The position numbers and the translations under genes were made by a program. Of a DNA stretch of 64,000 bases, positions 1 to 64,000 are shown in pieces. Where the stretch lies: contig FN649748.1 in NCBI GenBank assembly GCA_000310025.1, positions 2,579,266 through 2,643,265 on the forward strand, given 5' to 3'. This DNA is from Ectocarpus siliculosus. Its lineage: Eukaryota > Sar > Phaeophyceae > Ectocarpales > Ectocarpaceae. The notes beneath the pieces were generated by a model that had not been told where the DNA came from, did no database searches, and saw only the letters and a list, made by a program, of their open reading frames with translations. Position 1 is the first letter of the stretch; every line of letters starts with the position of its first letter.

Positions 1-3000
1 AAAGAGCGGAGACAAGGCAGGGCAACACCACACACGCCCCCGGTGTACTCCTTACGATCAGTATAAACATCAGCCACCCAACAGACAGAAATATATAAAC
101 TCTGTCTGCCCCCCACTACCGCTGATAAAAAACCACACCTGGTACCACCGGCTTGTTCATACTGAAACCACGAGAGAACCCCACAAGGCCCCATCACTAT
201 TATTATCGCCATTCGGCGAAAAACCCGGGCCACCAAAGAACAACCCATTTTCTCGTCTCTCGCTACTCTCTGTTCCCCTGACCTTCCCATCGCATTGCAG
301 AAAACACACACATACATGTCACCAGGACCCCACACACACATAATTAATCATCATATAATGTATATGCATGCATGCGTGTCCACCAATCAATCAGACGCGT
401 CACGCACGCAACGGGGAAGCGCGCAGCACCAACGTAGCCACACACAGCAGCCAAAGAGTGCACTCCCCCAACCATGCAACGGTCCGATACCCACAACAAC
501 ATGCGTCCTGCATATATATATACAACCTGAAATAAATGCGATATACACAAATCCCACTCAAAAATAAATGGGACGAGCACCCTCGGAACCGCGCCCAGCA
601 TACTATACATACATAGTATAGGCACACGCAACCCCGACTGCGGCTACACAGTGAGTCCCCCCGACAGGCAATCACGTGGCACACAACGCCGCTGCTTCTA
701 TTTCCATGTCCACTGACACCCCCAAAAGCAAGGGTGGGTGGTGGGTGGGAAAAAGAAACGTCACGGCAGAAACAACCCTTGGCCACCACACACACGCACA
801 CACACAAAACACACACACATGCTCTCGCTCGCCCCCGGTAAACACGGCGAAGCGAGTAGACTGAAACCAGAAACCAGCACGCTCGTCCGCTTCCTGCTTT
901 CTGATTGGCCAACGGTTTATTTCTGCCGCTTCTCACAAAACGCAGATAGATTTCCCTTACTTCGTCAGTCAATCTTTCGCTCTTTTAGCATCGACCACGC
1001 TATAATATGCATACAGCAGTATGTACGTGTGTGTAAATAATATGGAATGGTACCCCCCCCCCCCCCCCCCCCCCCCCCNNNNNNNNNNNNNNNNNNNNNN
1101 NNNNNNNNNNNNNNNNNNNNNNNNNNNNNNNNNNNNNNNNNNNNNNNNNNNNNNNNNNNNNNNNNNNNNNNNNNNNNNGTGTGCGAGAAGAAGCGCTGCC
1201 TAGCTATGTACGAATAAGGTGCAACATTCCCTAGTTTGCATGAGATATCACACACAGCCGGGCCGATTCTCCCGGGTTGATCAGTCGAATGGGTAAGCAG
1301 TTAGTGTGTCCAAAATACCGCGAGTGGGCCCCCCCCCCCCCCCCCCCCCCCCTTCTGATCTGTTTTTCTACCTTTGCTTCAGTAGTCCAGTGCAAAGCCC
1401 TTGCGCTTCACGAGCCCCCTTGTGGTCCCTTTTTACTTTTTAGTTTTCTTGACACGACCCAAGGGAATCCATCTCTATTTAAGAAAAGTTTAAGTAAGAT
1501 AGATTATCAATTAATCCATAGCGTCAGCGAAGGGTACCTGCATTTCCACGATTTCCCGAGCTCTTTTTGCTCTCTCTGCTTTCTGGCAAACTAACTGCTG
1601 TGGTCCGTCTCTTTGAGGGGGGGGGGGCGCAAGTAAGTGGTGCCGCGACGGGGAGGGGTAGGGGGTGACAGCTGTGCGCTAATACTTTAGCCATTGCAGC
1701 GGTGCATTCATTTCACATTATGTTTGTCGCCGAGGTGCAGACGTCCACTTCAGTGTAGACTACACGGGATTTGTTTTTTTTCGCCGGTGTCGCGAAAGAC
1801 ATGCTAAAAGCACACCATGTAGATACAGAGAGAGGGGGTCGCTGTTTAGTGCTTGATGTGCCCAGAAAATTCGCCTGCACTATACCGGACCGGCCCTTTT
1901 CAAGGTACTGGCAATGCCTTGGAAATTCAGTGTGTGCCCGCCGAAAACACCGGCACCAGACTATACAGCATTAGCACTATTCAACCGGCACTCAACAGGG
2001 ACCCTCTGTAGTCAAGTATTCATCTACAAGGCGCGTACGTACATGGGCCGAAGCGATATTTTGGCGGGGTCCCTTGTAGTTTTCGTCACACGACTGAGAG
2101 GACGCCCCCATGTTCAGCAAGAGCTGTGCTATGACCTGTGGTGTTGCTCCACCCGGTGAGTAAATGCCAGCGCAGAGGCATATACAAAATCCAATTAACA
2201 AGAATTGGGCTTGGAAGTAGTCACGGATGGACTACAGAACATCGTCTTATCACGTCATCAAACCATAACCTTTAGCGGCGTCCTGCCCATCGTCGCGACA
2301 TGATTGGCTGAAAGGATCACCCAACCCATCCACACTTCACACTAGGGTGCCATCCCCCCTAGTTGAAGTGGATGAATCCGTTCGAACTTGCGACTAAAGC
2401 TGGAGAAACGTATCACGGGACGAAAATCAAGCACTCGACAAATAATGTAAGCTGGAAGGCAAACAATCCCCAAGATCCAAAGGCGATCAACATCGATTGT
2501 TCTGGGCATAGACACCCCTCCCTATATATTGTTCGCTACAACGTCATGCCCCGCACCCTGTGCTCATGGAAATGATACGCTGGAGCTTGGATCAACGCCG
2601 TGCCAAAAACTCAGGTACGGAACGAACTACTTGTACTTTGTATCGGGCTGTTGAGTTCTGCCAGCCCCGCCAAACAGAGAAGCGAACAGCTCCGAAGGTT
2701 CCATCGGGGGTGCCTCATACTCCTGTCACAGAGACGCATCATCGACGCACGAAAAAGCGGCAACCATTGAGCGTGATGGAGCAGAAAAAAGAGCGAGTTC
2801 AAGCAAGCAAGACGCCCGCGCACGACTACACTGCAGCTGTGCGGATCGCCACAGCCCTAAATTATACGGATACACAAACTACCGCAAGGCCAGAAGTGGG
2901 TCTTACTCGTAGAGCAGTTCGGGGATCCTCCCGGCAGGCAGAACCCACCTCACCGGTCATCGACCCCTCTTGATGCGCGCAACTCCGAACGTTCCCAGCA

Positions 3001-3033
3001 GAGCAATCAAGAGCACCGCAAACACAGACACCG
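1..3033. other. Spacer downstream of the AATF gene; no gene supported
   Basis: No reading frame here shows a recognisable domain or a chain of phase-compatible exons. The left part is rich in CA/ACAC simple sequence (about 780-830) and holds an assembly gap flanked by a 27-base C run. Further C and G runs lie near 1329-1352 and 1616-1627. The 3' untranslated region of the AATF gene presumably lies at the right end. The last AATF coding exon may also be in this stretch, but no convincing candidate was found. Confidence 0.5.
1079..1178. other. Assembly gap (100 N)
   Basis: Exactly 100 N follow a run of about 27 C. A round 100 N usually marks a gap of unknown size. The adjoining C homopolymer suggests the reads failed in low-complexity sequence. 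Confidence 0.95.
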
Positions 3034-6000
3034 TCAGTACCCTCCCGAGCTCACCTGCGGGAACATGAAGTTCTGCATCTTGGGGTGCGTGACGTACTTG
3101 ATCTTGCGCCCTTTGGACGCCTTCCGGTCCACGCTCTTCTTTCGCGATTTCCGTCGGACGGGAACCGCGGAGTAACCGCTGCCGGCGGTCCCGCTGGCGT
3201 CCATAAACTCCTGAAAAACCAAAACGAGGGAACACGCATCCATGTACCATGTACCAGTACATGGCAAAGTGCGTGCGTTTAGAGTGGCACGGCACATGGT
3301 GCTGGCGATATGCTTCGTGAGCGAACGGTGAACGAAAAACCTTCGTCCAACGCAGTGCAAGGCAGCAGAGTCAAGGTCTGCAAGGAAGCCTAACTTCAAC
3401 TCCAACACTAGTCGTACAAGAGTCTAAGCGTACAAGAGAGAGCGCGAAGCTGCTGTCAGGCTTCGAAGCTCTAGAGTGCTATTGGTAGTCCCCCCCCTCC
3501 GAGATGTTTCAAGGGGCATTCCCGATGCAAAAACCGCACCTACACCGTTCCACCTCCCCTGGGGTTCCAATCTTGTGCTTAATCTTGTACTTGTACTTCT
3601 ACAAGGTACACACATTGCAGAACGCGCCTCTCTCCTGAAGTTGTCTCTCCTACACATGCTTGAATGGAGGTCCAGCATGGGGGCTTTGTGTCCCCCCAGG
3701 GTACGTACACTGGTACTATTATCATCCCCGGGGATTCGGGGAATATGCCGGACATTCCCGGTCGATGAGTAACGTGGAACACCCGGGGGTGAGGCTTATT
3801 AATCCCCTCAAGGCAAAATGCACGCACGCACACACACCCTCGCCGATCAAAATAATTGCGTAAGACACGGTGTTCCGAACGGTCTGTTTTGGCTGTTTAA
3901 CTGCCGCAGCAGCCATGACAAGGAGCGTTCTGGCGAAGTACTTTTGCAACACACCGTCCGATATCCGATATGGGACATCGTGGAACAGAACGCGGGAAGT
4001 TTTCGGAGGTTGTCCGTTCCCCGGCCCAGCATGGGCCTATGACAACGAGTACTTGATGTGCGCACCAGATCGATCCACGTCAACAGCCCTTGGCAAACCA
4101 GTCTGGCTTGTTTCGTGAACTGCAACGTATGTCATAACCCCCAAGACCGACACCGCAAGTTGGAATCGACCCGCCCAGTCGACAGCAGCATCATCAAGAC
4201 GTAAAGCAATTGAACCAAGTCCGAGGCGCGACCAACTTGCAACACAAACAGTCGAGTGATATGTACCTTGCGAAGACATGCAACACCAAAACTCGACTGC
4301 TAGATATCTTGAGCAGAAACGCAACACCAACACTCGACATACACCTTGAGTAGACACGCAACCAGCATCGAGTTATGTACCTTGAGTAGGTGCTGGTACA
4401 GGTTGCGGTCGTCAACAACCTCCAGGTCGAGCGGCTCGGCTCCATCTTTTCGTCTCACACGCCCGACTACGTCTTCGTCGCCCTCATCGTCACTCCTCCC
4501 CCCCGCCGCCGCCGCCGCCGCCGCCGCTGCCGAGCCGGCGTCGCCGTCGCCTTTGGCCGCGTCGAGATGCTTGGCGAGTTTTCGTCCAAGAAACTCCGAT
4601 GTCTGCGTCACATCATGAGGTACATGTCACGATACGGTGGGCGGAGCCGCAGGAGAATTGACACGGGGGTTGGGGGGAGCAAAATCGTGCGTGCAAAAGC
4701 CGCGACAAAAACAATGTATTTGTACACCGTATAGCAGTAGTGTTTTCTTGTTGTTTTTAGGACCATGAAGACAGATCTAGCAGCTATTAATAGCTCATCA
4801 GAAGGTTCACGAACACTAGGCTGTCCACATGTTTGGCGACCTACAACCCGAGGGATTCAAAAATCCATAGTTACGCATACGCTCGACGAAAAGGCTCTCA
4901 CAATGAATTTACCAAGTGCCAAAACCCAACACTCAACGAACTGCAACTGTTGCTTCCAACTCCGGCACCGTTGACAAGCTCGCCATCACGGACGCCCGGG
5001 TGTAAGAAGGGATACGTGGTACCGAACCCGTACAATCACCTGGCGTGTGTTAACCGCAGACCGCTGTGGTATACCACAAAAGTAAAGACTCGACCCTGCA
5101 AAGAAGGCGCCCGATGCCAAGGCAATACACGAGCGGTTCGTTAACGGTAGAGCACAAACACAACAGTGCCTTCAACGTCACAAACCTCCGCTCCCCAACC
5201 ACCACCTTCTTCGTAGGTCCGTGGGGACCAAAAAAACACAATCCATGCACCGGACAAATGTCTCCCAGGACAACACACAGCAAAAAAAAGTGGAACCCAA
5301 TAATATTCACCTCCAGCACACCCCAACCCTACCTAACCTATCCCACGCACCTCCGACTCCGTCATGAAGGACCTTCGGTTCGCCCGTTCTCTGTCGGCCA
5401 AGCTCGCCGTGATCTGCGCCCACGGACCCTGGTTCACCACCTTAAACTTCTTCTGCAGGCCAGGGTCGACGAGCTGCGTCCTCTCGTGCCACCGCCCCAG
5501 CACGTCGCTCCACCACCCCATGCAACTCCCGTGCTCCGTCGCCGCCACTGCCTCCTCGCCCTCGGCATTACCCTCGGAGATGGTGGTCGGGCCCTCGCCT
5601 TTGTCCTTGCCGTTATCGTTGCCCACCTTCTGCTCATCGTCGTCATTGGTGACCATCGCTGCCTTGCCGGCATCGCCACTACCGCTGCCGCTGTCGCCGC
5701 TTTTGATGTTGGCGATTCCCCAGCACGACATGTGCGATCGCCGCACGGCTGACAACTGGGTGGCCAATCCTTGCGCGGCGCCTGCGCTTTCCTCGGCGAG
5801 AGCTGTCAGCTGCTCGTCACCCTCCAAGAACAGAGGGAGCTCGTTCGGTCCTGAGGTTCGGAGAGAACGGAATATTCGGTAAATACTACCAGTAGGCTAC
5901 GGGCACCTTGATGAATGGGATATGTATGCAACGGGAGAGACGGCAAAGGCACGCAAAGAACAAAACGGAGGTGCCGGGGGGCACGCGGATAAAACCTGGA

Positions 6001-9000
6001 CCTGCCCACTATAATAGCAGCCAGGCTCGGAGGAACAGAACGGGGGTCACACGTTAGGAGACGTCTGCAGACCCGAGAAACGGTACCCGCACGGGAGCGA
6101 GCGACGTCACCGCCCGGGAAAGCACGCCCCCCCCTCCACCGATTGCTGTGCATCTTTCTTCGTAGGATTCCGCGCCGAAAATCGCTGGTTATTCCAGCCT
6201 TACGAGACAAGAAGGACGGCTGTGCTGCTAGCTGTGCTGTATACTCTCGCCGGGTCACCTGGCAACTTGTTGGCTGCGTTCATGAGGCGCTGCAGCAAGA
6301 TTCGGACCTCGAGCAAGCTATCCCACCACTCCCGCTGCCTGAACGAGCAAGAGCGGAACACGAAGAGACCGTGACAAAAAATAAGGGGTATATGGTAGGC
6401 GAGCGGGGGAAGAGCTTTAGTGGGGAGAAACGACACCAAGAAACGACAACTCTTCCGGTCTTTCGTTCGATATCTAACCGAGGCCGGCGAAAGAAGCGCT
6501 CTGCTGGTTTGATCAAATCGGGATCCACCGCCAATACCAAATGGACCCTCTGTGGGGAACAAGACCCGCGTGCGGTCTGCAAACTTCAAAGCTCACCTGA
6601 GTGCCTCCCTGGCTCGCCGAAGCTCTCCCTGTCCCGCAATACCCCCGCCGTCCCTCCTGGCCTTCTCATCTTGTTCGTCAAGCTGCTTCATCTGCTCCTC
6701 CACGGAGGCACCCGTGTCCACGTCCCCCCCCCTCACACCGGCAAACACGCTCGCCTGCTGCTGTCTTTGACGCTTGCCCCCGCCCGCTCCCCCACCCCCT
6801 CCGTCCTCTTCGTCCTCCCGCCCACCCCAGTGGACGCGCTTCCCTGCTCCCTGCCCGCTTCCTCGTTTCGGCGGTGACGACGCAGTCATGTCGCCATCTT
6901 CGTCGTCCTCGTCTTCCTCACCCTCCTCTGAGGAGCTAACATCGTCAAGGTTCAATGATGGCACCATCTTTCTTGAAGAGGACGCCGCTGTTCCGTCCCC
7001 ACTCTCACTAATGTCGCCATCGTCGTTGCCGTCGTCGTCAGAGCTGCCGTCGCCCTCCGAAGCCTGGTCTGGATCGTGTGCGTCTCCTGTCGCGGCAACC
7101 GAAGCAGAGTTATTCCACTTTTAGTGCTGCTGCAAAGGTGTGGATAGCTCAGGTTGATTGGGAATGGAACCAAAATGCTCCCTGCCTCACGGCACCCCCC
7201 TATCAGTTAAAGGTGTCTTGATTTCTCCTTCATCTTTTCTTGTGCTTTCGATTCGGTGCACTCGAGACATTGAAATAGAGAGGGAGGGGTCTCTCCTTTG
7301 AAGGGACGAAACTACAGCAGTACAAGGTCATCATAATACTTGATGAAAATTAAAATGAGCCGCGGAGCGCGAAGCGCGACATTTTTCCTTTTATCTTCGG
7401 GAGGGAGAAAAAGGCTCTACATATTTGGCTCTTCCAAACAACGTGATGGAGGGGCCCTCCCGCAATTTCCACCTAATTCTGGAGCGCCCGAAAATAATCG
7501 CCTTTGTTCGACCGGAACAAGGTCTATAGAGCACCCATTTACAATCTGCCGGCTTGTGAGGAGGGAGCAAGTTAGGGCATTCTTCGTCACGCTGGGTTGG
7601 TCGCGCTCTAGCAACAGATGGCCGTCCTCGACAGGAATTCCTCCCCAAAATCATGAGAGATTTTTACCCCTTTCCCCGTGGCATTGTAGAGGTAATGGAG
7701 GAACAAAAAAATCGGAGATCTCCCACACACACACGCAGTTGCTTGGTTCAAACCAGGATAAACAGAGCAAGCACTCAGCTAAAACACGCAACGTCGCAAG
7801 GAGTGGCAAGACGGCACTGGCAAGGGAAGGGATCCATACAACGGCGCAGCTACTCACGGGTAGTGCCATTTCTCTCTCAAGAAATACGGCGCGAGATGAG
7901 GTGTGGGAGTCGGACTCTGAAGTTCCTACAGCAATATTTGAACATCCGTGGGCGCCTTTTACCGCCAAAGGGGGACGACAGAACTCCTTCTGGGAACGGA
8001 CACATTCCCTCGTTCCTCGTGACAATAATTATAATTTACGGTTGGTTCTACAGCAGTATTAAGTGCAGTCTAGCCTCACCTACTGCTGTTGCTTCGAGGC
8101 TCTTCCTGGACACCCGCTTGCCGTGGTACTCCTGCCCGATGCTCTCCATGTCGGCCGCCACGCGAAGATCCGCGGAAGGGCGGTGTTGGTTCATCTTCGA
8201 GTCGCCTCCCTCGTCATAGTTGTCGTCATCGTCGTACCTTTGAAGGCCTGTTGGTCAAGACATTTCCGCAGTCCAGTGAGAGTTTTGTGCATACAGTACT
8301 GCTGCTGTACAGCCTGCGGTTTGTTCCCCACTACTGGTGTAGCAGAAGGATGGAAAGGAAGAACGAATCCTGAAGCAGCTCTTGTCAACACGGAACATTT
8401 ACCTGCTTGCAGTGCTGTGTCATGTACATGACATTTCTTCGCACTGGATGAACTACTGCTGTACAGCATGGACTACAGCCATCACGCAAGCGCTGCATAC
8501 TACCTCTTATTCTGAAAGGGAACCTACCTGTTTGTGCTGTGCTAGTTGTACTGCTTTTGACATTTGCCAAGATTCAGTGAGCGAACAGGCATAGGTCACG
8601 CTTCCGTGCTATTGTATCCATGAAAATCCGCAGTCCTCCTACCGGTTCGTGTACGACACTAGGTACGTCACTTCGACTTTGATGTCTGGTATCGGTGCCT
8701 TTAGTAGGGTATAGTGTAGACTTGCAGACGACATGTAGATGGGTTTGGTTCGGGGTGCGAACCACCAATCAGCTGCTGTAGACTGCTGCACTGCTGTCAA
8801 CACGGCACCCATATAAAACGAACGCCTCATCTAATCTCCAATATAAAACCTGCATAGTTCATGCAGCTGCTCACTAAAGTCATTGATGTCTTACAAGGGG
8901 TACAGGCAACATAGGAGAGTCGCATGTTGACTCCTAGACTATACTCGACCAACCAACCTCCCGTGTCCCACGAGAGAGTGGAGAGGGTGTTACTCGAGCC

Positions 9001-9326
9001 TGGTGTGCGTGGCTCACACGCTCGGGAGAAGATAAGCCTGCGATGGAGACTGTGGTCGTGGGTACAACAGAAAACCGAACGCTAGGCAAGATGCCCAAGG
9101 TGGGACCTGTTTTCATGGCATGGCAACGGGGCTGTGCTGTTCGTACAGCCACAGGCGTATATGTTCAATGATGTGTGTCGGCGTCGCTCCGTGGCTACAA
9201 AATCTCCGCACCTGCGCCAGTTCCGTCGTCGAAGTCAGGTGCATCAGGATTGAAGGCGGTACATGGAGCTGACGAGGTCAACTCAGCCAGCCTGGCCGAC
9301 AGCGTCTTCCTAGACTTGTTCGACAT
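3034..9326 (-). CDS. AATF: AATF/Che-1/Bfr2 family ribosome-biogenesis protein, 7 exons
   Basis: AATF (yeast Bfr2) is a nucleolar factor of small-subunit processome assembly; in animals it also acts in transcription. Exons on the minus strand are 9326-9212, 8247-8080, 7086-6597, 6338-6259, 5850-5351, 4602-4381 and 3210-3055. All junctions are in phase with GT-AG borders. The product is about 577 residues, close to the family's usual length. Exon 1 begins MSNKSRKTLSARLAELT. Exon 2 holds the YHGKRVSRKSL motif typical of the N-terminal region. Exon 3 is acidic. Exon 4 carries LLEVRILLQRLMNAANKLP and exon 5 KKFKVVNQGPWAQITASL, both from the AATF core. Exon 6 has an Ala run encoded by a GCC/GCG repeat plus the DDRNLYQHLLK element. 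Exon 7 is the TRAUB domain, SVDRKASKGRKIKYVTHPK followed by NFMFP. If the last donor is not used, translation ends after six more residues at 3034. A short C-terminal exon farther left may exist. The start is the only Met preceding the conserved LAELT segment. Confidence 0.93.
4488..4533 (+). repeat. (CCG)n trinucleotide repeat coding poly-Ala
   Basis: A run of CCG/CCGCCG units inside AATF exon 6 encodes about ten alanines on the minus strand. It is a likely length-polymorphic site. Confidence 0.85.
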
Positions 9327-11149
9327 CGAGGGAGACAGCAGCGGCCAGGAACGAGTCACCCGATCAGTGTTGCAGTGTTGCGGCTGCCAGCCAGCGGAGG
9401 GCGGAGGACGGAGGTGCCTCTCATTTTTTTTTTATCGCGGTTCTCGAGGCATTTCACATCAGGCGGCAGGATGGATTACGGTTCGGCATCGGAGAACTTG
9501 GCCGAGACCTTCGGACTTCGGACCATCGCCATCGGAGATCGGAGATCGGAGACTCGGAGACGTTGCCCGTTGCCCTTTGCTCCAGCACCGCGCACGCCAA
9601 TCGATCCCGAAGCGCGAAGCTGCTGCAAGCTCGTCCACGAGAACTTCGGTTACTTCTGTATGTACACAGTTAGGTGACACGACAACAAGATACCACAACC
9701 TTGACCGATTTTCAAAGCTCGATAATAACTCCAAGACGAAGAGGGTGCCAAAATCAAACATGTTTTCGGAAAGATCTCGAAGAGACGGACGGTTCCGCCA
9801 TTATTTGTACTGCTGTGGAGTAATCGAGCTATGGAAATCGGTCCAGGCAGGGGGTGCGACAATATCTTGTGTATGGTGTCGCCTACGGTGTGGTTTGGGC
9901 TCAGCGAGATGAGGCTCACACATCTTTCACCCTCTTCCTTTCATTGCTCCGCACACACTGATCACGAAGGTACGTTTTGGTCTGCAAGGGTCCCCCCATC
10001 CCCACGCCAAAGGACGGCTGCACCTTTTCTAACGGGCCGACGTTGGCCTTGTGGGTTGACGTTCGACGCGGCCGCACAGAAACATGATGTTTGGTGGTGC
10101 TGGGAATGTCTAGCCGAAACTCCCAGTCTCCATCGTTTCGCGGTGCAGCCGACGATACATCCACCACGAGTGGCCAACTCGACACCTTTGCAACACGTAG
10201 GTGGGTCCTTTCCTTCCAAGCAAAATCTCTTGGCTAACCTGCAGCGCATCTTGATTGCCCTACGTCTAGTTCTTTGCTCCCCCGCCACGCCACTCAGCCC
10301 CTTTTGAAGGAACAAAGTGATTATTATCAAGTCTAAACCAAAATAACAAAAGCAAGCAGATTACGCAAGTGGGGGGCAGGAAAAGAGAGAGAGAGAGAGC
10401 GACATGAACCCACTGTTTCTCATGCTCGCCGTCCTCTCCTGATATCTCCACAACAAACTCCGCGGGGGTAACACTGCTCGTGAGGGTATGGAAGGAGGGA
10501 GACCTTGGCGTGGTGAACTGCCGTTCTTTCTTTCACAGCGTCATCCACACGAACGCGCGTGCTGCGCGCCGGGTGGATCGCTGGCCAACCGGAATACTCA
10601 CACAAAACACAAAGGAAGAGAAATAAGACTGAGACAGAATGACAAAAGGGGGTGAAAACACAAAAACACAAAAAAAAAAAACAAGGAGCGGACGCGACTC
10701 GCAGCTATACTCGTCATTTTCTCGGATGGCATCATGGCAGAGCGGAGACAGGAAAACGCACACGCATACAGCAAGACGGCAGCGAGGCGACTCGCGAGCA
10801 AGCCGTACATAGCGCGCAAATTACGGCGCCGCCGAGGAGGAGGACAAAAAGCGGAAACCAGGTTCCCCCAACCGTTTCAGACATCTGCAGCTGAACCCTA
10901 CTTGTCGCGCGCCACAACTATCGCCATCAAGCACGAGGAAGCATCACGCAGTGCATCTGCTACTTACTGCTGTAGGATACAACCGTTCAAGGCTGTGCAG
11001 CAGCAAAACCACAAGACAGCCAAGCAGCGGTTGAAAGCCCCACTCCCACAAAGCCACCGACAAGATCTCTTCGCGATGGACGCGTCACGATATGACACGA
11101 GCCAAGGAAAACAGCTCGACCCACAAGACCACAACAGGTCTATCTACGC
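9327..11149. other. Spacer between AATF and eRF1; no gene supported
   Basis: This 1.8-kb stretch separates two genes on the same strand and should contain the eRF1 3' untranslated region and the AATF promoter. It contains short repeats of GGAGATC (9533-9556), a (GA)n tract near 10384-10400 and one copy of the dispersed 10-mer described in the findings (10965-10974). No open frame shows domain similarity. Confidence 0.5.
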
Positions 11150-14100
11150 TTAGAAGCCCTCGCCCCAGTCCTCTACGTCTTCGTAGTTGGACTCGTCCAT
11201 CTCGGCGAAGTCCACCCTCCAGCGAAGGATGCCGCCGATACCGCCGAACCCCTTGCAGAACTGGCTCCCCTCTTGAGATCTATCCACGGAAGAAAAGAAG
11301 GGGGGCGCGGCAAAACGGGGAGATTTTGAGCCAACCGGCTTGAGACAGGGCAACACCTGTGGCGAGCACAGCGGACAAAGATCCACGTGGGTGTGTCCGC
11401 GAGAATAGGATGAACAAAGTTCTCGAGGCAAAGCAGGGCCTATGAAAAACACTACAGGCGGGAGGGTGTGTGTCAAGACAGGAGAAAACCAAGGTGGTGA
11501 GGAGGGGGAAGGGAGCATTATTTTTCAACAAAAAACAACGCAACACGTAGTATGTACATGCATCTACGGGCGGCAGCAAAGACATACCGGTTGGTGATGA
11601 ACTCCAAAGCCGCTCCGAAGTTCTTGTAGTTGTTGGCAATCCACTCCACCAAAGACTGCTTGTCTGTAACCTCCAGCTCAACACCGGTCTCCGTGTCGTG
11701 GAAATGGGTGTCGTTGTTTTCCTGCAAAAAACAAGAATAAGAAAGAGAGACCGGCGGGAGAAAGCGTCAAAACGCGCGAATAGCAACACAAGACTATACC
11801 ATGAGCTCAGAACGAACGGAAAGGACAGCACCTTGTGCGTCGAGAGACAACACGTGTGATGGCACCCAGCATACGCAGACACAACCACAATGTCGTACAT
11901 GCAAGTCACACGCGTGCAGGCGCTTGGAAGTGTGATTACGAAAAAGGCTTGTCAGCGTGCATGACTTGGAGTGGCAATCTGCTGAGCCATCGTCGATTTA
12001 ATTCGCTAAAACTGCATCAACACAAAATCAGCACCAAGTGAACGAAGCAGGAGGGCAACTTCGAACGAATGACCGCTGGTACTGCCGCCACACCAGCACC
12101 ACCGAAAACATATCCTACAGGTCCCCAGCTTCAACACCATAAACTCCAACATCTAGAGCATATGTTCTTGAGGTACCTGCTCTGGAGTTAGATGGAGCAC
12201 CTTCTCCTCCCCCGTGCTGTTGTTCCGTACTTCCAACCTGAAACCAAGCAAAACCACCGAATCCAACACGAGCCAGCGAACGGAGGTGGGCACATGTACG
12301 GGTGAAAAGGCCAACAAACCCGCATCGCCAACCTGCTTGCCTCATCGACACACGGGCTCTGCCAAGAATGGAGGGATATGTAGGGATATCGTTTCCGCGG
12401 TAGTACCATCCTTTGGATATTACAACTGCGGCCAGTCCGATAATACGACATCGAAAGCACGAGAAGAACTCCGACTCCGGATGAAAAAAATGCACCCGGA
12501 AGTGTTCATCGAAAGGCAAAGGTTGTTCCGTAATACTCTCAACGAGACTCATCGGATTCCAAATCTTCCCGCAGTTTGTGACACACAAGAACAAAGGCGC
12601 TACCATGTTGCACGAGGATCGCATCGACGCAGCATATCGTGCAAGCACCTGTTGATGTCGAGATTATCCCACACGATGAGGGTCTCCACCGCCCCCAGAT
12701 CTAGCCCCTTGAGGGTGTCGTCCACCATGAAGCAGTATTTGCCCGTATCCTGGTTGATCTCGTCGAAGTACTTCTGCAGCAGTCGCTTCTCCTGCAAAAA
12801 TGACATTGAGATGGGAGCAAACCAACGTCATGGAGGGAAATGCCTACCTAAATATGCATACATGAATGGAAACGGTGTGTAGTTGTTGACGCGTGTGGGT
12901 GTGATGACTGATCTCGATAGAGGTCATGTAGTGGGTTTTTGCTTTCCCTGCACGTCATGAATGTATGGCCAGAATTTCAAGGTGCATGAAAAGCACTTCG
13001 AAGTACATCCCAGCTCCTGTGAGACCTCAGCTGATACTGTTTGAGTTCCAAAAAAAGAGGGTAAAACATTAAAAAATCCCTGTGATGTCTACCTTTTTCC
13101 TGTGAGACCTCCGGTGACACTGTACGTCAACTACGTGCTGAAACGTGTAGACGTGATGGGACGAAAATACACACACTATTAATACAAGTTCTCGAAGGAC
13201 AAGATGACATGTCAACGGATGACTAATTAGTTAGGGTTCCGGAGAGGCACATCCATGACATGCAAGACATGCAAGATAGAAGGCACTCCCGACAAGGCTC
13301 GTTTCATGCTGGCCTAGCTCGGCCTCCACATCCGCCGCCAGTCAGCCTTCAGCCTGACCACGTTTCTCCAGCACTGTGCCGTCACCTTCTGTCAGGAGTG
13401 AACAAGAAGCTCGAGGATTGAAGCCCGTGCGATTGACGCGCATCAGCACCAACAGCATGTAACAGGATAACACATAATAGTAGTAATCGAAGCACCTGCA
13501 CGAGCTTGACCGATCCCAAAGTCTCCGCCGAGAGCTCGATGGCCTGGTTGAACCCGGCTTCCCCGCCGTACGACACATCCACCATCTTGATCACGTTCTT
13601 CAACAGCCGGGGGTCGAACAAGTCGCTTCCCTGCCGCGCACATCAACACATCAACACCCACCAACGCAAATCATGTCAAGACAAAACAACAAAGGCCGAC
13701 AAAAACAAATGGCACCAGGAGAGTACCATGCCCCCAGCATTGTTTGCCCTCTTGTCTTGTGTTGCACATACGTTGTGAATGGAATGTTCAAAAGAGGTTC
13801 GAACGGCGTTGTCTGCCGAACAAACACCGCCCATTTCTAGTGGTCAGATGAGAAGAGTGAAAACAACGGCGGCCGGTTCTTTTTCCATCTCTCGGCGGTG
13901 TCGCAACACTAAGATTTAATTACACCTTGTAAGCTTGTGCACGTATCCCCGCAACACTTATCAGGTCGGAATATCCGATGTCGTTAAAGTCGTAGCGCAA
14001 CACTAGATAAAGTCGGAGCGCAACACTAAGATTTAATTACACCTTGTAAGCTTGTGCATGTATCCCCGCAACACTTATCAGGTCGGAATATCCGATGTCG

Positions 14101-17100
14101 TTCAAGTCGGAGCGCAAATGCACGTTGCTACTGGAATGGTTGGTGACAGTAGGAATAAAATACACACACTGGTGGCCAGAGGGCAGGTTGGGCACGAACT
14201 ACAACCTGAGGGGGGGAGGTTGGGAGGCCGAGTTCGACCTTGAACCCATTTTTTCTCTAGGCTTGCAGCCCGCCGTGTTGAATGCAATAACGCCACTATC
14301 CAAGACGCGGGATACCTTGCACGCTTTGGGCTGCAACCTCCCTACAACCTCCCCCCCCCAGGTTGTAGTTGGTGCCCCAACCTACGCACAACCTGCCGGT
14401 GGCCACCCGTGCAAGTATCGCTTTTGACACGTATCCAGGCGTACACTCTCATGACCGGATGGCGAAAACAAAACACGCTTTAACGTCAAGACGGCAATCT
14501 TTTAGACCTCAAACTCAAACTGGGGTACTTACTCCACCGCAGAAAGACAAAAAAACGGCCACGGTATATAGCAGAAGCAGCACTTGCGCAACAAGCACAT
14601 GAGCTGCAACAACAACCACACCGACAACGTGTACTCGTGTCACAGATCAAAATTGGCACCGTTGTTCCTCGTTAAGCAATGCTCGATGCACCTGCAACTC
14701 GTTCTTGAACTCGGCGCTACCGGCGAGCACGAGGCCGGCGCAGTTGCACTTGTTGTCCGTGATGAAGAACTGCGTGGCGAACTCCGCCACCTGTTGCATT
14801 TTTCATGACACGTCAACCGTAGAACGAGGACGTGTTTAGCAACGCAACCAAACCTGTCCTCTCCTGTCTTAAATCATCCCGTCAATCTTGAAAAATTGTC
14901 CCATGGTATTTTGCATTTTCCACGTCCTTTCCTTCGCAACGCGAGCGACTCTTGAGCTGTGACCCATCGCAAAAAACACAGGCATGTGAGCGAAATATCA
15001 TCCCGGCGCCGCCGCTAACACAACGCTGGCCAAACAAAAACGACTCTGAACTTTGACATGGCGTTTTTCTTCGTTTGTTGGCGTTCTCCCACCTTCCGGA
15101 CGTAGTTATGGCGCTTCTCCAGCCGAAGACGCGCAAAACGCAGTGCGGACTGCCCACCACGGCCGTGCTTCTTGGGAAGGTCCACGCTGAACTTGTGCAG
15201 GACATCTCGTGTGCTGTCGCGCGAGGGAGCGCAAGGTGCAGGAAGCGTCAGAGATGGACCAGGCACGCGTGCTCAGCGCAAACCCGTAAGATGCACGTAA
15301 ATAGTACACACGTCAGTTGGTATCATCTCTTCCCCAACGGCTGTTTCGCATTGGCGTGGAGCACTGGCGGTAAAAAGGAACCAATTACGAGCAAGGTTTC
15401 TGCTGCTACGTCCCAAAAGGTGATGCCGCTTGAGCCGATTGTTTGCAAATTATTCAACCGGGAGTGTCTCGGGAGGTTCGCGTCCTGTAGTCCTACTTCT
15501 CACCTTCCCTGTAGAGTGCCGTACAGGGTCCCGTTACCGTCCATGACGATGAAACCGAACCTCTCGTCGTCTTGGAGAAGCTCGTCCAACGCCTGCATAT
15601 CAAGTGAAACGCCCAACGCGTTTCAGCACTACCGCGTCGTTCAAAACGTACCTCCCGCCGTGAGCATGGAGAGGATGTGGTGGCGAAAAAGGAAACGTAA
15701 ACGAAACCACGCCTAGACTACAGGCAGGGAGGAGGTGCATGGAGGAAAGCAAGTGCCGTTAATAAAAAACATCTAGAGATCCGATTCAAGAAAAAAAACA
15801 TCGGTAAAAAGCGTGTCGGACATTTTCCATCGGATAAAATGGACCGGGTGCCATGCGTTCGTTGGGGTAACGATACATCTTCCCTGTCTACAGCAGTTGT
15901 AGGTCACTTCCGAACCGCCTGGATAGCAACGGCTGTAGGCACACATGCGGACCACGTGAAACGGCCGGTATTGCACTGACTGTTGATGACGCCACCAGAA
16001 ACAAGGACCAGAGCCGGTGGCCCCGGTAGTCTAGTTTGTATCCTCGCAATTTTCTAGTACGCAGGGTCAGGGGTTCGAATCCCGGCGTCAGCGAGCTCTT
16101 CTTGCACAAAAAAAAAAAAACTTGATACATCTCGCTTCCGTTCCTGGCTGTGGAGGCGCTATTTAGTTCGTGTGTACACTTCGACGGATGAGAGTGCTGC
16201 ACCCCGCGTTAGAGCTCGAACGCACGCACCGCAGTAAGGGAGCGTAGGGGGCCTAAGGGGAGGAACCCTTCTGTGTGACTGCAGTACGGATTTGAACTCC
16301 TGTACGTCAGATACGCGGTGTGTGAGCGCTTACTTAAAAGTCATGTGGAAAAAAAAAACGAGGCCCACACGCGCAACCAAACCGACGACTACGCAATTGT
16401 ACATGTTATTGACAGACAGCAGTGACGAACCGTCCCTACATTGCAAGTGCTTCTATCTGCACAAAAGCATGTGTGGGCGGAGTATCGTTTGACTGACCTC
16501 GGTGTGGAACTTGTTGTCGCACAGGTAAAGCGACGTGTTGATGGCCTTGAACGGCTCGAAATCCAAGTTCATCCGCTTCTCCTTACCCTCGTCCGTTACG
16601 ATCGTCCCGCAGTAGATCACCAGGCCGTTCGGGGGCACTCGAGAGTAGAGTCTGATACACACACAAACAATATATTGGCATGCAGTCTAAGATATCTTAT
16701 CTCTGAAGCGGTAAGTCATGCCGCTGCTGTTTCAACATCGCGGTGGCAGACGAAGAGAATCAATCGGATGCGGTGGTAGACGAAGAGAATCAATCGGACG
16801 CCGATCGAGAGGATAGCTACCGTAGCTTGGCGCAACGACGGCAAGGCACACACCATAACTCGAGTAGCTAGACACGTAGACATCAATCGGAGCTGCAACG
16901 GTTATATGCGTACCTACAGTACCAACGTGCCAGAGATAAGACCAACGAGCAGCGCATTGGCGCTGATTCGCCTCGGCATATCCGTTCCATTCAACCGCAA
17001 ACCAGTGTATTTGAACTAGACAGCAGCGTATTTGGACTAGACAGCAGCACAGGTTTGGGCGTCGCCGTGGAACACTCATAATTGCGAGCTACCATTGCGC

Positions 17101-19621
17101 CATGATAACTGTATTGGTGTTTGATCGCTCAGCCAGTTCTTGCTATTCACACGACGCATTTTGCGTTCAATCTCTTCCTTTCATTCTTTGACATCCTCGC
17201 GATCGGGGTAGGTATTACAGGCGGTAGACAACACAACACAACCAACAGCTTTGCAATACACTTTCAACAATATTACTCGAGTCCACATGCTGATTCGGGC
17301 TTGTATGCATACACCAGACACTACTGCTGCTATGGACACCAACAACGAAACCATAATCGCTCAGCCAGTTCTTGATATTCACACGACACGTTTTGCGTTC
17401 AATCTCTTCCTTTCATTCTTTGACATCCTCGCGATTGTACGTTGAAGCAATGGTGAACGTTGCACAAACACGCCAGCAATCAGCACGCACAAACATAAGC
17501 AAAACGACGACGACGTTGTGCAACACACAAAACAAGAAGCGCTAGTTCGAAGCACATGGCAGTCGAACAAACTCCTCAGACAGGCGATTGAAACAGTTGC
17601 ATTTCTACCTGTATGCTACCGCGATTTTTCGCCATTGGACCCATGACAACAATGTTCTCGCCGACCGTCCAGTTGTGTCTCCCACTTGAGCTCCCTCTTG
17701 TGTGCATGGAGACAGCACCAGAATTGTTGCCCGAGGTCTTCACTCCCCAGCACGCACACTGACAAACCGCCCGAACCGAACTCTGGAACACAAGACGCGG
17801 AAAACACGTCCAACAGCAGTAAAACAGTCCCCTCTTCCTCTTCTTCTCACTTGAGCCTCTGCTGTGTGGATGTGATGGCCGACAGCACGGACAGCTTGTT
17901 TACCCGGGACTTGATGTTGGTGGCAGTGCCGTATTCGTCCGCGAGCATCTTGCCAACTCTCGCGATCTGACGCCAGACAGGCAACAAGAGCACAACAAGC
18001 AAACGAGCGAGGGAGAGAGGAGAGGTCAAGGAGGCAATAATGGAAACCAGTAGACGAGAGAGAGAGAGGAGAGGTCAAGGCCGGAATGACATGAAGCCCA
18101 ATAGGTCTTCGGGAGCACCCCTCTGTGAAGCGTAAGCTTTCAATGACAACCAATGGTGGCCAGATGCATAGCACCATGATAATATGCTGCCACAATCCCC
18201 CACGCAACAGTGCAAAAGCTGCAGCGTAAAAGCAGAGACACTGGCAACAGCTACAAGATAGTAGTGTAACTGCTGAAAGAAACCAAACGATAGCAAGTAC
18301 TAAACCAACGGTAAGTGAGGATTGGAGAACTACCCCAACATTCAACGAAGGGTTCGGACAATGCACAAAGTGGCGAGGGAGCAAACCAAACGACCGCCTT
18401 CGACGACACGCAGGGCAGTAAGCCAATTTGCCGTGTTGACCCATTCGCACCTGGTCACCCGGCGGAATAACCAGCGAGATCATGCTCGTTCCATTTCTGT
18501 CGAGCATCGACGATAGAGAAGCAGACGATAGCGCAGGAACATACACGTAAGAACAGGGGGGAAACAGAGCAAGACGTTCCGTATTGTGCCAGGGTAAAAC
18601 CTGTGAAATACCGTCGTCTCTCTTGTTGCCCGTGGGAAAGGCTTGCTAGGTCGGCGGACTACAAGCCGTTCTCAACATCGCGGTATATTGAAGGTGTCTG
18701 AAGAAGGTACTCTTTACCGATTCGGGTTTGGAAGTCCCCAAGTTGCCTTGACAGGGTTCCCAAGAGTCCATCAACAGGTTTCGCTCAACGTATGTGTGGG
18801 GAGGGGGGATGCGGGAAGGCGCGCGCGTGGGGGGTCCTCAACGAAGACCTCTGCAAGCGTGGAGTATTTGTGTATGTGACATCTCAAGCCGGAGATGGTG
18901 AAACACACACAATACAATACAGCAGTATGACAGAAGGACAAAACCAGACAACACAAAAACGCGTCTGCTCGTTGCGCAGAGCGTTACGGCAGTAGGGGCG
19001 AGAGAGGCGGATGGTGAGACGGGAAGGAATAAGACCAGACAGCAGCAGTGGTTTGCCACTGCGGTACTGGGTACCGGAAACATGCTCCGCAGATCATCCT
19101 ATAATATTGCTGGCTCGGGTAACGGCACCACCGGGGCGGGCGGGCGGGCGGTACAACGCCCAATTTATTTTCGGCGTACACGGAAACCGAAGCCAGACTT
19201 GTCGAGAATTGGCAAGTATTTAGGGGACGGGACGACGGGGTGAGGCGACCGGCCGTTCCCGAATGCGCAGGTGCCAGCCATCAACCAGCACGTGCTGTGG
19301 TCAGCAGGTCCGCAAGGAGGCACGTGAGGAGCTTAACGAAATGACGCCAATCGCACGAGAAGAGGACAACCAAACCACGGCAAAAATCGCAGCGCCAATG
19401 GAACCACGAAAACTGGCAGCACCAGCGACTGCAACATCAACATCGACCGACAACAGTACCACAGGGGAAACAAAAAGCGACACCAACCACTACGACAAGA
19501 GTATAATATTATAGTCCGCTCACCCGCGAGCCTTCTGCAGGGACTTGATCAGCTTCTTCACCTTCCAGATCTCAACCTGCCTGTCCCCCTGGTCCACCTC
19601 GGGCATGCTCTTGTGAGACAT
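11150..19621 (-). CDS. ETF1: Eukaryotic peptide chain release factor 1 (eRF1), 12 exons
   Basis: eRF1 recognises all three stop codons in the ribosomal A site and triggers hydrolysis of peptidyl-tRNA together with the GTPase eRF3, in the cytosol. Exons are 19621-19524, 18496-18451, 17966-17851, 16651-16498, 15592-15504, 15213-15093, 14790-14692, 13630-13496, 12791-12649, 12237-12177, 11721-11588 and 11279-11150. All phases match, giving 441 residues against about 437 in animals. The stop-codon recognition domain shows GNGTSMISL, the NIKS motif at residues 65-68 and the YxCxxxF motif (YLCDNKF, 129-135). The GGQ peptidyl-tRNA hydrolysis motif lies at 187-189 in [17 protein letters not shown]. 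The C-terminal eRF3-binding domain ends with [20 protein letters not shown] and an acidic tail. All three motifs have the standard form, so standard stop-codon use is expected. Introns make up about 84% of the gene. The start Met precedes [13 protein letters not shown], the conserved N-terminal helix. Confidence 0.98.
13911..14116. repeat. Tandem duplication, period 116 bp, in an eRF1 intron
   Basis: Copy 1 runs 13911-14026 and copy 2 starts at 14027 with TAAGATTTAATTACACCTTG. The copies differ by a few substitutions. Both contain GGTCGGAATATCCGATGTCG and are bordered by GCGCAACAC. The repeat lies in the intron between exons 7 and 8. Confidence 0.9.
14171..14407. repeat. Imperfect inverted repeat with arms of about 60-70 bp
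   Basis: The left arm (about 14171-14228) starts GGTGGCCAGAGGGCAGGTTG and contains AACTACAACCTGAGGGGGGG. The right arm (about 14337-14407) is its reverse complement with small indels and ends CCTGCCGGTGGCCACC. The spacer is about 110 bp. The two arms could fold into a long hairpin. It sits about 55 bp from the tandem duplication, in the same eRF1 intron. Confidence 0.85.
16010..16119 (+). repeat. tRNA-derived SINE-like element
   Basis: The segment resembles a decayed tRNA. It has a D-arm-like GGTAGTCTAGT, the anticodon-side string TATCCTCGC, and a B-box/T-loop GGGGTTCGAATCCCGG, followed some 20 bp later by an A13 tail. The acceptor stem does not close, so it is not a functional tRNA. A related copy lies at 58905-59012. 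It is located in an eRF1 intron (between exons 4 and 5). Confidence 0.65.
16740..16801. repeat. Two-copy tandem repeat, period about 30 bp
   Basis: GACGAAGAGAATCAATCGGA occurs twice in succession, each time preceded by GCGGTGG(C/T)A. It lies in the eRF1 intron between exons 3 and 4. Confidence 0.85.
17123..17229 (+). repeat. Dispersed repeat, copy 1
   Basis: The copy begins GATCGCTCAGCCAGTTCTTG and contains CTCTTCCTTTCATTCTTTGA. Similarity to the inverted copy at 28921-29022 continues to about 17229. The translated frame AQPVLAIHT...[14 protein letters not shown] is preserved between these two copies, which suggests either a decayed coding fragment of a mobile element or recent common origin. 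Confidence 0.85.
17355..17437 (+). repeat. Dispersed repeat, copy 2
   Basis: This is a shorter copy of the 17123-17229 repeat in the same orientation. It runs from ATCGCTCAGCCAGTTCTTGA to CATCCTCGCGATTG, after which similarity stops abruptly. Confidence 0.85.
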
Positions 19622-22600
19622 CTTGCAAACGCCAACAAGCAGGCACGGACAAGCCTTCTCTCCAGGCTAGCGCGGCCCGCTGCCGTCGCTCACTCCCGCC
19701 CCTGCTGCTGCTCCTTTTCGTTTGCCCCTTCTCCGCTTTCCTCTCCCTGTACCCCCTCCCCCCTCCCCCCACCAACAAGACGCCTCCGTTCTTGTCGTGG
19801 CGAAGCAAGCCCCTGCTGTGTCCTGCTAGCAACCATTTTTTAAGGCACCACACCAGGATAGGGCGAGGTGGGGGGGTCAGTCAGTCGTTCCTCGCTGAGT
19901 CTTACAATTACGGGTTCATCGAACCCGTGCATCAAGGGTGAGCTGTGTAGGTGCATCCTCACAGCAGTGATAGCTAGCACTGTGCGTAGCAAGGGTGAAG
20001 GGATGAATCAAGATATCGCATTTTCGGTTCCCTGTGGAGGTCTCTGCCGTGTTTTGATGCAAATATAGAGACCTGCACACGTGTTTGCACGTACCGAGGG
20101 CTCTCTCGCCTTTCACCAATACAAAAGCACCGCACTATTGGTGTTCATGATACGTACTCCCACACCACCCTCGGAGCGCAAGAGTATGTAAGAGTCGACA
20201 ACATGACGAAAATACACCCTCAGCCTTTGGTGGCCAGCTTGACAGACGGGCAAAGAGACGGAGCTACACTTGCACATGCGCCTTCGTATGCTACACGCAA
20301 TCGGCAACAGGAAAAGGATGAGATGCGAATGATGGCCCATCATCTACCACGAAGAGAGCGATGGTGTCAGGAGGAGGGAGTGAAACCAACTAAATTTCTT
20401 CTGATCCATCACAGGGATTCGCAGTAATCCAAGACTGTCTCGCTATGGTAGGGTCGACCTGGGTGTACCTTCCTTGCACCACGGCTTTGATGATCGTGAT
20501 CATCTACATGATCTTCGAGAGACTGGCATTTTTCAAGAAGAGGGGCTACTTGTATACTCGGGAGTATGGTATTCTACAATTGATCGACAAAAGTGTGCGG
20601 ACCGGTGCCCAAGGTGCTACTGGCGTCGCCTGCTTCTCCCAGAAGTGAGGAGAGACAAGGAGCCAAAAGGCATCGATCGACCAGCAACCACAGCACACAC
20701 ACATGGGAAACGCGCGACAGAGAACTACAACAGGAGCTGGCAGAGGCAGACACAATAGGAAGCCCCCCACTGCTGAGACGTCCGTCGTTATTTTTACAAA
20801 AAGTTTTTGTTTCTCCGGCGGCGTCAACGCAAGGTCACAGCAGGTGTCCCTGCCCCAAGCTGCAAGGAGAAGCTTTGATTCCTACACGTTCAACACCAGC
20901 GCACACACCACGTAAATCAGCGGGTCCACGCCGACACCGACTCCCCAGGATGTTCGAGAAAAAAAAAGCCAGGTGAATACGGAGAAACTGGAAAAAACTT
21001 TCCACCTCCCCAACCGCTTTCCCCGTCTCCGACACGCCAAGCAACAGCTCCGTCTCTATCTCTCTCTCTCTCTCTGCGCGTTGCCGCAGCAGCAGCAGCC
21101 GGCCGCACTTCTTCTGTCAACCTCACCTTTTCCGAGCAGATCTAACACACCGGTTCTTCCAGTTTTCCCGGAAGAGGCACGCGCGAGGTTCCACCGTTCT
21201 TCAGCTGCAACGTGTCGCCAGGGGGAGGTAGAGGCTAGATAGGGTGGTTCCGCGGCGGGTGTGCGCAAGCAAGAGCGAGAGTGAGGCAGAGCAGGGGCAG
21301 GCCTTGTAATGACCGTAAACGACCAAAGGGGGGCATCGCCAACAGGAACATTTCAGGGGGAGGGGGGTGCTAAATGACAACCCCCCGCCACAGCTGGCTA
21401 GGCCGGAGGTCCGAGACATCAAGCCAACCAATAACAGGAGCAGCACGAAGCAACCAGACACGGAGCACACATAGCAGCGAGCTACGTGTTGAAGCGAGGC
21501 GTGAGTTGTATTGTTGCGTCATATGCGGCATGCGTTGGTGTTGCGAGCTTGTGGAACTATTTTGCAGCTGCGGTTTTTTGGTGCATGTTACCCCACGAAA
21601 ACAGAGTGACGTTGTGTTATAATAGCACTTTTCGTTGCAATGGGTTGGCAGGTACACCGCAGTACGCTTTGCTCTTCAAATACCCACCACCCACCAGGGC
21701 ACCCAGCTGTGCAGGACCTTAGCTCTATCGTACAATACGCGCTGGCCTGCCAATGTTACAGGGAGGATCTGTAGAATACAAGTCCGTTCAATACCGGCCA
21801 CCATGTAGGCAAGCTACTGCTGTAGACACGTGCCGAGAGCTGGTTGCTCCTATTCGACATGGTACATATGTTTTAGATGGTCTGATGTTGCAGGAACTCT
21901 CGAGTGCTCTTGTCACTGCTGTATCATTGCTGTATCACTGCATGAGCATACGAGCAATGGGGCTTGACTGGCACTGATTGCCACCCTTCGGATCCTGTTG
22001 CTTATGCACATAGTTTCTTCCTTCGATTTTGGCTTCCTTGCATGTCAAAGCTGACACATGGTGTGCCGGGTTGAGGCGGCGTTTGTTCCTTTTATGTATA
22101 CTGTATACACACATCACACATGCCTCAAGAGTCAACACATGCATGTGTATGTAGCATAGACAACTTTACGCCTTTCCCTGCTGCGCACGTGTGCAACGGC
22201 GAGCACGGAAATTCAAGCGGCGGCAGCGGCAGCGGCCGATGGATCAAACCTACCGCCGTAGCACGCCCTCCATGTTACAGGGTGTTGGTCGACACCCTCG
22301 GTACCCCGAGCCGAGGGTTTGTTGGCCGATCCCCTGTACCCACCGCTATCGACGGTTGCATACGGCTTTTTGCTCGTGTGCATATTGAGAACGATCATAG
22401 TAAATAGTTGGAGGCACGCAACCGTAGTGTATGCATAGCCAAAACACAAACTGGATCATTCAACATGTGCACACGTTACTTCCTGGATCGGCCATCGCTC
22501 GAGAATTTAACTCGAATGTCTTGACAACCAAGCACAGCAGTAGCGGCTATGCCCAATGGTCTCGCTCTTTCTCTCGTGTCTTCCCTTTGGTCTTGATCCC

Positions 22601-22722
22601 AAAACTCGAGGAGCATCATCTTCTTCGTCCTTTTCCGCCGTTCTTTTCCCGTCCCAGCTCCGTAATCAAGCAGGATCAAGACGCGACTGGAGACAACGCG
22701 TGAGGCAGCGCAGGGTCGACTT
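19622..22722. other. Divergent intergenic region between eRF1 and the CNNM-type gene
   Basis: About 3.1 kb separate two divergently transcribed genes, so both promoters should be here. I see no conserved domain in any frame. There is a short (CT)n tract at 21059-21078, one copy of the dispersed 10-mer at 21815-21824, and a small hairpin with ACCCTCGG/CCGAGGGT arms around 22293-22318. A TATA box could not be assigned with confidence. Confidence 0.5.
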
Positions 22723-31694
<8,972 letters not shown>

Positions 31695-34221
31695 TGCACG
31701 GAAGGTGCTCCGCCCCCTCCGAAATACCGCGGGTTGCATGCGATGTCGCACCCACCCCCTGGACCGACTTCCAAGCCTCGGTTTTAGTCTGCAGTAAAAA
31801 ATAGCGACGGGACTGTGCCGATGATAGATGGTGTTGTTAAAAGTGTCTCGTCGAGGGCTCTCCGCAACGAACCCATCATCTGATTTTAGCGCCCTCTTTT
31901 CGTCGTGGAGCAATGCCAGAGGTTTGAGATTCGGTCCAGGGGGTGGTGTATCTTATGTCACCCACGGTGGTGCTGCGCTGGTCGTGACACCTCGGCTGTC
32001 TTGCCTGTCCTCGATTGGTTTGGCTGAGGGTTGTTGATTTTTGGCGAAGGATTGTAGAGGGCGAGAAAACTGGGGAGTGAAGACTTTGAAGGTGTGGACT
32101 GCTGGTGACAAGAGAGGCAACTTTTTCTCGACGCTGCTGACGTTTGTTGCGTGGGAGGTGTCACGCGCGTTTGGTGGAGGCCGTGCTTGTTTCGGACGAC
32201 GATGGCTTTGAGTCGAAAGCCCGGTGCTTTTGGCTCTTGCCACAAGAAGCTTGTGTGACGCCGGAGATAGATCGCGTAGTCGTGGCTGGGGTGCAGCCCC
32301 GCTGGTGATTATAGCTTCGTTGTTCGAAATAGTTGGCGGAAACTAACGCTGTATTTTGTGCGAGTTATTTTTTGTGGTCGTGCGGAGATTGGGAGTATCG
32401 TGCAAGGGAAACAGTAAATAAACAAGCTGTGCGCCTGGCCTTCCGCCGAGTCAACTGCTCAGAAAGCTTGACACAATAAGGTGTGCTGACACGTCAGTAC
32501 GGTGCACTTGTCTCTCCGAACATCTGACCGACCAAGCTTTTCTTCGTCTCAAACGATGTCTTGGTTCCCCCCCAAGTGACATGGTTGCTGCTCCTCTGTC
32601 GGTATGTTTATCGGCGGGTGATGCGTCAAGTCATTCCTTGATTTCATGCGGTGGCGCAACGTTCGCAACGCCAGTGTCTTGCCTTGAGTTTGAGGGGCGG
32701 CCGAAGTCGGTAGAATTTCCCACAAAGCTTCTCTTAACTCGGTTAGTCGACGTCCGACCTGCACTACATGCCGTAGTTTCTCAACAGCATTGCCACATTC
32801 GGCGCCCCGCGTCCTACCAGATTTTCGGGTTACTATTCCCCGCGATGACATGCACGCCGTTGTTGCCGTCGTCGTGCGAGTAGTTTGTCTTCCCCGGAGG
32901 GAGTGCTCCGTGATTTAGTCGATCGTCGTAGCCTGGGCCACTGCTTTCTTTACGATTGATGCCTCCTCGGCGTGCGTACCTCCCAAAAATACTTGGGAGG
33001 TACCATCCTCCTTTAATTTGAGTCGAAGGCCGGGGCTGATTCATAGTCCAAACTAAATGTGATGGCAAAAAGAGTACCCTTGGCCACATGACAGCCATCA
33101 TCGACCTCCACGAGGAGGTAGGTCAACGGAGATACAGCAGTAGATGTCATGCTATGCATACGAGTTGGACGAGCAGAAATAAATAAATGTCGTGCAACAC
33201 CCTACCAACAGAGGGACAGCAGATGCGTCGCACGGAACAACAAGAAAGACGACTCTTGTTAGTCTATGATCCTAGCGTCCCCTTTCAGCACCCACAACAA
33301 CAACAGCTAACCTTCCCGATTAAAAGCTCTGTTGAAAGGGACGCCCATACACAGCAGTCTATTCAGTCTCCCTTCTGCTCCGTTCGTTGTGCGAGGAACA
33401 TGGTTCGAATGCGGATGGGCTCCGCCTCTCGAATCTCCGCCGGAAAAACCCGCTGCCGGTTGATGTTTACATCGGGAAGAAGGCGGCAGACACACACGTC
33501 ATGGACCGGCCGAGTGGTGGTGGTTGGGATGAAGGGGGGGCAGCGAACGAGGGTGTGTGGGTAGGGCATGACATGTGTGCGCGGTACCAGCGGTCATCCA
33601 ACCTTCGATTCTTGAATGAATCCGGTGGAACCTCGCTGTCTACGTCAGGACGGCTGCTTCCTGCAGAACGAATCATGCGCTTAGCCTTTGACGTCCCTGA
33701 GTTGCGAGGAAGCCGTGTGCATCTATGAGCCCGTAGAGGCATTCAACCAATAACGTTCTGAGTTGTTGGTTTGCAATCTCAACTTCATTTGTTTCCAATC
33801 GAAAACAAACAACATGTTCTTACTCTCTTTTTGAATGCCGGGGTGGTTTGCCCTCGCGGCTCAAACCAGCCTCAAAACACGATCAATCATTCCTCTCGTT
33901 ACAAGCGACCATACCATACCTGAACCGATACGTCTGTTCAAATATGCAAGCGTCGGCAGAATGTCGAACATGCCTTTTTTCGCTCGACTATGCACATGTA
34001 CGAGCTGAGCTAGCAAATGTATCTCCTCTCTCCCCAAATGCTCGACGGACCATCTGAATGAGAAGTAAAAATGCTTACACGGGATGCAGGAATCCCTCGA
34101 CTAGAGAAGTTGGAAGGAGAGAATGGCGACCCACCGTATCCGATCCCTATCATGATAATCTTGTCTTGCGGATGCTACGAGTTCGAACCACGACTGGAAC
34201 CGATCGAAAAAATCGGGTTAC
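31695..34221. other. Convergent spacer between the CNNM-type and LRR genes
   Basis: Both 3' untranslated regions should lie here, and possibly a last exon of the LRR gene. A perfect 11-bp hairpin is at 32976-33003 and one copy of the dispersed 10-mer at 33133-33142. A short plus-strand segment at about 33058-33117, reading KSTLGHMTAIIDLHEE before a GTAGGT donor, looks exon-like but could not be connected to anything. Confidence 0.45.
32976..33003. repeat. Perfect 11-bp stem hairpin
   Basis: GTACCTCCCAA (32976-32986) is followed by a 6-base loop and the exact inverse TTGGGAGGTAC (32993-33003). No T-run follows, and its role is unknown. Confidence 0.85.
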
Positions 34222-37200
34222 CTGCGCGTCGGCCTTGAGCTGCTTCAGCTCTTCCAGCTCTTTCGCGTCCGCGAAACGACTCCCCTTCGCGAAAACGTCT
34301 GCCACCCGTTGGGTCAGCCGACGTACTTTGGAAGACTCTTGGTCGTTGTAGATCTGCGTGAGCGTCTCAAACAGGCCGTCGACGCACCTGTGTAGGATAT
34401 AGCGCGTGCGTGACAGCAGTTTAGTCTAGATGCTGGTTTCCGTTGTGGTCGGGTCTGCCGGAAACATTCGGAAGCAAGGAGAGAGAGAGAAAAGATTGAC
34501 GATCGTTCAACGGTCCTCGACGCACCCGCATGGCTCAATGTACGTACGTGCTTGTTGATAGAGAGCGTTGCTCAGGTTCTTCACGAAGATCGGCGGCAAG
34601 AACTGAAGCACGAAGATACAAAGACAGTCAGTCACTGCCCAAACGATAAAAATACGATAGTTTGGTCAGAGTATCAAAAGCGACCCCTTCACACAACAGA
34701 TTGATAGATCGATAGATAGGCAGCTACTTTGATGCATGATACCTTTGTCTTGCTTCGGTCATATCCTTCTGCAACGCCAACATGCTGCTCTTCACGCCGA
34801 TCCCGGTGATCTCTTTCGGATCGGGCGGCATGACCGTCCCTGCGTGTCTCACCAGAAATTGAACGTCTTCCAGCAGTTCGACCTTTGTTAGACGGAGAAA
34901 GTTCCAGCGGAGCGACCAAGGGGACGATTGCAGCGGCATGCCTCAAGCACCCCATCACTTCAACAGGCGGGGTGGGTGGCACACGTTCTCCCGACAAGAA
35001 ACGAAACGTCTTCCGAACCATTCCGCCTGATTGAACCATCCCAAGAGGAACAGCATCCTGCAACAAACTACCGCCAGAGATCGTATATCGTGGAATACCT
35101 CTCCCGAACTCGCACCAAGCTTATCCCCCGTCGATTCGAACAACCAAGGGCTCGCCCGCTTCTAGCCCTTACTTTGTGGCAAGGGTAATCAATCCTACTA
35201 CCGTATACTTGCGCCCCTTAACCCAGACCCCCCCATTCTATTGCGAAGGATCCCACGCGACCATCAGATATACCACCGCGCCCACGTGGCACCCCTCCCC
35301 ATTGACCTCATGCCTCTCCCTCACCCCCCGTGCCCATTCCTACCTGCTGGTAGATGGACGCTATGTACCCCTCAACGGCGGCTGGATCGATCACGTCGTA
35401 GTAGATCGCTCGCATCTTCAGCTCCAGCTGCGAGGCTAGGCGCTTCCGTTCGTTTTTTCGCCCGAGCACCGTGAATTTCTCGCGTAGAGTGGAAGCGGCG
35501 GCTGTCGGGTCGATCCCGCCGGTGGCCAGGTCCTCGGGGAACAGGCGGTCGCAGTGCCGAGCAACCTGCCTTTAGCGCGGCAACAAAAAGGAGAACAAGT
35601 TTGCCTCACCGTTCACTGTTTAGGTTCATTTCAGGCAAAGATAGATTCCGAGGAACAAATGTTGGAACAAGAGCACGTAGGTGTGTAGACCTATGTAAAT
35701 ATAAATACTTGCGTCGCTAACCGAGCCACCGCACTTTTCCCAGAATCCATTCAGCGAGGACAACGGGAGAGGAAACACGCCGCACGTCACTGAAACAGTT
35801 TGCAAGGACGAAGCTGTGGAACGGCTGGAGCCTAACACTGCTGTGCGGGGATTGGAGAAAGGGATCCGTGGGGCGTCACTACTGTGGTGCGCTTTCTTTC
35901 GTGCTCCCGAGAAGCGGACAGCGACAATCCTTTCTAAGCCTCAGAATGCCTCTTTCGAGCATGGACTCACGTGAGCTCCTGGAGGTCGTTAAAGGCCAGG
36001 CAGACGGCCTTGATCAAGGGATGGATGTGACGTCCGGTTGGAGAATCGAGAACTTCTCGGTACAGGCCCGTCGACAGCTTGTTGTAAAGCTCTACCTTCA
36101 GGGAAACAAGTGCGAACGCAAGCCTCGTCACCGCCACATATATATTTTTTTCCCGCGTGTTCGTTTCGGAATGCTACAGGTGAGCGGGCAGGTAGAGAGA
36201 GGCAAGCGTTACGTTCTTCGTTGATTGCCGACCGAACGGATGGGGAGGGGCCTATGTCACACGGGGAGCACACATCCGTTCCGCGCTATTATTAGTACAC
36301 ACTACACACGTAACCCCAAGCCGAACCTAACAACTTGCGGTCGGTGGGTTTCGCATACTGCTCGATTCCACGGTACCATGCCTGTCGAGAATCTGGTTGG
36401 TGGTTGTTCTGTGCCTCCATCATCCTGCCCCTCCCTTTGCCCTTTGCTAAGCACACCTTGATGTGTTTCCTCGCGTCTCTCTCCCTGAGGTACGCCATGA
36501 GCCCCTTAGTGTTCCGCTGGAAGAACTTCATCTTAGCTTTCAATGGGGCGCCGCGAAGATCAATCTGCAGCCTCACCGAACAGATCAAGTTACAAGCGGA
36601 GAGAGGGGGAACAATCCAATATTGACAGCATGCCTCTCGAGTGCCAGGCTTCGCAGCGCTCATCTTCTCTCACTGATTCGTGTGGGACAATATGCCTGAG
36701 TCCCTCTTGGTGCTGATGATGGCCGTTTCACTCGTTTCAGCACTGCATACGGCTCGACTTGAACCTACACCGGCAAGGTTGGCTGTTTGCTGTAGGGAAT
36801 GTACCTCGAGTATGGTCGACAGGCGGCCAATCTCTCGCGGGAGCTTCGTCAGCGCCGTGTTGCGTAGATCGAGAACCTGTATTTTGTTTTGCGGCGGGAT
36901 ATGGGAGTCGGCGTTGTTCTCGCACACGGACTACGTAAGGGTTGGGGTTGTTGTTGTCGTCGTGAAACCGGTTTGTGCCGGCCCCATCTAGTATTTCCAT
37001 GGTCAAGACGTACAGTAGCTCAAACGAGGGTCTTTCGTAGATGCATTCACGGCATTCTTCAACTGAAAGAAAAACCTCTTGTTCGCAAGGCTTGTTGCCA
37101 CGATAGGGACTACACCAAGCATTTTGAGCATCGGGTCCGTGCCCACCAAAAACAAAAAAAACAGACTCCAAGCAGCACGCGGTTCGATTCGCCGGTGCGC

Positions 37201-38481
37201 CTTCTCTCTCTCTCTCTCTAGACTTCACGCAACGGCTTTAATCTCCGAGGGACTGCTCGAAGTCTAGGCAAGTTACCTTGAGTCGGGTGCAATGCTGAAT
37301 ATCAGGGTGCACGGACGCGATGGGGTTGCCTTGGAGCCACAGGTGCTCCAGGTTGGTCAGCGAGGAAATGGCAGCGGGCACCGAAGGCAGCTCGTTGCAA
37401 GCTAAGTCTAACCTGGAAGAAAGTGGGCCCGGGGCAACCAACCGCGGGTTGGTACACATCCAGTAATTCGATTCCAAGAAGACTGGAGGAGCGCCCGAGC
37501 ACTACCGGAAGGGATCAATCGGTTTGGAACGACCAACAACGTCGGACCAAAAGGAAAAAAAATCGTCAAAATCTTCCTACGTAACATAATGACCCAGGCG
37601 ATCATGTGTGCCGGTTTAAGTCACAACGCCTGAAAAGCCCGCAACCGGAGAAACCACGATTGATGATTTATTGTAGGACTGAGAGAGATGGAAACCAACA
37701 AACGCGATGGGAAAAGAGGACCCATAACGTGAGACGTCGCAGGTGGCGCCCCGGACAAAAGAGACGGTACAACACGCGAGGCAAGCAAAATAACAACCAA
37801 TCGCAGACGCCTAACACACAGGCAATGGCGTGATTCTCTCTCGAAAAAAGTGCCAACCCACTCACAAGGACCACACCCACCCGTACAAGAAACCCGGGCT
37901 CAGGTTTTCGACAAGATAATGGTCGGCACCACACTATCATCAGTATACGAGTAGCTCGTGCTCAATCGCTGAGACATTCATGGTGAAAGGTTTTTGAGCC
38001 TACTTGCTGTAGGTGTTTCTTGTGTGAGCCGACCTTTCTACTGCTGCTACAGATTACTCTGTTGTACCGGCCAGGGTTTAGTGTAATCACCGCCGCCGGG
38101 TTTGCGAAGGCCGTGTCGTTGTTGTCCCCACCACACTACCCACTCATGCAGTTTTTGGAGGAAAATACAGGAAAAACGACCCAGCCCGCTCAAACTTGCT
38201 GTCGCCATTGCCCACATGCTAGCGTGAGGTTACTGCTTGAGTGGTCGGCCGCTCGTCGGAACCTCAGCAGCATGTTATGCTATAGATCGGTGTGTGTGCT
38301 TTCAGCGGTAAGCTCGGGAAGCACATGCAGCAGTGCTTTGAGCACGGAGCAGCAACGGTATTCACTTTTACCTCGTCAGGCCGACGCTTCGAAGAACCGG
38401 CCTTGGTATTCGGCTCAGCCCCATACCCGTGAGGTGAAGCACTTTCGATCGGTTCACCTGCTCAAGATCACCGCCACCCAT
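34222..38481 (-). CDS. Leucine-rich-repeat protein with a C-terminal helical region; function unknown
   Basis: Exons are 38481-38372, 37412-37277, 36876-36805, 36564-36457, 36095-35971, 35789-35735, 35565-35344, 34882-34743, 34602-34544 and 34387-34222. The first seven junctions are phase-consistent. The start MGGGDLEQVNRSKVLHLTGM leads directly into the first LRR. Exons 1-4 carry LRRs such as LDLACNELPSVPAAISSL, LEHLWLQGNPIASV and VLDLRNTALTKLPREIGRL, closing with a typical end segment, FFQRNTKGLMAYLRER. Exons 5-10 are charged and helical (for example FPEDLATGGIDPTAAASTLR and LEELKQLKADAQ). I do not recognise this region. Exon 8 ends in phase 2 whereas exon 9 is open only in phase 0, so an exon is missed or there is a sequence error. 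The C-terminal exon after 34222 was not found. The LRR part suggests a protein-binding, probably cytosolic, role. Confidence 0.83.
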
Positions 38482-41400
38482 CGTTGCTGATGCTGTTGCT
38501 GTGGCCGCTTGCACCCACCAGGACTGATGGCCTGAAGTGCAGAAGAGGGTATGTAGTCTATATGCGCAACGAGGATACGTGCGAGTCCTCTCATGTGTCT
38601 CCCGACAAAGCAACCGGTCAAGACCAAACCAAGCCCGGTACGAGAGGGTTATCGTGTGGCGGCGATCATAGAGATGCCGACGGTGTCGACTGTAGTCTAT
38701 GATGCTGCTGCTTGGAGTAACGTCGAATCAAACAAAAAAATACTGGTGATACGCGTTCATGCTACTACTGCTGATGTGTGAAGAGATTATACACCCACGA
38801 AGCTTCGAATTTTTAATGATCCGAGTATTGCAGGAGACACAACGTCGAACAACATATACCTACCTTTCGTCTCGTTGTATTGTTGTTTTAGTCGCGATCC
38901 TGAGGTGCAGAGGAGGAGAATGCGGAGGGATTATCCCACCAGACATACGTAAAGAAATAATAAGTAGTGTAGTCTAGACGGCAAGACTATTACAATGTAG
39001 CAAGATTGCAAGATTGCGCACGTCTCCACGTCTTCTCATTGGTCTACCAAAAATATGCGGGGCAATTGCTGTTGTACGAGATGTTTGCGTGTGGCAGAAG
39101 GTGAGACAAAAAAATTCCGACGCACACATCGGTCATACCACGGCACAGATACGCAGCGAGATCTGTAGCTGTTGCCTGGAGGATCGACTGCCATACGGGC
39201 ATAAGGAAGGTAAGAGCATGTACGGGTGCTAGAAGAGGGGGTGGGCGTCAGCCAGTTTGCGAAGCGTTGGCCCCGTACCTGGTATACGTGCAGGGTACTT
39301 ACTTCACTTACCTCATCATCTGCAACAGCTGCTGCGATTCACCATCATCTCCAGCCTAAACTGCTGTACGCACGGATCCCCTATGAAAACTTACAACTGG
39401 TGCTTCCGGGATTGTCTTGTTGTTGCCTGGTTTGGCTCCAGGGCTACTGCTGTAGCTGCGGGTTGTGCGCCTCTCTCTGCGGGTGAAACGCCGGCGTGTG
39501 GGTGTGTTTGTCCCTATTTTATGTAAGTTGTACAACAGCAGTAAAGTCTCTCTCGCTCATCCGCGGTTTCCGTCATGTAGAACGCCCGCCGCTGAAGCCG
39601 CCCTCTCCTCAGTCTCAGTCGGCCAGTCACCAGGGTTGTTAGGCCTGCCTCGCGAAATGGTACGCTCCTACGTAGCTGCTAACAGCGACAAGCAGGTTGT
39701 AGAGCCTCAAGCAGGTTGTAGAGCCTGGGATGGCAAGCCGTGCAGTCGCAAACACGCATGCTCTGGCGCGGCCTCGGCTCGTTGTCAACGTGGGACCGTT
39801 CTCCATCTTGGGCACGTTCTTTTTATATTTTGATGGTATTTCACCACAATAGTAAGGGATGCGTCTCGTGTGTGAAGCACACCTACCCCCGCACGACTTA
39901 TGCGTGCGAGGCCGATGACTATTGCCCCTCCCCCATCAGGACTTGTACTACCGCGAACGTGTTTTCGCTCCAAGTCACATGCGGCAAAACTCGGTGCTCT
40001 GGGTTAGTTATGCACTTGACCATGTTGAGTTGAACATCACAGGAGTTCGTCATCATATCGACCGACATTGGCGTGGGTACTGCTCCTGTAATGACGACAC
40101 ATTTTCAGACCTTCCTTGCGTAAACCCAGCAGTGTTTGTTTGCATCGCGTGTCATGGTTTCCTCGAGTGTTCCCTACAGACTTCCGCGCCGCGAAAGGGC
40201 TGACTATTGTATCAACCTTTTCTGATCTGATTCCCCCATCCCTCTCCGGCTAATCTGAATCTGAATATCTGAATATCTGAATCTTGGTGACGGCGATGTG
40301 TGAATAGAACGGGACGACAAATAACGCGGGAGTGGAAATACGACTGCGCTGCGTATCCAAACACCCAAACTCATCGGCTAAGGTGACCGTTCAGGTGACC
40401 GGCAGCGACAAGGGTTGTTGAGGGAAATAGGGTTTTCCTGTAGCCGCAATTATGACGGGGGGGAGAGCGGCGATCGATTTGACACAAGGATCGGGCAGGC
40501 GCACCGCACGCGCCATAACACCACTGAAAACGCCAGCAACACCTGCCAGACTCACGTCCGTTGTTTGTCAACACCAAGACATCATGCGTGGCGCCCTCGT
40601 CTTCAACTGCCGTTGATGCACTGCTGTTTTTTTTTACACCACACCAACCAATGATCACACATGATAACAACGGGGACAGCAGTAGAATGAGCGCACCAGC
40701 AGCGCCAATGCCTCCAATGCGTGATTCTCTCGGTCCGGCCGTCTATCTCATACTCACCATACAAGTAGGACTTGGTGTGTATTGTGTAATGGGGGCTCGG
40801 GTGCTGGTCGTGAGAATTAAGCGGGAAGATCCGGGGTGTGACACTGCGCCCTGCTCCCGATGCTGAAAGCTGAAAACAGCAGGCCGGGTGGGCAGGGTCT
40901 TGCAATTTGCGTGTGTGCTGTCCTCACTCCCTGCCGGGTGCTACTCTTCGTGCTTGTACCGCTGCTCTATGGTGAGCGAAGCCAGGTGGACCCGTCGTGT
41001 GTCGAGCAAAGAGGGTTTCGCCAAAAGAAAAGAAAACGATGGCATCACGATAGTATCACTACGAGAAATCCTCGGACCCGATCCGTGTTAAAATTAAACG
41101 GAACGGGATATTTTGTTGTTTCGTTTTGGTTTGTTCCGACAGAAACGGGCCTCAAGATGCAGCAAGGTTGAGGATCTCCGCGTTGTGAGCTGTAGAGATG
41201 TGATCCATCATCATGCACAGCAAGCAACATACGTTCTTGTCGTATGGCTTGCAGCGCTGCTATGCAAATGACCGATCATCACGGGAAGACTTTTAGCCCG
41301 TAAGATTTGATCGTACAATATTGTATTTTCGTCGTGCAAATACATCGTTGTATATATTGGCAAGTTTAATTTGTCCCCACCATGATCCATAATCTCAGTT

Positions 41401-41492
41401 GGTCCTTACGACGAACACACAAGACTATCTGACGACCCAGCCGCGGAGTCTGATCGATTTACGCGAGTTCCTCGCTCCGACAGATGTACTCT

Positions 41493-41556
<64 letters not shown>

Positions 41557-41749
41557 CTTCTCATTGCTCCTCGTTCGTGGTACCTTGTTCCTGTTTTATT
41601 GGTGCGTCGCCGGCTCGTTGCCCTCGAAAACTCAGCCAAATTGCGGCGGGGAAGTCACTTTGTTCATTCTCTTGAGAGCGCCCCCCCCCGCCATTTCCCT
41701 TGCCTCGTCTACGGACAGGAGGGGTTGTTGTTTCGAGCTGGGTGAAGAC
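38482..41749. other. Divergent intergenic region between the LRR and TAZ genes
   Basis: No supported gene. The stretch contains repeated TACTGCTG strings (for example 39445-39454), a short CTGAATAT repeat at 40255-40286 and, at its right end, a long (CT)n tract. A 59-codon plus-strand frame from 40687 with one hydrophobic segment is open but unsupported. Confidence 0.45.
41484..41556 (+). repeat. (CT)n microsatellite upstream of the TAZ gene
   Basis: About 30 CT units lie roughly 200 bp before the chosen start codon, so they fall in the probable 5' untranslated region or core promoter. The frame stays open through it, encoding Leu-Ser repeats, but the Met at 41750 after the repeat is the more credible start. 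Confidence 0.9.
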
Positions 41750-41927
41750 ATGGAGGCTTGGGGAGATATGGAGGTAGCCGTCCCGCAGGGAGACTTTGGG
41801 AGCACCGGCACCAGCAGGGCCGCTGGCGGCACCGGCGGCAGCAGCGGCGGTGCGGCGTTGGCTCCACCGGGGGTGTTCGTTTTCGGAGGCGCGACACCTC
41901 CTCCGCTACCGCCTTCGTCTGCGGGGA

Positions 41928-41958
<31 letters not shown>

Positions 41959-42423
41959 ACCGCTACAACAGTGGCAGATTCAGGCTCAGGCGGAGCAGAA
42001 GGCTGGGGGTCGCGCACGGGTGCCGTCGTCGTCATCGTCATCCTGTTCCGCGTCCTCCTCTTCCCTCCGACGCAAGCGAGGATCGACGTCGTCGTCAAGG
42101 ACCCGCTACGCCATCCCTCACACTACCGGCGGCACAGCGGCGCCGCGAGCGGGTGCGGCGGGTCAGGGCGGGGCGGGTGGTCTCGTCGGTGTCGGTGTCG
42201 GCGGCGGCGGCGGCGGCAGCGACTGCAACAGCGGATACGTGGTCCGCACCCGCAACAGCTTCGCCTCGAGCGCGTCGACGACGACGGAGAACGCTGGCCG
42301 TGGCGGTGGCGGCGTTGGCGGTGGCGACGGTGGTGGCGGTGGCGGCGGGAGCGGCAGCAGTACGGACGCAGCGGCAGCGGTGGCGGGAGCGGGAGAAGGA
42401 GCGGGGAAGCAAGGGCTACCTGT

Positions 42424-42470
<47 letters not shown>

Positions 42471-45346
42471 GTGGGGGTAGCGGGACGACGGGCGGAGGCG
42501 GGAGATCGTCATGGTCTCGTTTGGACCGCGCCGTGAGTTTCGGCTGTCGTTTTGAGGTGTCCACGGTGTTTGCGCGCTGTACAGCGGGTGTAGTCCTTCG
42601 CGCGTGTTTGCTTGTTGGAAGGCAACGCTGGAGAAGTAGGATGCCGAGGTATGTATTTCTGTCAACGCGAGCGAACGCGCGCGGCTTTCGCGTGATTTTC
42701 GTGCTGGGTGAGTGGACCAAATGTCACCGACGCGGCGTGGTGGATCGTGTTCATCTCATCCCCGGCGTGTTTGTGAGGCCGGTGTATGTTGTGCGCGGCG
42801 GCGGGGGGGTGGCTTGTGCACGTTCATGTGGGGCTTGTTTTTGTTCTCTTCCCCACGATCTCAACAAGAAGTATCCAACGCGGCCGCGTCTGTGACTGCG
42901 CTTGTGCTTTTCTCTCGCAGGCTGCCCTACGACAGCAGCAGGAGCGACTTCTCCTCCTCAGGCATGCCAGCAGGTGAGCGGAGTAGAGGAATTGGAACAA
43001 GCAACACTGGAGTGCCGCGTTATTGCCGACGTTCTTCCAGCTCAAGACCATTAGCTGCCGTGTAGCTGTGGGGTACCACGGGTATGTGCCCTGCACCTAG
43101 CCTGATGATCCCGAGAAATTGGTGCCGAATCCAAGTTGGAGACGTGCCAATACAATTCTGAGGAAACCTTTCAGGTGCCGGCATGAGCCTAACCGCGCCC
43201 GCGCGCGGCCATTGGCCCCCCCGACACTTAATGATCCAACAACACGCGGAAGCACTGTCCCCCCGCATGGGTGTCCCTTCTCTAGAGTACTGCGGACGAT
43301 TGCCCGAACCCACAAACGACCACGCGGTGATCATCATGGCAAAAAAGTCGACGGGAAATAAGGGGGTCATCCCCGTGCCCACCTCTTTCTGTATCTCTCT
43401 GCTTCTCTTACTCTCTCTGACGATATTTCGTGGGATTTTGCAACTTTTCTGGAGGTCTTTCTCTCTGCTCGAAACGAAAATACAGAGATGTGCTGGCCTG
43501 CTCTCTCCCCCGGCAGTGGCATGGTGCACAGCAGTAGACGGAGCGCAATTTGACTTTCAGCTCACCAAGTCTGGAAGGTGCACCGGTCCTTCGCCTGTCC
43601 CACGCAAGGTGGTCTTGGGTTAAATCGTCAAAGGCTGTGCGCCCTGTCCCCACCTACCCCTCCTCGATGTGGAAAGCCCTTTCCCACGAGTCCGTGCACT
43701 TTCGGTGTTTGGAATTTGCAGCACCCCTAGACGACGTTCCCAGATCTAGCGCAACGTTTCTTCGGAGGTCTCTGATCCTGGTTACTCCCCTTGCTTTTGG
43801 CGGGTTTCTCCCCTCCCTAACTTAAAACTTTAAACAGGTGTCCTTTTCGCGAGGAAGGCCAGTGTCCGACGTCGCCTCACTGCCTGGCCGTCAAGGTGCT
43901 GTGGAGGCACATCGCCAAGTGCATGGACGCGTCGTGCATGGTGAGTGCCCTCTGTGTTTCTTGTCTTTTGGGGGTTGCGGCGGGATTGGTTTGTGTCTTT
44001 GCTACGGCTCATCAAAAGGGAGGCATCGAAGGCGAAGAAGACGAAGGGACAACGGAGTTACCTCAAGCAGCTCAAAACGGCCGAGGAGCGCGTCTTGATG
44101 TTTGCCAAGCTAGACCACGGTATGTAGCTCTGTCACCGGGCGTGCGAAGTTACGCCGCATGACCACATGGCACCAGCGTGCCCGATGCGTTTGGTTAGTG
44201 CAGTGTCTGGACCTTGTCATGCTCGCACCTATAGTTCGACAGAAAATAGGTACGTTTCTTGCTAACAGCTTAAGAATTTTGTGAACGAAAATTCTTTGCT
44301 TGCCGAGTTGACGTCGTCAAATCTCGTGCGAATCGAAAACGAGTTCGCTCCAAATCTCTAGCACTGTTTGTGCATCGCGTGCCTTCCCTGGAACAAGTTT
44401 CCCCCCTTTGTTTCGAAACTAAATGGTGTCGAGGTGTGTCTTTTCTCCCCCTTTGCTACGAGTTTCGAGGTGCATGTTGTCTCTTGCAGCGACGTGTTCG
44501 TGTGCGATTTCAAAACGAAACACGTCGCGTGCGCGTGCCGCGATGAGGGAGCCAAACGGTGGCGGGCACCCAAGGGTTTAGTGGTCAGCGCGTGCTCCAT
44601 AGGCGGGGCGCTCTCCTGTTGTACCTATGCATAGTCGTGCCGAGTACTGATTTCAAGAATGCCACCACTGCTTGAAGCGGGTTCCGTGCAGGATTTCGTC
44701 TCGCCTCGTACCGCGTGGCGGCGACAAAGCTCAAACGAGCTGTTATTATCGTCCACGTGCCATCGTCAGTCTTCAGCCAACACTCTTTGAGTACAAGAAC
44801 GTTAATCGTGTCGTCTAAGATACGTGATGTCAATTGAATTTGTTCTATTCTGAACAATACACTCTGTTTTTTAGTACGCCCTTGGTTATTTTCTGCAAGG
44901 TGTAAAATATTGTTCAAGACGACGAAGTTCTTGCTCGTTCTTCAAATGTTTTCGTCTTGCCGTGTGTCAGAGCTTTCGTTTTCTCTCATCACCACGCTCC
45001 CCTTTTTCTTTTCTATTCCCGTAGTACTTTCCTCACCGTAATACCATGGCACGACGAAACCAAACCATACCATTTGAAACCGTCGCCGCAACAGGTCCCA
45101 CACTGCGCCTCGTCGCGCTTCGTGATGGGGCATTACCACAAGTGCAAGGAGCCCAAGTGCCATCTGTGTGGCCCCGTGAGGGCGATCATCTCTAGGGAGA
45201 GAGACGAGCAGCGTCTCTTGGGACGAACTGAGTCGTCGGACGATGAGGACAGTAGCGACGACAACGATGGCAGCGGCGGCGGGGGTGGTGACGATGGACG
45301 TGGTGGCGGAAAAGACGATGATGATGATGATGATGACGATTTATAG
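41750..45346 (+). CDS. TAZ-type zinc-finger protein with Gln/Gly-rich N-terminus, 4 exons
   Basis: TAZ fingers, known from CBP/p300 and plant BT proteins, bind activation domains of transcription factors, so a nuclear co-regulator role is inferred. Exons are 41750-42532, 42921-42973, 43838-43940 and 45095-45346; phases agree and the product is 396 residues. Residues 1-261 are low complexity: Gly, Ser, Ala and a run of about 15 Gln. The finger spans about residues 262-345. ALRQQQERLLLLRHASRCPF is the first helix, then CPTSPHCLAVKVLWRHIAKC, and last VPHCASSRFVMGHYHKC with CHLCGP. Three His-x3-Cys sites (RHASRC, RHIAKC, HYHKC) and the further Cys pairs give the three HCCC zinc sites of the family. 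The tail is acidic, ending in nine Asp and a Leu. There is no acetyltransferase, bromo or KIX domain in the window, so it is not a full CBP. The 1.15-kb third intron contains an exon-like segment (44019-44119). Confidence 0.93.
42424..42469 (+). repeat. (CAG)n repeat coding poly-Gln
   Basis: About 15 uninterrupted CAG codons lie in exon 1 of the TAZ gene. It is a likely length-variable site. Confidence 0.95.
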
Positions 45347-45903
45347 GTTGGTGCATTTTTTCGCCCTCCTTGGGTGCACGAGGTTGCTGTTGCTGTTGCT
45401 GTTGCCGTTGCTGCTCTTTGTGTTGCCTGTTTCAATGTTCATGTGTGCTGTGCATGTCGAGGGTGCGCCGACCCAGTTGTGTTCGTCGGCGACAGTTTGC
45501 GGTGGTGTTGAAGAAGAAAAGCGTTCCGCTGTGGTGCATGATAGGTGTTGCCGATTTCCAGCTAACTACGTTGCTTGGTTGCGACCGGATTATTGCTGCT
45601 AAGGCGTGGATGGTAACGGCTTTACCTGTGTAGAAGTGTGTGAACGTTTATTTGTCCGATGAGGCTCAAGGATTGACTAATTTGCGGAGCTCTCTCTGTG
45701 TTTGTTCAGACCTCGTTGACTACTTTCGTGGTCCGACCCCTCAGCTGTGTTGAAAGGCTCAAGAAAACACGGGGTTTGTTCTGCCGGGCACCATTTTTCC
45801 AAACTCCATTTTTGATTTTTTGCGTACAACGATCGTAACATCCGCGACGCTCTAGAAAATGTTTTTTTTTTGCGATCGTTTCTTGTTGCGGTCGGGGTTT
45901 GTG

Positions 45904-45948
<45 letters not shown>

Positions 45949-48428
45949 TTTTGTTTTCGGGACCATCCGGCTATTCTCCTGTTTTTCGGTCTTTCGTGAA
46001 CAATTTACGACCCGTCTTCCCTCCTCCTTTTTGTTTTCTTGCCGAAATCAACGCAACCGGAAATTTTTTTGTAGCCAGTCAGGCATGTCCTGCTCTCCAG
46101 CGAGTCTGACGTTTTTTGTTTTTTTGTCGCGTGCTCGTGGTGGAGGGTAAACGAGATACTTGTTATCTCCCTGCCTTAGGTCTAGTTTGTGTGTCCGCAA
46201 GTCCTGTGCTGAAAGAGGCCCAATCGGGGTGAAGGGTTAGCAATAGACGAAATAGATGCTTGCTCTTCTCCTCTTGCTAATCAGAAAAACGTTGGCTTTA
46301 TTTCTTTGTGTACATAATGTTTTTCGGATGTTGACATCAGTTGGTAAATGGTCTGCCTAGATACCGCCTGCGTCGGCGATTTTTTTGCACGTAGGGTGCG
46401 GTTCCCACGCAAGATTCTGCCGCTGTTGCTGGACGGGAATGCGAAAACGCGTTGGTTCCAAATTTGTTTTGTGTTTGTTGTTGCTGTATCCTTCAGCCCC
46501 CAGCGCTTTTTACACGACTGGTATGTCTGTCTTCTCTCTTTTTGGTTGGAGGTGGAATATTTATGTTGCGATTTTTGTCCAGCCAACGCAAGCATGGGAT
46601 GCTACTGCTATCCTCTCTGTGATTTTTACGGATGCGTTTGTCGGAGACCTACGGTAGTAGTGGTCCTCTTGTCGTGAGATTCTCGCTCACAGTATGGACT
46701 GATTTGGGGTCGGTTGATGTGCCTCCTGAACGAGGGGGCTGGTTGATGGTACGTTTGCATGCGAAAAAGTAGACAGCTACAGAAAAAGTAGACAACTACA
46801 GCAACTCTTCGCCCCGTTGTTGCGGGACACGTCTCTTCATGTGTAGTTATTTCTCACGTTTGTTGTTCCTACAAGATGCCTGGTCTCAAGTGATGAACCT
46901 TCCCACGAACAGCTTGCTTTCTTGTGAGGGTTTCAGAGTGAACAAGGCGACGGGGTAAAAATATTTTCTGGCGCCTCCGAAGAAGTGCATCAAGCAGCAA
47001 TAACACGAGCGGTGCAGAGTCCCGCATTTGAAATACATTTGTGGGTGCAGCAGCGAGAAAAAAACGCGCGGTTCACGACGGAAAACGGATTTTCGACGGA
47101 AAACGGATTGCTGTCGTTCGAGATCTTTCCAAAGATGCAGGCGGGGGGAAACTCGGCTTTTCGGGGGGCGATGCAGGATTTTTTGGGAGTGCCCTGTCTT
47201 GTTTTTGATGAATCAAGGTTTTACTTGTGAGCCAAGTCAACCCTGCCTCTCGAATGGCACGTATGATATACTCCGTAGTATTTCCCCTTGAACACGTGGC
47301 TATCACCATTCCAGCCACCTCGAGATGAGCAGCAAAATTACTCTTTGCGTGTGGGACATTGAAGTTGGTGACGGCAGAGCGACCACCTCCCCGCCAACAA
47401 ATGTTTCTCTGCAAGCGCGAGAATGAGTTGGCGGGACGGGAGCGGGAGCAATGTAAACGGGTGGTCGTAGAGGAACCTGCCAGGAATTGCAACCAATCAA
47501 TCTGTTTTTTCATGTGTTTACGCCACTTGCCTATCAAGTCACCCCTAGACTATATCCACTGCTACAGCAAGACAGCAAGTGGTGCACCATCAGCTACAGT
47601 TACGTTTATCTAAACAACACAAAAAAGTGTCGCTTGAACCGCCTAACCGAGAACTGGTGCCAAGTGATTGATCCCCAGCATCAATCGGCCGGCTGCGAAG
47701 GTGAGCACACAACAGAAAAATATCGAACATACCAGATGATATAATAAAATGGTAAATACTGTACCCATCATGACTCTACCGTTAAGTCTACATGTATCAT
47801 TTCGTTTAGACTCCCCTATTAAGCCCAGTTCTGTCGATGTGACTGCGACGTAACCGAACGCGGGAAGACCCACGGCTATTAACATGCATAGCAACCACAA
47901 GGAACGGCAACCGTTGATCTGTGTTGTTGTCGAGAGTATCGTATCGCGCATCCTCAGCGCAGCGTACTTCCCCGGCGGTCTTGACGCCCCCGTGATGTAT
48001 CGATCAACCAACACAGGAGCACTACAGAACATAGACTGCATTCCAGGTGACACCGCAGATATTGGGTAACTCTGTTGTTGTGTATGTCACAACAGTAGTT
48101 GCCCCATTTCGCTTCAGAGGCGGGTCAGCCGTGGGCTAAACTATCGTCAGGGTCGCGCCTGTCTGTGGCGTGCGATCGAGTGTCAGGAAAACTACTCTCT
48201 CCATCCAACCTTGACGCACGCCTCTCCTCTCTGGCCATTGCGGCCACACGGACCAAGCGTGAAAGAGAGCACCCACATACCGCAAAGAGTTCGCGTCGCT
48301 GCTGCAACCTTCGCCAGTCTCCGCGAAACAAAGAAGGGACTCACTCTCCCGACGTAGTCGGCATAGATGCAAAAGACATCGACAACTATTACAATATCGC
48401 CAAATAACTTTGTCTGCTGGATTTTCAT
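45347..48428. other. Convergent spacer between the TAZ and PP2C genes
   Basis: The 3' untranslated regions of both neighbours should lie here. Present are a (CT)n microsatellite at 45906-45946, a 17-bp tandem repeat containing CGACGGAAAACGGATT at 47076-47110, and AAAAGTAGACA(G/A)CTACAG twice at 46766-46800. No coding exon was supported. Confidence 0.45.
45906..45946 (+). repeat. (TC)n microsatellite
   Basis: About 20 TC dinucleotide units, some 560 bp downstream of the TAZ gene stop codon. Confidence 0.9.
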
Positions 48429-51400
48429 TCACTCGGGGAAGCATGGCAGGCGGATGACGACGGCGGTGATATCGTCGCGATAGTCCCCCTCCACCTCCCG
48501 CCACTTGGTCGCCGCGGCCTCGATGAGGTCTTGCGTCGCCTGTGTGCAGTGTGTCCGGACGAGACGCAAAAAGGGGTCTGCAACTTACTATTCAATCGAT
48601 AATCACAGGGTCGCTCGTCTCCAACACCCCTACGAACTGCAAAGTACATGGAACGGGTTCCCGCCGAGTAAAAATAATCTTCCTCGTTGTGCCTGTACCA
48701 CCTCTTACGCAATTTAGCAGCGCAAGGTATCAGTTGTCGGAGTCGGGCATCGAAAAGCGCAATCGCCTTCAACAGAATACGGTCGTGTAGACTACTGTAT
48801 GCATGCATCCACCTGTTGTGCCACACTGCCGTACATACCGGGGTGTTCTCCTGGCCGACAAATTAATACGTTCAGGCTTGCACCCTCGTGGCTTCCCTCC
48901 GTTTGCGCGTGTATCCCCATCGGTCTCCCCCCTAAGGAACAGGTGGCAGCGTCACGCGGGGCTCTCACCTTCATCGTCCCCTCCTCCAAACTGGTGTTGA
49001 CGATGTCGATGGCCTCCTGGCTCTTTACGAACTCCCACACGCCGTCCGAAGCCAGCACGATAAACTTGTCCCCAGCCTGTACACATGTCCGTTTGGTTTT
49101 GTGAGAACCTGAGCTACCCATGTTCTCAATCAAGTGTTCAAGAAACCTACGCGGTGCTTTCAAGGTACAACGTTTGCGTCGGTCCTGGCTCTGGCGGCGG
49201 TCTACCCAGGTGCACAGCCAGTGTAAACTGACCATACACTGGCGACAACAACAACGGCAGCAAGACAAAAAGACGACGCACGACGTCCGTAGGTTGATGC
49301 GAACCTTGTACACACAATTGTTGATGGCCGTTGAGAGTCTCTCTAGAACTCTCGGGCGGACTCCCGTCGCTTTTGGGGCAACAATTTACCATAAAATACC
49401 CCGCAACTGAATACTACCTCATCACCCCTGTTGTTGTCGCCAGAAAACAACAATAATAGAGGTTACGTAGGAGAATGCTGAATGCAATTGACTCGGGAGC
49501 GCCAGAACACGTTGATCCAACTCGGATAACGCTGGAGAGGACCGAAACCACTCTGCAGACGTTCATAGCAGAAAAGTCGTGCCGACGACATTCTCAACGG
49601 CTCTGTTGTTGCCATGACCCTGTCTCACCGCGATCGTGTGCGTCGTCACCTCCGGCTCCGCCACCACCCCAATAGACTTCACCGCGTGGTCTCCGATGGA
49701 GCGTGCCATGGCCAGCCCTATCTGAGTCATGGCAGCGTCGAGCCAAACCCTCGAGCTGAGCCCTGGCTCGGGAGGGGGGCTGACAAACCCTCCTGCGGCT
49801 TCAATGCGAGCCTAACAACGCAGAAGGAGAACGAAGCAAGGAGAACGAAGCAAGGGGAGAGGAGAGGGGATGTGAAGGGGGCAGGCGTTGGGAGAGGAGG
49901 CGTGATCCTAGAGAGCCATGAAATGGGAAGGGGTAGCACATCATGGCCCAGAACCTCCTCGGACTCGAGGTTCTTCAGATGAGGAACCAGCCCAACGTTG
50001 TCAACCCTTACTTCCGACCTATGAATTCAATTGTGGTAGACTACATCTATAGCCCATCGGAGTACTTGTCGCGTGTCTACGGGAGAATATTGTACCACAT
50101 ATGTGGGAGCACGAGCGAGTCAGGCTTATCTACGATGGCAGGGATACCCATAGCTCGGATGAGTCTGGTTCACTTCCTGGCGTTTATTTGGTCCTGTCGG
50201 GGGAGGTTTTCTCTTGATTGGCGTCGTACTTCGAGGAGTGTGTTTTCGGAAAGCGCAAGAAGAGATATGAGGAAACCTTGGACGGGGCAGGATAGGTCCA
50301 CAGATTTAGCTAACTGTACTTGGCTGCGGAGGGTGGGCAATGTGCCCAAAAGGTTGCTTCGCCAAGGCGCGTTCAATAGGAATCACCTGCTCCTTCGGGG
50401 AGTTCGGGTTCTGGTCCACGCTTAGATCGACCGCCTTAAGCTCAGCCCCGTCCTCATGAGCGAGCACGGCGCGGCTATCCCCCGCGTTGGCGATCCACAG
50501 GTTGTTCTCCCGCATGAGCACCGACACCGCCGTGGTTCCCGAGAAAGTCGCCTCTTCCCCCTGACATCGCCAGGTGTCGTGGGAAAACCCGTTAGTTAGT
50601 GTCGGGTTGGGCTGGGTCGAATCGTATGTCTCCTTCGGAGGAACGAGAAAACAAACAGCCAGCAATCCTTCTCCGCGCTCTCTCTGTTTGCCGCGCCTCA
50701 TCGCGAACTCTTCTCTCTAAGAAACCGGACCCCCTGGCTTCCCCGGGCCCGTTCCGTTCCATTCCATGGTTTGCTTGACTCACCTTCGACGCGGCGAGCG
50801 ACTCGTCGACCTTAACGTAAGACTCCATGAGAGCCTTGGCGGGGTCGTCCAGCAGAGAGGGGTGCGCCGCCAAGCACGCCTGCAGCTCGTGCATCACAAA
50901 GTTGGACACCACATCCCCGTGCTCTCCGTGTCCTGTCGTTTGACGCCGAGAATAAGGGCGGCAGGCACTTAGCACACAGACCACCGTTCTATTTACGGTC
51001 TTGTACCTCCAAACACTGTGTTTTCGAGAGAAAAAGCAGTGCTCAAGCCCAGCTTTGTAGCTCACTCGCGACCCCCCCCCCCCGCCCCCGCCCCCGGTGA
51101 ACACGCACAAGAGTGGACTTTCGATTTCGTGGAGCCCCTCCCCCCCCCCCCTCCTCCCTTCTTCCCCCTCCCTCCAATGCATGTGAGCATTCGCCCATGC
51201 ACGGCCCAACATCTCCTCGGACAAGCATGCTGCCCCTTTTCTCTCTCTCACCGTCGAACACCGAGAAGAGGGCGTGCTTGGGGTCCTCGTTGAACGGGTA
51301 CACCACGCAACCCCTGTCCTGGTTGATCTTGGCAGTCACGCCGTCGTCGTCGTCCCCACCGGTACTGTAGCTGGGCTCCACGCCGTGGCACGAGTACGTC

Positions 51401-52225
51401 CCCACCTGCATGATATTACGGGGCCGCTGTCGGGGTTCAATACGATGGTCGCGTGGCGACAGTATTGACTCAAGGTGCGCGCATTGAATACGGCCGCAAC
51501 CCGGACAATAGCCAGGCTCCACGCGGTGTCCTCGAACTCGCGCCTACTTGCGAGTGCTGTGGAAGGGACAAGTCGGCACAGGCTCGTGAAGTGACAAGCC
51601 GTGTTGGACTCTACATTTATGTTTTTAAGTGACAGCAGGAGATGGGCTTCGGGTCGCGAGAAACGAGCACCCCTTACCTTGGGGTTACCGTATAATGTTG
51701 GTACATACCGCTATGCCGAAGGCACAGAGTAAGGCTACGTACACGGGTGGAACGCTCTCCAAGGGTGCCCTCAGACAATCCAAAAAACGAAGGCATCGCA
51801 CGCAGTATCGAAAATAACGTTGTTGTCGTCGCTGCAGTCAATTTCGCCATCGTCGGATCAAATTTACGCCGGCACCCTTCGGCACCCTCCACCTTAGTCA
51901 CGTCGCTTCACCTTGGTCACGTTGCTTTGAGTACGATCAACGTCGGGTGGTCGCCGGCTATTACCCTCCTTACCTGCTGCAACTGCAACCACCTACCCCC
52001 CCCCCCCCCAAANNNNNNNNNNNNNNNNNNNNNNNNNNNNNNNNNNNNNNNNNNNNNNNNNNNNNNNNNNNNNNNNNNNNCCCCCCCCCCCCCCCCCCCC
52101 CCCCCCCGCGCGAGCGCCGTAAAGGTTTGAAGAATGATCGCGTCACTACACAGTCTAACCTTGGCGTCTGGAAACGGCAAGGGAACCGTGTCCGGTGCCG
52201 CGCCGATCTCCTGGCTGGTGTACAT
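48429..52225 (-). CDS. PP2C-type (PPM) serine/threonine protein phosphatase, 7 exons
   Basis: PPM phosphatases remove phosphate from Ser/Thr using two metal ions held by Asp residues. Exons are 52225-52160, 51405-51252, 50932-50784, 50560-50387, 49811-49629, 49076-48969 and 48539-48429. All phases agree, giving 314 residues from the Met at 52225. The frame is open upstream to another Met at 52378, which would add 51 basic residues; either start is possible. Motifs in order are AKINQDRGCVVYPF, FSVFDGHGEHGDVV (metal-binding Asp, split across an intron), FSGTTAVSVLMRENNLWIAN followed by AGDSRAVL, IGLAMARSIGDHAVKSIGVV with AEPEV, FIVLASDGVWEF (second metal Asp) and YRDDITAVVIRL (third). All catalytic Asp are present, so the enzyme should be active. 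The catalytic domain fills nearly the whole protein, with no added domain and no membrane segment. Intron 1 contains an assembly gap. Confidence 0.97.
52013..52080. other. Assembly gap (68 N)
   Basis: 68 N are flanked by a C run on the left and a 27-base C run on the right, within intron 1 of the PP2C gene. The non-round length suggests an estimated size or masked low-quality C homopolymer. Confidence 0.95.
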
Positions 52226-53060
52226 GGCTATGGAGTTCTGACGACGTGACTCCGCGACGGCAACCTTTGGTACCGCCTGTGTGGATGTAACCGAAAGTCG
52301 GCGTTTCCTGCGAGGAGGGGGTCGTTGGTTGTTGGGGGGAAGCGGGAACTGCCGATGTTGAAAGTGGAGCAAGCGCATCTGCCCGTGCGTATTGCTTGCG
52401 CGCAAGGGAGACCAAGGGGTAGTCTAGTAGTTGTTGTTGGATACACCATGGCACGATAGTCACGGGTGCTCTTCCAGCGGCGATGCATCGCTACTACTTT
52501 GGGCGGTACCTTCTTCAGTCCTGCTACAATAATAGAAGGAAAGAAGTGTGCGCACACCACTGACCCAGAGCTACCGGCAGACGGGCAATAAATGTTTCAC
52601 GGGAAACATGTCATGCCCTGTGCTGCTGTGCTTGTCATGTTTTACTGATGTCTTCGACGTTTCCGACAAAAGCCTGCAGAACTCCAAGGATTGGGGCACA
52701 CACGTGTCAAGACGCCGTGCTTCCTTCGCGTTTGGTAGTCCTTGTCAAGTGCATAGGAATGGCTGCAGTAGGAAGGCAGTTTAAGTTCTGGGTGATCAGT
52801 ACTAGCATCAAGTGGCATTGCACCAAGCAGGATTATGTCACGATACGCGAACGCAGTACAACATATTTTCGTTGTTTGTCGTCGCTGATGGTTTGTCGCT
52901 GTTAGCTGTTGCTTGTTTTCATTACAGTAGAACGATCATCCTTACCTCCAACCGATACACTTCCACAACTTCGCTGACGACCCTCAAAACAGAGAACTTA
53001 ACGTTGTGGTGCCAAGCTGTCCCAAATACAGCGAACTCTAAATATGAGACCATTCCCCAT

Positions 53061-53541
53061 TCAACGGCTGAAGGAAATCGGCGCTAGCTCCACGTCATCC
53101 TGCCAGGCTCCTCGGCGGCCAAACTGCACGTAATCAGGCATCAGACCCGGGTGCAAGACTCTCTTGAGGGCCTTCTTATCAGCATCTTTGTCGTACGCTA
53201 GGGCCGGTTTGCTTCCCTCCATTCGTACACACAGTTCCATCGAGCCCGAGGCCTCTGTTGCGATCGAGACCTCTCCGCGCACCGGAGAACACAATTTTCC
53301 CACGTGGTTTGAAAACAACAGCTAGACTCCATAATCACTAAGAGGATTTTGAGATCCTATGTCCTGTCGAGATTTGCATTTTGACGCGTGTCGATGTTGC
53401 CCAGCTTCGATGGACACCCGGCTCTAACCGCCGCTCTAGACAAGCGCTTGTGGGTACAGACTTTCCCAGAAAGCAAAGGGTTGATCAAAAACTGCTGCAG
53501 GTTGAAATACTTGATTAATGGATAAGACCACTACAGTCGTT

Positions 53542-53579
<38 letters not shown>

Positions 53580-56500
53580 TGTTGTCGTCGTCGTGTTTCC
53601 GCATGACACCGCCGTGCTCATCCATCCAACTATCACCGTACCAATTTAACTCTCTCCGTGCGTGGTGAGGCACCGCAATCGTGGTCGTCTCACGCGCTAT
53701 TCGCCCACACCACCCTCTGTCGGGGATGGCTGTACTGTACTCGCAATCCCGTCCCATACCCGATCGTGATTCACGAATAGACTAGAGCGGGAATTCGCTT
53801 CGGCTAATCCCGCTGTGGCACAGACCTGCGGAAGGCGCATGCCAACATGCTCGCGCGTTGAACTACGATATACTTTCGAAGTATCAAAGTACCTTTGGTG
53901 ACTTTGATTGAGTCTTTCAACTTTGAGTGTTTTCAGATCGACCAAGGGGTCGTTTGATCTCACACGATTGGCAAATTACATCACCGCTCGCCGTCGGACT
54001 ACTGTGCTCGCACTAGGTTGCATCCGGTCTTCGCACGCTGAACACTTGCCTTTTAACCAATGAGCGTGAGTGTTGCAGTCCCGCAATTGTCATGACACAC
54101 GTGACCGGGTCGAAGCTGAAACGCCATTTCAGAGTATCTCATTCCCTCCCTCTAAAACAGCACTCCTCACCTGAACTCCGATGTCTTGCCACCGGCCACA
54201 GGTTCTGCTCCGCCACCGCCAAACTTCTCCGAGAACGCTGCGGCCGTTGCCGCGATTTCCGTGTCGGACGCATCGCTGCCATTCTTCTGATCCCGCAAGA
54301 ACACAAAAAAAATAGCCCGTGTCCGAGGCAAGTCAATGAGAGAAGCGCCGAGGGACACAGCGTGCGGGGTTGGGGCTCGCAGAGCAGAAGGGGCGCGGAG
54401 GCTTCGGCAACGACGTCAGTAAGAGGCTACTGCTATGTTGTTACCGCTGGTGCTGGCGTTGCTGCAGGTGCTGTTGCTGGTATTGTGGATGATGTCGTCG
54501 CCGTCGTCGACGTCCCCGTTGTTGCTGTGGTCGCCTCTTTGAATAAAACCCAGACACTAATTGCCTACCTTTTCTCTGATATTGACCAAGAAAACACCGT
54601 TTCGCAGTATGTTATTCACTTGGTTTGCCAGCGCTTGAGGAATGGGATGGCAGCAACTGGGACACTCGACGACAACCAGGTTGAGTCCTCTGTCGCGAGG
54701 TCATCTATCTGAAGGAAAGGCACGGGGCGCCTTCATCTTTTCGACTTCCCGATGTGCGATAGATATATCGGAACACTCATTTTTAACGGCCACACGCAAT
54801 TGCCTGTACGTGGCGACTACTGGCGTATGTAGAGAGGTGGTCTCCCACTAGTTCCACCTGTCGCTCTGGACATCAAGATCATGAAGCGGATGGGTTTTTC
54901 TCCTCGAAACTTCTGCCATATCTCAACCTTCGTTCCACTGCCATGCGGTGGTAAACAGAGCAGCCGTGCAATTCTGGACGAGATGAATCCCAGACTTGCG
55001 GAGCTAGACAATTTATCGTGACACTTTGAGCCTTTCAGGCATACCCAGCGATGTCGGCCGTTCAACACCTTTGCCCTTTGGGCATTTGACTGGTTCGACT
55101 ACCTATATAGTGTGTGATGGCCCCTTCCTTTTCGTCGTTCTCCCGCTTTTCGATACAGCATGGCCTGTTTTGGGGATGGCAACGTTTCGTGAAAGTGCAA
55201 GAACAACGAGCGTGCTGCCCGAAGCCTTTCTTTTGATGGTGTGAACAGAAATACCACAAGACCGCGCCACGTACCTCCGCTTCCTCTAGCTCCTTGACCT
55301 TGGTTGTATAGCTTTGCTTGAGGGAGTCCAGGATGCTCTTGTCGTCCGCGCCTTCCCCTGACGCCTTCGCGACGTACTCTGCCTGTATCCGACAGAGAGT
55401 ATGCGATTTAACGTCTCCATGTGATGGGTAAGGGTATAGTCTACCCTTTACGAATCTAGTAGTTTGCTTATTGTCATCGACGACTGACGTGTTTCAGCTG
55501 TTTCGGATCAAGCGTTCGGAGCGTTCTGAAAACATGACGTTAACAAGCAAGGAGACTTAACGCTGTTTCGAGATTTTGCCTCGATCTTTCGCGGCGGAGC
55601 TCCCTTGCCACGTTTCGACAGAAACGTTGAATTAAAGGACGACCGCCCGCTTGAGCCAGGCCTTAAAGCCGCGTAGATATCAAGGTTGCTTGGCTACCAG
55701 TTACTCTCTCTCCTACATCGACGCGTGACATTTCATTGACGTTTCACGGGCATCCCACACGTTTCCCATGGGCCGTCCCACGCGACCCATGGGATGCTCA
55801 CGGGCAGCGTGGGATGGCGTGGGGCGGCCAATGGGACGACTTGGGTTTGGGGTTAGGGTTAGGGTTGGTGTGGGATGGACGACCTATGGGACGCTTGGGA
55901 CGGCGTGAGATGGCCCATGGGACGCGTGGGACGCGTGGAACGTCCCACGTGAACTCCCACCAATGTATATACAAGCACCCGGGGGTTTGGAAGCCATATA
56001 GACTGATATGTTCTACGCTGTAGTTCGTCGCTTAGAATGTCGTCCGCGTCTCTTCTTTGCCGTAGCAACCGCGGAGTACATGCATGCTTGGTCGGTGGCA
56101 CATCTACCACTAAAGACGAGATTCACCAGCGTCCGTTCCTGATTGCGGCGTGAGTTTTTGTACAGTTAGCGCCCGCAATTAAGAAACGCTTATTTCAGGT
56201 CCAGCCTCGAATTCTTATTGTGGGCTATATAAACTCAGCGTATGTCATTCAATTACTTGTGTTTTTTTTTTCTTATTTTTTCGTGCCGCCAAAGCTTGCT
56301 GCATTTCTTAAATCGGCAATTTATTTTCTTTCCTGCTCACGAGAGCTGGCGGAGAGCACCATCAGAACCGTACAGCAGACGGCATATCGTGGTTCGCAGC
56401 CTGTCTGGCGTGCTGTGCCAGAGCCGGAGCGCCAGAGAGCCAGAGCCGGCCGGGGGCCGGAGGGGGCGCCGCAAAAAAAACACACTCACTCCCCCCTCGT

Positions 56501-57152
56501 CGTACAAAACTAATAATGCACTTGGGAGGGGGGGGGTAGCGAGAGAGGGGGGAAATAGCGAGAGATAGGAGGAGCTGTGGGGTGGTTCTTATTCGACCCA
56601 CTCTCCCGTAACACCTCGTTTCTTATGTAGTAGGGCAGCGGTCGCCGATGCTTCCTATTGAGACATTTCTTATTGTGTGACCCAGACTGAGCCATGTTTC
56701 TTAACCCTATTCTCTTATTTTTCGTGGAAAAGTGAGCCTCTACTTATTAAAAAAATATTTCTTAATTGCTGGCGCTAACTGTATCGGCCGTGTCTGATAT
56801 TCGCATGGAGTACTCCACGCTCGCAGAAGAACTAGATCTAGGTATCGTATGTACACTCTGCATGCAACAATTAAAAAAGTAGACTTCGAGTAACACATGA
56901 GTCCTAAATTAACCGCTCTTTTTTTGCAATAATAAACAAGCAAGTTCCACCGGCTTACACTTAAGACTACACATGTAGGCAAGCGTGTTGGTACTTGTTA
57001 TTCGCCTACATACATACAAATGTACACGTACTGCTGTAGACTATGCGAGTTTGGCTTTCATCACATACCTGAAGATGTGTGAGTAGTGCAGCCTTTCCCG
57101 CGTCAGACAGTGCCGGATCTACCCCCCCCGGAATCGATGCCCCTGCCCCCAT
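53061..57152 (-). CDS. Unrecognised multi-exon gene starting MGAGAS (partly resolved)
   Basis: Likely exons are 57152-57069, 55382-55275, 54286-54171 and 53958-53893, plus a last exon 53321-53061. The first three join in phase with good GT-AG borders. They encode MGAGASIPGGVDPALSDAGK, then AEYVAKASGEGADDKSILDS with a charged helix ending VKELEEAE, then KNGSDASDTEIAATAAAF. The fourth gives SNDPLVDLKTLKVERL. The last ends FGRRGAWQDDVELAPISFSR before a TGA. Exon 4 and the last exon disagree in phase, unless exon 4 ends earlier at its internal GTTGAA; another exon may be missing. The N-terminal Met-Gly with Ser at position 6 fits an N-myristoylation signal, so membrane attachment is possible. I do not recognise the family. 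Codon use and the chain of phased exons support a real gene; the exact product is unsure. Confidence 0.58.
53536..53594 (+). repeat. (GTC)n trinucleotide repeat
   Basis: About 15 GTC units followed by GTT/GTC, in the presumed last intron of the MGAGAS gene. The minus strand would read poly-Asp in one frame, but no exon is supported there. Confidence 0.9.
55740..55950. repeat. Degenerate G-rich minisatellite with telomere-like core
   Basis: The units are variations on GTGGGATGG / CCATGGGACG(C)GTGGGACG repeated across about 200 bp. Inside is GGGTTTGGGGTTAGGGTTAG followed by GGTT (55842-55867), an interstitial telomere-like array. It lies in intron 1 of the MGAGAS gene. Confidence 0.8.
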
Positions 57153-58904
57153 GACTGCTAGGCCCGAGGTAGGTGCCCCGCTGAGTCAGTGTGGGCTGTC
57201 GAGGACGCGTCGGGGTCGATTGGTATCCTCAGATATAGGTACGATGTGTGACGACGATAGAGCCGGCTGGGTGCCTTGGTATGTCACGACTCCGCTGCTC
57301 ACACACCCAACCAGCCCGGAAAAGATATCCAGTGTTTCACGTGTGCGGTAGTGTGCTGGAGCAAATTTGTCGACTGCCCTCTGATGATTTAGACACACGG
57401 CAATTCACACATACGCGCAGCCCCAAGAATACAGTGCAGTGGCACGATGCTCACCGAGCGCGCGGGTGTTTGGTCGATTTAGAATATTTCGCCGCCGTTA
57501 CACGGAAGGTGCCTGTTCGCCGACGGCCCGAGAGTAGCCAATCAATCCTTCTCATCAATATTTTGATACTGGTCCGGGTACATCGTACATGCCCGATAGT
57601 CGCGAATGCGGCCAAAAAGGGACAAGTTGAGAGGGGCATGTACCAGTAGTAGGCCTGCCAGCACAGCAGTAATAAGCAGATCTTCGACGAACCGACGAAG
57701 TATGTCCTCTGCTGGGCTGATATGTTTCGACTGCAGGAAGGAGTTCCCATGTTGTCTCACCCAGACTTTTCGGCAGCACGCACGCGCACAATTTACATTA
57801 CCGGCTGCACCATTTTCCATTGCAACACCGCGTGTTTGCGTTTGTCAGCCGGTTGGCGCGGTTATGATGTCAACATGTCACCTACAACATGTACCTTTGG
57901 TACCACCGCTGCCGATCAGAAGCGGAACACGATTCAAGTTGCTGATGACGGCAAACAAAACATGCGCCAAACAGCGAAACCCCTCCCCAGTTGCACCGCG
58001 CCACGAACAACGCCGTTCATCCGTCCGTTCATCATTTCTGCCGTAACAGCGTGACAGCCCTAACCGCTAGCTACCGGGAAGACAGCTCCGCTTGCTGAAG
58101 GTGCATACTGCAGCGAAAAGAGAAAAGCTCTTGTTGCTACGGTCCCCTCCTGGAGTCCACGACACACAAGGTGAGCGCACCTGCGCCTCTTCTTTATCTT
58201 CTTCCTCTGATGACAAAAATCCCAGAGAGAACGGACGAACAGGCGGCGCTCGTTGCCCGCTTTGTGTGATGGCTGGCGCCTGCTTTCCCGTTCTTCCACA
58301 GCTAGCGGTTCGCTCGCCAACAGCATGGCCACATATGAACACCAAACCGCAAGTTGTGCGGCCTACCGCACTTCTTCTTGTCGAGACCTCAGCAGCAGGA
58401 ACCCCGGCCGTGTGCTGGTGCTGGTGCTGCTTTCCAAAGAGACAAAGAAGAGCCAATCATCACCTTTCGGCAGTAGCCCTGCAGCAGGTGGTCTCATGCG
58501 GTCGGAATACTATTCTTCTATGCATACATAATCTGGGCAGAGTGAAGTGTGCAAGAGGAAGCGAGGGAAGTAGTACGCCCGCCGGCGCCCCTCTGGGTCA
58601 AGCTTGTGATTACCTGTCGCCTACAAATATCGACGCCGATCTACCTACACACATGTCATGTTTTCTCTCGGGTGTTGTTGATGTGAAGCAGCAGACGCCA
58701 CATGATGAAATTAGGGGGATACGTGCCAATTTTTTTAAAATGTGGCGCACACGCGCGCACACCAAACCACAATTTTTACAATCAGGTTTCTTCTTTTTGT
58801 GGCGTTGTGACGTTGGCACGAAACAGAGGGACACGCGGTGCTTGCTACATGGCAGGACGGACCTTAGTGAGATAGACTCTACTTGTTGGATTACATAGGT
58901 ATAC

Positions 58905-59012
58905 ACCTGCGGTGGGTATCGCTCCGGTGGTAATAACCTCGCATTTTCTGGCTTTTGGGGACAAGAGCATAGGGTTCGAATCTCGGCGACTTGGATCTTT
59001 TTTTTTTTTTTC
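58905..59012 (+). repeat. tRNA-derived SINE-like element, second copy
   Basis: CTCCGGTGGTAATAACCTCG, a CATTTTCT string and the B-box-like AGGGTTCGAATCTCGGCG match the element at 16010-16119 in order and spacing. This copy ends in a T12 run instead of an A run. Confidence 0.6.
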
Positions 59013-60495
59013 TTAATCATGACACACCTTTTTTCTCCCATCTTGCATCTTCTCTACTTGTTCGTATTAATAGCATACATATTCTAGCATACGACAGGCG
59101 ATGAGAAAGGAAGACTGAGTCCTTCTCGCGATAGTCTGCGCATATGCATACGAATGAACATGAAAGGAAGCGCTGCAGCAGGGATAAGGTAGACACGGCA
59201 ACACCTCCCTCCCGTGTGGTTTACTTGCTGTTGTGTCGAAAACGCCGAGAGCTACAATTTGCAACCTGACATATGACACATGATGGTACAGAGTAGTAAC
59301 ACGATGGCTGTGATGTTTCATCTCTCCGCAAGAAGGAGAATGCATATGCATAATATGCATACAGCAGTAGTCTTTTCTGTGTGTGTACTATCCACAGCAG
59401 TATTTAGTTGCCTTGCCGTAAGAGGAACGCTGGGTGTTCGGTGTTGTTGTGTATTTTCTCCTTTCACCTTTTACAAGGATTGTGGGTGCGGAGACCGCTG
59501 TGGACATTGCTGCCGTCCGATCTCTCCCTAGACCTTCCTGTCCCTCCTGTCCTGTCGAGCTGCGAGGGAACGTTAACCCTCCGACACAAGAATGTACTTG
59601 GAAAATTCGTTACCAATTATCTAGACCCTTGTCTACGATAGACGGACATATATGTTATGTTGTGTTATACTGCTGCTTGTAGTATATACTAGGGGGAGCG
59701 ATTGGCCCCCCGCCCCCCAATGGGGCGGGCGGCCGGCATGCGTGGGATGGATGCGGCGGTTCGATAAGCAGAGGAAGTAAACGCGATGGTGACATCGCTT
59801 CGGAAAAAGCGTACTCGAAGTCGGCTTAGTTAGGTAGACGGTGTGAGGTCGATACGCACGTCCGTCCGTTGCGTAGATCGATCGGTGTTGTGCAAAATAC
59901 GATGAAAACGAAAGGGATTTTTTCGTGGAATGGTCGATACCCGATCACAAAACGTGAATCGGACGGAAGACGGGGGTGGGAATTATTTTGAAGATGGAAT
60001 GGGAAAAAAAAAAAGACGATGCCGTATGAAAGCGAGAAAAGGAAAGGGGCCGTTGTCACCGGTGGCCCTGTATGTGTGGATGAGATTTGCGGCAGTGTCG
60101 TATCCGTCCGTGCGAGTGGTGGTTGTGGCGGGCGAGCTGGCGGACGTAGCGAATCCGTGTAAATCACAGAGGATTGTGAAGAAGTGAACCGCCCCGCCGC
60201 CAGCCGGTCGGGTTCCGGTTACCGTATGGAAGACTTCTCTTGCCTAGCAAACAAGAAGAAGTCTCGAAGAGGGGGGAGTAATGTGGAGACCACCCTTCAT
60301 GAAGAAAGGTACTATTATATCTCCCCAACCTCTGTCGAGGACGAGTCCTTCTTTTCACAGTTAGTTGGGAAATCCGGGAATATAAGGAAGGCCGGTTGTC
60401 GTTTAGACGCTTAGAAATCGATTCGTTGCATATATATCCATTTTATCATGCTCGGACGGGATAAGAGGCGATCAAAGGAAAACTCCCAAACACAG

Positions 60496-60517
60496 GGGAT
60501 GATGAGCTCATCATCCC
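60496..60517. repeat. Perfect 22-bp palindrome
   Basis: GGGATGATGAG (60496-60506) is followed at once by its exact reverse complement CTCATCATCCC (60507-60517), with no spacer. Flanking CAC and GTG extend the symmetry imperfectly. Confidence 0.95.
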
Positions 60518-60865
60518 GTGAGCAAACTAACTCCGATACTGATCTCTTCTACACCGGTACAACTTCACTCACTCCTCCACTTACTACTTAGACACGTTTT
60601 TCGCCATTTTCCTTTCTCAGGACCCCACCCACACCCGTACTCACATCTATCTCCGACGGGCAGAGCGAACAATACGAATGTGTCTGTGATTCTTATGCGT
60701 GCAGAGGTTTGTCCACCCATCACCAATCAATGCTATCAAGTTCGTGTTGATTCAGATTTTTTCCATCACAAATCAACGCTTGGTGTCTTGGTGCTGTTTC
60801 GGGATTCTTTGTCCGATGATGGTGGTTGAGATGGTCATAGCGGTAGACACACGTACGTGTTCGTC

Positions 60866-61211
60866 GCACGCCACAGGTTGAGGCATGGTCGCGTGTCATC
60901 GTTGAGCGCAGAGTCACTGCACGCTACGGCAGCAATGTTCACCAGATTCTGGATGATGATGTAGAGTCTACAGCAAGAGCACTTTGTGAATGATGAGATG
61001 GCAGATTGAGAACCGAATGTGAATCCGCGAAACACCACACCACAAACAAACACGTTCATCACTGCGTGTGCTTGTGCTAAGACTTGTCTACAGCAGCAGT
61101 GTTTCACTTGGCCCGGCGGCGTCACAGTGACCTTCACCCGGTCGCAGGAGGTATCTCGTGCAGCCGACGTCGCAAAGAGTCGTCATAGTTTTCGGTCTTT
61201 CACCACGTTTC
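60866..61211. repeat. Direct duplication of about 345 bp, copy 1
   Basis: It begins near CGCACGCCACAGGTTGAGGC and ends with the CGGTCTTTCACCACG stretch. It matches 61308-61655 along its length with substitutions and small indels. Shared strings include CTTGTCTACAGCAGCAGTGT and TTTCACTTGGCC. On the minus strand both copies read TPPGQVKHCCCRQVLA. Confidence 0.8.
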
Positions 61212-61307
61212 ACACAACAATCGGTGTGAGTAGCAGCAAGCACAGGAGATATACATCATCATATGTATTCGGTGTCCTCTACTGTAGTTCGGTAGCAGCA
61301 ACAGATG

Positions 61308-61655
61308 CATGCCACGGTTGACGCAGGGCCGCATGTCCTTGTTGAGCGCGAAAGAAACACGTCTTGTTGGAGAACATCACTGCACGCCACAGCAGCAATG
61401 TTCAGCAGTAGTATCTAGATGATGTACAACAGTCTACGGCTGTACAGTAGAACACTCTGTGATTGATGATGGCCGATTTTGAATCTGAAACAACACCAAA
61501 CAAAACATGTTCAAGAGTGCATGCGCTAGGACTTGTCTACAGCAGCAGTGTTTCACTTGGCCTGGTGGCGTCGGATTGAAGTACCCTTCGCCCGGTCGCC
61601 GAAGGCATCTCATGCAGCCGATGCCGCCAAGACACGCCAATGTTCGGTCTTGCCC
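61308..61655. repeat. Direct duplication of about 345 bp, copy 2
   Basis: This is the second copy of the 60866-61211 segment in the same orientation, ending CGGTCTTGCCCACCACG. The two copies are separated by about 95 bp. Confidence 0.8.
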
Positions 61656-62015
61656 ACCACGTCCACAAAAAAAAAAATCAAGCTACCTTATTTAGTAATA
61701 AATGTGTCACGACACGACTGCCATCCTGTGAGTATATATATAACATGATAGGTACGGTCTACGAGATGTACGATGTAGATACTATAGATACGAAACCGAA
61801 TGCAACGTAGGTTATGGGGCCAGTTTTCAAAGTTCCGTTACTCGATGAAGATTGTTAACTTGTTATCAAACTAAACGAGACGGTTCGGACGCCACCATTT
61901 CGCCACTCTTCGGTGCTATGGAATATTGTTGGATATTGATTGAATTCGTCGATTCGACACGATAACGACCGCGAAGCGCCAAGTTTCAATCGGGGGTTCC
62001 GTGGAGTGTTTATCG

Positions 62016-62116
62016 GTTTATCGCATCGATATCGAGATATCGACAAGACGAAATTTCATCGATACCCAATATCGATTGTACGATACGACATATAGAATTG
62101 TTCGATATGATATCCA
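62016..62116. repeat. AT-rich segment of degenerate ATCGATA/GATATCG repeats
   Basis: ATCGATATCGAGATATCGAC and related strings (ATCGATACCC, TATCGATTGTACGATACGAC, TTCGATATGATATCC) follow each other over about 100 bp. Confidence 0.7.
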
Positions 62117-63088
62117 ACATTACTATTTGGAGTGATGGGTTTTGAAAATCGACCCACAAGGGGGTATGGTATCTTCTGTCACACCCGGTCCTACATAATC
62201 GTGTTGGCGGTGTTTACCCGCGAAAAGACTGCAGTCTGTGTATTGGTCAGTCGGTTAGCGCTGTTGGTGCTCATCAAAGAAACACAGACAGAAACACGGG
62301 GGGTTGATGGCAGTACCGCTGCAGGGTGGTGCATCTGTTGTCGAGCGGGATCGGGAGGGGCAGCATGCGCGTGGTGACGTTGAATAGTCAATCCCGCGTG
62401 TGTCTGACCTCCATATCGTCACGAACATGAAACTCTCGCTCTGTGAATGCATGTTGCACCTATTCTGCCCTACCTAATTGAACTTAGAAATGTCTTGCAG
62501 ACTCCATCACGAAATTCCCGTGAAACTCAAGCCCTCCCATGTTTTTTACGCGTTGGCCAAAAAGTCTGGATCCATGCTGGCGTGCATACTTCGACTCCGC
62601 GTGGAATGCGGAAGTCTCCTTCCTACCAACCAGCTGTATTATAGGATTTGTCATTGCGGATTGGATTCTTCTTGCAGAAGCTGAACAGCCCCCCTGATGA
62701 TCCTCCAACACCGGAATACATGGCAAGGCGACAATACGACAGCACAACACGCACGCACATGTATCTTCGAGGGCGTTCCTTGTTCCCTCCTCCATGGCCG
62801 GCCACCTGCATAGCCCCCTTTTCCGGCGGGGGTGGGAGGGTTGGGGCAGGTTTTTCACAGGAGCATCAGGGGTGCACCTCAAGACACGGCCGCGGCGATG
62901 CGACAACAGCAGTGCTCTCGTCAACACATGATAACGTTAACGTCGCTCCATTAACAGCTGCTGCTTCGCTCACAGTGGCACCGCCGTACCCACACCCGGC
63001 GATCGTCTCTCATTGCCATCGTCACAAACGCTCCCTCACCTTCGTTATATCACCAGGGCACACGTAAAGCCACGGAAAAGGAGTCATC

Positions 63089-63848
63089 ATGGCGCTTAGC
63101 TCGCTCCCTCGGTTCATGACAGTCCTGGTCTTGGCGGCTGCCGCGATCGTGCAGGCGCCGCAGCGTACGCTGGTGGCGGCAGCGACAACGACAACGACAT
63201 CCAGTGCCGTGGACGTGTGCGAGGACAGCAACCTTGCTTGTGCCGAGGTAAGCATTTCAACGGTCACCTTCCGGTCCATTTCTACCGCCCGTGCGGTCCG
63301 TTTTCTGTTTCTTTTTCAGAAGATGCCATGGCAATATGGTTGTTAGTGACGTGGACGTGTTTGCCCAGGTAGGCGTCGTGCTATGGCGGTAGGTTCTATC
63401 TCAGCGAACGTTCGATCAAGCTTTGACCTGCTCTTCCGTGTCATTAAAAGTCTAGCAGAGCAGAAGTGCTTCTACGTTTCCTCACGCTCACGGCGCTGCT
63501 TCGAAGACAACATCTCGGTGCGCTGATTTTCTCCACCGTGTCCCGTGTAAACTTCACGTGTATCACGAAAACATTCCGATCGGCGTCGCCCGTGTTTTCG
63601 TGGAGCATGTTCCTGCATCGAATCACACATTGGTGTACGCGGTTCCATGAGCAACTGACGAATGTTTTTCGTGGGTGTGCCCCCCCCCCCTCCCTCCCCT
63701 CCCCCGACTCCTTGGCGGGTGACCGTGGCGCTCCTTCCGGCAGGATACCGTGTGCTCTGCATGCAGGGAGACCGCGAGCTCGAATACGGACGGTTTCCAG
63801 CAGTGCATCGCCAACTACGTCTACTCAGCATCCATTTGCACCAACCAA
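63089..63848 (+). CDS. Secreted Cys-rich protein, first two exons (gene continues past the window)
   Basis: Exon 1 is 63089-63247 and exon 2 is 63744-63848, both phase 0, with donors GTAAGC and GTGAGT and acceptor CCGGCAG. The start MALSSLPRFM is followed by the hydrophobic run TVLVLAAAAIVQA, a clear signal peptide. After a Thr-rich linker comes a Cys-rich stretch: CEDSNLACAE joined to DTVCSACRETASSNTDGFQQ, then CIANYVYSASICTNQ. Six cysteines in about 45 residues suggest disulphide bonds, hence secretion or a cell-surface protein. I do not recognise the family. The second exon ends at the donor at 63849, which is followed by an 18-base C run; the remaining exons lie beyond the right edge. Confidence 0.65.
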
Positions 63849-64000
63849 GTGAGTGCCCCCCCCCCCCCCCCCGGGCTGGGGGGTCCGGACCTCCTTGGGG
63901 TGTACCCCTATTTATGCAAGTTCTTAGAAAAAATAAGTACACACACAGAAAGACTACCCGTTCGAGATACCGGTATACCCACAGTCGAACGGGATGTGGT

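What the first reader, a model, noticed from the sequence alone, without database searches (positions are those of the whole stretch)
1012..59369. A perfect 10-mer, TACAGCAGTA, is scattered through the window far above chance
I found the exact string or its reverse complement TACTGCTGTA at 1012, 7313, 8049, 8454, 10965, 18918, 21815, 33133, 39445, 57029 and 59360, in both orientations and in introns and spacers. For random sequence about 0.1 occurrence is expected in 64 kb on both strands. The 8-mer core CAGCAGTA is commoner still. Flanks share little beyond a frequent preceding C. The flanking TA and CAG start recall the ends of TA-targeting Tc1/mariner-type elements, but that is a guess. It could also be a binding site or a structural motif.
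Basis: partly seen in the sequence, partly recalled or inferred. Interest (0 to 1): 0.7.

Follow-up and report, generated by a model that had tools for sequence, protein, structure and literature searches.

The report
Abundant unknown DNA-binding motif in alga
A ten-letter DNA word that recurs about 12,500 times across this algal-type genome looks like the landing site of an unidentified DNA-binding protein, probably a gene regulator, rather than the end of a jumping gene.

Summary
TACAGCAGTA occurs 11 times in the window (0.07-0.46 expected) and 12,540 times in the 189-Mb genome, against 364 for the reversed word. The mariner-end guess fails: among 103 copies of the core ACAGCAGT in 305 kb, flanks are random beyond one base on each side, and only 24% of genomic cores carry TA on both sides. 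The signal is a sharp motif, YACAGCAGTR. Its neighbours differ in a specific way: TACAGTAGTA is 5.5-fold over its control and CACAGCAGTG 8.8-fold, but the mirror transition TACAACAGTA only 1.6-fold. Copies are near background in predicted exons and 12-17-fold over shuffled words in introns and between genes, without gene-strand bias. They are 1.76-fold denser near predicted starts (p=0.025, bins chosen afterwards; shuffled words 1.05-fold). Best reading: the recognition site of an unidentified, widely used sequence-specific DNA-binding protein, most likely a transcription regulator, in a genome I infer to be an Ectocarpus-like brown alga. Seven literature searches listed no report of it. Binding and conservation could not be tested.

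The parts
1012..1021 (+). TACAGCAGTA, intergenic; overlaps TATGCATA at 1006-1013 through the shared TA
7313..7322 (+). TACAGCAGTA in an intron of the predicted AATF/TRAUB gene (gene on -)
8049..8058 (+). TACAGCAGTA in an intron of the AATF/TRAUB gene; a second core on - at 8082-8089
8454..8463 (-). TACAGCAGTA, intron of the AATF/TRAUB gene in the second gene model (upstream of the gene in the first)
10965..10974 (-). TACAGCAGTA between the AATF/TRAUB gene and the eRF1 gene
18918..18927 (+). TACAGCAGTA in an intron of the predicted eRF1 gene (gene on -)
21815..21824 (-). TACAGCAGTA between the divergent predicted starts of the eRF1 (-) and CNNM (+) genes; further cores at 21915 and 22534
33133..33142 (+). 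TACAGCAGTA, intergenic, 3' side of the CNNM gene; TATGCATA follows at 33153
39445..39454 (-). TACAGCAGTA between the divergent predicted genes at 33366-37459 (-) and 41750-44124 (+); four more cores at 39360, 39535, 40620 and 40676
57029..57038 (-). TACAGCAGTA in the most 5' predicted intron of the PP2C gene (gene on -); overlaps TAGACTA at 57037-57043 through the shared TA
59360..59369 (+). TACAGCAGTA upstream of the PP2C gene; overlaps TATGCATA at 59354-59361 through the shared TA; a second core at 59394

Best explanation
TACAGCAGTA is the strongest form that I counted of a short cis-element, YACAGCAGTR, recognised in double-stranded DNA by a sequence-specific protein that is used very widely in this genome, most likely a transcription regulator acting from promoters, intergenic DNA and introns. 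Shown here: the abundance, the sharp edges, the position-specific tolerance, the near-background density in predicted exons, the indifference to gene direction, and genome-wide short-range pairing. Inferred: that a protein reads it, that selection keeps the copies, and that the effect is on transcription. The protein itself is unknown.
For: Abundance: 12,540 against 364 for the 10-mer and 51,927 against 7,247 for the core. Sharp edges: 0.13 and 0.15 bit at the one base on either side, at most 0.04 bit at any of the next 14 positions (103 copies). Specificity rather than decay: single changes at core positions 1-6 (counted from 0) are at or near Markov background apart from C-to-T at position 4, 19 against 7.2. 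Genome-wide, that T form TACAGTAGTA is 2,399 against 440, 5.5-fold, and the A and G forms together are 979 against 563, 1.7-fold (minus), while the mirror transition TACAACAGTA is 855 against 526, 1.6-fold. Outer bases tolerate change: CACAGCAGTG 3,678 against 416. Non-coding: 2 of 103 in predicted exons (0.042 per kb; shuffled words 0.023), 42 in introns (0.31; 0.026), 59 between genes (0.48; 0.028). DNA level: 18 sense and 24 antisense in introns, p=0.44. Near starts: 47 in 80.3 kb from -2000 to +1500 against 25 in 75.1 kb further out to 4 kb, 1.76-fold, p=0.025; 300 shuffled words give 1.05-fold. Pairs within a 0-30 bp gap: 1,158 direct, 475 divergent, 437 convergent, against about 221, 110 and 110 for random placement (my arithmetic).
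Against: No binding, accessibility, expression or cross-species data could be reached. Promoter enrichment is modest, its limits were chosen after seeing the counts, and the exact 10-mer alone gives only 10 near against 7 far. Gene models are my own ab initio ones; of 9 models that one search lists inside the window I gave 6 proteins to Pfam, of which 4 matched a family above its cut-off, one had only a sub-threshold LRR match and one had none. About 45,000 excess cores is a great many for one regulator. The ends of the core are not strictly fixed: GCAGCAGT is 42 against 21.9 and ACAGCAGC 68 against 35.7, and TACAGCAGCA 10 against 1.9; CAG repeats may explain the C forms. Gap-0 pairs that share a TA occur in all three orientations (16 of 100, 13 of 50 and 11 of 50 listed pairs), about 1.6- to 3.4-fold beyond what flank preference and clustering predict by my arithmetic; a binding-site model does not obviously predict that. 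In the 305-kb sample, pairing within 30 bp is at chance (1 against 1.1) and within 100 bp it is 10 against 4.0 (12 of 1000 random placements reach it).
Confidence: 0.62

Rival explanations
1. The same kind of protein-read DNA site, but serving chromatin architecture, replication or nuclear organisation rather than transcription of nearby genes.
For: Copies are spread through introns as well as spacers and show no gene orientation. If the gene number is that of Ectocarpus (18,412 V2 models), there are about 2.4 excess cores per gene. Ectocarpus, my guess for the kind of host, lacks CTCF, and the authors saw no TADs or canonical insulators (PMC11541908, passages).
Against: Mild concentration near predicted start codons; the same paper gives no support for insulators.
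Confidence: 0.15
2. Footprints or ends of TA-targeting (Tc1/mariner-like) transposons.
For: TA on both sides is the commonest flank pair in the sample (19 of 90 cores); pairs that share a TA are over-represented in all orientations; TAGACTA and TATGCATA are also TA-bounded enriched words.
Against: Only 12,540 of 51,927 cores have both TAs. In the 10-mer the outer T and A vary more than the inner A; the inner T also varies to C (10 against 1.9), perhaps through CAG repeats. No shared flanks. Mirror transitions differ, 2,399 against 855, unlike decay. In the one repeat family checked, four alignments at the copy at 9809 differ by substitutions in three (one with a one-base gap beside) and by a 9-bp gap in one.
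Confidence: 0.1
3. A mutational or compositional by-product, such as CAG-repeat slippage or the copies of an unseen repeat.
For: CAG repeats are common here (CAGCAGCAG 111 times in the sample).
Against: ACAGCAGT does not lie nearer to CAGCAGCAG than chance (within 30, 100 and 300 bp: 0, 1 and 27 against 2.8, 9.4 and 27.9); inverted pairs do not come from slippage; flanks are random.
Confidence: 0.08
4. An RNA-level signal (splicing, 3' end, small-RNA target).
For: 42 of 103 copies are in predicted introns.
Against: No strand bias in introns, 18 against 24; higher density between genes than in introns (p=0.028).
Confidence: 0.03

Closest known systems
Genome-wide abundant regulator sites such as Drosophila DRE (TATCGATA) or vertebrate NRF1 sites (recalled)
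   Same: Short sharp word, many copies, non-coding, strand-indifferent, denser near gene starts.
   Different: Binding protein unknown; only mild concentration near predicted starts; core not palindromic.
HIP1, the highly iterated octamer of cyanobacteria (recalled)
   Same: A single short word tens of fold above expectation across a genome.
   Different: HIP1 is a perfect palindrome and frequent in genes (recalled); this word is not palindromic and is near background in predicted exons.
Tc1/mariner terminal repeats and excision footprints (recalled)
   Same: Flanking TA and CAG-like start.
   Different: No extended repeat, no partner end seen, TA not required.

Membership tests
Protein-recognised cis-regulatory site | Sharp position-specific motif with random flanks | tested here: met
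Protein-recognised cis-regulatory site | Non-coding and independent of gene strand | tested here: met
   2 of 103 in predicted exons; introns 18 sense, 24 antisense; gene models ab initio
Protein-recognised cis-regulatory site | Concentrated near gene starts | tested here: inconclusive
   core 1.76-fold, p=0.025, shuffled words 1.05-fold, limits chosen after the fact; exact 10-mer 10 near, 7 far
Protein-recognised cis-regulatory site | Bound by a nuclear protein; conserved between species | not testable with these tools
   no relatives of this genome are held; no binding data
Tc1/mariner end or footprint | TA duplicated on both sides | tested here: not met
   12,540 of 51,927 cores
Tc1/mariner end or footprint | Shared terminal sequence or inverted partner | tested here: not met
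   flank similarity equals random sequence; of 100 left-right position pairs the extremes are z 2.7 for identity and 3.1 for complementarity, scattered
Tc1/mariner end or footprint | Presence/absence of the unit between homologous loci | tested here: inconclusive
   one repeat family only, five alignments across two sites: substitutions, a one-base, a 3-bp and a 9-bp gap
Highly iterated palindrome (HIP1-like) | Perfect palindrome | tested here: not met
   the core is not a palindrome; TACAGCTGTA 394 loci against 190 for its control
RNA-level motif | Orientation bias within transcribed regions | tested here: not met
   introns 18 against 24, p=0.44

The most novel reading that the evidence does not exclude
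A lineage-specific genome-organising DNA element: a word of about 45,000 excess copies read by one brown-algal protein that stands in for the architectural factors this lineage lacks, working together with a small vocabulary of other TA-bounded words (TATGCATA, TAGWCTA).
Probability: 0.12. Interest if true: 0.8.

Novelty: new member of a known kind. Interest (0 to 1): 0.5.

Why it matters
If it is a regulator site, it would be a dominant cis-element of a complex multicellular lineage (inferred brown algae), for which my seven literature searches listed no such motif. It is a ready probe: one pull-down could name the protein, and ranking genes by sites could open part of the regulatory code of these algae. 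If it is architectural, it bears on how a genome without CTCF or TADs is organised.

Tried and rejected
Transposon ends: flank information, left-right identity and complementarity, and best pairwise flank matches gave no clear signal. The largest of the 100 left-right comparisons were z 2.7 (identity) and 3.1 (complementarity), scattered; the two bases that touch the core agree slightly more than expected (z 2.1). Paralogues in the one repeat family that crosses a site: four alignments at the copy at 9809 (substitutions in three, one of them with a one-base gap beside; a 9-bp gap in one) and one alignment at a copy in L024 (3-bp gap).

Footprint idea from TA-sharing pairs: attractive, but in the 10-mer the outer T and A vary most. 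The gap-0 excess is about 1.6-, 3.4- and 2.2-fold (direct, divergent, convergent) beyond flank preference and clustering, by my own arithmetic from the first 100 rows each. I keep this as unexplained.

RNA-level signal: no strand bias. Microsatellite origin: no association with CAG repeats. Partner words: TATGCATA lies within 30 bp of the core 4 times against 0.5 expected (0 of 300 shifts reach it); TAGACTA 3 against 0.8 (15 of 300). The control word TGACGACA also lies near more than expected at 300 bp (7 against 2.0, 5 of 300), so only the 30-bp TATGCATA result is firm, on four cases.

A first estimate from the listed part (about 7.7-fold for TACAGTAGTA) was too high; the direct count gives 5.5-fold, and the report uses that.

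Literature, seven searches, listings only unless said: TACAGCAGTA (51 papers, 20 listed, none on a genomic motif in algae by title); motif, promoter and binding terms with Ectocarpus or brown alga (168 papers, 20 listed, 5 listed, 129 papers, 15 listed, 38 papers, 10 listed); word variants (429 papers, 15 listed); Ectocarpus Hi-C (23 papers, 10 listed). PMC11541908: passages and section 6 read. PMC3597505: main text searched for five fragments, none found. Most listed papers were not opened and most matching papers were not listed, so it is not proven that the motif is unreported.

Dropped rows: the locus that reads wholly N (L013) was left out of gene-model and density counts; L001-L008, fetched because they hold the motif, were left out of all statistics.

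Full report
OBSERVATION. The expectation is 0.07 from shuffles and 0.19 or 0.46 from 3rd- or 4th-order Markov models. The window is bases 2579266-2643265 of contig C23 in a genome of 189,456,909 bases and 492 contigs. Genome-wide there are 12,540 copies against 364 for the reversed word; a 3rd-order Markov model predicts about 480 by extrapolation from a 253-kb sample. The 8-bp core ACAGCAGT has 51,927 copies against 7,247, and all words within one mismatch of the 10-mer 52,841 against 12,078. The reversed word is a rough control, as it keeps base but not dinucleotide content; the Markov figure is the more careful one.

HOST. Not named. Six of the nine gene models that one search lists inside the window were given to Pfam: four matched above cut-off (TRAUB/AATF, eRF1, CNNM, PP2C), one had only a sub-threshold LRR match and one had none. 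There are 39 models of at least 300 coding bases in the sample, many cut by the ends of 10-kb pieces, with a mean of 5.6 exons and a mean intron of 643 bp; G+C is 53.3%. I infer an Ectocarpus-like brown alga; that was not tested.

ANATOMY. I read the window, 20 scattered 10-kb pieces (one wholly N and left out) and 60 kb beside the window: 304,826 called bases with 103 cores. Beyond the core, information is 0.13 bit (T, then C) at the base before and 0.15 bit (A, then G) at the base after, and at most 0.04 bit at any of the next 14 positions on either side. The best flank matches between copies, 14-15 of 25, equal those of random sequence. The motif is YACAGCAGTR, and no longer repeat surrounds it.

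SPECIFICITY. In the sample, single changes at core positions 1-6 (counting from 0) sit near Markov background, apart from C-to-T at position 4 (19 against 7.2). The end positions are looser: GCAGCAGT 42 against 21.9 and ACAGCAGC 68 against 35.7, perhaps in part through CAG repeats. Genome counts: TACAGTAGTA 2,399 against 440, 5.5-fold; the A and G forms at that place together 979 against 563, 1.7-fold (minus); the mirror transition TACAACAGTA 855 against 526, 1.6-fold; the perfect palindrome TACAGCTGTA 394 loci against 190. With both outer bases changed, CACAGCAGTG is still 3,678 against 416. Simple decay of old copies should make mirror transitions alike, and copying from a longer element would leave flanks. 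Neither is seen, which points to recognition and selection.

PLACE. Density per kb is 0.042 in predicted exons (2 copies), 0.31 in introns (42) and 0.48 between genes (59); 300 shuffles of the core give 0.023, 0.026 and 0.028. So the word is close to background in exons and 12- to 17-fold enriched elsewhere. An earlier, cruder gene model on 90 cores gave a similar picture: 0.13 times the mean density in exons and 1.95 times in 1.5 kb upstream. Introns hold 18 sense and 24 antisense copies (p=0.44). From -2000 to +1500 of predicted start codons there are 47 in 80.3 kb of non-coding DNA, against 25 in 75.1 kb elsewhere within 4 kb: 1.76-fold, p=0.025, where shuffled words give 1.05-fold. The limits were set after seeing the counts, and the exact 10-mer alone shows 10 against 7. 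In the window, cores gather between divergent genes: five between 39360 and 40683, and three between 21816 and 22541.

PAIRS. Within a gap of 0-30 bp there are 1,158 direct, 475 divergent and 437 convergent pairs, where random placement gives about 221, 110 and 110 (my arithmetic). Some lie in repeats, since identical spacers recur in the listings. In the small sample, pairing within 30 bp is at chance (1 against 1.1) and within 100 bp it is 10 against 4.0 (12 of 1000 random placements reach it). Gap 0, in which neighbours share a TA, makes up 16 of 100, 13 of 50 and 11 of 50 listed pairs. Flank preference and clustering account for much of this but leave an excess of about 1.6-, 3.4- and 2.2-fold that I cannot explain.

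OTHER WORDS. TATGCATA has 9,559 loci against 1,434 and lies within 30 bp of the core 4 times against 0.5 expected. TAGACTA is 42 against 10.1 in the sample. Both are fairly sharp and suggest a small vocabulary of DNA-level words.

MECHANISM. Most likely one sequence-specific protein reads YACAGCAGTR in double-stranded DNA and regulates transcription from promoters, intergenic sites and introns. Recognition is inferred from the specificity profile, selection from the lack of decay neighbours, transcription from place. The binding protein is unknown. Architectural use is the nearest rival. Mariner ends, footprints, RNA signals and repeat slippage fit worse.

NOVELTY. It is a new member of a known kind. 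Seven literature searches listed no report of it, within the limits of the library and of the listings.

Noticed in passing
window 1002-1021 and 59350-59369: The two copies at 1012 and 59360 share the 20-mer ATAATATGCATACAGCAGTA, a fusion of TATGCATA and the motif through a common TA.
   Followed up: partly
window, e.g. 1006, 12853, 17304, 33153, 59345, 59354; genome-wide: The palindrome TATGCATA has 9,559 loci against 1,434 for its reversed control and is fairly sharp in the sample.
   Followed up: partly
window, e.g. 1756, 8935, 15714, 33260, 57037: TAGACTA/TAGTCTA is enriched about four-fold in the sample (42 against 10.1), most one-base neighbours being near background.
   Followed up: partly
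window 13902-14117: A 117-bp unit in 1.8 copies, 96% alike, inside the predicted eRF1 gene.
   Followed up: no
window 1053-1078 and 52081-52107: Pure C runs of 26 and 27 bases.
   Followed up: no
window and scattered 10-kb loci L009-L028: Telomere-like words AACCCTAAC (11 against 0.64) and CCCTAACCC (10 against 0.64) are enriched in pieces taken from inside contigs.
   Followed up: no
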